DNA of 64,000 bases, from the NCBI GenBank assembly GCA_017445925.1, contig JAFSRW010000076.1, positions 1-64,000 on the forward strand. The letters are read 5' to 3'. The position numbers and the translations under genes were made by a program. The notes below the pieces were generated by a model. It made no database searches and was not told the DNA's origin. It saw nothing but the letters and a program-made list of their open reading frames with translations. Numbering within the stretch: the stretch's first letter is position 1; every line of letters begins with the position of its first letter. This stretch comes from Bacteroidaceae bacterium. Its GTDB lineage: Bacteria > Bacteroidota > Bacteroidia > Bacteroidales > Bacteroidaceae. Below are positions 1-64,000 of this stretch, piece after piece.

Positions 1-2283
1 GTGTTCTGCATCGTCGCTCTCGAAGTAGTATTCAGGATTGGCAATATATCCCCTTATGTCGCTTCCTAAAAGCATCCATGTCTTGATGTCCCCTATCTTC
101 CCGTTTACCACGCTGCTGGCATCCATAGCTGAGAAGGACAGTGATGTGTAGGGCGTGGATGTGATATCCATTGATACCTTGCCGCAAGGTAAGAGTTTTG
201 TTGTGGTGGTTTGGATTTGCAGAGAATCAGCATATTCCGGACAACGGAAGACAAAGCGGTCGGCCAAGGCTCCACCTTCAGTATCGAAGACAGTGACTTG
301 CGAAACGCCTTCAGGCAGGACATCGCGGGCAAGAGAGAAATGCTGGTAATCCTTTGCCTTGAACGTAGATGACGTCAGAATTTTCCCACTATGTATAAGT
401 GCATAGCCAAGCTCCTTATCCGAAAGACCTGAAGTTGCCCAAATATCCATTGTAAGACTGTCGTCGCTAAGGGCATCCACCCGCAGGGAAATGCCTTCGT
501 CCAGTGCCTGGGGAAGTGTGTATGAATGGGTATTCCCATTGATGTCAATCTCCACCGACTTATGGTCTGAAGAGTCAGGAATATCCACTACTCCGCGCTC
601 ACCTTTTATAATATATGCCACGCGGGCAGGGAGTCCCTTCACCAGATTTCCGCCTTCAGGATAGAAGGCACGTTTCTGCTCCTTTGCTGTTTCTGTGGCA
701 GTAAGGCGCGTCTCCGTGTCGAGGCGAGGCTTGTAGTCGCCTTCCTTCCTTGGCTCCCTGAATATGGGAATGATTCTCGAGAAGCAAGCGTTCTTGCTCC
801 AGTTGGTCATATAGCGGGTATAAGCCCTTAACTCATAAAAGCCTGTAGGCAGAACGGCATTGTCCAATGTAATACTGCCTGCACCTATGCCGTGTGTTAT
901 GTATAGTTTCTTGTTCGCCACAACATCGCCCTTTGGGCTTACCAGCTCAACGTGCAGGACGCTACTGAGACTGCCGCATTTTTCAGTATCAGTGCGCACC
1001 ACGTATGCCTTAAACCAGATAGTCTCGCCCTTGAAATACCCTGTGTTGTCAAGATGCAGATACACTTTCTCCTGCGGAAGGGCATTCTTCCATTTAGCTG
1101 TCTGTTGGGTATCATCTTCCTTCTCGGCCATAGCATAAAAACTGCCATTTGCCAAGGCGTTTTCGGCATCTGTGCGGGCCATGATGGAAGTGTATTTGTC
1201 CAAAGACGGATTATTCCCGACATCATCTATAGCAGAGACAAGATTATTACCTATTTCTATTGGCCAGTTTATGTTTTTCCTGATATCATATTCGGCCATA
1301 TTAATCATTACAGAGTGACAATTAATTTTGTTGGCATCAAGTGTGAATGTCATGTTATCCACTTCGGAGAACCCATTGCGCGTTGTGTAATTAACACGAA
1401 AATTTATGGCTGTACGTGAGGTTACGGATTCATCTTGGTCATAAACCCTTGCATTTGATATCAGCATCCCTTCAAAACAGACGAGTTCGCACGAGGAAGC
1501 CTTGACATATACCTTCCCACCAACCAGACTTGTATTGTTTTTAGGAACTAATTTTATGCATCTAAGCCCTTCTTCGTCATCATTCGTGTAAATTTCAGAG
1601 GAAATCTGGTAATTCTTTTTCAGCCACCCTGCTGTAACCCCTTTTCGTAAAGGAAATTCGTACCCTTGCCAGAAGTTATCGCCTCCCATAATAGGACCTA
1701 AGCAAAAGAGGTTGTGCAGATTGGTCCTACGCAAATTAGATGCATTTTGTCCTGCCGCCGAGATACTATAGTATAGCCCGCTGTAAAGCTTAAGTGCATG
1801 AAGAACACCTGCAGAACCTGCTTCCATGAACGATTCCACCATTTCATTACCATCACTGGTCTGTAGCGTGATACGTGAGAAGAAAGGTACTCTGTAATCT
1901 CTTTTTGTATTAGCCTCTTTATTCAGTTTCTTAGCCAATCGGACAAGAAGTAATTCGTCTGATTCCACACTTACCTCATGCAGGCCTTTCGTTAATGGTG
2001 TTAGTCTAATTGTTTCTGTCAACTCTGATTTCTGGAGTATGAGTGTTTTATATCCAATACAGGAGATTTTTACCTGTTCACCGTTTCCCATCTCCAGGAC
2101 GGCAACTCCCTCATCGTTTGTCCATGCCCCTCTGCCTTCGCTTACATACATAGATACTCCGGCAAGACTTTCCCCACTCTCTGCATCCACCACATGATAT
2201 TTGTCCTGTCCGTGTATGTTGGCAGATAAAAGAAGTAATAACAAAACGTAAAAGAATTTTAAAAAAGATGCGTGAGTTTTCAT
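1..2283 (-). CDS. Secreted carboxypeptidase-regulatory-like / MG2-like surface protein, 3' truncated
   Basis: The frame is open from an ATG at 2283 to the left edge (761 codons, no stop), so the C-terminus is missing. Residues 1-25 form a signal peptide. They are followed by a carboxypeptidase regulatory-like beta-sandwich (about 26-110), the usual N-terminal extension of Bacteroidetes surface proteins. Near residues 403-425 is EKVYLHLDNTGYFKGETIWF, a signature of large proteins related to alpha-2-macroglobulin MG2 domains that often carry a TonB-plug-like domain. Near the cut end is SDIRGYIANPEYYF, typical of the C-terminal part of this family, so probably only about 100 residues are lost. 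The substrate is unknown. A plus-strand reading frame at 952-1419 is its antisense shadow. Confidence 0.85.
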   Translation of the reverse strand, partial: MKTHASFLKFFYVLLLLLLSANIHGQDKYHVVDAESGESLAGVSMYVSEGRGAWTNDEGVAVLEMGNGEQVKISCIGYKTLILQKSELTETIRLTPLTKGLHEVSVESDELLLVRLAKKLNKEANTKRDYRVPFFSRITLQTSDGNEMVESFMEAGSAGVLHALKLYSGLYYSISAAGQNASNLRRTNLHNLFCLGPIMGGDNFWQGYEFPLRKGVTAGWLKKNYQISSEIYTNDDEEGLRCIKLVPKNNTSLVGGKVYVKASSCELVCFEGMLISNARVYDQDESVTSRTAINFRVNYTTRNGFSEVDNMTFTLDANKINCHSVMINMAEYDIRKNINWPIEIGNNLVSAIDDVGNNPSLDKYTSIMARTDAENALANGSFYAMAEKEDDTQQTAKWKNALPQEKVYLHLDNTGYFKGETIWFKAYVVRTDTEKCGSLSSVLHVELVSPKGDVVANKKLYITHGIGAGSITLDNAVLPTGFYELRAYTRYMTNWSKNACFSRIIPIFREPRKEGDYKPRLDTETRLTATETAKEQKRAFYPEGGNLVKGLPARVAYIIKGERGVVDIPDSSDHKSVEIDINGNTHSYTLPQALDEGISLRVDALSDDSLTMDIWATSGLSDKELGYALIHSGKILTSSTFKAKDYQHFSLARDVLPEGVSQVTVFDTEGGALADRFVFRCPEYADSLQIQTTTTKLLPCGKVSMDITSTPYTSLSFSAMDASSVVNGKIGDIKTWMLLGSDIRGYIANPEYYFESDDAEH

Positions 2284-2329
2284 ATACTTACCTATAAATC
2301 ATATGTAGTCACTACCAGAAATCATGTTG

Positions 2330-2337
2330 CAAAAATA
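2330..2337 (-). promoter_or_regulatory. -7 box for the gene at 1-2283
   Basis: On the minus strand this reads TATTTTTG, matching the Bacteroidetes -7 consensus TAnnTTTG, 47 bases before the ATG at 2283. Confidence 0.55.
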
Positions 2338-2539
2338 ACGAATTTCCCCAAACAAGCAAAGAAATTGGGTGTTTTTCTTTAGTTAATAACGATAAAGTTA
2401 ACGAAAAAGAAAACCAAAAAGATTGAAGATGTAAAAAGGAAGATGTATTAGGGATGATAAAGGAAGATGACATCACGTTGTGGTGTGTGTCTTGATAATA
2501 TTTTTCCTGTAATTACTTGTGCAATTCGAAATTATTTAT

Positions 2540-2547
2540 CACCTTTG
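2540..2547 (+). promoter_or_regulatory. Candidate -7 box of the APE-type cluster
   Basis: CACCTTTG has one mismatch to TAnnTTTG, with a TTG about 20 bases upstream. It lies 25 bases before the first gene of the cluster and is the only reasonable box in the divergent gap 2284-2572. Confidence 0.4.
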
Positions 2548-2572
2548 CACGATAATTTAGAAGGAACAAAAT

Positions 2573-3676
2573 ATGGAACTGAGTTCAGCATTAAAGAAAA
2601 AATATACCAGCGAGCAATTATCTGCTCAGGAAGCACAGCGACTGGCGGAGTTTATTGCCTGGGGACCTGCTGTATTCCAAGCTTCCAGGCTGATGATTAA
2701 GTTCGGCATTCTGGATATGCTGCGAGATGCCGACGAGGGATTGACACGTGAGGAAATAGCAAGCAAGACTCAGCTATCGGACTATGCTGTAAAATGCCTG
2801 TTGGAGGCATCTTTGAGCATTGGAACCGTATTGGTTGACCCTGAATCGGACAGGTACACCATCAGCAAAACGGGTTGGTTCCTGCTGACAGATCAGGCCA
2901 CAAGGGTGAATATAGACTTCAACCATGATGTGAACTATCAGGGATGGTTTCGTCTGGAGGAATCGCTCCTCAGCGGTAAGCCGGAGGGACTGAAACACTT
3001 TGGCCCCTGGCCTACCATCTACGAGGGTCTGAGTTCCTTGCCCAACCAAGTACAGCAGTCGTGGTTCGGGTTCGACCATTTCTATAGCGATTCGTCCTTC
3101 CCAGAGGCTCTGGATATTATCTTCAAAGAACATAAAACACGCTCGCTCTACGATGTGGGCGGCAATACAGGCAAGTGGGCCCTGCAATGTGTAGCGTTCG
3201 ATAAGGAAGTGGAGGTGACCGTTCTGGACCTTCCTCAACAGATAAAGATGATGAAGGAGAATATAGCAGGCAAGCCTGGTGCTGAGCGCATAAAGGGTTA
3301 TGGTATAGACTTGCTTCATCCTGAAGCCTCCTTCCCTAAGCGTGAGGGAGGACTGGATGCCATCTGGATGTCACAGTTCCTGGATTGTTTTTCAATGTCA
3401 CAGATTGTAAGCATACTAAGGAGGGCTAAAACGGCAATGACGGCTGACACCCGCCTGTATATTATGGAAACGCTGTGGGATCGCCAGCGATTTGAGCCGG
3501 CAACCTTCTGTCTGACAATGACGAGCCTGTACTTTGCTGCCCTGGCAAATGGCAACAGCAAGATGTACAATACCGCCGACTTGCAGCAGTGCATAACAGA
3601 AGCCGGGCTGCAAATAGAAAAAATCTATGACGGGTTGGGGCAAGGACACTGCGTGCTTAAAGTGAAGACCCCCTAA
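2573..3676 (+). CDS. SAM-dependent O-methyltransferase of the APE-type cluster
   Basis: A 367-residue protein with an N-terminal winged-helix dimerisation region (about 20-110) and a Rossmann methyltransferase domain. The SAM-binding loop is LYDVGGNTGKW (about 191-201), and the acidic residue after the second strand is seen in VTVLDLP. This is the architecture of multidomain O-methyltransferases. As the first gene of the cluster it probably methylates the aryl head group; that role is inferred from context. The last codons and the TAA lie inside a C-rich hairpin repeat (3667-3693), so the native C-terminus has been replaced or extended by repeat sequence (VKTP then stop). Confidence 0.85.
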   Translation: MELSSALKKKYTSEQLSAQEAQRLAEFIAWGPAVFQASRLMIKFGILDMLRDADEGLTREEIASKTQLSDYAVKCLLEASLSIGTVLVDPESDRYTISKTGWFLLTDQATRVNIDFNHDVNYQGWFRLEESLLSGKPEGLKHFGPWPTIYEGLSSLPNQVQQSWFGFDHFYSDSSFPEALDIIFKEHKTRSLYDVGGNTGKWALQCVAFDKEVEVTVLDLPQQIKMMKENIAGKPGAERIKGYGIDLLHPEASFPKREGGLDAIWMSQFLDCFSMSQIVSILRRAKTAMTADTRLYIMETLWDRQRFEPATFCLTMTSLYFAALANGNSKMYNTADLQQCITEAGLQIEKIYDGLGQGHCVLKVKTP

Positions 3677-3693
3677 CCCCCTTTAGGGGGAAT
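3667..3693 (+). repeat. C-rich hairpin repeat, copy 1
   Basis: CCCCCTAA, five C, then TTTAGGGGG. It can fold as two alternative stems. It contains the stop codon of the methyltransferase gene. Near-identical copies lie at 4641-4665, 5154-5180 and, inverted, 36616-36641, always at a gene 3' end, so it may act as a terminator. Confidence 0.8.
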
Positions 3694-3697
3694 AAAC

Positions 3698-3725
3698 TTT
3701 GGCTATTGGCCATTGGCCTTTGGCT
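3698..3725 (+). repeat. Heptanucleotide array (TTTGGCT/ATTGGCC)
   Basis: Four exact 7-base units, TTTGGCT and ATTGGCC words in the order A-B-B-A, in the gap between the methyltransferase and acyltransferase genes. The same word family returns at 53837-53892. Confidence 0.85.
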
Positions 3726-3742
3726 ATAAGACTCTTAAACGG

Positions 3743-3763
3743 TAAACAGTAAACAGTAAACAA
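3743..3763 (+). repeat. Heptanucleotide array (TAAACAG)
   Basis: Two TAAACAG units and one TAAACAA. The last base is the A of the acyltransferase start codon. Confidence 0.75.
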
Positions 3764-4635
3764 TGAAAGAAAGGGAGTGGGCAGGTACTACATACGGTAA
3801 TGCGTGGATGCATAAATGGCTGATACGCTTGCTGAGGTATACGGATGTTAGAATTCTGTATGCCTTCACCTCCGTATTCGTTATTCCCGTCTGCCTACTG
3901 ATAAACCCCAGCGCTGGCATTACCTATCGGTTCTATAGGAATCGGATGGGATTCGGTCGACTTAAATCAGCCCTCAAAACCTACCAGAACCACTGTCTGT
4001 TTGGGCAGGTGGTGATAGATAAGTTTGCCATGTATGCAGGCAAGAAATTCCGGATAGAAATAGAGGGATTGGAACATTATCAGGAACTTACCACTAGGGA
4101 AGAAAGCTTTATCCAACTGAGTTCCCACATGGGCAATTACGAGATTGCAGGCTATACACTTCCGCAGGATAAGAAAACGCTGAATGCCCTGGTATTCTTT
4201 GGCGAAAAAGAATCTGTGATGACCAACAGAGCCCGACTCTTTTCCGGCACCAATATAAAGATGATACCCATCAGACCTGATATGGGGCATCTGTTTGAGA
4301 TAGATCAGGCATTACAGCGCGGAGAAACTGTAAGTATGCCTGCCGACCGCATTTTTGGTTCTCAGAAGAAACTGCAAATGCCCTTTTTGGGACAAGTGGC
4401 CAACTTCCCTTATGGCCCCTTCAGCATAGCTACCATGAGAGGGCTACAAGTGCTGGCTGTTCATGTGATGAAGGAGAAGAGCCGTACCTATAAGATATAT
4501 GCTACTCCTCTGCTATACAACCTGGAAGCCCCTCGCCAAGAGCAAATAAAGGAGCTGGCCGAGAAATATGTAACTGAATTAGAAAGGATGGTAAACCTCT
4601 ACCCTACCCAATGGTATAACTACTTTGAATTTTGA
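3763..4635 (+). CDS. LpxL/HtrB-like lysophospholipid acyltransferase of the APE-type cluster
   Basis: A 290-residue protein of the lauroyl/myristoyl acyltransferase fold. The catalytic HX4E motif is HMGNYE (His122, Glu127). The N-terminus has a hydrophobic segment (about 28-50) consistent with inner-membrane association. APE clusters usually encode such an acyltransferase, thought to attach the polyene chain to a lipid or glycolipid anchor. It follows a C-rich hairpin and two heptad arrays. The last residues (YFEF) are encoded by TTTGAA words that continue as an array after the stop. Confidence 0.85.
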   Translation: MKEREWAGTTYGNAWMHKWLIRLLRYTDVRILYAFTSVFVIPVCLLINPSAGITYRFYRNRMGFGRLKSALKTYQNHCLFGQVVIDKFAMYAGKKFRIEIEGLEHYQELTTREESFIQLSSHMGNYEIAGYTLPQDKKTLNALVFFGEKESVMTNRARLFSGTNIKMIPIRPDMGHLFEIDQALQRGETVSMPADRIFGSQKKLQMPFLGQVANFPYGPFSIATMRGLQVLAVHVMKEKSRTYKIYATPLLYNLEAPRQEQIKELAEKYVTELERMVNLYPTQWYNYFEF

Positions 4636-4640
4636 AACAG

Positions 4641-4665
4641 AACCCCTAGCCCCCTTTAGGGGGAA
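4641..4665 (+). repeat. C-rich hairpin repeat, copy 2
   Basis: Slightly diverged copy of the element at 3667, starting 5 bases after the acyltransferase stop codon. Confidence 0.8.
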
Positions 4666-4673
4666 TGAGAATC

Positions 4674-4701
4674 GAATTTTGAATTTTGAATTTTGAATTA
4701 T
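4674..4701 (+). repeat. Heptanucleotide array (GAATTTT)
   Basis: Three perfect GAATTTT units and one GAATTAT, ending just before the start of the dehydratase gene at 4707. Confidence 0.85.
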
Positions 4702-4706
4702 AAATA

Positions 4707-5153
4707 ATGCATGGTGAATTAGTTAATCCAACTGACGAATTTGTACAAGGCATAGACATACATAGCCTGCTGCCCCAGCAGGAACCATTTGTGCTGATAG
4801 ATAAGATGATGCATTTTAGCACAGATAAGGTGCTGACTCAGCATTGTATCAGGGAGGATTGTATATTCGTTAACCAAGATACTCTTTCGGCAAACGGCCT
4901 GCTGGAAAATATAGCCCAGACATGTGCTGCAAGAATAGGTTTTATCTGCAGATACATCTTTAATAACGACATCAAACCCGGTGTGATAGGCGCCATCCGG
5001 AATGCAGAAATTATCAGTTTGCCCAAAGTGGGAGACACCATCACTACTGAGGTTGTTATCAGAGAAGAGGCTTTTGGGATGTCGTTGGCTGAAGCTTCCG
5101 TGAAACTGGGAGATAAAACCATAGCAACTACGGAAATCAAGATAGCAATATAA
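4707..5153 (+). CDS. Hotdog-fold 3-hydroxyacyl-ACP dehydratase (ApeP-like)
   Basis: A 148-residue hotdog protein. The N-terminal part has the LLPQQEPFVLIDKMMHF pattern seen in ApeP/FabZ-related dehydratases of polyene clusters, and NGLLENIAQTCAARIG forms the central hot-dog helix. Expected role: dehydration of 3-hydroxyacyl-ACP to leave conjugated trans double bonds. A second, smaller hotdog protein is at 10108-10473, matching the usual ApeI/ApeP pair. The stop codon is directly followed by a C-rich hairpin. Confidence 0.8.
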   Translation: MHGELVNPTDEFVQGIDIHSLLPQQEPFVLIDKMMHFSTDKVLTQHCIREDCIFVNQDTLSANGLLENIAQTCAARIGFICRYIFNNDIKPGVIGAIRNAEIISLPKVGDTITTEVVIREEAFGMSLAEASVKLGDKTIATTEIKIAI

Positions 5154-5180
5154 GACCCCCTAACCCCTTTTAGGGGGAAT
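5154..5180 (+). repeat. C-rich hairpin repeat, copy 3
   Basis: Copy of the element at 3667, abutting the stop codon of the dehydratase gene and running straight into the next heptad array. Confidence 0.8.
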
Positions 5181-5208
5181 GAAGAGTGAAGAATGAAGAG
5201 CGAAGAAT
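5181..5208 (+). repeat. Heptanucleotide array (GAAGAGT/GAAGAAT)
   Basis: Four 7-base units, the last overlapping the ATG at 5207. If translation began at the upstream GTG at 5186, the array would encode the first seven residues of the ketosynthase. Confidence 0.85.
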
Positions 5209-7081
5209 GGCAACAATAATAGCAGATAATATCATATCACCATTGGGTAATACTACCCAAGCCAATTACCAGGCAGTAAAAGCTGGTAAGTCTGCTTTGT
5301 GCCAATATGATCCTGAATTAGGAATTAAGAGAGAAGAATTAGGAATTAATGTGCCTTTCCCTTTCACCGCTTCGTTATTCACACAGGAACAAATAAATGA
5401 AATCTCCATTGACGGATATACTCTGTTTGAAAGTTTGGCCATCAACTCCATCAGAAAAGCGTTGGAGGAATGCCAGATTCCTATCAACGAACGGACTTGC
5501 CTTGTGATTAGCTCCACCAAACTGGGAGGTGTTCAAGGAGTTCAAAGGGTTCAAGGAGTTCAAGAGGTTCAAGGAGTTCAAAGGGTTCAAAGCGTTCAAG
5601 AGATTGCACATGCCGTTGGAATCACCACTACTCCAATTATAGTCTGCAATGCCTGCATCTCTGGCGTATCTGCGTTGATATTAGGAACCCGTCTGATAGA
5701 AATGCAACAGTACGACTATGTTATTGTATGCGGCATTGACGTGCAGAGCACCTTCATCATCTCTGGGTTCCAATCGTTAAAGGCTCTTTCCGAAACACCT
5801 TGTCGCCCCTTCGATATAGACAGGACAGGGCTTAATCTGGGGGAGGCTGCTGCTACAGTAATCCTGAGCAAGGATGAGAAAGCTGGCAGTTGGCACATCA
5901 CAAATGCTGCCATCCGGAACGATGCATTTCATATCAGCAGCCCTTCACCCAAAGCCGACGGATGCCTGATGGCCATAGAAACAGCCATGAAAGGACAGAA
6001 CGCCACAGAACTGGCCCTCGTCAATGCTCACGGAACAGCTACATTGTATAACGACCAAATGGAAGCGCGTGGCCTCAGCAGAGCTGGACTTGCCGACATC
6101 CCTACCAATGCCCTAAAGGGTTATTATGGGCACACCATGGGAGCTGCTGGCATACTGGAAACCATCATTACCATTCACAGCCTTGACGACCACACCATCA
6201 TAGGAACCAAGGGATATAACGAGTTGGGAGTAAGCGGCAACATTAACATTGTCAAAGAGAATACTCCAATACGAGAGGTTCAAGGAGTTCAAGAGGTTCA
6301 AGGGGTTCAAAAGGTTCAAGGAGTTCAAAAGACGGATTTCCTGAAGATTATCTCGGGCTTTGGTGGTTGCAATGCAGCAATTTATGTGAGCAAAAAAGGA
6401 CCTACACCCAAGTCTTCCTGTGAAAGGAGGTGGAAAACTTCTCACAGCATTGTTATTACGCCACAGAAGGTTGTCTTAGATAATGAAATTATAGTTACCC
6501 ATGAGGTTCTCCCAATTAAGGAGGAACGAAAAGAGGAGATGCTAACCTTTCTTTATAAAACAAGAATAAACAATTACCCCAAGTTCTATAAAATGGATGC
6601 GCTGGCTCGCCTTGGCTTTATTGCAACGGAACTATTGTTACAGAAAGAGAGAGAGACAGAAGGCGAACTGAACCGACAAGACAGAGCCGTTATCTTCTTC
6701 AACCAGTCGTCCTCGGAACATGCCGACAAAGTATTTCTCTCCTCTATTTCAGACCCAGAGAACTTTTTCCCCTCTCCATCGGCATTTGTCTATACCTTGC
6801 CCAACATAGTAAACGGCGAGATAGCTATCCGAAATAATTATCGTGGTGAGACCGCGTTCTACATTCTACCCAAGAAAGATGATGACATCATAAGAATGAT
6901 AACACAAGCCACCTTGTTAGATGGATACCACAAAAGTATCATAACCGGTTGGTTGGAATACAAAAGCGAGAGCGATTTCCTTGCCGAATTGACCATAGTT
7001 ATAGGTTATAGGTTAGAGAATAAACAAAAAACAAAAATAAAAACTATTGTGCCCGACGATTCTGTCGTCGGGATACGGTAA
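5207..7081 (+). CDS. Beta-ketoacyl synthase with C-terminal extra domain (APE elongation)
   Basis: The ATG at 5207 is preferred because MATIIADNIISPLG is the normal family N-terminus; the longer reading from GTG 5186 only adds array-encoded residues. The 624-residue product has a ketosynthase domain with an intact triad: Cys150 (NACISG), His275 (NAHGTA) and His309 (YYGHTMG). A further 200 residues resemble a degenerate ketosynthase N-terminal domain. The gene carries a heptad array at 5315-5349, two nonamer arrays at 5531-5602 and 6278-6331 encoding VQG/VQR-type repeats, another heptad run at 6994-7021, and a perfect hairpin encoding its last residues. It should extend the polyene on the ACP, perhaps with the ketosynthase at 7427. 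Confidence 0.9.
   Translation: MATIIADNIISPLGNTTQANYQAVKAGKSALCQYDPELGIKREELGINVPFPFTASLFTQEQINEISIDGYTLFESLAINSIRKALEECQIPINERTCLVISSTKLGGVQGVQRVQGVQEVQGVQRVQSVQEIAHAVGITTTPIIVCNACISGVSALILGTRLIEMQQYDYVIVCGIDVQSTFIISGFQSLKALSETPCRPFDIDRTGLNLGEAAATVILSKDEKAGSWHITNAAIRNDAFHISSPSPKADGCLMAIETAMKGQNATELALVNAHGTATLYNDQMEARGLSRAGLADIPTNALKGYYGHTMGAAGILETIITIHSLDDHTIIGTKGYNELGVSGNINIVKENTPIREVQGVQEVQGVQKVQGVQKTDFLKIISGFGGCNAAIYVSKKGPTPKSSCERRWKTSHSIVITPQKVVLDNEIIVTHEVLPIKEERKEEMLTFLYKTRINNYPKFYKMDALARLGFIATELLLQKERETEGELNRQDRAVIFFNQSSSEHADKVFLSSISDPENFFPSPSAFVYTLPNIVNGEIAIRNNYRGETAFYILPKKDDDIIRMITQATLLDGYHKSIITGWLEYKSESDFLAELTIVIGYRLENKQKTKIKTIVPDDSVVGIR
5315..5349 (+). repeat. In-frame heptanucleotide array (GAATTAG/GAATTAA)
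   Basis: Five 7-base units inside the first ketosynthase gene, encoding PELGIKR and EELGINV one after the other. Unit order is A-B-C-A-B. Confidence 0.85.
5531..5602 (+). repeat. In-frame nonanucleotide array, block 1 (GTTCAAGGA type)
   Basis: Eight 9-base units GTTCAA plus GGA, AGG, GAG or AGC. They encode a Val-Gln-X tripeptide run between the N-terminal ketosynthase lobe and the active-site cysteine. Confidence 0.95.
6278..6331 (+). repeat. In-frame nonanucleotide array, block 2 (GTTCAAGGA type)
   Basis: Six 9-base units of the same GTTCAA family, 675 bases after block 1 in the same gene, encoding another Val-Gln-X run near the end of the ketosynthase fold. Confidence 0.95.
6994..7021 (+). 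repeat. Short heptanucleotide array (ATAGGTT)
   Basis: CATAGTT, two ATAGGTT, then a degenerate unit, in frame near the 3' end of the first ketosynthase gene. Confidence 0.6.
7052..7072 (+). repeat. Perfect 8-bp hairpin inside ketosynthase 3' end
   Basis: CCCGACGA and TCGTCGGG around a five-base loop. It encodes the final PDDSVVG residues and is followed at once by TAAACAG-like words, so the protein C-terminus looks repeat-derived. Confidence 0.75.
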
Positions 7082-7098
7082 ACAGTAAACTAAACAAA
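7078..7098 (+). repeat. Short heptanucleotide run (GTAAACA/GTAAACT)
   Basis: Two to three 7-base units containing the ketosynthase stop codon and ending just before the ACP start. Confidence 0.5.
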
Positions 7099-7099
7099 T

Positions 7100-7360
7100 A
7101 TGAACGAACTGATTTTAGAACTGAAAGAAGAAATAATTAAAGTACTTAATCTGGAGGATATAACCCCTGAGGATATTGACCCCAAGGCCCCATTATTTGG
7201 AGCTGGTGGATTGGGATTAGATTCCATTGATGCGCTGGAATTGATTGTTCTGTTAGAGAAACGCTACGGCATTCGTCTGGCAAGTGCTGCTGAGGGAAAA
7301 ACTATCTTTACCAGCGTAGAGAACATTTCAAAATATGTGAGTGAAAATAGAAAACGATAA
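7100..7360 (+). CDS. Acyl carrier protein 1 of the APE-type cluster
   Basis: An 86-residue acidic four-helix carrier protein. The phosphopantetheine site is GLGLDSIDAL with Ser42. It would carry the growing polyene between the ketosynthases at 5207 and 7427, the ketoreductase and the two hotdog dehydratases. A second carrier lies at 15302. The last Arg codon and the stop lie in a hexanucleotide CGTTAA array. Confidence 0.92.
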   Translation: MNELILELKEEIIKVLNLEDITPEDIDPKAPLFGAGGLGLDSIDALELIVLLEKRYGIRLASAAEGKTIFTSVENISKYVSENRKR

Positions 7361-7378
7361 CGTTAACGTTAACGATAA
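7355..7378 (+). repeat. Hexanucleotide array (CGATAA/CGTTAA)
   Basis: Four 6-base units in the order CGATAA, CGTTAA, CGTTAA, CGATAA. The first holds the last codon and the stop of the ACP gene. Confidence 0.8.
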
Positions 7379-7389
7379 CAATTATAAAT

Positions 7390-7429
7390 CTATTAAACTA
7401 TTAAGCTATTAAGCTACTAAACTAATATG
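7390..7429 (+). repeat. Octanucleotide array (CTATTAAA/CTATTAAG)
   Basis: Five 8-base units, the last degenerating into the ATG at 7427 of the second ketosynthase gene. Confidence 0.85.
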
Positions 7430-9106
7430 TCCAGTATTGCCATAACAGGAAGTGGAATCATCTGCGCCATAGGCAACGATAAGCAGCAAGTATGTGAATC
7501 TCTGCTGGCTGAAAAAACAGGCATAGGAGAACTTCGCCATCTGCCTTCGCGCCACAAGGAATTGCCTGTTGGTGAAGTCAAGATGTCTGACACAGAACTC
7601 AAGCAGGCCCTTGGCATCAGTCCTACGGAAGTGTTCAGCAGGACAGCTCTGCTGGGTGCTTACGCTCTTCGGCAGACGTTGGCTGATGCCGGACTTACTC
7701 CCGAATCACTCAAGTGTAAGCGTGTTACACTTATCTCAGGCACTACTGTGGGAGGAACAGAGGAATGCGAACAATACTCCTGTGGCAATAACACAAAAGC
7801 CATTGCAGAACTGACAACGAACAATTCTCAATTTTCAATTTTCAACTGTCAACTGTCAACTATTTCCACCGCCTGTTCATCTGCCCTGAACGCTATCATC
7901 TTGGGTACAAGAATGTTGCTCATGGGTGAAACCGACATAGTCTTAGCTGGTGGTACAGAAGCCCTTTCTGTGTTTCATCTAAACGGATTCAATAGTCTGA
8001 TGATTCTTGACCACCAGGTATGCAGACCGTTTGATGCCACTCGTCAGGGACTCAATCTGGGCGAAGGTGCAGCATATCTAGTATTGGAGCGAACAAACGA
8101 AGCACGTTTGCGTAAGGCCAATATAGAGGCTTATATTGCTGGTTGGGGCAACAGATGTGATGCTTTCCACCAGACAGCTACCTCGGAAAATGGCGAGGGG
8201 GCTTTTCTGGCTATGACGGATGCCATGAAGATGGCAAATCTACATCCAGAAGATATAGATTACATCAATGCTCATGGTACAGGAACACCTGACAACGACA
8301 AGGCTGAAAGCACAGCTCTGCATAGAGTATTTGCAGATGCTCTGCCTCCTGTATCAAGCACTAAGTCGTTAACCGGCCATACTACCTCAGCATCAGGAAG
8401 TATAGAAACAGTAATCTGCCTTATTGCCATGCACAATCGTTTCGTCCCTGGCAATTATGGTTGGAAAAACAAGAGCGCGGAATGCATTACACCATCAGCA
8501 TTCATGCCAAATACAGACCTGCACCACGTTCTGTGCAACTCGTTTGGCTTTGGCGGCAACGATTCCTCGCTGATTCTCTCGGACCATGAATGTCAGAATC
8601 TTTCACCTGTCAACTTTCACCTGTCAACTTTCACCTATACAGAGAGTGAACTCAATGAGGAGGAAGAACTGAAAGCATTGCGAGAGTATATATCGCCCAT
8701 GGAATCACGCAGGATGTGCCAATTGATGAAAGCTGCATTCCTTACTTCCTTGCGTGCGCTGGAGAAAGCTGGTATAAATAAACCCGACGCTATCATCATA
8801 GCCACAGAACACGGAATGTTCGAGAATGGAAAAAAGATATTGGCCACCCTGAACGAACAAGGCGAGGAGGGTATAAGCCCTACCCTATTTATGCAAAGTA
8901 CGCATAACACGTTGGCAGGAGCTTTGGCTATCCATCTGGGTTGTCACGGATATAACATCACCTATTCCCAAGGTGAAGAATCCCTGCAATGGGCCATCCA
9001 AGATGCCAGGCGACTAATCCAGGAAGGAAAGGCCGAGAATGTGTTGGTGGGGCTACATGATGAAATGCCCTTTTACTCAAAAAGTATTATTGTTAAGAAG
9101 ATATGA
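7427..9106 (+). CDS. Beta-ketoacyl synthase fused to PF13723-like ketosynthase domain
   Basis: The 559-residue product starts SSIAITGSGIICAIGNDKQ. The ketosynthase triad is intact: Cys150 (STACSSA), His283 (NAHGTGT) and His318 (LTGHTTS). After about residue 410 comes a second domain, whose FMQSTHNTLAGALAIHLGC is typical of the beta-ketoacyl synthase-like domain (PF13723) that is a separate protein in proteobacterial APE clusters. Two heptad arrays lie in frame: 7825-7859, immediately before the active-site cysteine loop, and 8601-8635, at the junction between the two domains. Its stop overlaps the next start (ATGA). Confidence 0.9.
   Translation: MSSIAITGSGIICAIGNDKQQVCESLLAEKTGIGELRHLPSRHKELPVGEVKMSDTELKQALGISPTEVFSRTALLGAYALRQTLADAGLTPESLKCKRVTLISGTTVGGTEECEQYSCGNNTKAIAELTTNNSQFSIFNCQLSTISTACSSALNAIILGTRMLLMGETDIVLAGGTEALSVFHLNGFNSLMILDHQVCRPFDATRQGLNLGEGAAYLVLERTNEARLRKANIEAYIAGWGNRCDAFHQTATSENGEGAFLAMTDAMKMANLHPEDIDYINAHGTGTPDNDKAESTALHRVFADALPPVSSTKSLTGHTTSASGSIETVICLIAMHNRFVPGNYGWKNKSAECITPSAFMPNTDLHHVLCNSFGFGGNDSSLILSDHECQNLSPVNFHLSTFTYTESELNEEEELKALREYISPMESRRMCQLMKAAFLTSLRALEKAGINKPDAIIIATEHGMFENGKKILATLNEQGEEGISPTLFMQSTHNTLAGALAIHLGCHGYNITYSQGEESLQWAIQDARRLIQEGKAENVLVGLHDEMPFYSKSIIVKKI
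7825..7859 (+). repeat. In-frame heptanucleotide array (TTTTCAA/CTGTCAA)
   Basis: Five exact 7-base units, TTCTCAA, TTTTCAA twice, CTGTCAA twice. They encode a Ser/Gln/Phe/Asn-rich insert ending about four residues before the catalytic cysteine loop of the second ketosynthase. Confidence 0.93.
8601..8635 (+). repeat. In-frame heptanucleotide array (TTTCACC/TGTCAAC)
   Basis: Five units alternating strictly between TTTCACC and TGTCAAC, encoding the linker between the ketosynthase domain and the C-terminal domain. Confidence 0.93.
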
Positions 9107-9459
9107 ATATAAGTCTATTGCCCTTAGCACTCATTCAGAGTGCATTGCTTGCCATGGGACAGGTGATGCTTAAACTGGGACTCCTCCGAATGGAACCCTT
9201 CGGATGGAATCCTACATTCTGGCGTTCCTTCCTACTGAACTGGCCGTTTGCCTTAAGCGGCATCTGCTTTGCTTCTGCCAGCCTGCTATGGATGTATATC
9301 ATCAAAAACTATCCTCTGAGCACAGCATATCCGATGGTAAGCCTAAGTTTTGTGTTTGGTATGATAGCTGCCATGATATTCTTTCACGAACAGGTGGACT
9401 TGTATAAATGGATAGGAGTGCTACTGATAATAGCAGGGTGCTACCTTATATCTAGATAA
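9103..9459 (+). CDS. Small EamA/SMR-like four-helix membrane protein
   Basis: A 118-residue protein with four predicted membrane helices and an SMR/EamA-like C-terminal segment (AYPMVSLSFVFGMIAAMIFF, then a final GVLLIIAGCYLI helix). It overlaps the second ketosynthase gene by four bases, so the two are translationally linked. Half-size DMT-superfamily proteins act as dimeric transporters or flippases. In this cluster it may move an APE lipid precursor, alongside the larger MMPL protein at 12824. The substrate is inferred from context only. Confidence 0.8.
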   Translation: MNISLLPLALIQSALLAMGQVMLKLGLLRMEPFGWNPTFWRSFLLNWPFALSGICFASASLLWMYIIKNYPLSTAYPMVSLSFVFGMIAAMIFFHEQVDLYKWIGVLLIIAGCYLISR

Positions 9460-9461
9460 AT

Positions 9462-9489
9462 GAAGAGTTAAGAATGAAGAGTTAAGAAT
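9462..9489 (+). repeat. Heptanucleotide array (GAAGAGT/TAAGAAT)
   Basis: Four units alternating GAAGAGT and TAAGAAT. The last provides AT of the next start codon at 9488. Confidence 0.9.
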
Positions 9490-10111
9490 GAAGGCGATAA
9501 TATTTCTTGTAATGTTTAATATGTGTGCTGCATTTACTTTGGCGCAAACCAGCACGAAAAACGCCATAGATGAAATAAGCAAGGCCTCTGGAAACATCAG
9601 CACCCTACAAGCTGATTTCACTCAGACAAAGAAGATGAAAATGCTTAGCAATGCTATGACTTCAAAGGGCAAAATGTGGTGTACGCAACCCAACCTTTTG
9701 AGGTGGGAATATCTGACACCCAACACCTCTGCGTTTATACTTAACAATGGCAAAGTATTACTGAAGGGAGGAAAACGTAACCATACCATCAACGTGAACA
9801 GAAACAGAATGCTAAGAGAATTAACTCGTCTGATGATTCCCAACGGACTGGGCAAATGTCTTTCGGAAAAGAAGGATTTCCAGGTGTCTGTAGAAACCAA
9901 AAACAATCAGCACATCCTCACGCTCCTTCCACAAAGCAAAGAACTTAAGCAGATGTTTACCCAGATTATTCTGTACTATGACCATGGACAATCTGTTGTC
10001 ACAAAAGTGGAGATGTGGGAGAAGAATGGCGACAGCACTACCATAGAACTCTCCTCTATCAATATAAACCAAACTATAAACGAATCTGTGTATTCAATAA
10101 ACGAAAAATGA
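9488..10111 (+). CDS. LolA-like outer-membrane lipoprotein carrier of the APE-type cluster
   Basis: A 207-residue periplasmic protein with signal peptide (cleavage near AFTLAQT) and the LolA-type half-barrel pattern: ISTLQADFTQTKKM near 38-51, then a basic strand and KMWCTQPNLLRWEY. APE clusters regularly carry such a LolA homologue, thought to ferry the lipidated pigment through the periplasm. The genome's housekeeping lolA is expected elsewhere. The stop overlaps the next start (ATGA at 10108). Confidence 0.85.
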   Translation: MKAIIFLVMFNMCAAFTLAQTSTKNAIDEISKASGNISTLQADFTQTKKMKMLSNAMTSKGKMWCTQPNLLRWEYLTPNTSAFILNNGKVLLKGGKRNHTINVNRNRMLRELTRLMIPNGLGKCLSEKKDFQVSVETKNNQHILTLLPQSKELKQMFTQIILYYDHGQSVVTKVEMWEKNGDSTTIELSSININQTINESVYSINEK

Positions 10112-10473
10112 CTCTGAAGAATTATTTATATAAGGTATTGAATGTAAAAGAGACTCCCGAGGGGGTCACATACAGCATATCACTTAACCAGGAATGCCCC
10201 ATCTATAAGGCTCACTTCCCCACGATGCCCATAACACCAGGAGCTTGCATTATTCAAATGGTGGAGGAATTGCTGGAAGACCACTTAAAGATGAACCTGC
10301 AAACGGCAGGGGTTAAGAATGCTAAATTCCTGCGGGTGCTGAAACCAACAGATGAGGTTATCTGCGTAAACCTCGCACAAATACAAAAACAAATAATAAA
10401 AGCTCAGGCAACGATAACGGATAGGACTGATACAGTATATGCCAAGATTTCACTGATTTGTAATGTCGTTTGA
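10108..10473 (+). CDS. Hotdog 3-hydroxyacyl-ACP dehydratase (ApeI/FabZ-like)
   Basis: The start at 10108 is chosen because it overlaps the LolA-like stop as ATGA and removes 31 unrelated residues of a longer reading. The 121-residue product has the FabZ-type core HFPTMPITPGACIIQMVEEL near 35-54, including the catalytic His region and the PxxPG turn. Together with the larger hotdog protein at 4707 it makes the usual two-dehydratase set of APE pathways. It overlaps the next gene by 11 bases. Confidence 0.85.
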   Translation: MTLKNYLYKVLNVKETPEGVTYSISLNQECPIYKAHFPTMPITPGACIIQMVEELLEDHLKMNLQTAGVKNAKFLRVLKPTDEVICVNLAQIQKQIIKAQATITDRTDTVYAKISLICNVV

Positions 10474-11983
10474 ACAAAAGTATATAACAAAGGATACGGA
10501 TATCGCCGGGTTACTCCGTAATCGGAAAATCTGCGTGGTTATTCCTACATTCAATAATGCAGGGACTATCATGGATGTGATAGGCCGAACCCTTTTACAA
10601 TGCCGCGATGTTATAGTTGTGAACGACGGAAGTACCGACGGATCAGGTGAGCTGTTACGGAAAACGGGAGATATTACCCTTGTGGAGAACACCAAGAACG
10701 AAGGTAAAGGAACGGCTCTGAAATGCGGATTACAGAAAGCACGAGAGATGGGATTTGCATACGCCATCACATTGGATGCCGACGGACAGCATTTCCCTGA
10801 GGATATTCCCTTGCTTCTGGAAGGAAATCTGCGTAACCCAGGGGCCATTATCATTGGTAAGCGTAAACTGAAGGGGGCTATCCGTTCAGGCGGTAGTAAG
10901 TTTGCCAATGCATTCGGTAACTTCTGGTTCTGTGTGCAAACGCTGCACTATGTGCCCGATACCCAGTCGGGGTTCAGACTGTATCCCTTGCACAAACTGC
11001 ACGTGTTACCCCTCATAACATCGCGCTACGAGGCTGAACTGGAATTGCTGGTTTCCTCGGCATGGAATGGCGTAAAGATTGTCTCTGTTCCCGTGAATGT
11101 ATATTATCCACCAAAGGAGAAAAGGGTTTCCTACTTCCGTCCAGGTCGCGACTTTGCACGTATCTTTGTGCTTAATACGCTGCTGTGTGCCCTAACCCCT
11201 ATTTTTGGATACCCATTCATTATCCTGAGAGCATTGCTTACTGCCCTCCGTACGGCCTTTGCCCTGCTGATATACCTACTGGGGCTATGTGCCATAATGC
11301 CCTTTGCATTTGTTTACGTACCATTGGCCAAGGTAATGCATTGGAGCAAGACGCCCTTGTACAACGTTCTACATGCATACGGCAAGTTGGTAACCTGGCT
11401 CCTGCAAATTATTGGGTGCCGAGTAACCGTGCATAATGTGCAAGGCGAGAATTTAAGCACTCCTGCCATCATTACCTGTAATCATCAGAGTCATCTGGAC
11501 CTTATGATTCTGTTGGGTCTCACTCGTAAGATTGTCTTCCTGACCAACGACAGGGTTTATAACAATCCCTTCTATGGATATATCCTACGCCATGCTGAAT
11601 ACTATCCTGTATCTATGGGCTACGATAAACTGAAGCTGAAGATTAAGGACCTGACAGACAGAGGATTTTGCATAGCCATCTTCCCAGAGGGAACGCGGTC
11701 GGAAGATAGCAGGATAGGCAAATTCTACAAGGGTGCATTACAGTTGGCCAATGATCTTCAAATGGACATTCTGCCTTTAGTGCTGTACGGCGCAGGTAGA
11801 GCCTTGTGCAAAAACTGCTGGTGGATTAGCAAGAGTCCCATCGTACTACATATTGGGAAAAGGATGACGCCTGCTGATCAGGAACAGTTGGGAAGAACCG
11901 TTCAGGAACGTACCAAACGACTGAGAAGGCTCTACATTAACAAATTCGCTGCTATAAGCAACCAGTTAGAACAGCATGTGTAA
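10463..11983 (+). CDS. Glycosyltransferase family 2 - acyltransferase fusion (ApeD-like)
   Basis: A 506-residue bifunctional protein. Residues about 20-230 form a GT-A glycosyltransferase with VVIPTFNNAG, VVNDGSTDGSGE and the DxD-type LDADGQHFPED. About 245-295 are hydrophobic membrane segments. Residues 300-500 form a PlsC-like acyltransferase with HX4D in CNHQSHLD and the FPEGTRSEDS motif. The same fusion is a marker of aryl-polyene clusters and probably builds the glycolipid anchor. Start and stop both overlap neighbouring genes, so the segment 9103-15277 is tightly coupled. Confidence 0.92.
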   Translation: MSFEQKYITKDTDIAGLLRNRKICVVIPTFNNAGTIMDVIGRTLLQCRDVIVVNDGSTDGSGELLRKTGDITLVENTKNEGKGTALKCGLQKAREMGFAYAITLDADGQHFPEDIPLLLEGNLRNPGAIIIGKRKLKGAIRSGGSKFANAFGNFWFCVQTLHYVPDTQSGFRLYPLHKLHVLPLITSRYEAELELLVSSAWNGVKIVSVPVNVYYPPKEKRVSYFRPGRDFARIFVLNTLLCALTPIFGYPFIILRALLTALRTAFALLIYLLGLCAIMPFAFVYVPLAKVMHWSKTPLYNVLHAYGKLVTWLLQIIGCRVTVHNVQGENLSTPAIITCNHQSHLDLMILLGLTRKIVFLTNDRVYNNPFYGYILRHAEYYPVSMGYDKLKLKIKDLTDRGFCIAIFPEGTRSEDSRIGKFYKGALQLANDLQMDILPLVLYGAGRALCKNCWWISKSPIVLHIGKRMTPADQEQLGRTVQERTKRLRRLYINKFAAISNQLEQHV

Positions 11984-12824
11984 GATAATTCGGTGGATAT
12001 TGCTCTTCGTCATGGCTATGACAGTAAACAGCATTGCTGCTCAGACAAATATCTGGGAAGGTACAACCTGTGGGAAAAAGGTGGAGATGACTGAATATAT
12101 TGCCCACGGAGGAAGCGATATGGCTATAATTATCTGTCCTGGTGGCAGCTATTTTTGGCACGATATGAAGAATGAGGGCCTTCTGGTAGCAGAATGGCTT
12201 AGGAAGAACGGCATCTCGGCTTTTGTGCTGAAATACCAAACAGCGGGAATACCTGCTTTTGTACTCAGATACAGGTATCTGTTTAGGGGCAAAAGGTATC
12301 CTGATGCCCAGGACGACCTTAGACAGGCACTAAAGATTGTCCGTGATAAAGCAACAGAACTGGGAATAGACCCACAGAAAATAGGTGCAATGGGATTCTC
12401 TGCTGGCGGGCATTTGGCGATGTCATGCGCAGAATTGTTGCCTCGAACAGAAAGACCATCGTTTGTAGCTGCTATTTACCCCGTTGTAACCATGACCGAA
12501 GAGTGTGTACATAAAAGGTCCAGGCGGGCATTGCTGGGAGATAACAAGAAAAACGACAAGGACTTAAGGCAACTGCTTTCCCTGGAACAGAATGTCCCTG
12601 ACGACTGTCCGCCTGTCTTCATGGTTAGCTGCATGGATGACCCTACTGTCCACTATCGTAATTCCCTGCTGCTGGATTCTGCACTATCGCATAAAAACAT
12701 TCCGCATACCTTTATCCAGTATAAAACGGGCGGACATGGTTTTGGCGCTTCTGATGTTAAGGGAACCGCTGAGAGCAGACGTTGGAAGAATGAGTTTATG
12801 AAATGGATTAAGACATTGAACTGA
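11976..12824 (+). CDS. Secreted alpha/beta-hydrolase esterase
   Basis: A 282-residue protein with an N-terminal signal peptide (about 1-23). The alpha/beta-hydrolase elements are the oxyanion loop CPGGSY (55-60), nucleophile elbow GFSAGG with Ser142, an acid candidate in CMDDPTVHY and the catalytic His in GGHGFG. It resembles acetyl-xylan-esterase-like hydrolases of Bacteroidetes, which usually sit in polysaccharide loci. Here it lies inside the lipid/polyene operon, overlapping both neighbours, so deacylation of an APE intermediate is a reasonable guess but unproven. Confidence 0.8.
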   Translation: MCKIIRWILLFVMAMTVNSIAAQTNIWEGTTCGKKVEMTEYIAHGGSDMAIIICPGGSYFWHDMKNEGLLVAEWLRKNGISAFVLKYQTAGIPAFVLRYRYLFRGKRYPDAQDDLRQALKIVRDKATELGIDPQKIGAMGFSAGGHLAMSCAELLPRTERPSFVAAIYPVVTMTEECVHKRSRRALLGDNKKNDKDLRQLLSLEQNVPDDCPPVFMVSCMDDPTVHYRNSLLLDSALSHKNIPHTFIQYKTGGHGFGASDVKGTAESRRWKNEFMKWIKTLN

Positions 12825-15277
12825 TGACAGATATTGTTCTGAAGATTTATGACTACCTGCATAGGCACACAATGGTTTGTGTGTCCACTTTCGGCCTGCT
12901 AACAGCAGTGCTGGTTGGATTGGTCAGCCGTATTGATTTCAACGAGGACATATCGGCTTTTCTCCCCCTCGACGAGAACTATCAACAGTCGCTACGGGTA
13001 TATCAGGATATATCAGGAGCCAATAAGGTTATAGCCATTTTCCAGTCGAAAGAGAAATCAGACTCACAAGCAGACAGCATTGTCCAAGCCATGAACCAGT
13101 ATGAGACGCTTTTGGCTAAAGTGGATTCAACATCTATAATCAAGGAAAAAACTACGCAGATTGACTATAACAAGATGTCGGAAACCATCGACTTTATATA
13201 TCAGAACATTCCATATTTCTTAACAGAAAAGGATTATGCTAGGATGGATAGTCTGCTAAGTATCCCTGCATACACAGAAAGTCGGCTACAGGAGGACTTG
13301 CAGGCACTTATGTTCCCTACTTCGGGTATTCTGACATCCAACCTAGAGAACGACCCGCTGAATCTGTTTGAACCCGTTGTATCGGAATTGTACAAGAATA
13401 ATGGTACTGATAATTTTGAGCTATACGACGGATATATCTTTACCCAAGACTTGGAACATGGCATTATGGTGCTGATTTCGCCATACGGAAACAGCGAGAC
13501 GAAAGATAATACACGTCTCATGAAAATGCTCAACGCAGTGGCTGATAGCACAGAGGCTCATAACCCCACAGTATCAGTGCATTATACCGGCGGACCAGCA
13601 ATAGCTGTAGGTAACAGCAAACAAATCAAACAGGATAGTCTGCTGTCTGTTTCCATAGCCGTGCTGCTGATTTTGGCGCTTCTGTTCTATGCCTTCCAAA
13701 GCCCTCGAAACATTCTGCTGATTGTGATATCTATATCGTGGGGATGGCTCTATGCCCTAGGTGTTCTGTCAATCTTTCACGAAAGTATTTCCATGATTGT
13801 GGTGGGCATCAGCAGTATTATTGTTGGCATTGCCGTCAACTATCCGCTTCACCTGATTGCTCATGCCCGACAAACCCTTAGCATGAGGCAAACGCTACAG
13901 GAGATAATATCTCCGCTGGTAATCGGCAATATAACCACCGTTGGCGCTTTCTGCGCCCTGATTCCCCTACAAGCAGCTGCTCTGAGGGATTTAGGTATCT
14001 TCAGCGCCTTGCTGCTGGTAGGTACTATCCTGTTTGTGGTGATATGGCTTCCGCACATTGTAAAGGTGAATACTGGAGAAATAAAATATAACACCCGTCT
14101 GCTGGATTGGATAGGCAATCTATCCTTGGAGAACAACAAATGGGGCATTTTGCTGATAGGCATACTGACACTCATATTTGGATGGTTCAGCTTTGGAACA
14201 CAGTTTGATGCCAATATGAACCACATCAACTATATGACAGACGAGCAGCGAACTGATATGGAGTTCATAACGGGAACGTTAATGGGAACGGGTGAAAAGG
14301 AACAAATTTTATACGTGGTTAGCAAAGGACGTACCATGGATGAGGCTCTGAACCGCTCCGAGAAAGCTCGAACAAAGATAAATGTTCAGTTTTCAATGGA
14401 CAACTGTCATCTGTCAACTGTCAATTGTCAACTATACTCAAAGGAAGAACAAGCCCGTAGGATTCAGCGTTGGAAACAGTTTACTGATGAGTACACCAAT
14501 CTGCTGGGATCGCATCTGACGGAGAAAGCAACCGCTTTGGGGTTTAGTCCGGATGCTTTTGCGCCGTTCGGTGATATTATAAGAAGGTCATATTGTCCAA
14601 TGGATTATTCATACTTTAAACCCTTGCAGGACATATATGCCAAGTATATCAGTATAGACTCTATAGCAGGACTGTACTGCGTGGTTGACGTTATAACAAC
14701 GGAGAATAAAGACATTGAGTCCATCAGAAAGAACATAAACGCAGCATTGCCGGCAGAATCATTCTGTTTTGACATAAAAGGTATGAACAGCGCATTGGCC
14801 AACAATCTGACAGACAATTTCAATTATGTGGGCTGGGCTTGCGCCGCTATCGTATTCCTGTTCCTTTGGTTCTCGTTCCGAAGCTTGAAACTGGCTGTGC
14901 TGACATTCCTGCCCATGACCATCAGTTGGATTTGGATTCTGGGTATCATGACGCTGCTGGGCATACAGTTCAATCTAGTGAATGTGATACTGGCTACATT
15001 CATTTTTGGCCAGGGAGATGATTATACAATCTTTGTAACAGAAGGGTGCCTGTATGAACAAAAGCATGGTAAGAAGATGCTAGCTTTACACAAGCGATCC
15101 ATTGCTCTCTCAGCCTTGATAATGTTTATCGGTATCGGCTCACTAATTTTTGCCAAGCATCCTGCCTTGCACTCATTGGCAGAGATAACCATCGTAGGTA
15201 TGTTCTCGGTTGTACTGATGGCGTATGTCATACCACCGCTGCTGTTTAGGAAGTTAAGAGTGAAGAGTGAAGAATAA
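12824..15277 (+). CDS. MMPL/RND-family exporter of the APE-type cluster
   Basis: An 817-residue RND-type transporter. One helix near 20-35 is followed by a periplasmic domain to about 265, then a block of five helices (270-420), a second periplasmic domain (about 465-665) and a second helix block with FGQGDDYTIF, the usual MMPL signature position. Known APE clusters carry such an MMPL protein, assumed to export the lipid-linked pigment. A heptad array at 14390-14431 is in frame in the second periplasmic domain, and the last residues (VKSEE) come from the array at 15253. It overlaps the esterase gene as ATGA. Confidence 0.9.
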   Translation: MTDIVLKIYDYLHRHTMVCVSTFGLLTAVLVGLVSRIDFNEDISAFLPLDENYQQSLRVYQDISGANKVIAIFQSKEKSDSQADSIVQAMNQYETLLAKVDSTSIIKEKTTQIDYNKMSETIDFIYQNIPYFLTEKDYARMDSLLSIPAYTESRLQEDLQALMFPTSGILTSNLENDPLNLFEPVVSELYKNNGTDNFELYDGYIFTQDLEHGIMVLISPYGNSETKDNTRLMKMLNAVADSTEAHNPTVSVHYTGGPAIAVGNSKQIKQDSLLSVSIAVLLILALLFYAFQSPRNILLIVISISWGWLYALGVLSIFHESISMIVVGISSIIVGIAVNYPLHLIAHARQTLSMRQTLQEIISPLVIGNITTVGAFCALIPLQAAALRDLGIFSALLLVGTILFVVIWLPHIVKVNTGEIKYNTRLLDWIGNLSLENNKWGILLIGILTLIFGWFSFGTQFDANMNHINYMTDEQRTDMEFITGTLMGTGEKEQILYVVSKGRTMDEALNRSEKARTKINVQFSMDNCHLSTVNCQLYSKEEQARRIQRWKQFTDEYTNLLGSHLTEKATALGFSPDAFAPFGDIIRRSYCPMDYSYFKPLQDIYAKYISIDSIAGLYCVVDVITTENKDIESIRKNINAALPAESFCFDIKGMNSALANNLTDNFNYVGWACAAIVFLFLWFSFRSLKLAVLTFLPMTISWIWILGIMTLLGIQFNLVNVILATFIFGQGDDYTIFVTEGCLYEQKHGKKMLALHKRSIALSALIMFIGIGSLIFAKHPALHSLAEITIVGMFSVVLMAYVIPPLLFRKLRVKSEE
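14390..14431 (+). repeat. In-frame heptanucleotide array (CTGTCAA family)
   Basis: Six units: TTTTCAA, TGGACAA, CTGTCAT, CTGTCAA twice, TTGTCAA. They encode a Ser/Asn/Cys/Leu-rich insert in the periplasmic domain of the MMPL exporter, from the same word family as the array at 7825. Confidence 0.92.
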
Positions 15278-15308
15278 ATTGTGAATTGTGAATTAAGAAT
15301 TATGAATT
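15253..15308 (+). repeat. Heptanucleotide array spanning a gene junction
   Basis: Eight units moving gradually from GTTAAGA/GTGAAGA to GTGAATT/ATGAATT. It covers the end of the MMPL gene, its stop and the ATG of the next ACP gene at 15302. Confidence 0.92.
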
Positions 15309-15538
15309 GCTTAAAGGAGAGAATAAAAGAATTGCTGGAAGAAATGCTGCCGTTGGTGGATCTGGATTCCGACTTTCTGTTCAGTGAACTGGACTCACTG
15401 GGTGTTACCACCATACTGATGACTCTATCGGCTGAGTTCGGCATCGAGTTGGAAGCCAAGGATGCTACGCCCAAGAACCTGAGGACACTTGATAGCATTG
15501 CAGCAATGGTAGAAGAGAAGTTGAGAGAAATAAAATGA
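15302..15538 (+). CDS. Acyl carrier protein 2 of the APE-type cluster
   Basis: The ATG at 15302 is preferred; a GTG at 15281 would add seven array-encoded residues. The 78-residue product has the ELDSLGVTT phosphopantetheine site (Ser32) and a typical acidic carrier surface. It overlaps the AMP-ligase gene by four bases, which suggests that it is the carrier loaded with the aryl starter, while the carrier at 7100 serves elongation. This division is inferred from gene order. Confidence 0.88.
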   Translation: MNCLKERIKELLEEMLPLVDLDSDFLFSELDSLGVTTILMTLSAEFGIELEAKDATPKNLRTLDSIAAMVEEKLREIK

Positions 15539-16848
15539 TGCAATTGGAGGACTATCTTCGCGGGTGGGCAGAATCTTGCCCCACAAAAGTGGCAATAATA
15601 TGTGGTGAGGAAACCGTCACATACCACGAATTGTTGGAAAAAGTAACCCATCGCTCTCTCGAATATAAGCAGCTGGAAGGCTACGCTGTGGTTATCCGTA
15701 GTTCTCAGAACATAGAATTCTTGGTTACATACTTTGCCTGTCATTTGGCAGGAAAAGCCATAGTCCCGTTGGAGTCCGATTGCACTGACGCAAAACTCAA
15801 CACCATTCAGCAAGAAATCAACACCTGCCAAATTCCCTCCAATGTGGCAGATATCCTTTACACCACAGGAACAACAGACAAGCAGAAAGGCATCATGATA
15901 AGTCATAAGGCTATTGTTGCTAATGCAGAGAATCTCCTCTCCGCCATGCAGTTCACCAGCGATTTGCTATTCGTTATCAGTGGACCGCTCAACCACATTG
16001 GCAGTCTGAGTAAAATCTGGCCCACTATCATTGTTGGGGCCACCCTCAACATCACAGCAGGAATGAAGGATATGAACGCATTCCTCCGTGCATTCCAGCT
16101 TCCGTACCATAAGGTTGCTACATTCCTTGTCCCATCCAGCATCCGAATGCTGCTACAGTTTGCCAATAAAGATCTTACTGCGCTCTCAGAAAAGATAGAT
16201 TTCATAGAGACAGGAGCTGCCCCTATGACACAGGCAGATATGGAGGCGCTTTGCCGACTTCTTCCTCACACAAGGCTTTACAACACTTACGCTTCCACAG
16301 AGACTGGTATCATCTGTACACACAATTACAATTCCGATTATTGTATGGCCGGCTGTTTGGGCAAACCTATGAAACATTCTTCCGTCTTTATTACAACAGA
16401 GGGAAACGTTGCCTGTAAGGGAGATACGCTGATGGAAGGCTATGTAGGCGATGATGCATTAACCTTGTCCGTACTGCACGATGAGGCTCTTTTCACTTCT
16501 GACCAAGGAAGGATTGATGCTGAAGGCCGACTGCATCTGACTGGTCGCTCTGGCGATATCATCAACATTGGCGGTTATAAGGTGAATCCTGTAGAGGTAG
16601 AAGATGCAGCCCTCTCCTTCCCTGCAGTTGCCGACTGCATCTGCACCGCTTCGTCCCACCCCGTTATAGGAACCGTACTGAAATTGTATGTAGTCCCCAA
16701 AGACGGCAAGGAACTAAACAAAAAAGCTTTGTTTACTCACCTGGAACAAAAACTGGAGCACCACCAAGTACCCCAGCTATACACTATTGTAGACCATATA
16801 GAACGAACCTATAATGGTAAACTGAATAGAAAATTCTACCAAAGGTGA
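15535..16848 (+). CDS. AMP-dependent acyl ligase (ApeH-like starter activation)
   Basis: A 437-residue ANL-superfamily enzyme, shorter than the usual 500 or more. Core motifs are ILYTTGTTDKQKGIM (A3), YNTYASTETG (A5), LTGRSGDIINIGGYK (A8) and NGKLNRKFY with the catalytic lysine of A10. It should adenylate an aryl acid such as 4-hydroxybenzoate or a coumarate and pass it to the adjacent ACP. No ammonia-lyase or chorismate-lyase gene is visible in the cluster, so the acid must come from elsewhere. It is the last plus-strand gene of the cluster. Confidence 0.88.
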   Translation: MMQLEDYLRGWAESCPTKVAIICGEETVTYHELLEKVTHRSLEYKQLEGYAVVIRSSQNIEFLVTYFACHLAGKAIVPLESDCTDAKLNTIQQEINTCQIPSNVADILYTTGTTDKQKGIMISHKAIVANAENLLSAMQFTSDLLFVISGPLNHIGSLSKIWPTIIVGATLNITAGMKDMNAFLRAFQLPYHKVATFLVPSSIRMLLQFANKDLTALSEKIDFIETGAAPMTQADMEALCRLLPHTRLYNTYASTETGIICTHNYNSDYCMAGCLGKPMKHSSVFITTEGNVACKGDTLMEGYVGDDALTLSVLHDEALFTSDQGRIDAEGRLHLTGRSGDIINIGGYKVNPVEVEDAALSFPAVADCICTASSHPVIGTVLKLYVVPKDGKELNKKALFTHLEQKLEHHQVPQLYTIVDHIERTYNGKLNRKFYQR

Positions 16849-16859
16849 TTCTTCCCGAC

Positions 16860-17660
16860 TTAGAAGGCAGATTTTAAATCCATTTTACGAATCAAGAAAG
16901 AGAGTAAGTTGTTAGGTACCAAAGGACATAACATGAGAACAAAACGGTCAGAAAGGCAAGGAATGAATTTTCCCTTACGTTTAAACATGGCCTTAAGAGC
17001 CAAACGTGTTGCCTTCTCGGGCGAAAGCATAAAACCAAAACGCAAAAGCATCTTTCGATAGCGCATCAGGAGCGGGAAACGTATAAGAGGCGTATCTACG
17101 GCTCCGAAGATGGCTGTGCTAACACTAATTGGCGAGCCTTTGCATTCAATACGTAACTCACGCGAATAGCCCTTTACAAAACGCTTTGTGCTTCCATACA
17201 TTCCTATAACGGGCCAATCCATCCATGCCGTAATAGAGGAAATATTAAGGATATACCCTTTGCCCTGCTGCCTCATCAAAGGAATAAAATGACGACAGAG
17301 TAACAAGGGGGTAGTACAATGCAAGGCAATAATACGCTGTAGCTTCTGAGGGTCGGTTTCCTCGATAGTAGAGGTAATAAGCATTCCTGCATTGTTAATG
17401 AGTATCTCAACTATCCAGCCATTTTGTTTACACTTATCATAAATAAGGTCCGCGGCATCAGACCGTGTAAGGTCAATACTAATAACTGGGGCAGGAACAT
17501 TATACTGCTGCGTAATCTGAAGGGAAAGTTCCTGTGCAGCTTCGCCGTTAATATCTACTAAAAGAACACCATATCCCATTTGTGCCAACTGAAGGGCATA
17601 ACAACGTCCCATTCCTGAAGCGGCACCGGTTATAATGGCATAATTGAAGTCTGTTTTCAT
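16860..17660 (-). CDS. Short-chain dehydrogenase/reductase, candidate cluster ketoreductase
   Basis: A 266-residue classical SDR: TGAASGMGRCYAL cofactor glycine motif, LINNAGM, and the catalytic YGSTK (Tyr-x3-Lys) preceded by SSITAW. The C-terminal half has a hydrophobic stretch similar to membrane-associated SDRs. It converges on the AMP-ligase gene with 11 bases between stops and has its own promoter. APE synthesis needs a 3-ketoacyl-ACP reductase and no FabG-like gene is in the operon, so this enzyme is the nearest candidate. A housekeeping FabG could do the same. Confidence 0.85.
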   Translation of the reverse strand: MKTDFNYAIITGAASGMGRCYALQLAQMGYGVLLVDINGEAAQELSLQITQQYNVPAPVISIDLTRSDAADLIYDKCKQNGWIVEILINNAGMLITSTIEETDPQKLQRIIALHCTTPLLLCRHFIPLMRQQGKGYILNISSITAWMDWPVIGMYGSTKRFVKGYSRELRIECKGSPISVSTAIFGAVDTPLIRFPLLMRYRKMLLRFGFMLSPEKATRLALKAMFKRKGKFIPCLSDRFVLMLCPLVPNNLLSFLIRKMDLKSAF

Positions 17661-17680
17661 TGTTTTAATATAAAATCATG

Positions 17681-17688
17681 CAAAGATA
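17681..17688 (-). promoter_or_regulatory. -7 box of the SDR gene
   Basis: Minus-strand TATCTTTG, a perfect TAnnTTTG match, 21 bases before the start at 17660. Confidence 0.65.
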
Positions 17689-17732
17689 ATTGTTTTTAAG
17701 GGATTATACAATTTGCTTTCGAAAAAAAAGTG

Positions 17733-17740
17733 TATTTTTG
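17733..17740 (+). promoter_or_regulatory. -7 box of the M64 peptidase gene
   Basis: TATTTTTG with TTTG at 17712-17715 as the possible -33 element. The start codon follows 24 bases later. Confidence 0.65.
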
Positions 17741-17764
17741 CATCCGAAATAAAAACACAGCACA

Positions 17765-19201
17765 ATGAACAGTATAAATAAATGTACTTTGGCATCGATA
17801 GTAATGCTTAGTTTGGTTGCCACAGAAGTTAATGCCCAATGTATGGTAAATAATTTTAATGATGTAAGACGGGTAAAAAAGATATCAGCAAGTGACTTCC
17901 GTAAACAAGAGGGTCAAGATTTTCCTATTGACACCATACAATATGCTGGGCCCGAAGCCATTAACTTTGTGCTGCTTGGCGACGGATATACTTCAACAGA
18001 GCAGAAAAAGTTTGTAACGGCAGCCAAGACGCTGTACAATGCACTTTTCAAAAAGATTCCCATGAACAAATACAGGAAATGGTTTAACCTGTATGCTATA
18101 GAGGTAATATCCAATGAGTCTGGCATCTCACACCCCGGTGTCCTGAAAGACGGCAAGTATGTGTGTCCTGAAGGCTCTTCTTTGCCCATTAAGCATGTCG
18201 ATACGTACTTTGGAATTCATTTTGACTCATATAACATTCACAGACTGCCATGTCCCGACAATTCGAATAAAATATACAATCTATTGAATGCCCTCATACC
18301 CAATTACCAAATGGTGGGTATTCTGTGCAACACTACAGAATATGGTGGAGCAGGCGGCTCATATCTGACATGTACCCAACATAGTAGTGCATCGGAAATC
18401 TTTATTCACGAATTTGGACACACTTTTGCTGGTCTGGCTGACGAATACTTTGCTGGTGACGGTTACTTAGGTGAATACCCAAACCAAACGACTAACAAGA
18501 ACTCTAAGACCATTAAGTGGAAACACTGGTGGGGACTGAATGGCGTCGGAGCCTTTCCGATAGGAGGATCTACCAAGGGCAACACTTATCACAAGCCAGT
18601 GGATGGAACGTGTGAGATGGAGAAACTGAACAAGGAGTTCTGCCCTGTGTGCCGTGAAACCATTATCGAAGAGTTACACAACCGCGTTAATGTAATCGCT
18701 GAATATGAGCCAACCAACAAGATTGTGACAATGGATGGCGATGACCTTACATTCACCATTACACGATACTATAAAGGAACTTCCAACATTGTAAACTTTG
18801 AATGGAGTATCGACAGCAAGGTGCTGGAAGATGAAACAACAAATCAACTGGTATTAAAAAGCGATTTCTTTGAAACAGTAACCCCACACACAGTAAGGGT
18901 GAAGGCACATGAGATAAACTCGTTTGTAAAGACCCCCAAGCATGCCACCCAACACGTAAGCACTGTAGCATGGAGGGTTCAGTTAGGAACCGTAGCCGTA
19001 GAATCCTTTACGCAGGATGATTTCAGCGTAGAGTCTGTAAGCGGAGGGTTACGTCTGAAATCGGAGAAGCCACACGCCCTCACAGTCTTCAACCTGCAAG
19101 GTCATAAAGTGGCTCATGTAAACGTCTGTGGAGAGGAAATTATAAAACTGCCTGCAGGCATCTATATCGTTGATGGAAAGAAGATGCTGGTTGACAGATA
19201 A
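17765..19201 (+). CDS. Secreted M64-type (IgA-peptidase-like) zinc metallopeptidase
   Basis: A 478-residue protein with a signal peptide ending near VNAQ. The peptidase domain (about 55-300) contains YAGPEAINFVLLGDGYTS at its start and the zinc site HEFGHTFAGLADEY, where HExxH plus a downstream Asp-Glu are the expected ligands for family M64. A beta-rich region follows, then a C-terminal tail ending GIYIVDGKKMLV. That tail resembles those of the GH76 protein at 34411 and the GH18-like protein at 52506, and suggests a shared surface or type IX sorting module. The substrate is unknown; IgA cleavage is only the family name. Confidence 0.88.
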   Translation: MNSINKCTLASIVMLSLVATEVNAQCMVNNFNDVRRVKKISASDFRKQEGQDFPIDTIQYAGPEAINFVLLGDGYTSTEQKKFVTAAKTLYNALFKKIPMNKYRKWFNLYAIEVISNESGISHPGVLKDGKYVCPEGSSLPIKHVDTYFGIHFDSYNIHRLPCPDNSNKIYNLLNALIPNYQMVGILCNTTEYGGAGGSYLTCTQHSSASEIFIHEFGHTFAGLADEYFAGDGYLGEYPNQTTNKNSKTIKWKHWWGLNGVGAFPIGGSTKGNTYHKPVDGTCEMEKLNKEFCPVCRETIIEELHNRVNVIAEYEPTNKIVTMDGDDLTFTITRYYKGTSNIVNFEWSIDSKVLEDETTNQLVLKSDFFETVTPHTVRVKAHEINSFVKTPKHATQHVSTVAWRVQLGTVAVESFTQDDFSVESVSGGLRLKSEKPHALTVFNLQGHKVAHVNVCGEEIIKLPAGIYIVDGKKMLVDR

Positions 19202-19205
19202 AAAA

Positions 19206-19616
19206 TTACTGTAACTTCATCTTAAGTTCAGCAGGAATCTTTACCAATTTACGACCAATCGCACGCTTTACTACGTTGGTTCCATCAAAGCGTAACGTAT
19301 AAATGCTGTCGGACTGTTGCGTCAGAACTATCTTCTGCGTCTCACTACCTAAATCGTTACTTATTTTAAGTGTAGCAACCTTGTCGTCCTGAATCTTAAA
19401 ACTGGTAACAGTCCAAACGCCATAAATATTGCCACCCAAATAACCATTCTGCGGACCAAACATCTCCATGCCAGGTACATTTACGGTCTCCTCGTAAAGG
19501 TCGATGTGCAGACGTATATCTTCTTCTGGGCAAAGGAGTTTGAGTTTCCAGGGTCCCTGTGCTTGCACAGCGGAAAAGCTGCACATATATGCTAAAAAAA
19601 AGAGAAAGTGTTTCAT
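19206..19616 (-). CDS. Small periplasmic protein of unknown function
   Basis: A 136-residue product from the ATG at 19616; a TTG six bases earlier is possible. A clear signal peptide (cleavage near AVQAQG) precedes a beta-strand-rich domain containing PQNGYLGGNIYGVW and ending in a basic-amphipathic stretch. No known domain is recognised with confidence; a lipocalin-like or calycin fold is possible. It lies a few bases after the antiporter gene on the same strand, so they are probably co-transcribed, and it converges on the M64 gene. Confidence 0.7.
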   Translation of the reverse strand: MKHFLFFLAYMCSFSAVQAQGPWKLKLLCPEEDIRLHIDLYEETVNVPGMEMFGPQNGYLGGNIYGVWTVTSFKIQDDKVATLKISNDLGSETQKIVLTQQSDSIYTLRFDGTNVVKRAIGRKLVKIPAELKMKLQ

Positions 19617-19622
19617 GCTCAA

Positions 19623-20564
19623 TTACATTATTAATATATATAGGAGATAAGCAATATAGGCTGCAACAAGAACCGCCCCTTCCCATTTGGTAAGTCGGCG
19701 ACCTGAAAACGCCAACACCCACAATAGCACATTAGAGAAGACGAGCGTAAACCAGTCGGCAATAGAAATATCTGAAACAGCTATTGGCTTGATAATACTG
19801 CAAGTACCAATCACAAAAGCAATATTAAACACGTTGCTACCAATGGCATTACCCAAAGCCAGCCCATCGCTTCCCTTACGTGCTGCCATCATACTGGTAG
19901 CCAGTTCAGGAAGACTGGTTCCAACAGCAAGGATAGTAAGTCCTATGATTCGTTCACTTATGCCCCACTCGCGTGCTAATTCTGCCGCATTATTTACCAT
20001 CAATTGACCACCATAAACAAGGCAGGCACATCCAATCACTAACAACATGAAGATCTTTAAAATGGACATTTGCTCTGCCTTTGAGATTTTTTGCTCAGCA
20101 TCAGATTTATTCTTACGTGCCCTCAAGAACATATAGTAAATGAATGCACAAAAGAATATAAGAAGCGCCAAACCTTCGGCTCTTCTGATGTTACCATCTG
20201 AGGTGGCAACAAAATGAAGACTGCAGGCAGCCAACATACTGATTGGTATATCATAAACAAGGAGTGAACGTTCGACTGGCATTTTCATCACCAAGGCAGA
20301 TGCACCCACAATAACCAGCGTATTAAAGATATTGCTGCCCACAATATTGCCAACACTCATATCTGCACTTCCTTTCAGTACGCTGAAGAAGCTAACCATA
20401 AATTCAGGAAGACTTGTTCCAAGGGCAACAATAGTAAGGCCAATAACCATCTCACTGACATTCCAACGACGAGCAATTGCACAAGCCCCGTCGGTAAATC
20501 TGTCGGCTCCCCATAGCACAAGAGCAATGCCGACAACAAGTAGAAAACAATTCAACAAAATCAT
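19623..20564 (-). CDS. Calcium/sodium antiporter, CaCA (YrbG-like) family
   Basis: A 313-residue membrane protein with about ten helices in two inverted halves. Each half has the alpha-repeat signature: GTSLPEFMVSFFS with GNIVGSNIFN in the first, and GTSLPELATSMMAA with GNAIGSNVFN in the second. The acidic residues of the GTSLPE motifs bind cation. Expected function is exchange of Ca2+ for Na+ or H+ across the inner membrane. The promoter is at 20584-20591. Confidence 0.95.
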   Translation of the reverse strand: MILLNCFLLVVGIALVLWGADRFTDGACAIARRWNVSEMVIGLTIVALGTSLPEFMVSFFSVLKGSADMSVGNIVGSNIFNTLVIVGASALVMKMPVERSLLVYDIPISMLAACSLHFVATSDGNIRRAEGLALLIFFCAFIYYMFLRARKNKSDAEQKISKAEQMSILKIFMLLVIGCACLVYGGQLMVNNAAELAREWGISERIIGLTILAVGTSLPELATSMMAARKGSDGLALGNAIGSNVFNIAFVIGTCSIIKPIAVSDISIADWFTLVFSNVLLWVLAFSGRRLTKWEGAVLVAAYIAYLLYILIM

Positions 20565-20583
20565 AATCGTCTGAAAAGTTTTG

Positions 20584-20591
20584 CAAAGTTA
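20584..20591 (-). promoter_or_regulatory. -7 box of the antiporter gene
   Basis: Minus-strand TAACTTTG, a perfect TAnnTTTG match, 20 bases before the start. Confidence 0.6.
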
Positions 20592-20621
20592 TAACCTTTT
20601 TTGCACATATAAGGATAGAAA

Positions 20622-20660
20622 TAGGGATTATTTCTCTTTGCGTAGGGATTTTTCCCTTTG
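20622..20660. promoter_or_regulatory. Paired TAGGGA-type motif upstream of TPR gene
   Basis: Two successive copies of TAGGGA, a short AT core, then CCCTTTG (the first has CTCTTTG), at 20622-20640 and 20643-20660. The same motif occurs twice in the 65-bp duplication at 50823-50952. A shared operator is possible. Confidence 0.4.
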
Positions 20661-20689
20661 AGAGACCTTGCAAATTGAAAATAAAGTTG

Positions 20690-20697
20690 TACTTTTG
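20690..20697 (+). promoter_or_regulatory. -7 box of the TPR gene
   Basis: TACTTTTG matches TAnnTTTG, 62 bases before the start at 20760. Confidence 0.6.
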
Positions 20698-20759
20698 CAA
20701 ACGAAATTTAAGTAAAGTGATATAAATAACTAATAAAAATACAACTAAACATTACTGAT

Positions 20760-22178
20760 ATGAAACTAAAAAAACTTGCAGTTATCACTGCACTTGCAAT
20801 AAGTGCCTCACCTGTTTTGGCACAGAATTTTGAGGGTACAACTTACGATGACCGTATCGGATACTCTAACAATAACAATGCGGATAGCATAAAGGTTGGA
20901 CTTCAGAACATTTCTATGTTCCAGATGTCACTTCAGAACCAGGATTATAAAGAAGCACGTATCAACATGCGCTGGTTGCTGAAACATGCACCTTATGCCC
21001 TTACCGGTATCTACACACAAGGTCCGTACGTTTATTTTAATCTGATTTCGAAAGAGACCGACCAGGCAAAAAAACTGGAGTATTTCAATGAGATGATGGA
21101 GATTTTCGCTGCTCGCGAAAAGAACCTTGAGGCACTGAATACTTTTGCTAAGACAAAGTCTACTCTGGGTGATGTCTTGGCATTGAAGGCCGACTATTAC
21201 AATTGGACTGCTCCTAACACACCTGGTTCTGGCTACACGCTGAACAAGTCTTATGACAACTACAGCAAAGCTATTAAGATGATTAACGAGAAGGGCGGTC
21301 GTGAGATTGAAGGCTCTGTGCTTCAGAACTTCTTCTTGGTCAGTGATGCTATGTACAAGAGTGCCCCCAACGCATTGCGCGAACAGTATCTACAGGACTA
21401 TATGGACAGTAAGGACGCTTGTGAAAAGATGTTGCAACTTGCCAAGGAAGCTAAAGCAGAAGGTGATGAGGAGAAAGCAAACAAGTTACTTGCCAAGTAC
21501 GACGGTCCCTTGGCTCTTATTGACAAGACCTTCGCTGAGAGCGGTGCAGCAGATAGCGCTCAAATAGTATCTATCTATACCAAGAAGTTTGATGCTTACA
21601 AAGAGGATATCAATAAGCTGAACAGCGCAATAACCTTGATGAATATGAACGATTGCGATGATAGCGAAATCTACTACAAGTATGCTGAAGCTGCCTATGC
21701 CATTGAGCCCACCTATACCAGTGCCATCGGTTTAGCACAGAAGGCACATAAGGACGGTGAGATGGAGAAGATGCTGGATTACTACAACAAGGCTCTTGAG
21801 TTAGCTTCTAGCGATGCCAGTCGTGGTCAGATCTGCCTGAAGATTTCCTACGTTCTAACCAAGGGAAAGCAGTATACAGGTGCGCTGACCTACGCAGAGA
21901 AGGCTATCGGATACAATCCCGACCTTACCGGTAAAGTTTATCTCAATATGGCCACTATATATGCCGTTCTGGGTCAGTTTGCCACTGCTATTGAATACTG
22001 CGATAAGGCATGTGAGGCTGATATTTCACTCTGCGGTGAAGCTGGTCGTAGGAAGGCTAATATCCAGAGGGTACAGGCAACTCAGCAGGCTAACGACAAG
22101 TACAGAAAGGAATACGACGACTTCATGAAGAGAAAGAAGGCCGAAGAGGACTTCTGGAACGGAGCTGGAAAGAAGTAA
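20760..22178 (+). CDS. Secreted tetratricopeptide-repeat protein
   Basis: A 472-residue protein with a signal peptide (cleavage after SPVLAQ) and helical TPR-like repeats through most of its length, clearest around 300-430 (KDGEMEKMLDYYNKALELA, and a later YAEKAIGYNPD unit). The C-terminus is highly charged. Such periplasmic TPR proteins are usually scaffolds; no partner is indicated here. It is a single-gene unit: promoter at 20690 with a paired TAGGGA motif upstream, and a strong terminator right after the stop. Confidence 0.85.
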   Translation: MKLKKLAVITALAISASPVLAQNFEGTTYDDRIGYSNNNNADSIKVGLQNISMFQMSLQNQDYKEARINMRWLLKHAPYALTGIYTQGPYVYFNLISKETDQAKKLEYFNEMMEIFAAREKNLEALNTFAKTKSTLGDVLALKADYYNWTAPNTPGSGYTLNKSYDNYSKAIKMINEKGGREIEGSVLQNFFLVSDAMYKSAPNALREQYLQDYMDSKDACEKMLQLAKEAKAEGDEEKANKLLAKYDGPLALIDKTFAESGAADSAQIVSIYTKKFDAYKEDINKLNSAITLMNMNDCDDSEIYYKYAEAAYAIEPTYTSAIGLAQKAHKDGEMEKMLDYYNKALELASSDASRGQICLKISYVLTKGKQYTGALTYAEKAIGYNPDLTGKVYLNMATIYAVLGQFATAIEYCDKACEADISLCGEAGRRKANIQRVQATQQANDKYRKEYDDFMKRKKAEEDFWNGAGKK

Positions 22179-22198
22179 TTATTATAGTTACACTAAAC

Positions 22199-22241
22199 AA
22201 AAAGAGGTGTCTGCAAAATATTTGCACCACCTCTTTTTTTT
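22199..22241 (+). terminator. Intrinsic terminator of the TPR gene
   Basis: GAGGTG and CACCTC stem with an inner TGCAAA/TTTGCA extension, followed by a long T run. Confidence 0.9.
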
Positions 22242-22402
22242 TCATTAATATCATTTTTCAAAGAAGTTTTATCAATTATTAAGGCTTCGACTTTTTCTTT
22301 TACAGTAATTTTGCGGTTGAATAAAAGAAGAACTAAGCAAAATCAATTGTTAAAATTGATGAAATATAACAAGAATATAAAGAATAGTTAAAAAAAAAAT
22401 TG

Positions 22403-22410
22403 TACCTTTA
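22403..22410 (+). promoter_or_regulatory. Candidate -7 box of the keto-sugar/Tat operon
   Basis: TACCTTTA, one mismatch to TAnnTTTG, 56 bases before the first oxidoreductase gene. Confidence 0.45.
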
Positions 22411-22466
22411 CCACGAAATGCGAGTTTAAGGAACAATAAATAGCCTAAAACTGGTGAAATAGAACA

Positions 22467-23537
22467 ATGAATCGTGTAAAAATAGGTATTATCGGATTAG
22501 GACGTATGGGCAAAAAGCATCTGAGGGAACTCGTAGCTTGCGATTTCTGGGATGTTAAGTATGTCTGTGATATTGCTCCCGAAAAAATAACGTACTCTAA
22601 AGAAATTGCCCCCAATGCCATCTTTACTACAAACGAGGATGACATCTTCAATGATCCTGAAATAGAATGCGTTGGCCTTTATGCTTTGGCCGACAGCAGA
22701 CCAGGACGGATTAAAAAAGCTATAGCAAAAGGCAAGCACGTCATGTGCGAAAAACCTCTGGCTTATAAGATGGAGGACGAGAAGGAACTGGTAAAACTCT
22801 CCAAGACAACAGATAAGATTTGTACTGTGAACCTGTATCTGAGAAATGCTTGGTACACCAAGGAGATGAAGGACTTCATTAAGAGCGGAGAAATTGGCGA
22901 CGTAGCCATCATTAGAATCTGCCACATGACACCCGGCCTGTCTCCTGGCGAAGGGCATGAGTTTGAAGGTCCCTCCTTCCACGACTGCGGAATGCACTAC
23001 GTAGATATAGCCCGTTATTATGCCGACTCTGAGTTCAAGACGGGTCATGCACAAGCCATCCGTATGTGGGACTACAAAGACCCCTGGTGGCTACAGTGTC
23101 ACGGAACATTCGAGAATGGCATAGTTTATGATATCACTCAGGGATTTGTGTACGGACAGTTGGCTAAAGACCAGACCCACAATTCATACACCGAGATTAT
23201 TGGCAGCAAGGGTTTTGTTCGCATGCATCACGATTTCAAGAATGCCATTGTGGAGAAACACGGTGAGCATATCACTGAGGTAGTGGAAAAACCCTATGGC
23301 GACAAGAACATAGACCGCCTGTGCTACCTGATGGGCGAAGCTATCATTACTGGTATCAGACCAGAACACCTACCCAAGTTCGAAGATGCTGCCATAGCTT
23401 CGGAATATGCTTGGAAGATGCTGGATGATGCATGGACGCATGATATGCCCTCCAAGGGAACACCCGAGGAATTGGAGCAGATTCACTACCGCAGAGCGCA
23501 CATGACAAACGGGTACGGTCTGCTTAATCAGAAGTAA
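22467..23537 (+). CDS. Gfo/Idh/MocA-family oxidoreductase, cytoplasmic
   Basis: A 356-residue NAD(P)-dependent sugar oxidoreductase without signal peptide. The Rossmann motif is [13 protein letters not shown] near the N-terminus, and the family EKPLA motif (catalytic Lys) is at about 94-98. The C-terminal beta-sheet domain includes [15 protein letters not shown], the usual position of the substrate-contacting His. First gene of a run with tatA, a Tat-exported relative, a DUF1080 protein, a TIM-barrel protein and tatC. It may reduce or oxidise a sugar at C3 in the cytoplasm while the exported relative acts in the periplasm (inference). Confidence 0.9.
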
Positions 23538-23560
23538 AAACTAATAACATTATATATATT

Positions 23561-23770
23561 ATGGCACAATTATTATTTTTAGGTGGCTTAGGAACAGGTG
23601 AGATTATTGTCATTTGTTTGGTAGTATTGCTTCTTTTCGGTGGCAAAAAAATCCCCGAACTAATGCATGGTATTGGTAAAGGCGTTAGAAGTTTCAAGAC
23701 CGGCATGAACGAAATAGAAAACGAAATCAACGCTGATGTTGACACAAAAAAAGAAGTTGAAAAGAAATAA
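23561..23770 (+). CDS. tatA: Twin-arginine translocase subunit TatA
   Basis: A 69-residue TatA/E protein. The short hydrophobic helix ([20 protein letters not shown]) is followed by the [20 protein letters not shown] amphipathic helix and a charged tail. No tatB is nearby, as is common in Bacteroidetes, which use a TatA-TatC system. It is placed just before a gene whose product has a Tat signal, and tatC ends the same gene run. Confidence 0.95.
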
Positions 23771-23813
23771 GTGAAATAAACAATCAATAATAACCCTAAA
23801 AAACAACAACAGT

Positions 23814-25340
23814 ATGAAAGAAATGTCAAGAAGGTCTTTCCTGAAGGCTGGTACCGCTGCAACCGCAGCGCTGGCTTTGACTCCCAGTGATTTGCTGGCA
23901 AAGGCTAAAGCTAACAAGAAAAACGTTAACACCGGTAAGATTAAGCTCTTAGGCGTTGGTGTTGGTGGTCGTGGACACGCTGATATCAATGGCGTTACTT
24001 ACAAGGGTAAGGGCGAAATCTATGATGATATCGAGTTCATCGGTATGTGCGATGTTGACCACAAGTACGCTAAGGGTGTTCTGGACGAGTACCAGAAACT
24101 CTTCCCCAACATGAAGGTTTACGACGATTACAAGAAGATGTATGCCGAGTTGCTGGATCAGGCTGACGCTGTTATCTGCGGTACTGCCGACCATACTCAT
24201 GCCATCATCTGTGCTGAGGCACTGGCTGCTGGCAAGCATGTATATTGCGAAAAGCCTCTAACCCGTACCGTTTACGAATCTCGTTTGCTCACCAAGTTGG
24301 CCAAGAAGGCTGGTGTTGCTACTCAGATGGGTAACCAGGGTTCAAGTGGCGAAGGTGTGAACTTGACTTGCGAATGGATTTGGAATGGTGAGATTGGTGA
24401 GGTAACACGCGTTGATGCCTTCACAGACCGTCCTATCTGGCCTCAGGGCTTGGAGCGTCCTACTGAGGTACACGAGATTCCCAGCACACTGAACTGGGAT
24501 GCTTTCATCGGCCCCGCACCCAAGCGTCCTTATAACTCTATCTATCATCCCTGGAACTTCCGCGGATGGTGGGACTTTGGTACAGGTGCTCTGGGTGATA
24601 TGGCTTGCCATATTCTGCACCCTGTATTCAAGGCTTTGGATTTGGGTTATCCCATCCACGCCGAGGGTAGCTCTACCCCACTTATGTCTGACTGCTGCCC
24701 CAGCGCTCAGGTTGTTAAACTGACTTATCCCGCTCGTCCCAACCGTCCTAAGGTAGCTATGCCTGAGGTTGTTGTAACATGGAGCGATGGTGGTATCATC
24801 CCCTTCCGTCCTGAAGGTCTGGCCATTGGCAAGAATTTGAATGTCAGCGGTGGTGGTGCTATCTTCTATGGTACTAAGGATATCTTGGTTGTTGGTTGCT
24901 ATGGCGAGAAGCCCTACTTGGTAAGTGGCCGTGTTCCCAATGCTCCCAAGGTTTGCCGCCGTGTAACAGAGAGCCACCAGCGTGACTGGATCCGTGCTAT
25001 CAAGGAAATCCGTGCTGGTAAGACTGACTGGACAAAGACAGCATCTGACTTCAGCGAGGCAGGTCCATTCAACGAGATGGTTGCAATGGGTGTAGTTGCT
25101 ACACGTCTGCAAGGTCTGAATCAGGTTCTCGACTGGGATGGTGAGAACATGAAGTTCACCAACATCCCCGAGAAGGCAACAGTTCAGTCAATGCTGAAGG
25201 ACGGCTTCTCAATTCACGATGGACACCCCACATTTGACAAGAAGTGGACAGATCCCGTTAATGCACGTGAGTTCGCTGCCGAATTGATTAAGCCCAAATA
25301 TCAGAATGGCTATGTTCTGCCCGAACTGCCACAAGATTAA
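23814..25340 (+). CDS. Tat-exported Gfo/Idh/MocA-family oxidoreductase
   Basis: A 508-residue protein with a twin-arginine signal at residues 5-13 (SRRSFLKAG) and an Ala-rich h-region. The mature part is a Gfo/Idh/MocA oxidoreductase: VGVGGRGHAD for the dinucleotide and YCEKPLTR for the catalytic lysine. The large C-terminal domain includes WWDFGTGALGDMACH, a motif of glycoside-oxidising family members. Tat export fits an enzyme that must fold around NAD(H) before leaving the cytoplasm. Codon use (many GGT/GCT) suggests high expression. Confidence 0.95.
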   Translation: MKEMSRRSFLKAGTAATAALALTPSDLLAKAKANKKNVNTGKIKLLGVGVGGRGHADINGVTYKGKGEIYDDIEFIGMCDVDHKYAKGVLDEYQKLFPNMKVYDDYKKMYAELLDQADAVICGTADHTHAIICAEALAAGKHVYCEKPLTRTVYESRLLTKLAKKAGVATQMGNQGSSGEGVNLTCEWIWNGEIGEVTRVDAFTDRPIWPQGLERPTEVHEIPSTLNWDAFIGPAPKRPYNSIYHPWNFRGWWDFGTGALGDMACHILHPVFKALDLGYPIHAEGSSTPLMSDCCPSAQVVKLTYPARPNRPKVAMPEVVVTWSDGGIIPFRPEGLAIGKNLNVSGGGAIFYGTKDILVVGCYGEKPYLVSGRVPNAPKVCRRVTESHQRDWIRAIKEIRAGKTDWTKTASDFSEAGPFNEMVAMGVVATRLQGLNQVLDWDGENMKFTNIPEKATVQSMLKDGFSIHDGHPTFDKKWTDPVNAREFAAELIKPKYQNGYVLPELPQD

Positions 25341-25367
25341 TAACTACAGATAATCTCTGAATAATCC

Positions 25368-25410
25368 GACAATTAGAGGCATTACGTTTAATTCGATGTC
25401 TCTAATTGTC
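25368..25410 (+). terminator. Long stem-loop between oxidoreductase and DUF1080 genes
   Basis: GACAATTAGAG pairs perfectly with CTCTAATTGTC, and the stem extends through a G-U pair to CAT/ATG. Only a weak T run follows. It may be an attenuator or an RNA-processing and stability element that sets the relative level of downstream genes. Confidence 0.65.
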
Positions 25411-25445
25411 TTTAATTCTATATTCAATAAAAAGCATTCAAAGAT

Positions 25446-26309
25446 ATGAAAATGAGAAACATATTGGCAGCTGCTTCTATGATGGCTGCACTCACAGCAA
25501 CCGCCCAGGGTATGCAGTACGTAATCGTTCAGAACCCCGAAGTGGAACTGAGCTCACTTAAAGTTGACAAGGACGGCTACTATGTACTCTTTGACGGTAC
25601 CAGCATGGACGGTTGGAGAGGATATGGTAAAGACCATATTCCCAGCAAATGGAATATTCAGGATGGTGCGTTGCACTTCAGTGGTCGTGGTCAGGGTGAA
25701 GGTGGTGATATCATCTTTACACGCCGCTTCAAGAATTTTGAGTTCGAAGTAGAATGGAAGATTGCCGAGGGTGGCAACTCTGGTATATTCTATTTGGGTA
25801 AGGAAACTGCTACCATCGAGAAGCCTCGTCAGGAGACAAAGGAACTGAACGATGGTCCTATCAAGGCTACCATTACTATCCAGAAAGATGCCAAGCTGAA
25901 CTATCAGCCTATCTATATCTCATGCCCTGAGTGTCAGGTTTTGGACAACGAGCGTCATCCCGATGCTAAGTTAGGTGCCACACTGGGTATCCGTCAGTCC
26001 ACATCTCTTTACGACATGATTGTAGCTAAGCCTCAGAACGCTAACCCCGCAGGTCAGTGGAACAAGGTAAAGATTGTCTGCAAGAACGGCAAGGTAACTC
26101 ACTATCAGAATGGTGTTAAGGTGCTCAGCTACACATTGGCTGACCAGTCTTGGGTTGACCTGCTTCAGACTTCTAAGTTCAGTCAGAAGAACTGGCCTCT
26201 TGCCTTCGAGATTATGAAGGACTGCGGTAAGGATCCCGGCTACTTTGGCTTCCAGGACCACGGCGATGAGGTATGGTATCGTAATGTTCGTGTTAAGGTG
26301 TTAAAGTAA
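25446..26309 (+). CDS. DUF1080 (3-keto-disaccharide hydrolase-like) secreted protein
   Basis: A 287-residue protein with a signal peptide (cleavage near ATAQ) and a concanavalin-like beta-sandwich of family PF06439. Landmarks are YVLFDGTSMDGWRGY, EVEWKIAEGGNSGIFYLG and the C-terminal VWYRNVRVKVLK. Members of this family have been shown to hydrolyse 3-keto-glycosides by elimination. That fits its place directly after an exported Gfo/Idh/MocA oxidoreductase that could make the 3-keto substrate. Confidence 0.92.
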   Translation: MKMRNILAAASMMAALTATAQGMQYVIVQNPEVELSSLKVDKDGYYVLFDGTSMDGWRGYGKDHIPSKWNIQDGALHFSGRGQGEGGDIIFTRRFKNFEFEVEWKIAEGGNSGIFYLGKETATIEKPRQETKELNDGPIKATITIQKDAKLNYQPIYISCPECQVLDNERHPDAKLGATLGIRQSTSLYDMIVAKPQNANPAGQWNKVKIVCKNGKVTHYQNGVKVLSYTLADQSWVDLLQTSKFSQKNWPLAFEIMKDCGKDPGYFGFQDHGDEVWYRNVRVKVLK

Positions 26310-26324
26310 TTAAACAGGTAAATT

Positions 26325-27212
26325 ATGAAGAAGATTTTTTCTATTGTACTTTTGTCTCTGTTGGCTCTTTCTATGAGCCTGAATGTAGAGGCCAAGAAGA
26401 AGGATATTGCCTTCCAGATGTATTCTGTTCGTGAACTTATTGGCGATCCCGGCAAGTATGCTCAGAACCACGAGAGGGTTCTCAAGGAGCTGGCTCAGAT
26501 GGGATATACAGCTGTTGAGGCTGCCAACTATGGTGACGGTAAGTTGTATGGTGTTACTCCCGAGCAGTTTAAGGCTGACATCGAGGCCGCAGGCATGAAG
26601 GTGCTTTCAAGCCACGTTGGTCACAATCTTAACGACAACGAGTTGAAGTCAGGCAATTTTGATGGTGCTCTTAAATGGTGGGCAGAGTGCATCGAGGCAC
26701 ACAAGCGTGCTGGCATGCAGTTCATTGTAAATCCAGGTGTAAACTATCCTAAGACCCTGGCAGAAGCCGATGTCATCTGCAAGTACCTGAACAAGGTAGG
26801 TGAAATGGTGAATGCTGCCGGTATGAAGTTCGGTTACCACAACCACTCACATGAGTTCGGTAAGGTAGAAGGCAAGGTATGGTACGACTATATGGTTGAG
26901 CATACTGATGCCGACAAGGTATTCTTTGAGATGGACGTTTACTGGGCTGTACGCGGACAGGTTAGTCCCGTTGAGTACTTCAACAAGTACCCTGGTCGTT
27001 TTACCTTGCTCCACATTAAGGATCACAGGGAATTCGGCGAAAGCGGTATGGTAGGTTTTGATGCTATCTTCAACAATGCCGACAAGGCAGGTCTGAAGTA
27101 TCTGGTTGTAGAGTTGGAAGGAAGCAACAGACCCAACATTCTGGATGGAATGAAGGTTTGTGCAGATTACTTGAAGGCAGCCAAGTTTGTTAAAGCTACA
27201 TACGCTAAGTAA
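26325..27212 (+). CDS. Secreted sugar isomerase/epimerase-like TIM-barrel protein
   Basis: A 295-residue xylose-isomerase-like TIM barrel with a signal peptide (to about residue 23). Metal-site landmarks are YHNHSHEF, VFFEMDVYW and LLHIKDHREF, the usual Glu/Asp/His positions of the AP-endonuclease-2 superfamily. The operon as a whole matches the pattern of oxidoreductase pair, DUF1080 and TIM-barrel known from keto-glycoside loci such as B. thetaiotaomicron BT2156-BT2160 (from memory). The likely task is isomerisation or elimination of a 3-keto-sugar. Confidence 0.9.
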   Translation: MKKIFSIVLLSLLALSMSLNVEAKKKDIAFQMYSVRELIGDPGKYAQNHERVLKELAQMGYTAVEAANYGDGKLYGVTPEQFKADIEAAGMKVLSSHVGHNLNDNELKSGNFDGALKWWAECIEAHKRAGMQFIVNPGVNYPKTLAEADVICKYLNKVGEMVNAAGMKFGYHNHSHEFGKVEGKVWYDYMVEHTDADKVFFEMDVYWAVRGQVSPVEYFNKYPGRFTLLHIKDHREFGESGMVGFDAIFNNADKAGLKYLVVELEGSNRPNILDGMKVCADYLKAAKFVKATYAK

Positions 27213-27232
27213 AAACGACATTTAATCCTAAA

Positions 27233-27260
27233 CCCCTCCCCCTATGGGAGGGGCTTTATT
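27233..27260 (+). terminator. GC-rich hairpin immediately upstream of tatC
   Basis: CCCCTCCC and GGGAGGGG enclose a five-base loop and are followed by CTTTATT. The tatC start codon comes right after. It could be a partial terminator or an RNA structure occluding the start region. Confidence 0.7.
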
Positions 27261-28094
27261 ATGAACAAGGAAATGGAAATGCAAGAAGAAGAAAAAGAAG
27301 TCATTAAGAAGGAGAGCACAGAAGAAGAGTCAAATGAAGGTATGTCGTTTTGGGAACATCTTGAGGTGCTCAGGTGGGCTTTATTCCGGTCTGCTATAGT
27401 GCTGGCTATCTGTTTAGTCGTAACTTTTTGGGCCCTGCCTCATATTTTTGACGAATTTATTCTTGCTGCCACAAGCAACGATTTCTTTGTTTACCGTTGG
27501 CTGAGCAAAATAAGTCATGGAATGATTTCATTCAGTCCCGACTTTAATGTTCAGATTATCAACATAAACGTTGCCAGCCAGTTTATGACGCATATTCATA
27601 CGTCAATCTCCCTGGCAGCCGTCATAGCGTTTCCTTATTTTATATGGGAGGTCTGGAAATTTATTGAACCTGCGCTTTACGACAATGAGATAAAGCACAT
27701 CCGTCCCGCCTTTTTGGGTGGCACGCTGATGTTCTATTTAGGTTGTGCTGTAGGCTATTTCCTTGTATTCCCCTTTACCTTCCGTTTCCTGATGGAGTAC
27801 GAACTCAGTCCCAGTATACATAACCAGATTAATCTCTCGTCGTATATTGGCAACTTTACCATGCTTATACTGGTAATGGGTATTGTGTTCGAAATGCCGC
27901 TCTTGGCATGGCTCCTTTCCCAATTTGGAATACTCCACAAGAGTTTCTTGCGCCAATACCGCCGTCATGCCATAGTTATATTGTTAGTGGCAGCTGCCAT
28001 CATAACACCCAGTGGCGACCCGTTTACGCTAATGCTGGTATTTGTGCCCCTGTTCCTCTTGTATGAGATGTCTATAATGGTGATTAAGAAATAG
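27261..28094 (+). CDS. tatC: Twin-arginine translocase subunit TatC
   Basis: A 277-residue protein with a charged N-terminal extension of about 30 residues, then the TatC landmark MSFWEHLEVLRWALFRS and six membrane helices. The Phe-x-Trp-x-x-Glu region (IAFPYFIWEVWKFIEPALY) and the conserved Pro/Glu periplasmic loop are present. Together with tatA at 23561 it gives a complete minimal Tat system enclosing its probable substrate. A GC-rich hairpin lies just before its start. Confidence 0.95.
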   Translation: MNKEMEMQEEEKEVIKKESTEEESNEGMSFWEHLEVLRWALFRSAIVLAICLVVTFWALPHIFDEFILAATSNDFFVYRWLSKISHGMISFSPDFNVQIININVASQFMTHIHTSISLAAVIAFPYFIWEVWKFIEPALYDNEIKHIRPAFLGGTLMFYLGCAVGYFLVFPFTFRFLMEYELSPSIHNQINLSSYIGNFTMLILVMGIVFEMPLLAWLLSQFGILHKSFLRQYRRHAIVILLVAAAIITPSGDPFTLMLVFVPLFLLYEMSIMVIKK

Positions 28095-28127
28095 ACATCT
28101 CACACAAAAGTCAGAGTCGATATAATC

Positions 28128-28829
28128 TTATTCTTCTGTATCCTTAACAGCTGCTCCCTGCCTGATGTTAATCAGGTTGGTAACACTGCCGCTCTTAAGA
28201 GCCAACACAGTGACACGGCCATTTGCCGTATCAGGATTAGGTGTAACGGTAAGAGTAACCTTACCCTTGCCAGCTGCTCCCTGAGCCAAGTCGAATGAAG
28301 CCCAAGTCTGGTCAGCACCCTCAGCATAAGAGAGTGTCCAAGGATTTGATACATTAAAGCAGATGCTGTCTTCCGATGCTATAAAGGGAACATACAAGTC
28401 AAAAGAAGCAGAGTCTTGGACTGCTGTCACGCCAGGTTCTGGACGACTGATATTCAAAAAACCATACTGGTAGAATACAGCAGCAGTTGAATAGTCGTAA
28501 CTGTCTATTCTTACGGCACCCACACGTGTCTTACCCGTTGTATTCGGCTCAAAAGATACCAAGGACTTAAAAGCATACAGGTTACGATAGTCATAGTCGA
28601 CATCGTGCGAAGCACCGGCAACTACTTCTATCCAGTCAACCTGGGATTCCGTATTGTAACTGTTGAATGTTTCAAAGATAATAGAGTCTAATTCCTGATC
28701 AGCATATACAATTCCATAAGGACTTGGATAAACTACATTCAGCAAATGGTTCTCGGGATCTTTGTGACATGAAGAAATCAACAAAATACTGGCAGCTATT
28801 GCGCTAAGAAAATAAACTTTTTTCATCAT
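28128..28829 (-). CDS. BACON-domain-like surface lipoprotein
   Basis: Start placed at ATG 28829 (or 28826), because a lipoprotein signal follows at once: SILLISSC with Cys at the lipobox. The roughly 233-residue product contains two beta-sandwich repeats; the second (SEDSICFNVSNPWTLSYAEG) is typical of BACON domains, which in Bacteroidetes often bind mucin or carbohydrate. The gene is alone on its strand with a promoter at 28859-28866 and is not next to a SusC/D pair. Confidence 0.8.
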   Translation of the reverse strand: MMKKVYFLSAIAASILLISSCHKDPENHLLNVVYPSPYGIVYADQELDSIIFETFNSYNTESQVDWIEVVAGASHDVDYDYRNLYAFKSLVSFEPNTTGKTRVGAVRIDSYDYSTAAVFYQYGFLNISRPEPGVTAVQDSASFDLYVPFIASEDSICFNVSNPWTLSYAEGADQTWASFDLAQGAAGKGKVTLTVTPNPDTANGRVTVLALKSGSVTNLINIRQGAAVKDTEE

Positions 28830-28858
28830 TTTTGTTGTTAAATATGTTTTTTGACGTG

Positions 28859-28866
28859 CAAAGTTA
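28859..28866 (-). promoter_or_regulatory. -7 box of the BACON lipoprotein gene
   Basis: Minus-strand TAACTTTG, 30 bases before the start. Confidence 0.6.
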
Positions 28867-28930
28867 TTATTTTTCATTGTAAGAGCAAAGATATTTTATC
28901 ACAAATATTTGAGTTTAATAAAAAAATGAT

Positions 28931-28938
28931 TATCTTTG
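28931..28938 (+). promoter_or_regulatory. -7 box, probably leaderless, for the gene at 28944
   Basis: TATCTTTG ends only five bases before the ATG. The Bacteroidetes start site lies a few bases past the box, so the mRNA would begin at or next to the start codon. The same spacing occurs at 59140. Confidence 0.65.
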
Positions 28939-28943
28939 TCACG

Positions 28944-29303
28944 ATGAACAATATATATTACAGAGATATCATTGAACTTCTCCTTCCTTTTGGACAGGAA
29001 GGAATGAAGTTATCTTGCATTGTCAGACACATCTACAATCAGCATGTTGATATGTTTAACAATACCGTTCGCTATGAGGATATCTATAAGGCTGTAGGTC
29101 TGTTTTTGTGGAAACAATCCCAGAAGAAAGAATCTCCCTTCAAGCATAACGCCTATGGTGTCTATGCCATCAAGCCTGATGTAGCCGTTCAGCTCGACCT
29201 CTTCTGGGACATGCCTGATGAACCTGTTTCAGAGTTGGACAAAGACTCCATTGCCGAAAAGAACAAGATTCGCCAGATGGAACTCTTCAAGCAACATGCA
29301 TAA
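28944..29303 (+). CDS. Conserved hypothetical protein, winged-helix-like
   Basis: The ATG at 28944 gives a 119-residue protein; longer readings start upstream of the promoter box. The sequence is mostly helical (IIELLLPFGQEGMKLSCIVR, then YEDIYKAVGLFLWKQ) and ends in a beta hairpin (KHNAYGVYAIKP), a layout reminiscent of HARE-type winged-helix domains. This is only a resemblance. The C-terminal tail is charged. The last codons overlap the start of the next gene, so the pair is translationally coupled. Confidence 0.75.
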   Translation: MNNIYYRDIIELLLPFGQEGMKLSCIVRHIYNQHVDMFNNTVRYEDIYKAVGLFLWKQSQKKESPFKHNAYGVYAIKPDVAVQLDLFWDMPDEPVSELDKDSIAEKNKIRQMELFKQHA

Positions 29304-30477
29304 AATCATCACCTTACTCATTACCCTTTTTGCCGTAACAGCTACGTCAGATGCGCAGGGGTGGATATCCGTGCAGGAAGTTGGTGTGTTACCTACTAAC
29401 ACAGCTGAGGAAAACCGTCAGCACTTGCAGGAAGCCATCAACAGGATGAGCCCCTTGGGTGGAGTCTTATATGTAGAGCCCGTTCAGGGCGGTTATCCCA
29501 TGCAAGGTGGTATCGTACTTAAGCGAAACGTAACACTCCAGGGCGCGCATGGTCCCACAGGGCGAGGCACTGCCTTACCTGACCGCTCAGGGCCAACAGG
29601 TTCTCTGTTTGTCATTTACGACCGCGAGAATCCCTTCCTCACCGTAGAATCAGCTACACAAGTAAGAGGTATACAGTTTTATTATCCCGAACAGACGTGG
29701 CAGAATGGCAGCAAGATTATACCCTACCCTTCTACTATCCGCATGGCTACAGACCAATCTGTACAAGGTGTTACCCTCAGCTGCCTCACCTTCTACGGCG
29801 AATATATGGCTATGGACTTTCGTGCCAAAACCCCATATATCTGTGAACAGATACTTTTCGAGCATTGCTACGGCTATCCTCTAAGCGGGCAGTTTATAGC
29901 CATAGACCGTTGTTACGATGTGCCCCGAATCCTGCATTGCCACGTAAACCCTGCTAATATGAGGGAGTTCAAGCGAACATTTAAGCGCGATGTCATTGAT
30001 ACTGTAGTGCGCAGCAAGACCTATACCTATTGGATAGACCATACCGATAACGCCCAGCTTATGGACCTCTTCACGTTTGGCGTTTATGGAGGTATATATT
30101 TAGGTAACGAGACCTACGGCCAGCTAACCAATTTCAATTTCGACTGTGTCAGCCTTGGTATACATAAGTTAGGTAGTCAATGGAAGAACCGCAACTGGCA
30201 GATAGCTCAGGGAAGCATCATAGCCAATGTTGGCGAACGGTTGGAGGACGTTCACCCCATCCTTATTGAGGGAAAAGGTCATACCTCGGTAACAAATGTA
30301 GAATGTTTCTCCGGCGACAACGGAGCCCTCACCACCCTTGGTGCCTCATGGGATTTTATCACCGTTCGTGATGAAGCCAGTGTCACCCTAACCGCCTGCC
30401 GTATGCAGGGCTACAAGGCAGAAAATCCCATTCATGTTTCCAGTACAGCCCAGCTCCAAACCATCGGTTGCAAATAG
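29296..30477 (+). CDS. Secreted right-handed beta-helix-like protein
   Basis: The start is set at ATG 29296 because a signal peptide follows (cleavage near TSDAQG). It overlaps the preceding gene by 8 bases. The 393-residue product opens like a pectate-lyase-superfamily beta-helix: GVLPTNTAEENRQHLQEAIN, GGVLYVEP, and IVLKRNVTLQG. It continues in short strand repeats (SVTNVECFSGDNGALTTLG). No catalytic residues can be assigned. A role in polysaccharide binding or cleavage is possible. Confidence 0.75.
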   Translation: MHKIITLLITLFAVTATSDAQGWISVQEVGVLPTNTAEENRQHLQEAINRMSPLGGVLYVEPVQGGYPMQGGIVLKRNVTLQGAHGPTGRGTALPDRSGPTGSLFVIYDRENPFLTVESATQVRGIQFYYPEQTWQNGSKIIPYPSTIRMATDQSVQGVTLSCLTFYGEYMAMDFRAKTPYICEQILFEHCYGYPLSGQFIAIDRCYDVPRILHCHVNPANMREFKRTFKRDVIDTVVRSKTYTYWIDHTDNAQLMDLFTFGVYGGIYLGNETYGQLTNFNFDCVSLGIHKLGSQWKNRNWQIAQGSIIANVGERLEDVHPILIEGKGHTSVTNVECFSGDNGALTTLGASWDFITVRDEASVTLTACRMQGYKAENPIHVSSTAQLQTIGCK

Positions 30478-30490
30478 CTGTTCCATATCT

Positions 30491-31579
30491 TTAATTCTTA
30501 GAGATAGTTACCACAACATACTCCGAGCGGGTTCCAATTCTGAACTTTCCGCCCCAGATACCCATGCCGCTACTGATATAATATTGGGTATTGCCCCTTT
30601 GGTACTGGCCATAGGCACATTCGTACATTTTTCTTACTATCCATGTGATGGGCCACACCTGTCCATTGTGAGTATGACCGCTAAATTGGAAGTCAATCTT
30701 CTGCTTTTCCGCTTGCTCCAGATGCTGGGGCTGATGATCCAGCACAATGCTGAATTTCAATGGGTCGGCCTGTTTCATTAAATCCCTTAGCGAAGCCCTA
30801 TGATACTTGACCGTACAGTCATCGCGACCTATGATACAAAGGTCACCCACCACAGCGCAAGAGTCCTGTAACAGGCAGATACCAGCATCTTTGTAGAATT
30901 GCCTTGCCATGTCTATTCCAGAATAGTATTCGTGATTACCTATACATGCATAAACAGGAGCTTTCAGCCGTAGAAACTCTTCGTGCATCTGCTCATCCAC
31001 AAGGGGGCGCATACTCCCGTCTATGATGTCTCCTGCAATCAGAATCAGATCGGGCTGCTCAGCATTCACCATATCCACCCACCTGCCAAGTTCCTTTCTA
31101 CCATTCGGGTAGCCTATGTGCAGGTCGCTCATCATCACCAGCTTTATTGGCTTAGCCATCTCCTTGCAGGTAGTAAGCTTTAGTTCCTCGCGATGTTTAT
31201 GCCGGTAGTTCAGATTTCCGTAGAGGAAGAGTCCCAGCATAAAAATCAAAATGCCGCCAACTGTCCACCAATTGTTGTAAAGCATTGTTTTGGGAACAAG
31301 GTGCACAAGCCTTCCCAAATCCAGGCATAGAAACAGCATAAACAGGTACAGCAGCACTATCACGCTTGATGTTCCTACCTCATAAACACCCACAGCCAAA
31401 GGCATAGGCAAGCGGTCTGTAAAGCGCATGATGCAAGCCGGCAATAGCACAAACGACCCAGCCATACACCCAATCACCAAAGTCTTCCATACCCATCCCA
31501 ACGGCAACAGGCACCATACATGCCAACTGACATAAACCAGAGCCGACAATGGCAACAACAATATAACAAGCAACCACAT
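30491..31579 (-). CDS. Membrane-anchored metallophosphoesterase
   Basis: A 362-residue protein with about four N-terminal membrane helices (1-125) and a calcineurin-like phosphoesterase domain. The five motifs are visible: MMSDLHIG, LILIAGDIIDGS, CIGNHEYYSG, VLDHQPQ and FSGHTHNGQVWP. It resembles the YkuE/YaeI group, whose E. coli-type members cleave lipid A precursors or other phosphoesters at the membrane. The true substrate is unknown. It follows the aminotransferase gene with 8 bases between them. Confidence 0.9.
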   Translation of the reverse strand: MWLLVILLLPLSALVYVSWHVWCLLPLGWVWKTLVIGCMAGSFVLLPACIMRFTDRLPMPLAVGVYEVGTSSVIVLLYLFMLFLCLDLGRLVHLVPKTMLYNNWWTVGGILIFMLGLFLYGNLNYRHKHREELKLTTCKEMAKPIKLVMMSDLHIGYPNGRKELGRWVDMVNAEQPDLILIAGDIIDGSMRPLVDEQMHEEFLRLKAPVYACIGNHEYYSGIDMARQFYKDAGICLLQDSCAVVGDLCIIGRDDCTVKYHRASLRDLMKQADPLKFSIVLDHQPQHLEQAEKQKIDFQFSGHTHNGQVWPITWIVRKMYECAYGQYQRGNTQYYISSGMGIWGGKFRIGTRSEYVVVTISKN

Positions 31580-31587
31580 AAAAAAAT

Positions 31588-32763
31588 TTACTTTAGATAA
31601 TCTTTTTTTGCCTTCGCGTCTAATTCTGACAATCGGTCAAGGGCATCATGTAACGTTTCGTCGCGTTTGGCGAAATGGAAACGAATCAGATGATTTACAT
31701 CCTCACGGAAGAAACAACTGCCAGGTACGGCTCCGACGCCTACATGCTCAGCCAGCCATTCGCAGAAATGCAGGTCGTCCTTAACGCCATACTTGGATAC
31801 ATCAAGCATCACATAGTAGGCTCCTTGTGGTTCAGTGAAGGAGAGGCCGAACTGGCGTAGTCCGTCGCAGAAGAGTTGCTTCATGTGGGTGTAGTGTGCC
31901 TGAAGCTCGTAGTAGTAGCTGTCAGGGAAGCACAATCCTACTGTGGCAGCCTCCATCAGTGGAGCCGCTGCACCAACTGTTAGGAAATCATGTACTTTCT
32001 TCACACGTTCGATGATGCGCTCCGGAGCAATAACATAGCCCAAGCGCCAGCCTGTGATGCTATAGGTCTTGGAGAGGGAACTGCACGATATGGTGCGTTC
32101 CCACATGCCAGGTAGCGTGGATATATAGACATGTTTGTGTGGAGCATAGACGATATGTTCATATACCTCATCGGTTATTACATAACCATCATATCTGATA
32201 ACAATATCAGCAATCTGTTCAAGTTCCTCGCGAGTAAACACCTTACCGCAAGGATTGGATGGGTTACACAATACCAAAGCCTTGGCACCCTGCTTGAAAG
32301 CATCTTCAATCAGGTTGGCATCGAACGAAAACGTAGGCGGGACAAGAGGGATATACACTGGCTCAGCTCCCGTTAGAATCGTATCAGCAGTATAATTCTC
32401 GTAGAATGGTGAGAATATTACCACTTTATCGCCAGGATTAACTACCGTCATCATCGCAGCCATCATAGCCTCAGTAGAGCCACAAGTTACCACAATGTTC
32501 TTGTCTGCATCTATTGGAAGTCCCATCCAACGACTCTGCTTTCTGGCCAATGCCTCACGGAAGTTCTGCGCTCCCCAAGTAACGGCATACTGATGTGGTC
32601 CAATAGACGATATCTCTGCCAGCCTGTCTGTTATTTCTTTTGGCGGGTCAAAATCGGGGAAACCCTGTGACAGATTGATCGCCCCATATCGATTGCTGAT
32701 GCGGGTCATACGTCGGATAATGGAATCCGTGAAGTTCGCCGTTCGAGTGGATAATAATCTCAT
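31588..32763 (-). CDS. Pyridoxal-phosphate aminotransferase, class I/II
   Basis: The ATG at 32763 gives 391 residues (MRLLSTRTANFTDSIIRRM); a longer reading crosses the promoter. The PLP-binding lysine is in SSLSKTYSITGWRLGY, and NPSNPCGK and YVITDEVYEH are the usual cofactor contacts. It is close to the YbdL/kynurenine-aminotransferase type, which transaminates methionine or aromatic amino acids. A methionine-salvage or aromatic role cannot be chosen from sequence alone. Confidence 0.92.
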   Translation of the reverse strand: MRLLSTRTANFTDSIIRRMTRISNRYGAINLSQGFPDFDPPKEITDRLAEISSIGPHQYAVTWGAQNFREALARKQSRWMGLPIDADKNIVVTCGSTEAMMAAMMTVVNPGDKVVIFSPFYENYTADTILTGAEPVYIPLVPPTFSFDANLIEDAFKQGAKALVLCNPSNPCGKVFTREELEQIADIVIRYDGYVITDEVYEHIVYAPHKHVYISTLPGMWERTISCSSLSKTYSITGWRLGYVIAPERIIERVKKVHDFLTVGAAAPLMEAATVGLCFPDSYYYELQAHYTHMKQLFCDGLRQFGLSFTEPQGAYYVMLDVSKYGVKDDLHFCEWLAEHVGVGAVPGSCFFREDVNHLIRFHFAKRDETLHDALDRLSELDAKAKKDYLK

Positions 32764-32798
32764 TTGTTTATAACTTCTAACTATACAACTTTTCTGCG

Positions 32799-32806
32799 CA
32801 AAGATA
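32799..32806 (-). promoter_or_regulatory. -7 box of the aminotransferase gene
   Basis: Minus-strand TATCTTTG, 36 bases before the start. Confidence 0.65.
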
Positions 32807-32843
32807 CAAAAAAAATCCCACTCACATGCAGAATGGGAACACA

Positions 32844-32880
32844 AAAACTGCTACCTTATTACAAGTAAGATAGCAGTTTT
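32844..32880 (-). terminator. Terminator after the LruC lipoprotein gene
   Basis: AAAACTGCTA pairs with TAGCAGTTTT, with an inner CTTA/TAAG. It has U runs in both directions and lies about 45 bases after the stop of the gene at 32924. Confidence 0.8.
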
Positions 32881-32923
32881 AGGTAAGCGGGAATACATCC
32901 TTGCCGAAATAGGTTGTGATTTC

Positions 32924-34138
32924 CTAATAACACCTTAAATACCAATCCTGACTTGAGTCTCCACCAGAAACAGACCATTCTAAGAAACCTGGGAAGAACT
33001 GATCGATAGGAATGCTCTCGTTCTCGCGCTTCAAAATGGTTTCTTTGAAAATGTTGATGTCAGCGCCCTTCAGGTATAATGCAAACGGGTAGTTTCCTTG
33101 ACGAACAAAGTATAGTTTATGAGTCGGATCAGAGCAGTCGTCATTTTTTCCAAAGTAGCTCGTATTCATTCTCGCCGTTGGTGCCTCCATCGGAATATGA
33201 AGCTCCCAGTTCACAATACCTTCCGAACGATAGATAAATGGCTGGATAGAGGCCATCTGAGATGATAATTCCAATGGCGTGTTATATGTCAACTCCAAAA
33301 TATAGGTTGAACCAATCTCTCTCTTAATATCATCAGTCAGGTAATAAACTTTACCCACCTTAGTAAACGACGTCCCCACTGCATCAGTTGATCCTGGTGC
33401 AATCTTCTTCATGCCAACGTTCTCCGGAGTAACCTTGGTATCTAATGTAAGAGCCAGACCATTGGTCAGTTCTACATAGTTCTGATAGGTCGTCAGATAG
33501 AAGGTCTCCTTAATAATCTTACCTTCAGTATTGAACTCTATTTCGTGATTGGCATCCACTACCGCATCATTGAAATCATAGTCACCCTTAAAGGGCCACG
33601 AATCCTCAAAAACATAGACGTCATTGGTTGATGTCTTTCTGTTAGCAGGGGTGGTCTCAGGAGCCGGGATAATCTGAAAATACTCATAAACAACTGATGC
33701 ATTTCCATCGGTAACGTCTCCCTCCAACAGACTCATACCTGTGTAGAAGTTATCTGTGGCAATATACAGATGCTGGGCATAGGAAGGTAATTCCACCACA
33801 GCATGAAACTGACCATTGTACTCGGTATAGTCCTCATAGATGGGCTTCACTTCCTCGTTCCACTTAACATCAGTCTCATCATCCTGAGTAATAAACGGAT
33901 TCTCAGTAAATATGCGGAAAAACACGGGGCCATAAGTCCTAACGGAATTATAATCCACATTAAGGTCTACTTTCTGAACTGTTGAGAAGTCGAAAGAATT
34001 GGCAACTTCCACCCAAGACCCGGGAATACCAGGTTCGGCAGGCATATCATTATTTGATGTATCAGTACAAGCCGTCAACGAGATTGCAATGACAAATCCC
34101 CAACAAATCTTCTTAAAAATACCACTAAAACTATCCAT
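32924..34138 (-). CDS. LruC-domain lipoprotein
   Basis: A 404-residue lipoprotein: signal sequence with lipobox AISLTAC, a DUF4842-like beta domain, and the LruC calcium-site motif DSWPFKGDYDFNDAVVD near 180-200. LruC-domain proteins are frequent surface lipoproteins of Bacteroidales with unknown ligands. The gene has its own promoter and terminator, and no susC/susD neighbours. Confidence 0.88.
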   Translation of the reverse strand: MDSFSGIFKKICWGFVIAISLTACTDTSNNDMPAEPGIPGSWVEVANSFDFSTVQKVDLNVDYNSVRTYGPVFFRIFTENPFITQDDETDVKWNEEVKPIYEDYTEYNGQFHAVVELPSYAQHLYIATDNFYTGMSLLEGDVTDGNASVVYEYFQIIPAPETTPANRKTSTNDVYVFEDSWPFKGDYDFNDAVVDANHEIEFNTEGKIIKETFYLTTYQNYVELTNGLALTLDTKVTPENVGMKKIAPGSTDAVGTSFTKVGKVYYLTDDIKREIGSTYILELTYNTPLELSSQMASIQPFIYRSEGIVNWELHIPMEAPTARMNTSYFGKNDDCSDPTHKLYFVRQGNYPFALYLKGADINIFKETILKRENESIPIDQFFPGFLEWSVSGGDSSQDWYLRCY

Positions 34139-34167
34139 AACAACTATTATTTTGCATAAAAACGCTG

Positions 34168-34175
34168 CAAATATA
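34168..34175 (-). promoter_or_regulatory. -7 box of the LruC lipoprotein gene
   Basis: Minus-strand TATATTTG, 30 bases before the start. Confidence 0.6.
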
Positions 34176-34196
34176 CGAAATTTAGATTAAGGTTAC

Positions 34197-34226
34197 AAAA
34201 AAAGCTGGTTAGAATTCTAACCAACT
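34197..34226 (-). terminator. Terminator after tRNA-Ser
   Basis: Perfect GGTTAGAA/TTCTAACC stem with flanking pairs, then a T run on the minus strand, directly after the tRNA. Confidence 0.85.
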
Positions 34227-34234
34227 TCTTTCTT

Positions 34235-34322
34235 TGGCGGAGAGAGAGGGATTCGAACCCCCGGTGCCTCTCAGCACGCCGGTTTTCAAGACCGGTGTAA
34301 TCGACCACTCTACCATCTCTCC
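34235..34322 (-). tRNA. tRNA-Ser (anticodon TGA)
   Basis: An 88-base tRNA with encoded CCA. Acceptor stem is GGAGAGA with TCTCTCC, the T-loop is GGTTCGAATCC, and the anticodon loop CTTGAAA gives anticodon TGA. The long variable arm (GTGCTGAGAGGCAC) confirms a class II serine tRNA. Confidence 0.97.
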
Positions 34323-34360
34323 GAACTCTCATTTGAGAGGCTTTTGGTCTAAAAGCGCTG

Positions 34361-34368
34361 CAAAGGTA
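34361..34368 (-). promoter_or_regulatory. -7 box of tRNA-Ser
   Basis: Minus-strand TACCTTTG, 38 bases before the mature 5' end. Confidence 0.6.
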
Positions 34369-34410
34369 AGGACTTTAAGCGAGACTGCCAAACTTCCAAA
34401 CGACTTTTTT

Positions 34411-36570
34411 TTATTTGATAAGAATTTTCTTACCTCCAACTATATAAATACCCTTTTTTAGTTGACAGTTGAGAGTTGACGGGTGACAGTTTTGTATTCT
34501 ACGACCGTTCAGGTCATAAACATCATTCTTCATTCTTATCTCTTCATTCTTAATCGGTTTTAAGCAATCAATAACGGAAGGCGATAAGAACTGAAACGAA
34601 TTGACGGAAAGCAATTTCGCATTGTTGGTTCCCGTAGCTACCATATATATATTATGTACGCCTGTAACAGGGACATCCAATGACTTGGTGTAAGTTCCCC
34701 ATGTGTTGAGTCCTGTATCACCATCTTCAGCAGAAAGCGTACAGAGGAGTGTACCATTCTCTTCGTTCGGAGCATCAGCATAAACACTCAGCTTAGAAAC
34801 GGATAGCATGAATTTAGCACGCATGGTAATAAGTGTAGCTGAATCGGTTCCGAAATCGACGTTCTTGTAACCCACATAGTTTGTATTCTTCATATTGGAC
34901 ACTTCTCCTGTTCCGTCATCTGTATTTCCGCTGTCTACTACATCGGCATTCTTTATATAGAAGAAGTTTTCTGCCTGAATAGGTTCATAAGCACTATGCT
35001 TTTCCACAACACCGAGGTGAGCATTAAAAGCTGCAGACAAGCAGGTGCTGTTACCGAAAGCCTCAAAAGTCTTCAGTTCTTCGCCTTCCTGATGTTTGTA
35101 GTTTTCCTCTGCCTTAGTAAGCCATGCAGATGAGGTAATACCACCTGAGTTGCGGTTATTCCATGCATGGTAAGCATTTTTTGCAAGCCATTCGTAATAC
35201 TCCGGATGGTTCATATCCTCGGCATACCTTCGGATATATCGCATGAGGATTCCCTTAAAGCCACACAAGTCACCTCTGACCGTCTGACAGACTTTAATTA
35301 CTCCATAGCTGTCAGCCAACTCCTTCACTGTCCACTTAATAATAGCATCGGCATCCGTCTTATACATAGCGGTTTTATAATGATTGTACAGCATAATGGC
35401 CGCACCCAAGCATGTTCCCTGATTGTAGGTAGATGCCCAATAATTATACTTCTTTGTTCCCAAATCATATGAATCCCACACCTTACCAGTGGGTTTTCCG
35501 CCAGAGAATTCATAGAGTTGCTTACGATTGGCAAGATAGGTCTTTTTAGCCATCTCGTAATATGAAGTATCGGCGGTAGCAATAGCCAAGTAGCAGGCAC
35601 AAACAGATGCAGGCCCATTGATGCAGGCATTTGTTCCCTGCCCCGAGTTGTGTTTCCACTGTAACAAATCATTCCCATAACAATCAGCCCGTTGAAACAT
35701 TCCGTTGAAGTTAGTCTTGGCAGTTGTAAGGTACTTAGTGGTACCTGTAAGCAGATAAGCTCGTACACACGCTATACACATCCAGGCAATGTCATCGTTA
35801 TACTCATTATACCCAGCAACACCATTCTTATACCAGGTTCCTTTGTTACGATTAATAAAATTAACATAAAGGTTCTCAAACATAGTGGCATATTCCAGTT
35901 TACCCGTTGTCTCGTATGCATCAAGAATGGTTTCGAACATCTCGGCATCTCCCCACCATCCGCCGTTATCTATACTGTAACCGGTGCTTTGGCGCTTGTA
36001 ATGGCGTGCCTTGAACTTCAGCATCATATCATCGCGCATTTGCTTGGAAAAACCGTAGGGCTCTATGTCCTCATCAACCTTAATTTCCCATTCTATTTGT
36101 GCAGGTTCGGCATTAGAGGCTGTAAGAAGCGTAACGCCCGTTCCATCGGTAGTCTCAATTTCTGATGAAAGAGCGAACCTGCGTGTCTTATTAATAAAGA
36201 TATGGTACTTATCCTCTGATCCATCTACTGGAACCAGTTCCCAAGCACCTCTAGTAAGATTCTTTGTTATCTGTCCCACAACAGATTTGTTAGTGGCTGC
36301 TGTAATACCTCCAAGGTATAGTTGTGTATAGACATTCTGCAGGTAGAAAGTTCCACGTCCCGTATCAATAATTCTCCAGCGTTGGGAATGTGTATTGGTC
36401 TCGGTCCAAAGGACAGCCTTCTTGGATGCTTCAAGCGAAGAATTCTCTACCATCAGGGAACGTCCACTTTTGATAATCCTGACAATCTGCCCATCCTCAA
36501 AGGCATACATTGCTGAACTAATACAGTACAACAAGACGAACAATAGAAAATTTCTTGTAAAATTAGACAT
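34411..36570 (-). CDS. Secreted GH76-type alpha-mannanase with ricin-like and CBM6-like domains
   Basis: A 719-residue modular enzyme. After a signal peptide (1-23) come a ricin-type beta-trefoil (about 27-165), a GH76 catalytic domain (about 185-530) and a CBM6-like sandwich (about 545-680). The C-terminal tail VYDLNGRR to GIYIVGGKKILIK is shared with two other secreted proteins here. The adjacent catalytic aspartates are in EYNDDIAWMCIA; STYNQGTCLGAA is another GH76 landmark. GH76 enzymes are endo-alpha-1,6-mannanases acting on fungal mannan or similar glycans. Heptad arrays flank the tail motif at 34461-34488 and 34524-34551. Confidence 0.92.
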   Translation of the reverse strand: MSNFTRNFLLFVLLYCISSAMYAFEDGQIVRIIKSGRSLMVENSSLEASKKAVLWTETNTHSQRWRIIDTGRGTFYLQNVYTQLYLGGITAATNKSVVGQITKNLTRGAWELVPVDGSEDKYHIFINKTRRFALSSEIETTDGTGVTLLTASNAEPAQIEWEIKVDEDIEPYGFSKQMRDDMMLKFKARHYKRQSTGYSIDNGGWWGDAEMFETILDAYETTGKLEYATMFENLYVNFINRNKGTWYKNGVAGYNEYNDDIAWMCIACVRAYLLTGTTKYLTTAKTNFNGMFQRADCYGNDLLQWKHNSGQGTNACINGPASVCACYLAIATADTSYYEMAKKTYLANRKQLYEFSGGKPTGKVWDSYDLGTKKYNYWASTYNQGTCLGAAIMLYNHYKTAMYKTDADAIIKWTVKELADSYGVIKVCQTVRGDLCGFKGILMRYIRRYAEDMNHPEYYEWLAKNAYHAWNNRNSGGITSSAWLTKAEENYKHQEGEELKTFEAFGNSTCLSAAFNAHLGVVEKHSAYEPIQAENFFYIKNADVVDSGNTDDGTGEVSNMKNTNYVGYKNVDFGTDSATLITMRAKFMLSVSKLSVYADAPNEENGTLLCTLSAEDGDTGLNTWGTYTKSLDVPVTGVHNIYMVATGTNNAKLLSVNSFQFLSPSVIDCLKPIKNEEIRMKNDVYDLNGRRIQNCHPSTLNCQLKKGIYIVGGKKILIK
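34461..34488 (-). repeat. In-frame heptanucleotide array in GH76 tail (GTTGACA/GTTGAGA)
   Basis: Four 7-base units, the reverse complement of the TCAACTG word family, encoding the residues between the DLNGRR motif and the final GIYIV strand. Confidence 0.9.
34524..34551 (-). repeat. In-frame heptanucleotide array in GH76 linker (CATTCTT)
   Basis: Three CATTCTT units and one ATCTCTT, encoding KNEEIRMKN just before the DVYDLNGRR tail. On the minus strand the words are of the GAAGAAT type. Confidence 0.88.
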
Positions 36571-36615
36571 AGTTAATCGAATTTCATTATTATATTATTT
36601 CATTCTCACTTTTCT

Positions 36616-36641
36616 TTCCCCCTAAAGGGGGTTAGGGGGTC
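36616..36641 (-). repeat. C-rich hairpin repeat, copy 4 (inverted)
   Basis: Same element as at 3667 but in reverse orientation, directly after the stop of the minus-strand zinc-ribbon gene, as at the other copies. Confidence 0.8.
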
Positions 36642-37567
36642 TATACATTTATTGTTTTACATCTGGTACATCGCCCTTTACCGTGCATCTTGGCTCCGCA
36701 TTTACCACATAAACATCTGGTCCGGAAACACTTTATATACCTCCAAATCAAAGCCACAGAGACGATTATATATAATATGTATCCTAACCACCCTAAGACT
36801 GGCAATGAAAATACCATATAGCATACCACACAAACTCCCAACAAGGAGAACAAATAAAGAATGGCCTCAGGAATAGGAAGAAGAGCCAGAACCTCATCAA
36901 TGGTAGCAATAACCAAGACTACTAACAGCCATATACTGGCAATAAAAAGGCCGAGTATAAGAGGAAGATCGAAGGGATTCAGCGTTGGATGATAGTAATA
37001 CAATACCCACGTCTCTGGAACAAGACGTTGTATGCTGGCATACAAGAGTGCAGAACTGGATAAGGAAACCGTGAGCATTGTGGGATAAAACGAACTGATG
37101 TCCCTGACAAATATCATATTAAAACGAGAGTGCCTTATCTTTTGTACAACAAGTACAATAAGAACAGTAAAGACCAATCCCAAGAAAAACCACAGGTGCC
37201 GTTGACTGAAAAGGTAGATAAACTCTGAGATGGGATCGTCAGGTACTACACTGGCAAGGAAGTCACTCTGATGAATCCATCCTTGAGCAAACTGGTCGCG
37301 TGCCACCTTCACCCAAACACTATCGATGGAATCTTCGGGTATAACTACAATCTGGCCAACGACAAGTGGATCGTTGTAATAGAGCAATATGCTGTCAGAG
37401 AGGGTGTCAATGGGCATATTATGGAGCGGTTCCTGACTCTGAAGCCACATGGAGTCTGAAGTAAGATAGAAGTTATCGTTTACAGCATACAGCGTTGACT
37501 CTTCTGCCGGATAATAACAGGCGGAACATAAGACCAGAGCTATTATAAAAAGATATACCTTACGCAT
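36641..37567 (-). CDS. Lipoprotein-like membrane protein with SH3-like and zinc-ribbon ends
   Basis: A 308-residue protein. The N-terminus is a possible lipoprotein signal (LVLCSAC), followed by an SH3-like region (WVKVARDQFAQGWIHQSD, about 85-105). Then come a membrane helix and a block of five further helices (120-285), and a C-terminal zinc ribbon CGKCGAKMHGKGRCTRCK. No defined function. It overlaps the U32 gene by 8 bases, so the pair is expressed together. A C-rich hairpin follows its stop. Confidence 0.8.
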   Translation of the reverse strand: MRKVYLFIIALVLCSACYYPAEESTLYAVNDNFYLTSDSMWLQSQEPLHNMPIDTLSDSILLYYNDPLVVGQIVVIPEDSIDSVWVKVARDQFAQGWIHQSDFLASVVPDDPISEFIYLFSQRHLWFFLGLVFTVLIVLVVQKIRHSRFNMIFVRDISSFYPTMLTVSLSSSALLYASIQRLVPETWVLYYYHPTLNPFDLPLILGLFIASIWLLVVLVIATIDEVLALLPIPEAILYLFSLLGVCVVCYMVFSLPVLGWLGYILYIIVSVALIWRYIKCFRTRCLCGKCGAKMHGKGRCTRCKTINV

Positions 37568-39389
37568 GGAATACTTTCATTTCACATTTCTTACAATCAA
37601 ATTCCAAGCGGAAACGTCGGCCGTCTTTTGAGCAGAGGAAATATGGTTCCTGGTACGGGCTCTTTACATGATGGAACTTAGGACACCAACCTAACTGGTA
37701 GCGCAGACAGTAGCGACACGTCATTAAAGGCTGTCCGTCGGGCAATATACCCGTTACCTCTAATGCATCTGAGGGCGGAGTGCCACAGGTATCAGCAACA
37801 AACTGCCGTGACAAGCGGTTGCTGATATTAAAGTTGAAGCAAGATGCTTTTTCAGAAACCTTTTGTGACTGTATTTTTGAAACATCATCTCTGTACGTCA
37901 CATTATTATTCATAAGCTTTTCTATAAGACAGCGACGCCAGTCTGCAAGCATACTGCGAGGTATGAACCAAGGTTGAGAGAAGCATATTTCCACATCCTT
38001 GGCATAGTAAATGGTATCGCCTAACTTGCTCAGTACCTCTTTAATGCCTGCTGTCTGATCTGTACGCGCCAACTGATGTTCAGCCTGAAAAAACATTGAA
38101 CATTGAACATTGAACATTGAACATTGTTCATTGAACATTGCTTTCAGTTCAAATCCATCTGCTGTTTCACTTAGGGTAAAGTGCAGTGGAATCTTGCGAA
38201 CAGCTGTATCGCGAGCCATAATCTTCTCCCATTGCTGGTCGTAATTACGCCATAGCGTATCACCTTTTTTTACATCAGGCATCTCAGCCGGATAAAGGTG
38301 GTTACCTTCTACCCTGTTTACCCTGAAACCTTGTAACTGTCCCTGTGAATCCAGAAAACACAATCCATCTCCATTACTGAAAGGCGTAGTACCAGCAACT
38401 ATAATACAACCAGGTCTGACTTCCTTCACACGTCCCACCATCTGCCCACGGCTTTTGGGAGTATCAGGGGAAGCCAAATCATCTGTCCTGCCGTGCAGGA
38501 AGTAATTGGTAAATCCACGAGAGAAACTACGAGAGGGGTCGGGCGTGAAGAAGAACTCTTCCTCGCCAAGTGATGAACGCTGGTATTCTGTTCTCCTACG
38601 TAAGACAGCATCTATCTGCTGACGATAATATGCTGTGATGTTCTTAACGTATGATACATTCTTGAGCCTGCCTTCAATCTTAAAGCTGCGCACTCCGGCA
38701 TCCATCATCTCCTCAAGATGTTTGCTACGGTTCATATCGCGCAAGGAAAGAAGGTATTTGTCTTCCACAATCCTCTCCCCGTTACTGTCCTCCAGTGTAA
38801 AAGGCAAACGACAGAACTGTGCACACTCTCCCCTATTGGCAGAACGGCCAAAACAATACTCCGAGGCATAGCACCTGCCACTATATGAAACACAAAGGGC
38901 ACCATGTACAAAAGCCTCAAGGGGTACATCGGGAACGGCCTGATGAATTTGTCTAATCTGATCAAGGGAAAGTTCACGCGCCAACACAATCTGCTGATAG
39001 CCCAGTTCCCTAAGGGCTAAGACCTTCTGAGGAGTCTGGTTGTCCATCTGTGTACTGGCATGCAAAGGGATAGGCGGGAGTTTTAGTTTCAGCAATGCCA
39101 GATCCTGTACAATCAATGCATCAACCCCTACCCGATATAGTTCCCATATAAGATCCTGCGTTTCTTGGAGTTCATCATCATACAGAATGGTATTAACCGT
39201 AACATATACCTTCACCTTAAACTGATGAGCATACTTACAGAGCGTTGCTATATCCTGCACAGAATTCCCTGCCGAGGCGCGAGCACCATATTTGGCTGCA
39301 CCTATATATACGGCATCGGCTCCATGGTCCACAGCTGCTAAGCCGCATTCCAGGTTGCGTGCAGGAGAAAGCAATTCAATGTATGTCAT
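37560..39389 (-). CDS. U32-family peptidase-like RNA-modification protein
   Basis: A 609-residue U32 protein. It starts with the TIM-barrel-like ELLSPARNLECGLAAVDHGA and has the conserved cysteine cluster YASEYCFGRSANRGECAQFC, which binds iron-sulfur in related proteins. U32 members such as TrhP and RlhA act in tRNA or 23S rRNA hydroxylation, so a role in RNA modification is more likely than proteolysis. A seven-unit heptad array (38093-38141) is in frame within the C-terminal half. It overlaps metA by 14 bases. Confidence 0.88.
   Translation of the reverse strand: MTYIELLSPARNLECGLAAVDHGADAVYIGAAKYGARASAGNSVQDIATLCKYAHQFKVKVYVTVNTILYDDELQETQDLIWELYRVGVDALIVQDLALLKLKLPPIPLHASTQMDNQTPQKVLALRELGYQQIVLARELSLDQIRQIHQAVPDVPLEAFVHGALCVSYSGRCYASEYCFGRSANRGECAQFCRLPFTLEDSNGERIVEDKYLLSLRDMNRSKHLEEMMDAGVRSFKIEGRLKNVSYVKNITAYYRQQIDAVLRRRTEYQRSSLGEEEFFFTPDPSRSFSRGFTNYFLHGRTDDLASPDTPKSRGQMVGRVKEVRPGCIIVAGTTPFSNGDGLCFLDSQGQLQGFRVNRVEGNHLYPAEMPDVKKGDTLWRNYDQQWEKIMARDTAVRKIPLHFTLSETADGFELKAMFNEQCSMFNVQCSMFFQAEHQLARTDQTAGIKEVLSKLGDTIYYAKDVEICFSQPWFIPRSMLADWRRCLIEKLMNNNVTYRDDVSKIQSQKVSEKASCFNFNISNRLSRQFVADTCGTPPSDALEVTGILPDGQPLMTCRYCLRYQLGWCPKFHHVKSPYQEPYFLCSKDGRRFRLEFDCKKCEMKVFHA
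38093..38141 (-). repeat. In-frame heptanucleotide array in U32 gene (ACATTGA)
   Basis: Seven 7-base units, five identical or nearly so, encoding a Gln-Cys-Ser-Met-Phe-Asn repeat in the U32 protein. The word ACATTGA recurs intergenically at 44493-44527. Confidence 0.95.
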
Positions 39390-40293
39390 CTATATTATAA
39401 GGTGTCTCTTGATATACGTAATAATTGAGCCAGTTCTGGAACATCAGGTTACCATGAGCACGCCATGTTACAAGAGGTCCCTGAGCAGGGTCGTCGTTCT
39501 TGTAATAATTGTAGGGCTTCTGTATGGGTAGTCCCTTGCCAAGGTCGCGCTTGTATTCTGTGTCAAGGGTATTGGGCGAATATTCGGAGTGACCCGTAAT
39601 AAAAATCTCCCTACCCTCGCGTGCCATCACTATAGATACACCACTCATAGGACTCTCAGCGATCAGCGTCAGTTCCGGCACCTTCAGAATATCTTCCTTG
39701 CGAATCTCGGTATGCCTGCTGTGAGGCATGTAGAACACATCATCGAATCCACGGAAGATAGGCAATGTATTATCCGACATATATTGGGGGAAGATACCAA
39801 ACATTTTCTGTGGCAGCGGGTACTTGGGTACAGCATAGTGATAATAGAGTCCTGCTTGAGCTGCCCAGCAGATATACATGGTACTGGTAACATGTGTACG
39901 GGCCCATGCAAATATCTCGCTTATCTCATCCCAATAGGTTACCTCATGGTAGTCAAGATGTTCAACGGGGGCACCTGTGATAATCATACCGTCGAACTTC
40001 TCATTACGCATCAGTTCAAAGTCGCGATAGAATGCCTTCATGTGCTCTATGGGCGTATTTTTGCTGGTATGCGCCTTCACTTTCATAAACTGAATCTCCA
40101 GCTGAAGGGGACTGTTGGAAAGGATACGTATGAGGTCTGTCTCTGTAGTAATCTTCAGCGGCATCAGGTTCAGGACAACAATCCTCAGTGGACGGATATC
40201 CTGACTGTTAGCCCTTGAATCTGCCAGCACAAAGATATTCTCGCTCTTGAGCAAATCTATGGCTGGCAGTTTATCAGGAAGTTTTAATGGCAT
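39376..40293 (-). CDS. metA: Homoserine O-acyltransferase MetA, predicted acetyl-specific
   Basis: A 305-residue MetA-type enzyme, first step of methionine synthesis. The nucleophile is Cys142 in YICWAAQAGLYYH, with the His/Glu pair further on (MPHSRHTEI; GHSEYSP). At position 111 the protein has Glu (ITGAPVE). In this family Glu at 111 has been linked to acetyl-CoA use and Gly to succinyl-CoA, so an acetyltransferase is predicted. A heptad array lies 11 bases upstream of the start. Confidence 0.93.
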   Translation of the reverse strand: MPLKLPDKLPAIDLLKSENIFVLADSRANSQDIRPLRIVVLNLMPLKITTETDLIRILSNSPLQLEIQFMKVKAHTSKNTPIEHMKAFYRDFELMRNEKFDGMIITGAPVEHLDYHEVTYWDEISEIFAWARTHVTSTMYICWAAQAGLYYHYAVPKYPLPQKMFGIFPQYMSDNTLPIFRGFDDVFYMPHSRHTEIRKEDILKVPELTLIAESPMSGVSIVMAREGREIFITGHSEYSPNTLDTEYKRDLGKGLPIQKPYNYYKNDDPAQGPLVTWRAHGNLMFQNWLNYYVYQETPYNIDDIH

Positions 40294-40304
40294 CTTTTTC
40301 TTAA

Positions 40305-40339
40305 ATTAAGAATTAAGAGTGAAGAGTGAAAAATGAAAA
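40305..40339 (-). repeat. Heptanucleotide array between M13 and metA genes
   Basis: Five units grading from ATTAAGA through GTGAAGA to ATGAAAA on the plus strand, filling the 55-base gap between two minus-strand genes. Confidence 0.88.
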
Positions 40340-40348
40340 ATCTTCAAC

Positions 40349-42397
40349 TTACCAGATAGTAACACGTTCTGATTTAGGTACGAACATGGGGTCGTTTTCT
40401 GTAATGCCGAATGCCTCGTACCATGCATCTATGTGAGGTAGCTGACCGTTTACACGCCATTTACCTAACTGATGGGGGTCACCCTTTACACGCTTCTGAA
40501 TCTCGGCATCACGAATGTTCTGGGCCCACACATTGGCATAAGCCAGGAAGAATCGCTGCTCAGGAGTAAAGCCGTCAATATCCTTCAGCGGAGCCTTTGC
40601 AGTAGCATTCTTAAATGCCTGGAAGCTGACCATCAGACCTCCGTGGTCTGCCATATTCTCACCCAATGTAAGAGAACCATTGGCAAAGAGACCGGGCAAA
40701 ACCTCAATCTTATTATGATATTCGCGCATTACGGCTATACGCTCCTCAAAGCGCTTGGTATCTTCCTCGTTCCACCAAGTTACCAGGTTACCTTCCTTAT
40801 CATACTTGCTACCCTGATCATCGAATCCATGGGTCATCTCATGACCGATTACAACGCCAATGGCACCATAGTTGAAGGCATCGTCAGCATTCATATCAAA
40901 GAAGGGAGGCTGCAAGATACCAGCGGGGAAACAAATCTCGTTGGTGGTGGGATTGTAATAAGCATTCACCGTCTGTGGAGTCATAAACCATTCTTCCTTA
41001 TCTACAGGCTGGTTCAACTTGGTCTTAATCATATCCTTAATCTCCCACTCGTTGATAGCCAGCATGTTGCGGAGGTAGCAGTCACCTATCTCCAGATCGC
41101 TGTAATCTTTCCATTTGTTGGGATAGCCTACCTTAACATAGAAAGCATCCAGTTTCTCGTGAGCCACTTTCTTGGTCTCGTCGCTCATCCAGTCCTGAAC
41201 ATCAATACGTTCACCTAAGGCAATCTGCAGGTTACGCACCAGTTTCTCCATACGGTCCTTGGCTGCAGGTGGAAAATACTTTGCAACATAAAGCTGCCCC
41301 AGAGCTTCGCCCAAACCGCCTTCTACACTGGCAACAGCACGTTTCCAGCGTGGACGGTCTTCTGTCTTACCGCTCATAACTGTGCCGTAGAATGCAAAGT
41401 TAATCTTGCGTGATTCATCGTCGATATAAGATGAAGCCAAATCCATAGCGTGCCACAGATACAAGTTCTGGATAGCTTCGGGAGTCTCTTCCTTCAGAAT
41501 ATTCTCCACCTCGTGAATGGCATCAGGCTGACCTAGAACAACGTTCTTAACCTCACCCTGCTTTATACCAAATACGCCAAAGTAAGCATCCCAGTCGATA
41601 CCGGGGAACTGAGCCTTCAACTCATCGTATGTGAACTTGTTGTAGTTGGCTTCGGGGTCACGCAAGTCCGTCATACTCTTGCTGGCCTTGGCAATACGTG
41701 TTTCTATACGCATTACGTCTTCCATAATTCGCTGTGCATCTTTCTCGCCGAATCCACTGTGCTTGCTAAAGTCCACAATATATTTCTTGTAACCCTCACG
41801 AATGGCAACCGTAGCGGGGTCTTCTTCTACATAGTAGTCTTTGTTGCCCAGGGTAAGACCGCCCTGCATGATGTTAACAATATTATTCTTGCTGTCCTTC
41901 TCGTCGGCACCAATCCATACGCTGAACATCCCTTTTACACCTTGGCGCATCATACGAGGCCAAATTTCATCCAGCCAGTTCTTAGTGATTTCAGGAGAGT
42001 TCTGATAGCCGTCACACAGCAGGAACTCTTCGAATGCGCCCCAGTAATGTTCGTTCAGGTTTACGCTGTCCATAGCCGAGTTGTAGAGGTCGGCAATCTT
42101 CTGCTCTACACTACCAGGTTGCAAATCCTTAAGGGCAGCTACGCTATCAATAAGCCCCTGCAACTGCTTAATATTATTCTCGCCCAGGACGTCGAAACTG
42201 CCGTAACGGCTGTATTCTGCAGTCAACGGATTAGCCTTCTGCCAACCACCTGTGGCGTACATGTAGAAATCTGTTCCAGCCTGATAGGTGCTGTCCAGAT
42301 TAGCCAAATTAATACCTGAGCTAAGCTCCTTGTTACCTGTACAGGCTGCTCCCATAGCGGTAAGTAATACCATTGTCAAAATGTTTTTAGTCTTCAT
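40349..42397 (-). CDS. M13-family zinc endopeptidase lipoprotein (neprilysin-like)
   Basis: A 682-residue lipoprotein with lipobox MGAAC. The M13 zinc site is GHEMTHGFDDQGSKYD (HExxH), with the third ligand in ENMADHGGL and the substrate-binding NAYYNPTTNEICFPAGIL. The family contains the PepO-type endopeptidases of Porphyromonas and Prevotella, which cut peptides of 30-40 residues or less. It lies within a minus-strand run behind the ABC-F gene, joined by a heptad array. Confidence 0.95.
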   Translation of the reverse strand: MKTKNILTMVLLTAMGAACTGNKELSSGINLANLDSTYQAGTDFYMYATGGWQKANPLTAEYSRYGSFDVLGENNIKQLQGLIDSVAALKDLQPGSVEQKIADLYNSAMDSVNLNEHYWGAFEEFLLCDGYQNSPEITKNWLDEIWPRMMRQGVKGMFSVWIGADEKDSKNNIVNIMQGGLTLGNKDYYVEEDPATVAIREGYKKYIVDFSKHSGFGEKDAQRIMEDVMRIETRIAKASKSMTDLRDPEANYNKFTYDELKAQFPGIDWDAYFGVFGIKQGEVKNVVLGQPDAIHEVENILKEETPEAIQNLYLWHAMDLASSYIDDESRKINFAFYGTVMSGKTEDRPRWKRAVASVEGGLGEALGQLYVAKYFPPAAKDRMEKLVRNLQIALGERIDVQDWMSDETKKVAHEKLDAFYVKVGYPNKWKDYSDLEIGDCYLRNMLAINEWEIKDMIKTKLNQPVDKEEWFMTPQTVNAYYNPTTNEICFPAGILQPPFFDMNADDAFNYGAIGVVIGHEMTHGFDDQGSKYDKEGNLVTWWNEEDTKRFEERIAVMREYHNKIEVLPGLFANGSLTLGENMADHGGLMVSFQAFKNATAKAPLKDIDGFTPEQRFFLAYANVWAQNIRDAEIQKRVKGDPHQLGKWRVNGQLPHIDAWYEAFGITENDPMFVPKSERVTIW

Positions 42398-42419
42398 AAC
42401 TTATATAGATTTTAATATT

Positions 42420-42454
42420 CAACTCTAAACGCTAAACGCTCAACTCTAAACTTT
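42420..42454 (-). repeat. Heptanucleotide array at ABC-F 3' end (CAACTCT/AAACGCT)
   Basis: Five units with the order A-B-B-A-C. The stop codon and last residues (SLELSV) of the ABC-F protein are encoded by it. Confidence 0.92.
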
Positions 42455-44375
42455 CCATTGCTTTCTCCCACTCCTCTTCTGCTGCAGCAAGTTGGGCTTT
42501 CAGTTTTCCATGCTTCTCATAAAGGGTTATATCAGCACTGCCTTCTGGAGTAGAAAGTTGGGCTTCCAGAATCTTCACTGCAGATTCTAACTGTGTAACG
42601 TGCTCTTCTGCTTCGTGCACAGCTTTCTCCAGTTTTTTTCTCAAACGTGATGCAGCCTTTTGCTGTTCATAAGACAAGGCAGAATCCTTCTGGGTTGCTG
42701 TCGAATCAACGTTTGCAGAAACATCTCTTTGCTGCAATGGAGATGAAGTATTTAATTCGGTAAGTTCTGCTATCTGTTTGGATTTCAGGAAGTCGTAAAT
42801 ACCGCCAAGATGTTCTCTTACCTTTCCGTTTGCAAACTCATATACTTTCCCGACCAGTCCGTCCAGGAACTCGCGATCGTGACTGACCAGAATGACGGTT
42901 CCTTCGAAATCGCGTATGGCTTCCTTCAATACATCTTTGCTTCGCATATCCAGATGGTTGGTCGGCTCGTCCAGAATCAGACAATTTACAGGCTCCAACA
43001 GCAACTTAATCATAGCCAGACGTGTACGCTCTCCACCAGAGAGGAATTTAACCTTCTTCTCGCTGGCCTCGCCACCAAACATAAAAGCACCCAGGATATC
43101 ACGAATCTTCAGTCGCATATCCCCCTTGGCAACACGGTCTATGGTGTCGAAAACCGTTATCTCGCCATCCAAAAGCTGTGCCTGATTCTGTGCAAAATAC
43201 CCTATCTGCACATTATGGCCTATGGTCAGTTTGCCATCAAAGGGAATCTGTCCCATGATACACTTCACCAGCGTGGTTTTACCTTCACCGTTACGCCCTA
43301 CGAAGGCTACCTTCTCACCACGTTTGATGGTAAGATTTACGCCACTGAAAACCACATGCTCGCCATAACTCTTAGCCGTATCCTCGCAGATAATGGGATA
43401 ATCACCGCTACGAAGGGAGCATTTGAACTTCAGACGTAGGGCCGAATTGTCCACCTCATCCACTTCTACGGGAACAATCTTCTCCAGTTGTTTGATACGG
43501 CTCTGCACCTGAATGGCTTTGGTAGCCTGATAACGGAAACGGTCTATAAAGGCTCTGATATCCTCTATCTCCTTCTGCTGGTTCTCGTAGGCACGTAGTT
43601 GCTGTTCACGTCTTTCAGCACGCAGTACCACGTACTCATCATATTTTACCTTATAATCGAATATCCTTCCGCAACTGATTTCCAACGTACGATTGGTAAC
43701 ATTATTTATAAAAGCTCTGTCATGGCTGACAAGTACAACAGCTCCTGCACGTGTGCTTAGGAACTGCTCCAGCCATTGTATGCTTTCTATGTCCAGATGG
43801 TTGGTGGGCTCGTCTAATAAGAGTACGTCAGGGTGCTGCAACAAAAGTTTGGCCAACTCTATACGCATACGCCATCCCCCGGAAAACTCGCTGGTGGGAC
43901 GGTTAAAATCCTCCCGTCTGAATCCCAGTCCCTGTAGTGTCCGCTCCATCTCGGCCTGATAATTCATACCGCCCATCATCTGGAAATGTTCGTTAAGGTG
44001 GGTGAAGTGTTCTACCAACTTCATGTATTCCTCGCTCTCGTAGTCCGTCCGCTCTGCCATCTGATTATTCAGGCGCTCCAGTTCCTGCTGAATCTCATGA
44101 ATATGGGCGAAGGCCTTTTCTGTCTCCTCAAGTACTGAGCAATCATCAGAGAGCACCATAACCTGAGGCAGATAGGCAATGCTGGTATCACGCGGAACAG
44201 CCACCACTCCACTTGTAGGTTCCTGCAGTCCGGCTATTATTTTTAGCATTGTACTCTTGCCTGCTCCGTTCTTACCCACCAGAGCAATGCGGTCCTTGTC
44301 GTTTATAACGTAGCTGATATTGCTAAACAAAGGACGGGCACTGAATTCAACGCATAAATTATCTATTGAAATCAT
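42432..44375 (-). CDS. ABC-F family ATPase
   Basis: A 647-residue soluble protein with two nucleotide-binding domains: Walker A GKNGAGKS and GRNGEGKT; signatures FSGGWRMRIELAK and LSGGERTRLAM, each followed by LLLDEPTNHLD-type Walker B; an arm/linker between; and a C-terminal coiled coil (about 585-640). ABC-F proteins of this Uup/YdiF type act on ribosomes, not in transport. The last seven residues are array-encoded. Confidence 0.95.
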   Translation of the reverse strand: MISIDNLCVEFSARPLFSNISYVINDKDRIALVGKNGAGKSTMLKIIAGLQEPTSGVVAVPRDTSIAYLPQVMVLSDDCSVLEETEKAFAHIHEIQQELERLNNQMAERTDYESEEYMKLVEHFTHLNEHFQMMGGMNYQAEMERTLQGLGFRREDFNRPTSEFSGGWRMRIELAKLLLQHPDVLLLDEPTNHLDIESIQWLEQFLSTRAGAVVLVSHDRAFINNVTNRTLEISCGRIFDYKVKYDEYVVLRAERREQQLRAYENQQKEIEDIRAFIDRFRYQATKAIQVQSRIKQLEKIVPVEVDEVDNSALRLKFKCSLRSGDYPIICEDTAKSYGEHVVFSGVNLTIKRGEKVAFVGRNGEGKTTLVKCIMGQIPFDGKLTIGHNVQIGYFAQNQAQLLDGEITVFDTIDRVAKGDMRLKIRDILGAFMFGGEASEKKVKFLSGGERTRLAMIKLLLEPVNCLILDEPTNHLDMRSKDVLKEAIRDFEGTVILVSHDREFLDGLVGKVYEFANGKVREHLGGIYDFLKSKQIAELTELNTSSPLQQRDVSANVDSTATQKDSALSYEQQKAASRLRKKLEKAVHEAEEHVTQLESAVKILEAQLSTPEGSADITLYEKHGKLKAQLAAAEEEWEKAMESLELSV

Positions 44376-44397
44376 CCTGTATTCTCACATTTGGCCA

Positions 44398-44405
44398 CAA
44401 AGGTA
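44398..44405 (-). promoter_or_regulatory. -7 box of the ABC-F gene
   Basis: Minus-strand TACCTTTG, 23 bases before the start. Confidence 0.6.
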
Positions 44406-44469
44406 GTAAATTTTTGTCTTTTTAGGTTGATATTTTACAAAATATAAGCATTGGAATTGTTTTTTTCAT

Positions 44470-44477
44470 TAACTTTG
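44470..44477 (+). promoter_or_regulatory. -7 box of the BspA-like gene
   Basis: TAACTTTG, a perfect match. The 5' leader of about 70 bases contains the heptad array at 44493-44527. Confidence 0.6.
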
Positions 44478-44492
44478 TCCACACAATGTTAT

Positions 44493-44527
44493 TCATTGAA
44501 CATTAAACATTCAACATTGAACATTAT
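44493..44527 (+). repeat. Heptanucleotide array in 5' leader (ACATTGA family)
   Basis: Five units TCATTGA, ACATTAA, ACATTCA, ACATTGA, ACATTAT between the promoter and the start of the BspA-like gene. Confidence 0.9.
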
Positions 44528-44550
44528 AATTAATAACAAACAACACTACA

Positions 44551-45411
44551 ATGAAAGTAAAGTATTATCTGCTTAGCATGGCCGCTATTGGCTTGCTCAC
44601 AGCATGTTCAGGTGAAAAGAAAGAGTCTGCAACTGAAGCAGGAAAGGCCACAACCGAGAAGAAAGTCGAGGCAGACCAGCCTACAGGTGATGTGTTCATT
44701 TACACCGCAGAGCACAGACACGAAAAGACACAGCCCGACAAGGCCAAGGTGCTCATCAGCAAGAAGTTGGGAAGTATCAATACCAACGAGTTTGCCGGCA
44801 ATACCGTTATGGAAGAGATTTGGATTGGCGATCAGGTGCAGCACATTGCCAACGGAGCCTTCGAGGGTTGTAAGAACCTGAAGAAGATTCACTTGGCTGG
44901 TCCTCTGCCAGTTATCAACGATGGTGCCTTCACCGGTTGCTCTGCTCTGGAAGAACTGCACGGAGATGTTTATACCATTGGTGTTGACGGATTCAAGGGC
45001 TGTACCTCACTGAAGAGCGTTATCCTGGGCGAACATGGCTATTGGATTCGCGTGGGTGCTTTTGATGGTTGCAAGAACCTGAAGAAAATCATCCTTGCCG
45101 ACACCATGAGCAAACTGGAGGACGGTGCTTTCGAGGGGTGCTCCGCAATGGAAGAACTCAGTATCCCCAACGATTTCAAGAACCGTATGTTCGGTATGTT
45201 CCCCAATCCTGAGAAACTTCGCAAGGTTTACCTGCTGACTACCGAATACTACCCCCTGCCTAAGAACTGTCAGCCCAACAAGCAGTGTACACTCTACGTA
45301 CCAGACAACTTCCTGAAGCAGTTCCAGGCCGACGAGCAGTGGTGCCAGTTTGGCAGCATAGAGCCCATGAGCAAGAGCCAGTACTATACAGCTGAAGGTT
45401 TCCTGAAATAA
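44551..45411 (+). CDS. BspA-like leucine-rich-repeat lipoprotein
   Basis: A 286-residue lipoprotein (lipobox GLLTAC) with five or so LRR_5 units of the BspA type: IANGAFEGCKNLKKIHL, INDGAFTGCSALEELHG and similar at about 23-residue spacing. BspA-like surface proteins bind host or bacterial partners in oral Prevotella and Tannerella; the ligand here is unknown. A single-gene unit with its own promoter and a strong terminator. Confidence 0.93.
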   Translation: MKVKYYLLSMAAIGLLTACSGEKKESATEAGKATTEKKVEADQPTGDVFIYTAEHRHEKTQPDKAKVLISKKLGSINTNEFAGNTVMEEIWIGDQVQHIANGAFEGCKNLKKIHLAGPLPVINDGAFTGCSALEELHGDVYTIGVDGFKGCTSLKSVILGEHGYWIRVGAFDGCKNLKKIILADTMSKLEDGAFEGCSAMEELSIPNDFKNRMFGMFPNPEKLRKVYLLTTEYYPLPKNCQPNKQCTLYVPDNFLKQFQADEQWCQFGSIEPMSKSQYYTAEGFLK

Positions 45412-45440
45412 GCGAAAAACATCAGTCTCGTACATAAGAA

Positions 45441-45493
45441 AAGCAAGCGTGTTTGTCATCCGTTATCGGTTCCAGCAGACACGCTTGCCTTTA
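45441..45493 (+). terminator. Intrinsic terminator after the BspA-like gene
   Basis: GCAAGCGTGT and ACACGCTTGC, ten perfect pairs, followed by CTTTATT. Confidence 0.85.
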
Positions 45494-45532
45494 TTCATTA
45501 ACTTTTAGATGCGGCTAAAGAGAAGGGGAATC

Positions 45533-48466
45533 ATGAATGTAAAGGTGTTATTACTGAGTGCATCCTTGTTGCTTCCAGGCATATTGAATGCTCAGGTGGT
45601 GATAAACGAGATTCAGGTGGCAAACGTTGATATGTTTATCGACCCCTCATTCAACTATGGCAGCTGGGTGGAGCTGTATAACTCCACGGAACAGGCCCTC
45701 TCTCTGGCAGGCATGAAACTCCGACATACCAACTCTGAAAACAAGGTAAACGAGCAGCGACTCACAGAGCAGCACGGAATCCTGCCACCTAAGGGGTTCG
45801 TGGTTCTGTGGTTCGACCACAACAGCAAGGATGGCTATTACGGCAAGACGGCAGGACAGCAGATTCCTTTTAAGATGGATGAGGAAGGCGGCCTTGTGGA
45901 ACTGTATAATTCCAGAAACGTGCTGCAGGATGCCGTCACCTATCCGCCAGCCATAACACGCTGCTCCTTTGCCCGTACTGAGGACGGCAGCAGCACATGG
46001 GGTGTAACATCGGTTCCCACTCCCAAGCAAACAAATGCGGGCAGTCCCTTCTCTGACGAACGCCTCTCAATGCCCGAGACCGACCAGAAAGGCGGTGTGT
46101 TCTCTAATCCGCTCTCTTTTCAGGTGAATATCCCAGCAGGAACCACCCTCTATTATACTACAGACGGTGCCACGCCCGTTCCTGGCAAAAGTGCTGTGTC
46201 AGAAACAGGAGTCTTTAATGTATCTGAGACCAGCATCTTCCGCTTCATGCTTGCTCAGGAAGGCTATCTGAACAGTCCCGTAACTACCCGCTCGTTCATC
46301 CGTAAGAATCAGGATTATTACCTGCCCGTATTGAGTGTTACCACACACCCCGACCATCTTTTCGGCGACTCCATAGGTCTGTATGTACAGGGGGTAAACG
46401 GACGCACGGGAAATAACAAGGGAACACCCATGAACCAGAATATGGACTGGGAACGCCCCGTGAATGTGGAGTACTTTGTACCCGATGAGCAGGGCAGATG
46501 GCAGGAGGCATTGAATCAGGGAGCACTATTCAGCATCTTTGGCGGATGGACACGTTTCAATGAAGGGGATGAGACCTTCCAGTACAAACCTTCCTTTAAG
46601 CTGAAGGCCGACAAGATGTGCGAGGGTCTGAATTTTTATACTTACCCCGTCTTTCAGGAGAAACCCTATATTAAGAATAAGACCCTGCTGGTTCGTAATG
46701 GAGGGCAAGACCAGCACGGACGCATCTGGGATGCCGTTATCCAGGAACTGCTCATCAGCAGCGGCATACATCTCGACTGTCAGGCAGCCCAGCCAGCCCA
46801 TATCTTTCTGGACGGACTGCCTCTGGGTATGTTTAACCTGCGCGAAGCCAGCAACCGCCATTACGCTTACAGTAACTACGGTATAGGTAACGATGAGGTG
46901 GACCAGTGGGAGAACGAATTTAACGTTATGTCAGGCAGCGGAACCATCTACAACACATGGCAGACGCTCTGTCAGAAGTTAGGAACCAACCCTACTGACG
47001 AAGCCACCTGGAAGGCAATCTGCAAGATAGTGGATGTGGATGAGTACTGCAACTATATGGCGGCAGAAATCTACATGGGCAACCTCGACTGGCTGCGTGG
47101 TGGACTGAAGAACATTAAGGGCTTCCATTGTAACAAAGACGATGGTAAAATTCACGTTGTGCTTTTCGATTTGGACGGTTGCTTCGGCGATACCGACATG
47201 ATTCAGCAGATATATAAGAAAGGGAGCGGCAAGCAAATAGAAATCTTCAAGAATATGCTCAAGTACGCGCCTTTCCGTCAGCAGTTCATCGATGCCTATT
47301 GCATGATGGGCGGTAGTATATTCCTGCCAGAGCGTTGTGTCCCCTTTATCCGCCAGTGGGAAGCTAATATCACCCCTGCCCTTTCGTGGGAGAATAACGA
47401 ACCTCATACCCGAGCCGACCGACTATGCAATGTACTTACTGACCGCGAAAACCAGCATGAGAAACGTATTGCCAGCCTGAAGAGTCAGTTTAGCCTCTCT
47501 AACGGGATGCATACTGTGATAGAAACCACTTCCCCACTCGCCCGCATCCTACTGAACGGTCAGGAGATTCCCACATCATATTTCTCCGGCACACTCTTCG
47601 AAAAGGCAGAACTAAAGGCTGTGATACCCGAGGGCTACCAATTCATAGGTTGGCAGATAAACGGCAAGACTGTTTCCACCGATACCACGCTGAATGCCAT
47701 GTACTATGCCGCCCTGAACCCGCACATCACGCTGGTTCTGAAACGCACCAGCCAAGTAAGTCCCATCCGTATAAACGAGGTTAGCTCAGCCAATGATATC
47801 TATATCAATGAATATCTGAAGAAAAGCGACTGGATAGAACTCTACAACACTACCGATGCCCCCATCGACCTCACCGGCACCTACCTAAGCGACAACCCCA
47901 ATAACCCCCATAAGTACCAGCTAAATAAAGCTCCCTCTCTAAACTCTCAACTCTCAACTCTAAACTCTACCCCCTCATCTCTAAACTCTCAACTCTCAAC
48001 TCTAAACTCTCATATAATCATCCCTCCCCACGGCTATCGCATAGTATGGTGTGATAATAAAGAGCCCGTCAGCCAGCTTCATGCAGGCTTTAAGTTGGAG
48101 AACGCTGATGAAGCCTACGTCAGCATACATGCCGCAGACGGTTCGTGGGCAGACAGTCTATGGTATCAGGCACAAGGCCGATGGCAAAGCTATGGTCGTT
48201 ATCCCGATGGTTCAGACCAATTGGCATTGTTTGACCGCATTACCATTGGGCAGACCAACCACATCACCACTCAAACCGAGGTTTCTAAGCCAGACTGGGA
48301 AACCAGCGTCAAATCCGTAAGCCTGCCTAAGCACCGCCAGATAGCCTCCATCCAGTACTATAATCTCTCAGGCCAGCGCCTCAGCAGTCCCACAGATGCC
48401 AGCATAGTCATCCGCCGCATTGTGTACGATGATGGTACTGTAGAAAGCCGCAAGATGTTACCTTAG
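45533..48466 (+). CDS. Secreted lamin-tail / CotH-kinase-like surface protein
   Basis: The ATG at 45533 is preferred, since a signal peptide follows directly (cleavage near ILNAQ). The 977-residue product has an N-terminal lamin-tail domain (VVINEIQVAN, about 22-150), a beta-sandwich domain (about 185-260), a CotH-type domain (LVRNGGQDQHGRIWDAVIQE, DLDGCFGDTDM, about 275-620), a second lamin-tail domain (RINEVSSANDIYINEYL), and a tail with YYNLSGQRL. A ten-unit heptad array (47941-48010) lies in frame within the second lamin-tail domain. CotH-type domains are atypical kinases; function here is unknown. Confidence 0.88.
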   Translation: MNVKVLLLSASLLLPGILNAQVVINEIQVANVDMFIDPSFNYGSWVELYNSTEQALSLAGMKLRHTNSENKVNEQRLTEQHGILPPKGFVVLWFDHNSKDGYYGKTAGQQIPFKMDEEGGLVELYNSRNVLQDAVTYPPAITRCSFARTEDGSSTWGVTSVPTPKQTNAGSPFSDERLSMPETDQKGGVFSNPLSFQVNIPAGTTLYYTTDGATPVPGKSAVSETGVFNVSETSIFRFMLAQEGYLNSPVTTRSFIRKNQDYYLPVLSVTTHPDHLFGDSIGLYVQGVNGRTGNNKGTPMNQNMDWERPVNVEYFVPDEQGRWQEALNQGALFSIFGGWTRFNEGDETFQYKPSFKLKADKMCEGLNFYTYPVFQEKPYIKNKTLLVRNGGQDQHGRIWDAVIQELLISSGIHLDCQAAQPAHIFLDGLPLGMFNLREASNRHYAYSNYGIGNDEVDQWENEFNVMSGSGTIYNTWQTLCQKLGTNPTDEATWKAICKIVDVDEYCNYMAAEIYMGNLDWLRGGLKNIKGFHCNKDDGKIHVVLFDLDGCFGDTDMIQQIYKKGSGKQIEIFKNMLKYAPFRQQFIDAYCMMGGSIFLPERCVPFIRQWEANITPALSWENNEPHTRADRLCNVLTDRENQHEKRIASLKSQFSLSNGMHTVIETTSPLARILLNGQEIPTSYFSGTLFEKAELKAVIPEGYQFIGWQINGKTVSTDTTLNAMYYAALNPHITLVLKRTSQVSPIRINEVSSANDIYINEYLKKSDWIELYNTTDAPIDLTGTYLSDNPNNPHKYQLNKAPSLNSQLSTLNSTPSSLNSQLSTLNSHIIIPPHGYRIVWCDNKEPVSQLHAGFKLENADEAYVSIHAADGSWADSLWYQAQGRWQSYGRYPDGSDQLALFDRITIGQTNHITTQTEVSKPDWETSVKSVSLPKHRQIASIQYYNLSGQRLSSPTDASIVIRRIVYDDGTVESRKMLP
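47941..48010 (+). repeat. In-frame heptanucleotide array with duplicated block (AAACTCT/CAACTCT)
   Basis: Ten units. A four-unit block (AAACTCT, CAACTCT twice, AAACTCT) occurs twice, separated by two degenerate units. The 42-base step preserves both the 7-base phase and the reading frame. It encodes a Leu-Asn-Ser-Gln-Leu-Ser-Thr repeat. Confidence 0.96.
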
Positions 48467-48470
48467 CCTT

Positions 48471-49802
48471 TTATTTACGCTTCAGTATCACACGGTCGAT
48501 GCACAGGAAATACATGAATCCGTTTTTGGCCGCTGCTGCTCTTGTAGCCCCCTCAATTAGCAAGGTGGGATAGCTGTAACGCAGGTTCTTATATGAATAC
48601 GGGAACTCAAAGTCCTCTGCCACCAGGATGGTGTCCACCTTAGTACCATCGTATTCAAAGGTCTGAGATTTCTGTGATAGTACATCTTTCCCATTCTCCG
48701 CATTATTGTTATAACGAATCCGAGTGATAAAGCTCATCTTGGTCATGGCAGATATGGAGTCGATGTAATGCTGGTCCAGAAAATCCTCACTGAGACCATC
48801 CTCAGCAATAATTTTGTACCAGTAGGGCACCATCACCACATAAATGTCATACTTTCCGCTTGTCACACCGCCTTCCAGCTTTATCTCCACATGAGGGTTG
48901 GCTGTGGGGTTAGGTGCAGCCAGATAGTAGAAATCATCCCCGCCTACACGTCCGTACTTGTCCGTGATGCCAGAGAAAAGAGAGTTATTGAAACGGACGG
49001 CTTTGGTCTCAGGCCCAACCTTATAATAGGAAGAGGTGTTGTTCTTATAGTAGAACGAGCCGTCGCCTATCTCCACCTCAAAGTCTGGGTTATACATTTC
49101 CCTCGGGTAAGCCCATTCGGGAACCACGCAGCAGGTACTTTTGCTCATCCTCTCCTTCCATCCGTTAAAGATGCTGTTCTTATCCCAGGTGGCTGTGCTG
49201 CGCAGCGTGTCGCCGTGTGTGGTAAGCAGATAGCTTCCGTCCGCAGGCTGTTCATCATCCTTAAACACCAGGGGGCTGATGATGTCCATCTCCATGCTTA
49301 AATTGGCAAGCGAATCAGGGTTATTTATGTTTCTGATATATGCGTAGCCCTGATCGCCCATTACCTTATCCTCATACCTGTTGGGGTAAATGTAGAGTGG
49401 TTCCAGCATCTCCTTTGCCTTTGCCCACGCCTCGTTGGTAGGCATTACCATAGTGTATGTGGGGTATGTCTCGTTAATCTGCGCATTCAGGCATTTCAGA
49501 TACATATCCCATGTCTCCCCACCCTTGGCAGGCACGTAATCCTTATTGTAGAACAGCAAAGACGGATTCTTGGTAATAATGTAATTCTTCAGTTCCGAAA
49601 CCAAGGGATAGTCCTCAATGAAATCCCAAATTGTATTTCTCAACATGGAGTTCTTTTCGGTAAACGTAATGCTGTCCACCTGCAGAACATTATATTCCAC
49701 CTTTTCGTTGTTCGATAAATGCAGCACCACCTTCTGTTGTGCCCATCCTGTTTGCATCCCAGTTATTAGAAGCAGCGATGCGATAATCTTCTTTCCTTTC
49801 AT
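48471..49802 (-). CDS. Secreted fasciclin-like surface protein
   Basis: A 443-residue protein with a signal peptide (cleavage near TGWAQQ). The segment YTMVMPTNEAWAKAKEMLEP (about 115-134) matches the core of fasciclin domains, and the region after it (WDKNSIFNGWKERM, then a beta-rich C-terminal half) is typical of Bacteroidetes fasciclin-containing surface proteins. It has a C-terminal region (YDGTKVDTILVAEDFEFPYS) resembling end-capping beta domains. It converges on the CotH gene with 4 bases between stops. Role unknown. Confidence 0.7.
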   Translation of the reverse strand: MKGKKIIASLLLITGMQTGWAQQKVVLHLSNNEKVEYNVLQVDSITFTEKNSMLRNTIWDFIEDYPLVSELKNYIITKNPSLLFYNKDYVPAKGGETWDMYLKCLNAQINETYPTYTMVMPTNEAWAKAKEMLEPLYIYPNRYEDKVMGDQGYAYIRNINNPDSLANLSMEMDIISPLVFKDDEQPADGSYLLTTHGDTLRSTATWDKNSIFNGWKERMSKSTCCVVPEWAYPREMYNPDFEVEIGDGSFYYKNNTSSYYKVGPETKAVRFNNSLFSGITDKYGRVGGDDFYYLAAPNPTANPHVEIKLEGGVTSGKYDIYVVMVPYWYKIIAEDGLSEDFLDQHYIDSISAMTKMSFITRIRYNNNAENGKDVLSQKSQTFEYDGTKVDTILVAEDFEFPYSYKNLRYSYPTLLIEGATRAAAAKNGFMYFLCIDRVILKRK

Positions 49803-49853
49803 ATTCTTATTTTATGTGTGTAAATTCGTTTTTAATTTTCCTTCCCGTTAATC

Positions 49854-50399
49854 TTAGAAAATGATGGAGATGCGTCCCCAATGAATGTGGCTGTTGCCGT
49901 TACCGTTAGCAAAGAACGAGAAGTTGTAGCCCAGTCCCAGATGTTTGCCCAGCAGGAAACCGGCACTGCAATCCAATCCAAAACAATGGGCTTTAGAGTC
50001 AACATACCCACCGTAATAAAACGTGTTTACAAATACTGAGGAATACATATATGTATATCCTGGTGTAACGTCGGCATAGACTCCCAGATTCTTAAATATA
50101 TTAGTGTGTGCTCTTATTCCCATCAGTCGGGCATTTACTATACCCACCTTGTCTGGAGTTTCATCTTGTCCCCATCCCGACATAAAGGAGGCGCCTATGA
50201 TATTCCATCCAAAATACGGATTAAACTCTTTTCTAACCATTATCCCTACGCCCCAAGCGTCTTGAACATAAAGGTCAAACTGCCCCGTGATTTTTGATTT
50301 CTTATTAGCTGTTGTTTCGGAACTTTCTTTAATAATCTGCGCATTTGCCGAAATGGCAACTATCCCAACTAATACCAATAAAAATAACTTTCTCATCAT
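49854..50399 (-). CDS. Small outer-membrane beta-barrel-like protein, paralogue 1
   Basis: A 181-residue protein with a signal peptide (cleavage near SANAQ) and alternating hydrophobic strands ending in Phe, as in outer-membrane barrels. It is a clear paralogue of the gene at 51679: AHCFGLDCSAGF and the last 20 or so residues are identical, and both N-termini share the QFDxYVQDxWGxG pattern. An MNT nucleotidyltransferase gene lies between it and its probable promoter at 50753. Confidence 0.8.
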   Translation of the reverse strand: MMRKLFLLVLVGIVAISANAQIIKESSETTANKKSKITGQFDLYVQDAWGVGIMVRKEFNPYFGWNIIGASFMSGWGQDETPDKVGIVNARLMGIRAHTNIFKNLGVYADVTPGYTYMYSSVFVNTFYYGGYVDSKAHCFGLDCSAGFLLGKHLGLGYNFSFFANGNGNSHIHWGRISIIF

Positions 50400-50433
50400 T
50401 GTGTGTTTATTTCCTTATTTTACCCTGTTACGC

Positions 50434-50730
50434 TCATTGTATGACGAAAATTCCATCGCGCTTTATATCATTTAGAAGATAAGAGTTCATGTGTGGATGC
50501 ATACGTACAACATCTACTGGGCTTTGAAGAATTCGCTCAAGGAAACGCTTAAGCCGTACAACCAGATAGATACTTGGTTCCATCTCAACACATACATCCA
50601 CATCGCTGCCCTCTTTTTGTTCTTTTCTTGAAACAGAACCAAAAAGGCACAAGGAACGAATCCCAAAAGTTGAGCGGAGCTCATCTTTATGGGCAGCTAT
50701 TAAATCTATGCATTCTTTCCTTGTTTTCAT
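50434..50730 (-). CDS. MNT-type minimal nucleotidyltransferase (orphan)
   Basis: A 98-residue Pol-beta-superfamily protein. The catalytic motif is LFGSVSRKEQKEGSDVDVCV (GSxxR with the DxD pair). Such MNT proteins are the antitoxins of HEPN-MNT modules, where they AMPylate the HEPN toxin. No HEPN gene is adjacent on either side, so it is an orphan or acts elsewhere. Comparison with the paralogous locus at 51679 suggests that the gene was inserted between a promoter and the outer-membrane protein gene. Confidence 0.88.
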   Translation of the reverse strand: MKTRKECIDLIAAHKDELRSTFGIRSLCLFGSVSRKEQKEGSDVDVCVEMEPSIYLVVRLKRFLERILQSPVDVVRMHPHMNSYLLNDIKRDGIFVIQ

Positions 50731-50752
50731 CTTGTAATCACTTTTATTTCTG

Positions 50753-50760
50753 CAAAGATA
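50753..50760 (-). promoter_or_regulatory. -7 box of MNT and paralogue-1 genes
   Basis: Minus-strand TATCTTTG. The surrounding 54 bases match those at 52258-52311 at 48 positions. Confidence 0.65.
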
Positions 50761-50822
50761 AATGGTTTTTCTTTAATGGGCAAGAGAAAATAAAGAAAAC
50801 TTACTTTCCTAATAAGCTTTAG

Positions 50823-50952
50823 ACATAATAGGGAAATTCCCCTTTGTAAATAGTGGTTTTCATCTTCTCACATATCCTAAAAAAGGTACATAATAGGGAA
50901 ATTCCCCTTTGTAAATAGTGGTTTTCATCTTCTCACATATCCTAAAAAAGGT
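50823..50952. repeat. Perfect 65-bp tandem duplication
   Basis: Positions 50823-50887 and 50888-50952 are identical. Each copy holds one TAGGGAAATTCCCCTTTG motif. It lies in the divergent gap between the MNT and DKNYY genes, directly abutting the latter's promoter. Confidence 0.98.
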
Positions 50953-50953
50953 A

Positions 50954-50961
50954 TATCTTTG
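50954..50961 (+). promoter_or_regulatory. -7 box of the DKNYY gene
   Basis: TATCTTTG, 33 bases before the start, immediately after the 65-bp duplication. Confidence 0.65.
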
Positions 50962-50994
50962 CAGCATCTTAATAAACCAATTAAATATAATATT

Positions 50995-51609
50995 ATGAAA
51001 CAGACCGCAATTTTACTCAAGTCGTTCTTAGTAGCAACACTGATGGCATTTACATTGTCAGGCAACGCCCAAAGGTATGAGGTTGACCACGGCAGAGTGT
51101 TTTATGGCGAAGAACTGGTTATACACGCCGATGTCCGAAGCTTTGTAGACCTGGGCTTTGGTTACGCTAAAGATAACCATAATGTATATATGAACGGGCG
51201 TGTTCTGGAGAATGTTGATCCTGCCACATTCCGCCTGAAAGAACGTTCTGGCCGTCGGCCCCATGATTATGAGATAGAAGACCGTGGTCCTCACCGTGGC
51301 TATTTCAAGACAACTTTTAACGTCTATTACGGCAATAAGAAGATAGATGCCATGGCCAGCAGCTTCAAGGAGATTGGTAATGGCTATGCCAAAGATTCCT
51401 TTAACGTGTACTATTACGGGGAGAAGATTAAGGGCGCTACTGCCAGTTCGTTCAAGGAACTTGGTGGCGGCTATTCTAAGGACTCCTTCAATGTATATTA
51501 TTATGGCGAGAAGGTAGAGGGCGCCATGGCCTCGTCCTTCAAGTATATTGGCAACGGCTACGGTCAGGATACCTTCGATGCCTATTATCGAGGTCAAAAG
51601 CTAAAATAA
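50995..51609 (+). CDS. Secreted DKNYY-repeat protein
   Basis: The ATG at 50995 gives 204 residues with a signal peptide (cleavage near SGNAQR). The mature part is made of DKNYY-type repeats of about 24 residues: YAKDNHNVYMNG, YAKDSFNVYYYGEKIKGA, YSKDSFNVYYYGEKVEGA and a last YGQDTFDAYYRG. The two central repeats are nearly identical at DNA level too. DKNYY proteins are usually surface-exposed; function is unknown. Its regulation looks unusual because of the 65-bp duplication upstream. Confidence 0.88.
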   Translation: MKQTAILLKSFLVATLMAFTLSGNAQRYEVDHGRVFYGEELVIHADVRSFVDLGFGYAKDNHNVYMNGRVLENVDPATFRLKERSGRRPHDYEIEDRGPHRGYFKTTFNVYYGNKKIDAMASSFKEIGNGYAKDSFNVYYYGEKIKGATASSFKELGGGYSKDSFNVYYYGEKVEGAMASSFKYIGNGYGQDTFDAYYRGQKLK

Positions 51610-51631
51610 TCTGTTCAGATTCATAAAGTAA

Positions 51632-51672
51632 AAGAGAGGTTCATGATGCCGAGCCTCTCTTCTTTATTTTTT
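51632..51672 (+). terminator. Terminator between convergent DKNYY and paralogue-2 genes
   Basis: AGAGAGG and CCTCTCT stem followed by a T-rich tract, 23 bases after the DKNYY stop. Confidence 0.85.
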
Positions 51673-51678
51673 GTGTCC

Positions 51679-52227
51679 TTAAAAAATGATGGAGATACGT
51701 CCCCAATGAATGTGACTGTTCCCGTTTCCGTTAGCAAAGAAAGAGAAGTTGTAACCCAACGTCACGTCCTTTATCACCTGAAATCCGGCGCTGCAATCCA
51801 GTCCGAAGCAATGGGCTGTCTCTGTAGATCTCCAGAAATACCTACCATAACCTAAGCCTTCAAGTGATTTTGCATACATAAACGTATATCCAGGTGTTGC
51901 CTCGGCATAGAATTTGAAGTTCTTATAGATAGGGACATTAAACCTTACTCCAGCAGTCCTTACATTCACTATGCCCAGTTTGTCGGGAGTCTCATATCTG
52001 TACCATCCCGACATATAGGAAACTCCAATAAGATTCCACCCGAAATACTTGCTCGATTCTTTTCTTAATGTAAGGCCGATGCCCCAGCAGTCTTGTACAT
52101 AAAAGTCAAACTGCCCTCTGAATCTGGATGCTGTGCTATCCTTTACCTCACCATACCCCTGACATAGCTGCGCATTTGCCGAAGCGGCTATTATCCCCAG
52201 CAAAGTCAAAATTAATACCTTTTTCAT
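51679..52227 (-). CDS. Small outer-membrane beta-barrel-like protein, paralogue 2
   Basis: The start at 52227 is chosen because MKKVLILTLLGII begins a signal peptide and a promoter lies at 52260. The 182-residue product is the paralogue of the gene at 49854, with an identical C-terminal barrel end and about half of the residues shared overall. Here the promoter is directly upstream, without the MNT gene present at the other copy. Confidence 0.8.
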   Translation of the reverse strand: MKKVLILTLLGIIAASANAQLCQGYGEVKDSTASRFRGQFDFYVQDCWGIGLTLRKESSKYFGWNLIGVSYMSGWYRYETPDKLGIVNVRTAGVRFNVPIYKNFKFYAEATPGYTFMYAKSLEGLGYGRYFWRSTETAHCFGLDCSAGFQVIKDVTLGYNFSFFANGNGNSHIHWGRISIIF

Positions 52228-52259
52228 TTTATGTGTGATTTTAATTCCTAATATTACTG

Positions 52260-52267
52260 CAAAGATA
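52260..52267 (-). promoter_or_regulatory. -7 box of paralogue-2 gene
   Basis: Minus-strand TATCTTTG, 33 bases before the start. Homologous to the box at 50753. Confidence 0.65.
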
Positions 52268-52337
52268 ACAGGTTTTTCTGTAATGGACAAGAGAAAACAA
52301 AGAAAACTGACAATTTAAGAGGATATGTGAGGGGTGA

Positions 52338-52391
52338 ACCTTAATCCCAGGCGGTGGTGGCAATGACGAGCCAGGAGCTGATGAGGATTAA
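52338..52391 (+). pseudogene. Possible remnant of a gene 3' end
   Basis: A short frame reads PGGGGNDEPGADED then stop, a Gly/Asp-rich end seen on some Bacteroidetes secreted proteins, and is followed by a good terminator. The upstream part is closed by TGA. Weak, and could be chance. Confidence 0.2.
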
Positions 52392-52421
52392 TCGAGTTGC
52401 AGGCTTGAAAAAGTGTAATTT

Positions 52422-52455
52422 CCCGTACTTCATGATGGAGGTACGGGATTTTTTA
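52422..52455 (+). terminator. Intrinsic terminator with no gene in front of it
   Basis: CCCGTAC and GTACGGG stem followed by ATTTTTTAT. No intact plus-strand gene precedes it for more than 800 bases. Confidence 0.7.
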
Positions 52456-52457
52456 TA

Positions 52458-52465
52458 TAAATTTG
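52458..52465 (+). promoter_or_regulatory. -7 box of the GH18-like gene
   Basis: TAAATTTG, a perfect match, 40 bases before the start and overlapping the tail of the preceding terminator. Confidence 0.55.
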
Positions 52466-52505
52466 CAAGCGATTTAGAACGAACCATTTATTTAAGCATA
52501 ATAAA

Positions 52506-53819
52506 ATGAAAAGAATTAACCTGATTTTACTCTCAGTTCTTACCCTTTGGCAAATACCTGTGGAGGCTCAGCCTGAAATTAAAAATGTGTCTGGCGTATA
52601 CGTGGGCGGACATATCCGCAGAGAACGTCCCCAAACCATTACTAACCTGCGTAACTCGGGTTTTACATACGCGCTGCTTTTTAACGTGAGCGTGGAAACG
52701 GATGGTACACTTACCACCGATGGTGAGACTATCTGTAAGAACGGTGAATACGTGTTTCAGAAGACTCAGCCCAACTATCAGAAGGATATAAAGAACCTGA
52801 AGACACAGCCAACAAGTATTCAGCGTTTGGAAATAGTTATAGGTGGATGGGGAAACGAGTCGTATAACCGAATAAAAGCCCTTATAAATGCTAATGGAAC
52901 GGGCAAGAATACCATGCTATACAAAAACTTTAAGGCCCTGAAGGAGGCTGTTCCCGAGATAGATGCCGTGAATAACGATGATGAACATTGCTACGATTTG
53001 GAAACGGGAGCCAAGTTCCATATTATGATGTACGATCTGGGTTATAAGACTACATTGGCACCCTACACCAATAGGAGCTACTGGCAGAACCTCTGTACAA
53101 AAATTCGTGCCAGCCGTTCTCAGGCCGTTGACCGTGTAATGGTACAGTGTTATGATGGTGGTGCAGGAAATGTGAATCAGGTGGGCAACTGGAACTTCAC
53201 GGGTGTTTCGGACCGCCATGCAGGACTTATGTACTACTCTAACGACTGGAGCGTGGAGAAGAACATGGCTCAGTTTCAGAAATGGTACGATGATGGTGTA
53301 GCAAAAGGCGGCTTTGTATGGGTGTACAATAGCGAGGAATGGGACCTGAATGCCTGGGCATCGGGTATGAACCGTGTGTTCAAAGCTGTGGTAGTGCCTG
53401 AGGAAGATGCTATGATAGAAGTGTTCAGCGATAAAAACTTTGGCGGCTACAGCGTGAAACTGCCCGTGGGAACGTACACAAAGGCTGACATGGCTGTATA
53501 TGGAATAAAGGCAAACGACATAGAATCCATTAAGATGCTGAAGGAAGGTGCCAGCGCACGCTTGTTCCGTAGTGTTGCCAATACGGGCTCCAGTATGCTA
53601 TGCAAGGTTGACCGTAAAAACATTACCACCACCTACGGTAACGCAGTAAACAGCATTACGGTGATGTACGAAGACCCCGTGGGAATCAACCAAATTGACA
53701 ATGGACAATTGACAATGGATAATTCCTCCGTATATGACCTTAGCGGACGTAAAATAAATTCTCAGTCACCTCGGAAGGGAATTTATATCCAGAACGGGAA
53801 GAAAATAATCGCCAAGTAG
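52506..53819 (+). CDS. Secreted GH18-like protein with beta/gamma-crystallin-like domain
   Basis: A 437-residue protein with a signal peptide (cleavage near VEAQ). Residues about 25-295 form a TIM barrel of GH18 type: GVYVGGHIRRERP at strand 1, LEIVIGGWG at strand 3 and DAVNNDDEHC at strand 4, where the glutamate takes the place of the acid in DxxDxDxE, though the spacing is not canonical. Then comes a beta/gamma-crystallin-like module (VFSDKNFGGYSVKLPVGTYT) and a tail VYDLSGRKI to GIYIQNGKKIIAK, like those of the M64 and GH76 proteins. A heptad array sits exactly between module and tail. Confidence 0.82.
   Translation: MKRINLILLSVLTLWQIPVEAQPEIKNVSGVYVGGHIRRERPQTITNLRNSGFTYALLFNVSVETDGTLTTDGETICKNGEYVFQKTQPNYQKDIKNLKTQPTSIQRLEIVIGGWGNESYNRIKALINANGTGKNTMLYKNFKALKEAVPEIDAVNNDDEHCYDLETGAKFHIMMYDLGYKTTLAPYTNRSYWQNLCTKIRASRSQAVDRVMVQCYDGGAGNVNQVGNWNFTGVSDRHAGLMYYSNDWSVEKNMAQFQKWYDDGVAKGGFVWVYNSEEWDLNAWASGMNRVFKAVVVPEEDAMIEVFSDKNFGGYSVKLPVGTYTKADMAVYGIKANDIESIKMLKEGASARLFRSVANTGSSMLCKVDRKNITTTYGNAVNSITVMYEDPVGINQIDNGQLTMDNSSVYDLSGRKINSQSPRKGIYIQNGKKIIAK
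53693..53727 (+). repeat. In-frame heptanucleotide array before C-terminal tail (AATTGAC/AATGGAC)
   Basis: Five units alternating AATTGAC and AATGGAC, then AATGGAT and AATTCCT. They encode the linker IDNGQLTMDN right before the VYDLSGRK tail of the GH18-like protein. Confidence 0.93.
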
Positions 53820-53836
53820 CTTAATAGGTTGAGAAC

Positions 53837-53892
53837 ATTGGCTATTGGCCTTTGGCCGTTGGCTTCTATAACCTCTAACCTCTAACCTTTCA
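53837..53892 (-). repeat. Heptanucleotide array between convergent genes (ATTGGCC / CCTCTAA)
   Basis: Eight units in phase: four of the TTGGC type as at 3698, one transitional TCTATAA, then CCTCTAA words. It ends at the stop codon of the sulfatase gene. Confidence 0.92.
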
Positions 53893-55464
53893 TTACCGGT
53901 CTGATTCTTTAACGTCATACTGTTTCTGAAGCTTCAGGAGTTCCTTTTGCAAACGTTTCTGGAGCTTTTCTGTACCAGGCTGCCCATAGATATTATGCAT
54001 CTCGCGTGGATCGGTATTAAGATCGTACATCTCCCACTGGTCTATGGCATCAGAAGGATTTTCCTCGGCACAGGGATAGAAGTGGATAAGCTTGTAGCCA
54101 TCGGCTGTACGAACGCCATAATGACGCCTTACGCTATGCTCGGCAGGATACTCGTAATAATGGTAATACAGGCTCTGACGCCAGTTCTTAGGATGCTTTC
54201 CTTCCAACAAAGGCAGCAGGCTGACACCCTGTATATCCTCGGGAATAGGTGCTCCAGCCAACTCCAGGAACGTAGGGGCATAATCGATGTTCTGCACCAT
54301 CTCAGTGATATCACCCTTAGCAACAGGCTTGCCGTACTTGGTGGGCATACGCATAACAAGGGGCGTAGAGAAACTCTCCTCGTACATAAAGCGCTTATCG
54401 AACCATCCGTGCTCACCCATATAGAAGCCTTGGTCGCTGGTATAAACCACAAGGGTGTTCTCTGAAAGACCTGTCTTATCGAGGTAGTCAAGCAGTCGGC
54501 CTACGTTATCGTCGAAGGTCTTTAACACTTTGGCATAGTCGCGCATAAAGCGCTGATACTTATACTCCTTAAGTGCCTGCCCCTTAAGGTTGCGTTTACG
54601 GAAATCAATGGAGAGAGAATCGTAGAACATATCGTATTGGGCACGTTCCTTACTGTTCAGCCGACCAATATATCTCATATAGTCTGGAGTAAGACGTGTG
54701 GGATGAGTGGGGTCATACACCTTACAATCATAATCCATAGTCATGTCCACATCGGATGCTATGGCCATCTCCTGACGCTGGGCAGCCTGACGACCTTCCC
54801 ATTGGTCATCAAAATTCTCGGGAATCTGGAACGTTACATCCTCATACTCACGTAGGTATTTGAGTTCCGGAAGCCAATCGCGATGACAAGCCTTCTGGTG
54901 GAGGAACAGAGCAAAGGGCTTATTGGTTTTCTGCTGGGCATCCAGCCAGGCAATAGCCTTATCGGTAAGGATGTTGGTAAGGTAGCCATTCTCGTCATGA
55001 CGCTTACCATCCATGGTAATGAAGGTGGGATTATAATATTCGCCCTGCCCAGGGATAATCTCGAAGTGGTCGAACCCTGTAGGCGTACTTACCAGGTGCC
55101 ATTTACCTATCAGGCAAGTGCTGTAGCCTGCCTTTTGCAAGAGCTTGGGCATAGTCTGCTGAGAACCATCAAACACGCCATGCTCGTTATTGGTAAAACC
55201 GTTCTTATGGCTGTGCTTGCCCGTTATCATACAGGCACGACTGGGACCGGACAGGGAGTTGGCTACAAAGCTGTTGACAAAACGCACGCCATCATGGGCA
55301 ATACGGTCCAGGTTTGGGGTCTGTACATGGGTCTTATCGTAGCACGACATCATCTGTGCCGTATGGTCATCCGTCATAATATACAGGATGTTGGGGCGTT
55401 GCTGAGCGTGAGCAATTGCAGGAAGAATTCCCAGCATAGAAAAAGGTATAAGCTCTTTTTTCAT
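53893..55464 (-). CDS. Secreted serine-type sulfatase, family S1
   Basis: A 523-residue sulfatase with a signal peptide (cleavage near AHAQ). Metal site NILYIMTDDH; activation motif SGPSR (Ser72 in SxPSR) followed by ACMITGKH; and VYTSDQGFYMGEHGWFDKR for the C-terminal metal ligands. Serine-type sulfatases need conversion to formylglycine by an anaerobic maturase (anSME), which is not in this window. The pattern is close to GlcNAc-6-sulfatases of gut Bacteroides that act on mucin or heparin-like glycans. The start lies 11 bases from a heptad array at the uvrA end. Confidence 0.93.
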   Translation of the reverse strand: MKKELIPFSMLGILPAIAHAQQRPNILYIMTDDHTAQMMSCYDKTHVQTPNLDRIAHDGVRFVNSFVANSLSGPSRACMITGKHSHKNGFTNNEHGVFDGSQQTMPKLLQKAGYSTCLIGKWHLVSTPTGFDHFEIIPGQGEYYNPTFITMDGKRHDENGYLTNILTDKAIAWLDAQQKTNKPFALFLHQKACHRDWLPELKYLREYEDVTFQIPENFDDQWEGRQAAQRQEMAIASDVDMTMDYDCKVYDPTHPTRLTPDYMRYIGRLNSKERAQYDMFYDSLSIDFRKRNLKGQALKEYKYQRFMRDYAKVLKTFDDNVGRLLDYLDKTGLSENTLVVYTSDQGFYMGEHGWFDKRFMYEESFSTPLVMRMPTKYGKPVAKGDITEMVQNIDYAPTFLELAGAPIPEDIQGVSLLPLLEGKHPKNWRQSLYYHYYEYPAEHSVRRHYGVRTADGYKLIHFYPCAEENPSDAIDQWEMYDLNTDPREMHNIYGQPGTEKLQKRLQKELLKLQKQYDVKESDR

Positions 55465-55474
55465 GGTTTTATAA

Positions 55475-55509
55475 TTATGAATTGAGAATTATGAATTATG
55501 AATTATTTT
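55475..55509 (-). repeat. Heptanucleotide array at uvrA 3' end (TTATGAA)
   Basis: Five units on the plus strand: TTATGAA three times, TTGAGAA and TTATTTT. The last residues and stop of UvrA are encoded by it, and it fills the gap to the sulfatase gene. Confidence 0.92.
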
Positions 55510-58320
55510 TTTAAGGAACGGTGCTGTGGCACCAATGTTGCTGCGGGCAAGGTCCTCAGGGGTACCGGAGAAGATAAGTTCACCACCTCCCCTACCACCT
55601 TCGGGGCCCATATCTATCAGCCAGTCGGCACACTTGATAACATCCAGATTATGCTCGATGACAACCACCGTATTACCCTTGTCCACCAAGCGGTTCAGGA
55701 CGTTGAGCAGGACACGGATATCCTCGAAGTGCAGACCCGTAGTAGGTTCATCAAGTATATAGAAGGTCTTTCCCGTATCGCGCTTGCTGAGTTCGGTAGC
55801 CAGTTTTACACGCTGACTCTCACCACCTGAGAGCGTGGTGCTGGGCTGCCCCAACTTAATATATCCCAAGCCTACATCCTGCAGCACCTTTATCTTACCC
55901 AAGATGTTTGGTACATTCTCAAAGAATTCCACAGCCTGATTAATGGTCATATCCAGCACATCGGCAATGCTCTTGCCACGGTAACGCACCTCCAGCGTCT
56001 CGCGGTTATAACGCTTTCCACGGCATTCCTCGCAAGGAACAAACACATCCGGCAGGAAATTCATCTCGATAGTCTTATATCCGTTTCCACTGCAAGCCTC
56101 ACAACGCCCACCCTTTACATTAAAGGAAAAACGTCCTGGCTTGTAGCCTCTGATACGTGCCTCGGGAAGTTCTACAAACAAGTTACGGATATCATTGAAC
56201 ACACCCGTATAGGTAGCAGGATTGGAACGGGGAGTACGCCCAAGGGGGCTCTGGTCAACATCTACCACCTTATCTATATATTCCAAACCCTCAATCTTCT
56301 GATATGGGAGAGGGTCGCGTAAAGAGCGGTAGAAATGTTTACTGAGAATGGGCTGCAGGGTATCATTTACAAGAGAACTCTTACCACTACCGCTCACACC
56401 CGTTACACAAATCAGTTTGCCCAAGGGGAAAGCCACATCCACATGCTTAAGATTGTTACCACAAGCTCCATGCAGAACGAGCTTCTTTCCGTTACCTTCC
56501 CTACGCATGGAAGGTATATCTATACTGAGCTCGCCCGTAAGATACTGACTGGTAAGAGTATGCTGCTTAAGCATATCGGGGTACTTGCCCTGAAAGACTA
56601 TCTCCCCACCCTTTCGACCCGCCTTAGGACCAACATCTACTATATAATCGGCATTCTCCATCATCTCCTGATCATGCTCCACAACAATAACGGAATTACC
56701 CGTATCACGTAGTTTCTTAAGCGAATCAATGAGTTTGATGTTATCCTTCTGATGCAAGCCGATACTGGGCTCGTCGAGAATATACAGCACATTAACCAAC
56801 TGACTTCCTATCTGTGTAGCCAAGCGAATACGCTGGCTCTCGCCACCTGAAAGGCTTACAGAGGTTCGTCCTAAAGAAAGGTAATCAAGGCCCACATCGA
56901 GCAAGAAATGTAAGCGAGCCTTAATCTCCTTGAGTATCTCGGCTGCTATTTTCTGCTGCTGAGAAGAAAGCTTATCGGGGAGCTCTGAAATCCAGTCATA
57001 CAGTTCCTGCAAATCCATCTGGCAAAGCTCAGAAATGTTCTTGCCTGCAAGAAGGAAGTGCAGAGACTCACGGTTCAGACGCTGCCCCTTACACTCAGGA
57101 CACACTGCCGTACAACTGAACTGCTCAGCCCACTTCTGCGCACTGGCTGACATATCAGCATCCTGCATCTGACTGATGTACTTCCCCAAGCCGTCGTATG
57201 AGGCATAGTAATCATTGGTTGTCTTGGAAATTTCTGCTGATATACGCAGACGTTCAGAAGTGCCGTCGATAATCTCCTGAAGAGCCTCCTGTGGAACATC
57301 GGAAAGCGGTGTATCAAGTTTACAATCGTATTTCTCCAATAAGGCTTCTATCTGCCAGAAAATCATGGCAGGACGTGCTTTCCCCAGCGGAGCTATACCA
57401 CCCTGTTTTACAGAAAGGGTTTTGTCGGGGAAGACCTTGTCCTGATCTATCACGCTGACATATCCCAGGCCTTTACAACGCGGGCAGGCACCCTGCGGAC
57501 TATTAAAAGAAAAATCATGCGGAGCAGGCTCACGGTATGAGATACCCGTGGTGGGACACATAAGCTGCTTGCTGTAGTAGCGCACCTTTTCGGTCTCCAT
57601 ATCATACACAAGCATCAGACCATCGCCCTGCTTCATGGCTGTAGCAACACTCTGGATAAGACGCTTGTCGTCCTTGTCCTGTACCTTCAGGCGGTCTATA
57701 ACAACCTCAATATCATGGTTACGGTAACGGTCTAACTTCATGCCAGGGATAATTTCCTGAATCTGTCCGTCAACACGCACATATAGATATCCTTTCTTCT
57801 GAATAGTCTCAAACAGATCCTGATAATGACCCTTTCTGTTCTTTACCAACGGAGCAAGGATGCATATTTTCCTGTTGTGATAATCCTTAAGGATGAGCTC
57901 GATAATCTGTTCCTCGGTATAGCGCACCATTTTCTCACCCGTCTCATACGAGAAAGCTTCTGCAGCACGGGCATAAAGAAGGCGAAAGAAATCATAAATC
58001 TCGGTAGTTGTCCCAACCGTACTTCGGGGGTTCTTATTGGTAGTCTTCTGGTCAATGCTGATAACCGGACTAAGGCCTGTTATCTTATCTACATCCGGAC
58101 GTTGCAGATTACCCAAGAAGTTACGTGCATAGGCACTGAACGTCTCGATATACCGACGCTGTCCCTCAGCAAAGATAGTATCGAATGCGAGGGACGATTT
58201 TCCGCTACCGCTAAGACCTGTGATTACAGTAAGACGGTTTCTTGGTATCGTTACATCAACGTTCTTAAGATTATGAACGCGTGCTCCAAAAACAGAAATC
58301 TTACTGTCCTTCATCGCCAC
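55489..58320 (-). CDS. uvrA: Excinuclease ABC subunit A
   Basis: A 943-residue UvrA. Walker A sites are GLSGSGKS and GVSGSGKS; the two zinc fingers (CPRCKGLGY with CPECKGQR, and CEACSGNGYK with CEECRGKR) and the ABC signatures LSGGESQRIRLA and LSGGESQRVKLA are complete. It recognises DNA damage with UvrB, partly encoded at the right edge. The C-terminal residues (IIHNS) are array-derived. The start region overlaps the end of the CHU_C gene by 20 bases. Confidence 0.98.
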   Translation of the reverse strand: MAMKDSKISVFGARVHNLKNVDVTIPRNRLTVITGLSGSGKSSLAFDTIFAEGQRRYIETFSAYARNFLGNLQRPDVDKITGLSPVISIDQKTTNKNPRSTVGTTTEIYDFFRLLYARAAEAFSYETGEKMVRYTEEQIIELILKDYHNRKICILAPLVKNRKGHYQDLFETIQKKGYLYVRVDGQIQEIIPGMKLDRYRNHDIEVVIDRLKVQDKDDKRLIQSVATAMKQGDGLMLVYDMETEKVRYYSKQLMCPTTGISYREPAPHDFSFNSPQGACPRCKGLGYVSVIDQDKVFPDKTLSVKQGGIAPLGKARPAMIFWQIEALLEKYDCKLDTPLSDVPQEALQEIIDGTSERLRISAEISKTTNDYYASYDGLGKYISQMQDADMSASAQKWAEQFSCTAVCPECKGQRLNRESLHFLLAGKNISELCQMDLQELYDWISELPDKLSSQQQKIAAEILKEIKARLHFLLDVGLDYLSLGRTSVSLSGGESQRIRLATQIGSQLVNVLYILDEPSIGLHQKDNIKLIDSLKKLRDTGNSVIVVEHDQEMMENADYIVDVGPKAGRKGGEIVFQGKYPDMLKQHTLTSQYLTGELSIDIPSMRREGNGKKLVLHGACGNNLKHVDVAFPLGKLICVTGVSGSGKSSLVNDTLQPILSKHFYRSLRDPLPYQKIEGLEYIDKVVDVDQSPLGRTPRSNPATYTGVFNDIRNLFVELPEARIRGYKPGRFSFNVKGGRCEACSGNGYKTIEMNFLPDVFVPCEECRGKRYNRETLEVRYRGKSIADVLDMTINQAVEFFENVPNILGKIKVLQDVGLGYIKLGQPSTTLSGGESQRVKLATELSKRDTGKTFYILDEPTTGLHFEDIRVLLNVLNRLVDKGNTVVVIEHNLDVIKCADWLIDMGPEGGRGGGELIFSGTPEDLARSNIGATAPFLKKIIHNS

Positions 58321-59047
58321 CTGTGTCTGTTCCTGTGTTCTCTTCCTTATTATATCCGGAAATAACGCTGATGGTCTTTCTTATTTTGAATACACGGCCA
58401 TCGGCACCCTTGGCATTCACTACCAGAAAGTAAACGCCGTCTTTTACAACTTTCCCCCTATATGTGCCATCCCAACTTCCGTTAACATTGTCCCAGGAAT
58501 ACAGCTTATTACCCCATCTGTTAAAGACTATTGCATGGAAGTCTACAATGCTCTGATAACCGTCTTTTGGCTTTAATTCGTCATTCCATCCATCCTTGTT
58601 AGGTGAAATGCCATTGGGGAACTCCAAAATGCTCTCGCTAATGCTGAAGTGTATGGACTTTGGATCTTCTCCTTCCTCAGGGAACTCGTAGTATATACTA
58701 CCGTCTGCATTGTAAAAAGTAACATACAACTGAGCTGTAAATGCACCGCTGGTAGTAAAAGTATGCTCAATATTTTCATCGATACGGTGGATAAGAATGT
58801 TTGACGGATCATTATCGTTCCATATTTTCCATTCATAACGAGGCTGTCCATAACCATCTAGTCCGGAAGGATTAGCCTTGAGAATCACTTTCAGGGGTGC
58901 ACTCTGAGCTCCTGCTCCGGATAGATCAGTAGTATCAACTGTTCCGTCCTCATTTTCTATAATATATGCACCTGAAGGGTCAACTTCGGGTTGTGCCCAT
59001 GCATAAAAAGGTAATATCAGCAATAATAAAGCTATATAACGTGTCAT
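58301..59047 (-). CDS. Secreted protein with gliding-motility-type (CHU_C/T9SS type B) C-terminal domain
   Basis: The start at ATG 59047 gives a signal peptide (cleavage near AWAQ) and a product of 248 residues. A PKD-like region (about 40-140) is followed by FPNGISPNKDGWNDELKP and IVFNRWGNKLYSWDNVNGSW, the landmarks of the CHU_C gliding-motility-associated C-terminal domain, used as a type IX type B sorting signal. The extra tail after the domain (about 15 acidic residues) lies in the overlap with uvrA. Confidence 0.9.
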   Translation of the reverse strand: MTRYIALLLLILPFYAWAQPEVDPSGAYIIENEDGTVDTTDLSGAGAQSAPLKVILKANPSGLDGYGQPRYEWKIWNDNDPSNILIHRIDENIEHTFTTSGAFTAQLYVTFYNADGSIYYEFPEEGEDPKSIHFSISESILEFPNGISPNKDGWNDELKPKDGYQSIVDFHAIVFNRWGNKLYSWDNVNGSWDGTYRGKVVKDGVYFLVVNAKGADGRVFKIRKTISVISGYNKEENTGTDTGGDEGQ

Positions 59048-59065
59048 ATTTATAAATATTTTTGG

Positions 59066-59073
59066 CAAAATTA
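59066..59073 (-). promoter_or_regulatory. -7 box of the CHU_C/uvrA transcript
   Basis: Minus-strand TAATTTTG, 19 bases before the start. Confidence 0.6.
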
Positions 59074-59139
59074 GTGAATTTCTTTGGATGATAGCTATTT
59101 TTTAATCTCAAAAAGTCTAAAATGGCGAAAAAAAAGCAT

Positions 59140-59147
59140 TATCTTTG
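59140..59147 (+). promoter_or_regulatory. -7 box, probably leaderless, for the LysM gene
   Basis: TATCTTTG ends five bases before the ATG at 59153, the same spacing as at 28931. Confidence 0.65.
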
Positions 59148-59152
59148 CGGTT

Positions 59153-60472
59153 ATGAAAAGGCTTATTATTACAATACTAATGTGTATACCATTCATATTG
59201 GATGCACAAAACACCATGTTGGAACTTAACAGGTTACATCAAGTGGTTAAGGGAGAAACGCTTTACGGGATAGCAAAAAAGTACAATATCACCGAGCAGG
59301 AATTGCGGGCAGCGAACCCAGATATTCCTGAAAACGGCAAAGTAAAGAAAGGAAAGTATCTGACCATTCCCAAACCTGCAGCACCCACCAAGGCAGAGGC
59401 CGTAACACCTGAGGTAACTAAAAAGCAAGCCCCTTCCATTATAAAGATTGGTGTGATACTGCCATTTGAAGAGAAGAGCGATAGAGCCAAGAAAATGGTG
59501 GAATTCTACCAAGGGTTCCTGATGGCAGCCGATAGTGTGAAGAAGGAAGGATTGAGCCTGGAAATCTATGCATACAGTAGTGGGAATACGGAAGCAGAAC
59601 TTATGGAGGTGCTGATGAAACCAGAATTGTCAACACTTGACATATTCTTTGGTCCGGTTGATGAACAACAGTTGCCAGCTGCCATTAACTTTTGCAAGCT
59701 GAACAACATTAAACTGGTGTTACCCTTCACCAACGATCAGAGTCTGACAGGGAGGCCACAAGTTTACATGGCCAGTCCCAACTACACAGTATCAACTACA
59801 GAGGCTGCCGAGTTGGTATCAAAAGCATACGCAAATAAAAATTTCATCATACTGAAAACGAACAGCCCGAATAGCAAAGGACAATTCTTTACGCAGAAAC
59901 TGACAGAAATGCTGGCGCATCAGGGGAATAATGTTCGAGTTTTAAACATAGACGGAGACGACTTTGCGTATGAATCTGCCATGAACCAGTTTAAAGACAA
60001 TGTCATTGTGCCTGATAATCCCAGCATAAAGCCCCTAAACATTCTGATATCCAACTTAGATACGTTCAGACAGGAACACTCAAATTACAACATATCGCTA
60101 TTAGGCTACCCTGAATGGCAAACGTATACTAATACACTTTTGAATAGCTTCTTTACCTTTGACACATTCATATACAGCACATATTACTATAATGCATTGG
60201 CCCCAAGCACTAAAGCATTTGAGCAGGCATTTACAAGAAATTTCAATACCGCAATGGCCGTCAACTATCCACGTTACGCCATGATGGGTTTCGACTTAGG
60301 CTATTATTTTATACATGATATACAAGCAAACGAATCTGCCACATTAAGTGAACATAAACCTTACCAGAATATGTTCCGTTTTGTTCAGGAGACAGAGAAT
60401 AGCGGATTCTACAACCGATTCGTGGAGTTGATACACTTCACCAAGACCAAACAAATAGAACTTATAAGATGA
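59153..60472 (+). CDS. LysM and periplasmic-binding-fold protein
   Basis: The ATG at 59153 gives 439 residues with a signal peptide (cleavage near LDAQ). A LysM domain follows (HQVVKGETLYGIAKKYNI, about 30-75), then a linker and a type I periplasmic-binding fold (IKIGVILPFEEKSDRAKK to the C-terminus) of the amino-acid-sensing or LpoA-like kind. The combination suggests peptidoglycan-bound sensing or wall-synthesis control. It overlaps the next gene as ATGA. Confidence 0.9.
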   Translation: MKRLIITILMCIPFILDAQNTMLELNRLHQVVKGETLYGIAKKYNITEQELRAANPDIPENGKVKKGKYLTIPKPAAPTKAEAVTPEVTKKQAPSIIKIGVILPFEEKSDRAKKMVEFYQGFLMAADSVKKEGLSLEIYAYSSGNTEAELMEVLMKPELSTLDIFFGPVDEQQLPAAINFCKLNNIKLVLPFTNDQSLTGRPQVYMASPNYTVSTTEAAELVSKAYANKNFIILKTNSPNSKGQFFTQKLTEMLAHQGNNVRVLNIDGDDFAYESAMNQFKDNVIVPDNPSIKPLNILISNLDTFRQEHSNYNISLLGYPEWQTYTNTLLNSFFTFDTFIYSTYYYNALAPSTKAFEQAFTRNFNTAMAVNYPRYAMMGFDLGYYFIHDIQANESATLSEHKPYQNMFRFVQETENSGFYNRFVELIHFTKTKQIELIR

Positions 60473-61176
60473 AGAAAATTGTTATTCTTACTTTACTATA
60501 TACCTTATTTACATATAATGTACTGGCTCAGGTAGGTGACGCGCGCAGAGACTTAGCCATAGGTATAAATGGCGGCTATGCGTTGAATCAGGTGAGTTTC
60601 AGCCCGAATATAAACCAGAAGATGCATGGTGGCATGACAATGGGAGCGACTGTAAGATATACATGTGAGAAGTATTTCAGTATGATTTGTGCCATACAAG
60701 GAGAACTGAACTATATACAGTTAGGATGGACTGAGGATATAAAGTACGGAGACAATCTTTCTGGAACATACAAACGCGACGCAAATTATATTCAAATGCC
60801 TATCATGGTGAATCTGGGTTTCGGAAAAGAAAAAGGAGGAGTAAAAGGTTGCATTTTAGCAGGGCCACATATAGGATTTTGCCTTGGTGAGAAGACTTCA
60901 ACAAGTGGAGAATGGTCTGATATGGACCTTCTGGCACGCCAGATTATACTACATGAAACGCCTATACAGAAGAAGTTTGATTACGGTATTACCTTGGGCC
61001 TGGGAATGGATGTCAGTACAAAAAATGGCCATCACTTTACACTTGAAGGAAGGTATGGGTTAAGCCTAAGTAACATCTTAAATAGCACAAAACAAGATAC
61101 CTTCAGCCGTAGTGCTAACAATGTTATTACGGTGAAGGTAGCTTATTTATTTGATATACTAAAGACGCGTAATTAA
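60469..61176 (+). CDS. PorT-like outer-membrane beta-barrel protein
   Basis: A 235-residue protein with a signal peptide (cleavage near VLAQ) and regular beta strands of an eight-strand barrel. The opening GINGGYALNQVSFSP, AIQGELNYIQLGW and the aromatic C-terminal LLFD-like strand are characteristic of PorT-family proteins, some of which support type IX secretion. Whether this one does is open. It is coupled to the LysM gene, and its TAA overlaps the stop of the DUF4293 gene on the other strand. Confidence 0.82.
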   Translation: MKKIVILTLLYTLFTYNVLAQVGDARRDLAIGINGGYALNQVSFSPNINQKMHGGMTMGATVRYTCEKYFSMICAIQGELNYIQLGWTEDIKYGDNLSGTYKRDANYIQMPIMVNLGFGKEKGGVKGCILAGPHIGFCLGEKTSTSGEWSDMDLLARQIILHETPIQKKFDYGITLGLGMDVSTKNGHHFTLEGRYGLSLSNILNSTKQDTFSRSANNVITVKVAYLFDILKTRN

Positions 61177-61652
61177 CGCAAACGGTCTAAGGAGCGTACC
61201 AGTTTCTCGTCCTTCAAGATACCACGGAAAGCCAGATATAAGAGTATAATGCTTACACACGGCAATGATGCCCATACGGCTACTCTGAAAGTTACTTCTG
61301 TGTAGAACGCATCTAAGAAATACCATGCAAAAAAGGCATAAGTAGCATACCATCCTACCAACAGAATCATACAGAAGGTACATACACGCATCTGTAAGGC
61401 CCTGTATTTGAACAGGAAGATATTCAGGAACGATAGCGTAGACTCAATAAGCAATATAACAAATAGAGCCCATGAGCCACCACGACTTGAAAGCAAATAA
61501 CTTCCTTCATCCTTAGCGCACCAGCAACCAAGGTTGAACAGACGGCCAATCTCACCGTCTTCTGAAATATAATACCCTATACAACTTGCCATACAGACAA
61601 CTATCAAAACAGTTGCCAGTAAAAGGTATAGGGTTTGTATGCGCTGAATCAT
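61173..61652 (-). CDS. DUF4293 four-helix membrane protein
   Basis: A 159-residue protein with four membrane helices, starting MIQRIQTLYLLLATVLIVV, the typical opening of DUF4293. The family is found next to the RNA polymerase omega and bamD genes in many Bacteroidetes, as here. Function unknown. Its start overlaps the omega gene's stop by four bases. Confidence 0.88.
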   Translation of the reverse strand: MIQRIQTLYLLLATVLIVVCMASCIGYYISEDGEIGRLFNLGCWCAKDEGSYLLSSRGGSWALFVILLIESTLSFLNIFLFKYRALQMRVCTFCMILLVGWYATYAFFAWYFLDAFYTEVTFRVAVWASLPCVSIILLYLAFRGILKDEKLVRSLDRLR

Positions 61653-61993
61653 TGGTCAAGCAATGAGGATGCGTCCTTGCTGGGATTGCGGAAATACACC
61701 TTACCCTCAACAAACTCTTGGGTTGCCATAAGAGTAGGCTTGGGAAGTTTCTCATAGAAACGACTGATTTCTATTTGCTCGCGATTTTCGAATACCTCAT
61801 CAAGGTTATCCTGAGAACTTGCAAATTCCTGTAGTTTCTTGCTGAGTTCATTCTTGATATCAGCAGATATCTGATTGGCACGCTTTGCAATAATAGCAAC
61901 GCTTTCGTAAATATTACCAGTCTCCTCACACAGCTCCATAACGTCACGGTTTATGGTATTTGTTGGAGCAGTTGATTTTTTGTAATCCATCAT
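61649..61993 (-). CDS. rpoZ: RNA polymerase omega-like subunit
   Basis: A 114-residue Bacteroidetes RpoZ-type protein. NIYESVAIIAKRANQISADI (about 27-46) corresponds to the conserved omega motif that contacts beta prime. The C-terminal part is charged. The usual bamD-omega-DUF4293 order supports the call. A second Met at residue 2 may be the true start. Confidence 0.85.
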   Translation of the reverse strand: MMDYKKSTAPTNTINRDVMELCEETGNIYESVAIIAKRANQISADIKNELSKKLQEFASSQDNLDEVFENREQIEISRFYEKLPKPTLMATQEFVEGKVYFRNPSKDASSLLDQ

Positions 61994-62004
61994 ATTATTT
62001 TTGT

Positions 62005-62895
62005 TTATTTATTTTTCTTCTTTTTTGTGTTATCTGACTCTATTTCGTCATCATCTATTTTGCCTTTTTGGGAAACAACACGCTCTGAGTGGCTATAGAT
62101 ATTATTAGCCTCTTTCATGTATTGGCTCTCAGGAAACTCGTTTTGGAAAGCATAATACTCATCAATAGTATCACGAAAGCGCTCGAGGCGTCTTTCAACA
62201 ACACTTTGGCGTGCCAAATGATAACGGGATCTCAGTATAAGAATCGAAAGTTCTTCTTTTCGCTCTGTAGAAGCATAAGGATAATCCTTAAGTGCATTCT
62301 GTGCCGTAACTATACAAGCCTCATAGTTGCTGCAGCCGGATGATGTCATATTACCCAGATATGTTCCCAGGTCATAGTACATCTTGGCAGACAGGTATTC
62401 TTTTTCTACCAGTTTATCCTGCAGGTTGAAAATCATGTCTTGTGTCTGAGATTTCAGCGCCGTCTGAGGATAATACTCAAGAAAATCAGAAAATTCTTTT
62501 AGGGCTTCCATTGTACTGGTCTGATCAAGCCTGGTGTCTCTAACACAATTATAGTGAGACATGGCACAGTAATACCGGCTCAACTCTACATATTTTCCCT
62601 TTGGATAACTCTTATAATATTTTTGGAAGAAATCTGTAGCAGACTCATAATCACGATAGCGGTAATTACTCATACCAAGCATAAAAAGACATTCGTCGCC
62701 ATATTGTGATCCTTTCAAAATTGCAAGAACATCACGGAAAGCTTCTGCTGCCTTTCTATAATCCCCATCTGAATAATAACTCTTTGCTGCCTCGTACTTA
62801 TACTCGTAGTCAGCTGTTTTCATAACAGAGTTGTAATCACCACAACCAGCTAAAAACGGTAGAATAAACAACAATATGAGACTATATCTTTGCAT
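62005..62895 (-). CDS. bamD: Outer-membrane assembly lipoprotein BamD
   Basis: The start is set at ATG 62895 (MQRYSLILLFILPFLAGC), giving a lipobox Cys at about 18 and 296 residues. TPR repeats of the BamD type follow, with YSDGDYRKAAEAFRDVLAI and YESATDFFQKYYKSYPKG. A lysine-rich end is usual in the phylum. BamD supports beta-barrel insertion together with BamA. Promoter at 62916-62923. Confidence 0.93.
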   Translation of the reverse strand: MQRYSLILLFILPFLAGCGDYNSVMKTADYEYKYEAAKSYYSDGDYRKAAEAFRDVLAILKGSQYGDECLFMLGMSNYRYRDYESATDFFQKYYKSYPKGKYVELSRYYCAMSHYNCVRDTRLDQTSTMEALKEFSDFLEYYPQTALKSQTQDMIFNLQDKLVEKEYLSAKMYYDLGTYLGNMTSSGCSNYEACIVTAQNALKDYPYASTERKEELSILILRSRYHLARQSVVERRLERFRDTIDEYYAFQNEFPESQYMKEANNIYSHSERVVSQKGKIDDDEIESDNTKKKKNK

Positions 62896-62915
62896 GTACA
62901 TACTTTTACGGGGTG

Positions 62916-62923
62916 CAAAGGTA
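62916..62923 (-). promoter_or_regulatory. -7 box of the bamD-omega-DUF4293 operon
   Basis: Minus-strand TACCTTTG, 21 bases before the bamD start. Confidence 0.6.
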
Positions 62924-62983
62924 ATACTTTTTCTGAAAAGAACATAAAAGTAAACTCAATAAATATTGAATATTACAATATTT

Positions 62984-64000
62984 TTAACACAAATTCGCTT
63001 TCATTCGCAACATTTCGTCTCTCAGAAGTGCCGCCTCAACAAAATCTAACCGTTTTGCAGCCTCTTGCATCTTCTTCTCCACTTTCTTTATTCTGGCTTC
63101 CAGTTGTTCCTTTGTCAGTAGCGTCAGATCTTGTTCTGCAACCTGCAAATAGTCTATGGTTGGTTCTATGTAAGCCCTACTCTCTGATTGCTGTTGAACT
63201 TGAATCAGGTCGCCCATGGTGCGTTCCTTCTTTATCTGTTGAGGTATAATGTGATGCTCTTCATTGTATCGTAATTGGATTTCTCTTCTACGGTTGGTTT
63301 CATCTATTGTTTTTTGCATGCTCTCAGTAATGGTGTCGCCATACATGATGGCTTTCCCGTTAAGATTACGCGCTGCTCTACCAACCGTCTGAGTTAGACT
63401 TCTGTGACTTCGCAGGAAACCTTCCTTGTCAGCATCAATGATGGCCACAAGGCTAACTTCAGGAAGGTCCAATCCCTCTCTCAACAGATTTACACCAACC
63501 AACACATCGTATTGCCCTTCTCTCAGGTCGTTTAATATCTGTACGCGCTCCAATGTGTCTACGTCACTATGAATATAAGCCGTTCTTATTCCATTTCTGA
63601 GCAAGTACTCTGCCAATTCCTCTGCCATACGTTTGGTCAATGTAGTTACCAAAGTGCGTTCATCGCGTTCAACACGCTGCTGTATCTCCTCCATCAGATC
63701 GTCCACCTGATTTTCTGTGGGACGAACATCAATGATAGGATCAAGAAGCCCTGTAGGACGAATCAACTGTTCAACCACAATACCCTCGCTTTGTTCCAAC
63801 TCATAGTCGGCAGGAGTTGCACTGACATAGATAACCTGATGCGTCAGTTCACAGAACTCGTCAAACTTAAGTGGCCTGTTATCTTTAGCTGCGGGAAGGC
63901 GAAATCCGTATTCTACAAGATTACGTTTACGGGCTTGATCGCCTCCGTACATAGCACCAATCTGAGGAACGGAAACATGGCTTTCGTCAATTACCATCAG
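62984..64000 (-). CDS. uvrB: Excinuclease ABC subunit B, 5' truncated by window edge
   Basis: The frame continues past the right edge (Leu before [12 protein letters not shown]). The 338 residues seen are the C-terminal half of UvrB: VIDESH (helicase motif II), [10 protein letters not shown] (III), helicase C domain with [15 protein letters not shown] and [13 protein letters not shown] (VI), and a C-terminal UVR domain ([20 protein letters not shown]) that meets UvrC. About 340 residues are missing at the N-terminus. Confidence 0.97.

Follow-up and report, generated by a model that had tools for sequence, protein, structure and literature searches.

The gene spacers of an uncultured gut bacterium proved rich in runs of heptamers drawn from a small common vocabulary, and the question raised by the present locus is how such runs arise. 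The window, by which we mean the whole stretch of 64,000 nucleotides that was analysed, holds 16 period-7 arrays in a w[i]=w[i+7] scan (match +1, mismatch -2, arrays kept at a score of at least 12), compared with none in 40 shuffled controls, 20 of them first-order Markov sequences and 20 local triplet shuffles. Over the scan range of 4-30, further arrays were found at the multiples of seven, namely 14 (11 arrays), 21 (5) and 28 (2), and at periods 9 and 18 (2 each) and 6, 8, 12 and 27 (1 each), the remaining periods giving none. TRF identified 17 loci with period 7, 14 or 21. Merging the two lists by hand gives about 20 window arrays, several of them with fewer than four units, so that the first-pass annotation, which had counted at least 18 arrays of four to ten units, was right as to number and too generous as to length. 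Its coordinates and words were correct, as were the relatives with period 6, 8 and 9 that it had placed at 7355, 7390, 5531 and 6278, and the in-phase switch between word families that it had described is seen at 7822-7861 and 15252-15308 (Table 1). Rfam searches of the window at gathering thresholds returned tRNA as the sole match.

Table 1. Tandem arrays of the window, with their words and surroundings; gene calls are from a simple custom gene caller.
Position	Strand	Array and setting
3699..3762		TTGGCTA/TTGGCCA then TAAACNG (two arrays, spacer 3677-3762); TAAACNG array reaches ATG of ORF 3763-4635
4674..4699		GAATTTT, 3.7 units; 7 bases 5' of ATG at 4707
5177..5209		TGAAGA+N, spanning spacer and start of ORF 5186-7081
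5527..5602	+	Period 9 (GTTCAA + 3 letters) in ketoacyl-synthase-like ORF; segment longer than ortholog L130
6276..6331	+	Second period-9 array, word family and ORF as at 5527..5602; absent in L130 and L131
6998..7037		GTTATAG, close to end of ORF 5186-7081
7353..7424		Period 6 (AACGAT/AACGTT) then period 8 (TATTAAGC); ends two bases before ATG at 7427
7822..7861	+	Heptamers in ketoacyl synthase ORF; two in-phase families (AGTTGA+N, then AATTGA+N, read on the other strand); 21 in-frame bases more than the L130 and L131 segments
8600..8636	+	14-base unit (CTTTCACCTGTCAA) between two synthase domains
9459..9493		AATGAAGAGTTAAG, from stop (9459) past start (9488)
14401..14433	+	CTGTCAA in MMPL ORF 12824-15277
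15252..15308		AGTGAAG shifting in phase to TGTGAAT/TATGAAT; orthologous spacer of G021 and G025 has a TAAACNG array instead
34460..34491		AGTTGA+N near 3' end of ORF 34411-36570
34523..34551		TCATTCT, imperfect
38092..38140	-	AACATTG, 7 units, in U32 peptidase ORF; segment 15 bases longer than L029, in frame
40304..40341		AATTAAG/AGTGAAG, 5' spacer of homoserine O-succinyltransferase; L029 copy identical
42421..42452		AACTCTA/AACGCTA, end of ABC-F ORF; L029 copy 14 bases (two units) longer
44494..44525		CATTGAA, divergent spacer; ~5 units, L029 ~2 units, L030 and L032 other words
47937..48012	+	CTCTAAA/CTCTCAA, 10.9 units, in CotH-LTD ORF
53693..53723	+	AATTGAC/AATGGAC near end of ORF 52506-53819
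53837..53888		TTGGCTA-type words (by eye, under scan threshold) then TAACCTC; convergent spacer 53820-53892
55469..55506		TTATGAA between sulfatase and uvrA

The same pattern extends beyond the window. In 761 kb of the home genome (G000) there are 140 period-7 arrays, compared with 20, 14 and 17 for periods 6, 8 and 9 and no more than 20 for any other period; array density is about 23 per 100 kb. Other Bacteroidota gave 2 arrays in 36 stretches (656 kb), each the first 20 kb of one contig per genome and 35 of them from other families. The home genome, a MAG, is fragmented into 100 contigs. Contig ends hold several of the array matches, and MAG assembly may shorten or break long arrays, so that their lengths could still be affected. 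Against an origin in misassembly or chance, to which we attach a negligible probability, stand the empty shuffles, the letter-for-letter identity of array 40304-40341 in an independent assembly, the separate MAG contig L029, and the recurrence of the same words across many independent MAGs. These observations confirm that the arrays are real and not an artefact of one assembly.

Comparison of array content between relatives, a check proposed at the outset, revealed that an array at a given site changes length by whole units. Window positions 15240-15320 have an orthologous spacer in L130 (genome G021) and L131 (G025), where the array block measures 130 and 53 bases respectively, a difference of 77 bases, or 11 units. 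Beside it lies a block of 9,483 bases in which the two are 93.9% identical with one gap; this block takes in the final 61 bases of the L130 array block. A 249-base block on the opposite side is 89.6% identical. The window and L029 differ at 42421, by 14 bases, and at 44494, by about 5 units versus 2. Inside genes the changes keep the frame: the U32 peptidase segment has 15 bases more than in L029, and the ketoacyl synthase segment at 7822-7861 has 21 more than in L130 and L131, around a retained NCQ/DCQ codon stretch.

We regard slipped-strand misalignment on nearly neutral DNA as the likeliest origin of the arrays, and judge it somewhat better than an even bet. Arrays would be made and remade in place by such misalignment, or by very short unequal exchange, with slippage during DNA synthesis, probably by the DNA polymerase itself, whose slip length would peak at 7 bases. 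The seed would be a chance short direct repeat 7 bases apart, with copies usually differing at one letter; steps of one or two units would then copy both seed versions, which would lead to a single variable column and to some alternation of the A-B-A-B kind, the seeds thereby supplying the free letter described below. The tract would be nearly neutral in spacers and would be removed near starts and probably also from promoters, and arrays inside genes would survive if the net change keeps the frame. A preference of step length is already present in isolated two-copy repeats, period 7 then dominating the arrays: outside arrays, runs of at least 7 matches number 49 at period 7 against a Markov expectation of 13.2, the largest excess, and 31, 35 and 34 at periods 6, 8 and 9 against about 14-16, with an excess also at periods 12, 14 and 15 and none at 4, 5, 10 and 13. 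A point against slippage is that neither L130 nor L131 has a visible seed at the second period-9 site (6276-6331).

The placement of the arrays bears on the supposed neutrality. In 367 kb of the home genome the noncoding 14.6% of the sequence carries 71.7% of array bases, and arrays lie mostly in noncoding DNA throughout the 761 kb (89 of 140). Within the 367 kb, arrays make up 1.5% of divergent spacers, 5.2% of ++, 2.3% of -- and 7.1% of +- spacers, and their coverage falls to 2% in the last 10 bases before starts compared with 6-10% at 10-60 bases. The 80 HTS loci argue against slippage on neutral DNA, since 46.8% of array bases there are in the 11% that is noncoding, and array coverage of divergent spacers, at 1.05%, is no lower than that of -- (0.9%) or +- (0) spacers. 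No strand preference is seen: stop triplets favour the sense strand in 37 arrays and the antisense strand in 32, and are equal in 15. Conservation of site is lost: arrays occur in both orthologous spacers in 6 of 40 pairs compared with 5.6 expected by chance, although at least two of the 40 pairs (L145/L160 and L149/L166) appear inherited, which again counts against slippage.

A regulatory role, in which the arrays would act upstream of genes and be recognised at the DNA or mRNA level, has been put forward for the TAACTGA repeats of Beggiatoaceae. It is suggested here by the several window arrays that end 0-7 bases from a start codon and by 10 of the 80 HTS loci, in which an array lies no more than about 110 bases 5' of the HTS start. 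Arrays are nevertheless depleted over the final 10 bases ahead of start codons and in the divergent spacers of the home genome, they occur in both orientations, and most orthologous spacers have different words or lack an array; we hold a regulatory role to be very improbable, and a start-codon regulator was rejected on the avoidance of the bases next to starts. In 71 of 75 arrays the dominant word contains a stop triplet on some strand, compared with 57.7% of background heptamers, and the same is true of 45 of the 54 distinct words of the larger sample, linked arrays being counted in both samples; a three-frame stop-codon device was dropped as a function because of the lack of sense-strand bias.

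The words themselves are the principal difficulty for slippage. In 173 arrays from 761 kb there are 54 dominant words, a count that includes linked arrays such as the 101-base repeats of L017, compared with 152.5 expected and a lowest value of 139 in 1000 draws. This use is too narrow for random seeds, and in a first sample the top array words were not abundant as single copies. Differences between units concentrate in one column, giving six fixed letters and one free letter, and two distant arrays with the same heptamer share the free column in 113 of the 252 G000 pairs and in 52 of the 70 from genome G035, against a chance of 0.14 (pairs less than 2 kb apart removed). The early observation that words vary at preferred positions is thus strongly borne out, and the view that the arrays are not plain decay of one repeat gains from the one-column differences, the whole-unit changes and the sharing of words far beyond chance. 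The A-B-A-B order also described is less uniform. It is clear in G035, where 55 of 104 triples have A-B-A order compared with 0.343 expected, and in G032, G033 and G028 together (24 of 48 versus 0.332), and weak in the home genome (82 of 255 eligible triples, 0.322 versus 0.276, p 0.023), where a first, smaller sample of 75 arrays had no excess; it is absent from the 80 pooled HTS loci (41 of 156 versus 0.266), a further point against slippage.

Complete hexamer units also fall off abruptly beyond four. Arrays with 3, 4 and 5 units number 64, 67 and 7 in G000, 28, 28 and 6 in G035, 12, 17 and 4 in G032, G033 and G028, and 28, 29 and 4 in HTS loci L036-L108; measured by array length in G000 the fall is more even and the three-unit class larger (102, 67 and 18 for 20-26, 27-33 and 34-40 bases). 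The unit counts were also run over all hexamers, in addition to the ten, hand-picked as common and with TT at the centre, that served for flank and G-tract counts. Slippage leaves this sharp drop unaccounted for, as it does the small vocabulary and the shared free column.

An alternative is a sequence-specific process with a 7-base step, in which a protein or enzyme would recognise a few hexamers, mostly TT-centred, with one free base between them, and would either copy them in groups of at most about four units or protect them from loss. We think this rather unlikely as a whole. It is favoured by the six fixed letters and one free letter, with the free column agreeing between distant sites in two genomes, by the recurrence of seven of the commoner hexamers (AATTGA, CATTGA, TCTTCA, AATTCA, GATTAG, GTTTAG and GGTTAG) in both G000 and G035, and by the drop beyond four units in four sets. 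Relative to a control with the free column moved, TT or AA stands at the hexamer centre in 12 of 18 cases in G035 (3.0 expected), 10 of 21 in G032, G033 and G028 (3.8), 17 of 45 in G000 (11.3, p 0.033), 17 of 47 in HTS loci L036-L108 (10.6, p 0.01) and 4 of 9 in L029-L035 with L130-L132 (2.3, p 0.16). However, single copies of 12 hexamers are not enriched in spacers (ratios 0.87 to 1.34), which led us to reject isolated binding sites, and strand preference, retention at orthologous spacers and a candidate gene were all looked for and not found. A TT centre is missing from 3 of 11 G000 hexamers with at least 4 records (AATGTT, TTGGCT and TTTCAA) and from 1 of 9 in G035 with at least 2. In viral contigs the free-column preference of AGTTGA is gone, mixed letters occurring in 23 of 70, 25 of 69 and 18 of 80 cases at three columns, and a universal free-column rule was rejected on this ground. 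The wider form of the idea, that period 7 is six recognised letters plus one free, assembled by such a process in cassettes of at most about four units from a small, clade-wide set of mostly TT-centred hexamers, and that this may underlie the Xanthomonas and Nostoc heptamers and the bacterial heptamer excess, we hold to be distinctly doubtful.

Words and free columns common to distant sites might alternatively reflect copying between sites, whereby template switching or gene conversion through 6-7 shared bases moves a few units and each lineage keeps its vocabulary. Lineage favourites are consistent with this (GGTTAG has 12 records in G035 and 2 in G000; AGTTGA has 14 in G000 and is none of the 18 G035 hexamers), as are the places where two lexicon words meet in phase (7822-7861, 15252-15308 and L013 12073-12128) and the two period-9 arrays that share words about 750 bases apart in one ORF. 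Against it, 29 pairs of arrays share at least 20 identical bases compared with 33.0 after unit shuffling (75 arrays), and the flanks of 154 arrays have no common sequence except A/T richness; copying of a few units is unlikely in our estimate, and whole-array transposition or copying was rejected.

A linked reverse transcriptase or polymerase, also suggested, fared no better. The TGAAGAR x3 pattern has 0 to 64 matches among 13 genomes of the genus and none in 8 of other families, and across the phylum 16 of 395 genomes are positive, the home genome counted, so that the spread between related genomes is patchy. The reversed-pattern control was uninformative because TCAACTNTCAACT reads the same backwards. 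Among genomes of the genus 67-89% complete, RVT_1 was not found in G003, G005, G008 and G010 (86-89% complete), which have 33, 13, 33 and 13 matches of one array pattern, whereas it is present in G004, G009 and G012, which have 0 matches of both patterns tested; it is also present in G006 (0 and 8 pattern matches), G011 (1 and 0) and the home genome (one match). Pfam scans of 49 of the 93 listed window ORFs found neither a reverse transcriptase nor a DNA polymerase. The link was rejected on this distribution and these scans.

The STRR repeats of filamentous cyanobacteria are tandem heptanucleotides with several words per genome. The present arrays share both properties, and the likeness that had been drawn to them is fair, the two being set side by side by description only. 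Three repeated heptanucleotides are mentioned for Calothrix in PMC4692102. Heptanucleotide repeats are already known in bacteria; here they are unusually dense and follow unusual rules. Work on heptanucleotide LSSRs (Mrazek and Huang 2014, PMC4060949, and the 2007 survey by Mrazek and colleagues, as PMC4679880 and PMC4692102 cite it) describes seven as the most frequent of the long periods, with repeats in scattered phyla, and proposes polymerase slippage as their cause. The arrays resemble the LSSR/STRR kind in their head-to-tail 7-base units above chance, mostly intergenic position, whole-unit variation in copy number and patchy spread, but differ from LSSRs in their density and in having many words per genome, most in one connected vocabulary and often a hexamer plus a free letter. 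The earlier belief that the group lacked any description is partly correct. Our literature search, which covered few subscription papers, found no account of arrays like these for Prevotellaceae or rumen Bacteroidales; for Bacteroidetes, a slight heptamer excess (median over-representation class +0.75 for three heptamers in a row in 34 genera, PMC4060949) and TAACTGA arrays in five members (PMC4679880) are on record.

Two described systems come closest. The GGGNATC and GGGGA(C/T)T arrays of Xanthomonas and Nostoc are, according to Rehm 2015 (PMC4692102), dispersed and intergenic with fixed variable positions; like the arrays of the home genome they are underrepresented between divergent genes, and among those repeats four units are the commonest size. 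In the same paper, 90% of Xanthomonas repeats are flanked by the same genes in both of two species, unlike the chance-level co-occurrence found here. G-tracts of at least three per unit, as in those repeats, are not a feature of the present units: GGG can form only in GGTTAG, GATTAG and GTTTAG with G as the free letter, and the other 7 of the 10 hexamers (119 of 154 arrays) cannot form it. Since the same four-unit shape appears in these G-poor hexamers, it cannot be put down to G-quadruplexes here, nor are these needed to explain it. The TAACTGA repeats of Beggiatoaceae, some Cyanobacteria and the five Bacteroidetes (MacGregor 2015, PMC4679880) are likewise intergenic, patchy and near gene boundaries. 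That system, however, uses one word, with near neighbours rarely repeated, and lies in the majority just upstream of starts, whereas the present arrays use many words in both orientations and avoid start-adjacent bases; neither the 761 kb of G000 nor 400 kb of G035 contains a TAACTGA doublet, and TAACTGA is not a dominant G000 word.

Heptamer dominance among longer bacterial tandem repeats has been a question since at least the 2007 survey, to which PMC4679880 and PMC4692102 refer, and these arrays could shed light on the preference for seven. Extrapolated from the 173 arrays counted in 761 kb, each genome of this lineage, of which there are many, would carry several hundred arrays that turn over fast, which would make step length, seed, free letter and size limit directly measurable. 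The arrays rewrite spacers, and sometimes coding segments, between related gut species, which matters for the comparison of intergenic regions and for the assembly of these bacteria.

The stretch studied here forms part of contig C34 (111,792 bases) of an assembly of 3.3 Mb in 100 contigs, 84% complete. The contigs nearest to it belong to uncultured Bacteroidales and Bacteroidaceae MAGs, several labelled rumen or reticulum, which suggests that its source is most likely a gut bacterium, probably of the rumen. A scan for tandem runs at a 7-base step (match +1, mismatch −2) finds 16 arrays scoring at least 12 in the window; 40 shuffled windows, a control on which the first-pass annotation had made its claim of a heptamer array family depend, contain none. 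Tandem Repeats Finder agrees with the scan and adds a few arrays. Together with inspection of the window, these results bear out the coordinates and words given in that annotation, and the relatives of period 6, 8 and 9 that it proposed are likewise present.

Period 7 dominates the home genome, G000. In a 761 kb sample (the window plus 40 stretches), the primitive periods at score ≥14 are 7 (140 arrays), 6 (20), 9 (17), 8 (14) and 22 (11), with no arrays of period 4, 5 or 10. At score 12 there are 173 period-7 arrays, or 22.7 per 100 kb; the densities are 19.5 in the related genome G035, 16.2 in G028, 8.8 in G033 and 7.9 in G032. From a set of 40 Bacteroidota stretches, one per family, the 36 of at least 4 kb were scanned (656 kb; 35 other families and the window's own), yielding two period-7 arrays of score 14, which share a single genome, plus a third at score 12–13. 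In 80 kb of the distant genome G423 there are 12 arrays, whose words differ from those of G000; G190, a relative of G423, has a single array, 97 bases long, in 160 kb. Three exact copies of TGAAGAR are matched 64 times in the home genome (reversed control, 0). The pattern is also present in 6 of 12 congeners and absent from all 8 genomes searched from other families; across the phylum, 16 of 395 genomes have it, the home genome included.

The period-6 arrays are dominated by AACGAT (14 of 20) or AACGTT (3 of 20), and 19 of the 20 are noncoding (L009, L017, L140–L143 and other loci); period 6 in this genome is therefore almost one dispersed family and not general microsatellites. The repeats of 22-base period have palindromic cores (TGGCTCGAGCCA in the home genome, CCGCACGCGG in G028) and look operator-like, about two helical turns apart.

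Heptamer tandem repeats are already a known kind. Earlier papers report a median class of +0.75 for 7n3 repeats over 34 Bacteroidetes genera (Mrazek and Huang 2014, PMC4060949), TAACTGA arrays in five Bacteroidetes (MacGregor 2015, PMC4679880) and, in a 2025 survey, Bacteroidota among the phyla of high repeat density (PMC12699852). Our literature search found no description of a dense, many-worded variant like this one, which we rate as what is new here.

Noncoding DNA makes up 14.6% of the first 367 kb, yet holds 71.7% of array bases. Divergent spacers are poor in arrays, which cover 1.5% of their bases as against 7.1% in convergent spacers and, for the two co-directional classes, 5.2% and 2.3%; upstream of start codons coverage is 2% in the last ten bases and 6–10% from there out to 60 bases. 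In 80 pooled loci with homoserine O-succinyltransferase (HTS loci) the start-proximal dip is seen again (2%, then 4.5–5.9%). The noncoding share of array bases in these loci is just 46.8%; coverage of divergent spacers (1.05%) is not below that of -- spacers (0.9%), and the convergent spacers, 21 kb in all, hold no arrays. In the 761 kb of G000, 44 of 173 arrays lie fully inside called genes. Orientation relative to transcription is balanced (37 and 32, with 15 ties). In the divergent spacer 44376–44550 the array is downstream of a conserved TATCTTTG-like block, which we take to be a promoter motif, and is therefore probably in the 5′ leader.

The comparison with the window covered seven orthologous loci, of which L029, a separate MAG contig, is 91% identical over the main block and the rest about 72–93% by block. 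At 42421 L029 is longer by two units. At 44494 about five units in the window correspond to about two in L029; L030 has an array of CTAAAGT words there and L032 two GTGAAAA-type arrays, and the remaining loci have none. The array at 40304 is identical in L029 and differs in its words in other relatives. The U32 peptidase gene of the window contains seven AACATTG units at a place where L029 shows no clear array, a net gain of 15 bases in the window. In a ketoacyl synthase, the segment before the active-site motif ISTACSSA is 21 bases longer in the window than in the G021 and G025 loci, with the NCQ/DCQ codon stretch retained. The cleanest case of whole-unit change is the spacer orthologous to 15240–15320, which has 130 bases in G021 and 53 in G025, a difference of 77 bases or 11 units, beside a 9,483-base block that is 93.9% identical with one gap. 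Between G000 and G035 (flank identity 80%), both orthologous spacers contain an array in 6 of 40 pairs, 5.6 being expected with length strata, and at least two of the 40 look inherited. From these comparisons we conclude that array length changes in whole units and that conservation of site is quickly lost.

Isolated two-copy repeats outside arrays show an excess at steps of 6 to 9 bases, peaking at 7 (49 runs of seven matches versus 13.2), and also at 12, 14 and 15, but no excess at 4, 5, 10 or 13. A process with such a bias, acting again and again, would turn this peak into the dominance of 7 that is observed, and slipped-strand synthesis is therefore the best single explanation of the arrays. 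An earlier proposal is that repeat length matches the stretch of DNA that the polymerase holds (Mrazek 2007, cited in PMC4679880 and PMC4692102). A reverse transcriptase, for which the first-pass annotation had advised a search, showed no link with arrays among the genomes of the genus compared.

The words themselves are restricted. With linked arrays kept in, the 173 arrays have 54 dominant words, compared with 152.5 for random spacer heptamers (minimum of 1000 draws, 139). A single-letter-neighbour network joins 44 of the 54 (30 random draws: mean 20.5, largest 35), and a TTGA core is present in 47% of arrays versus 7% of background heptamers. The commonest word, AACATTG, dominates 19 arrays; in the first sample, where it occurs 45 times outside arrays, its single-copy frequency is unremarkable. 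Vocabulary bias rises with array size in G000, from 0.58 at scores 12–14 to 0.87 at 25 and over, with no such growth in G035 (0.61 to 0.64). Words of G000 recur in G035 with identical variants, TTGAGCA being found in 5 of 19 and 4 of 8 TTGAACA arrays.

Many arrays combine six fixed letters with one free column. In three-unit runs with one given column free and not constant (14 words, three sets), TTGANAG (base word TTGACAG) gives 12 runs in G000 versus 0 to 1 in each other column, TTGANAA (TTGATAA) 11 versus 0, and TTGANCA 9 versus 0 to 5, the last giving 11 versus 0 in G035. TTAGNGG gives 19 versus 0 to 1 in G035, with all four letters at N, and TAAACNG 6 versus 0 to 1 in G000 and 6 versus 0 in other Prevotellaceae loci. 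The signal is weaker or mixed for TTGAATT, TTTAGAG and TTAGAGG in G000 and for low-hit words in the third set. Among pairs of arrays with equal majority heptamer that are on different stretches or separated by 2 kb or more, 113 of 252 in G000 and 52 of 70 in G035 have the same free column (chance 0.14). A TT centre on one strand is found in 8 of 11 hexamers with at least 4 records in G000 and 8 of 9 with at least 2 in G035, above the moved-free-column control in four of five sets. In viral contigs the AGTTGA word has no free-column preference, which is therefore a property of this lineage and not of heptamers generally.

Unit number falls sharply after four, as far as assembly limits on long arrays allow such counts, several matches lying at contig ends. 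Counted by complete hexamers at step 7, G000 has 64 arrays of three units, 67 of four and 7 of five; the same classes number 28, 28 and 6 in G035, 12, 17 and 4 in G032, G033 and G028, and 28, 29 and 4 in HTS loci L036–L108. Ten chosen hexamers in G000 and G035 together give 59, 75 and 10, with 10 longer. By length the fall in G000 is more even (102, 67 and 18 for 20–26, 27–33 and 34–40 bases), and 32 bases is a local maximum (22 of 195). Judging by the matches at contig ends, assemblies tend to break within longer arrays, and the lengths given here are probably underestimates. For Xanthomonas heptamers, Rehm and colleagues (PMC4692102) report four units as the commonest size and link it to G-quadruplexes. 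That explanation is inapplicable to the G-poor words here and is excluded as the cause of their four-unit shape, since seven of the ten hexamers, incapable of GGG, show a like distribution (31, 41, 6 and 13, 18, 3).

Slipped-strand synthesis could itself account for part of the six-plus-one pattern: a two-copy seed with one letter different between the copies would leave one variable column once it had grown by one or two units at a time. The A-B-A excess fits; it is present in G035 and in G032, G033 and G028, and weak in G000. Such seeding does not account for the recurrence of identical hexamers and columns at sites far apart. Selection of hexamers, free column and size limit by a sequence-specific factor is possible, as is their selection by copying between arrays.

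Locations of associated features and of array matches at contig ends
Feature	Location	Remark
MITE-like inserts	L032 5686–5816; L033, spacer orthologous to window 42398–42431	by eye
Repeats of 22-base period	L139 13529–13780; L140 10796–10852; L146 9833–12755; L192–L195	
Hairpins at stop codons	window 3667–3691; 4648–4668; 5155–5178	CCCCCTAACCCCCTTTAGGGGG and variants
Ketoacyl-synthase-like ORF	window 5186–7081	two period-9 arrays
Tandem duplication	window 50823–50953	65 bases, perfect
DKNYY-family ORF	window 50959–51609	
Repeat within DKNYY-family ORF	window 51364–51560	87 bases
Array matches at contig ends (genome:contig:positions)	G000:C52:2–21; G003:C40:7–26; G008:C58:3–22; G035:C72:1–20	

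The MITE-like inserts, which have an inverted-repeat look, lie within heptamer arrays or next to them and are flanked on each side by array words. Each hairpin stands at or directly after one of three successive stop codons; a heptamer array comes next, and after it a start codon. Close copies of the first hairpin are scattered through G021 and G024, and the third has such dispersed copies, array included, in G021. The two period-9 arrays, of one word family (GTTCAA+NNN), are about 750 bases apart, and similar words occur at other loci in G021, G022 and G025. The tandem duplication is upstream of the DKNYY-family ORF.
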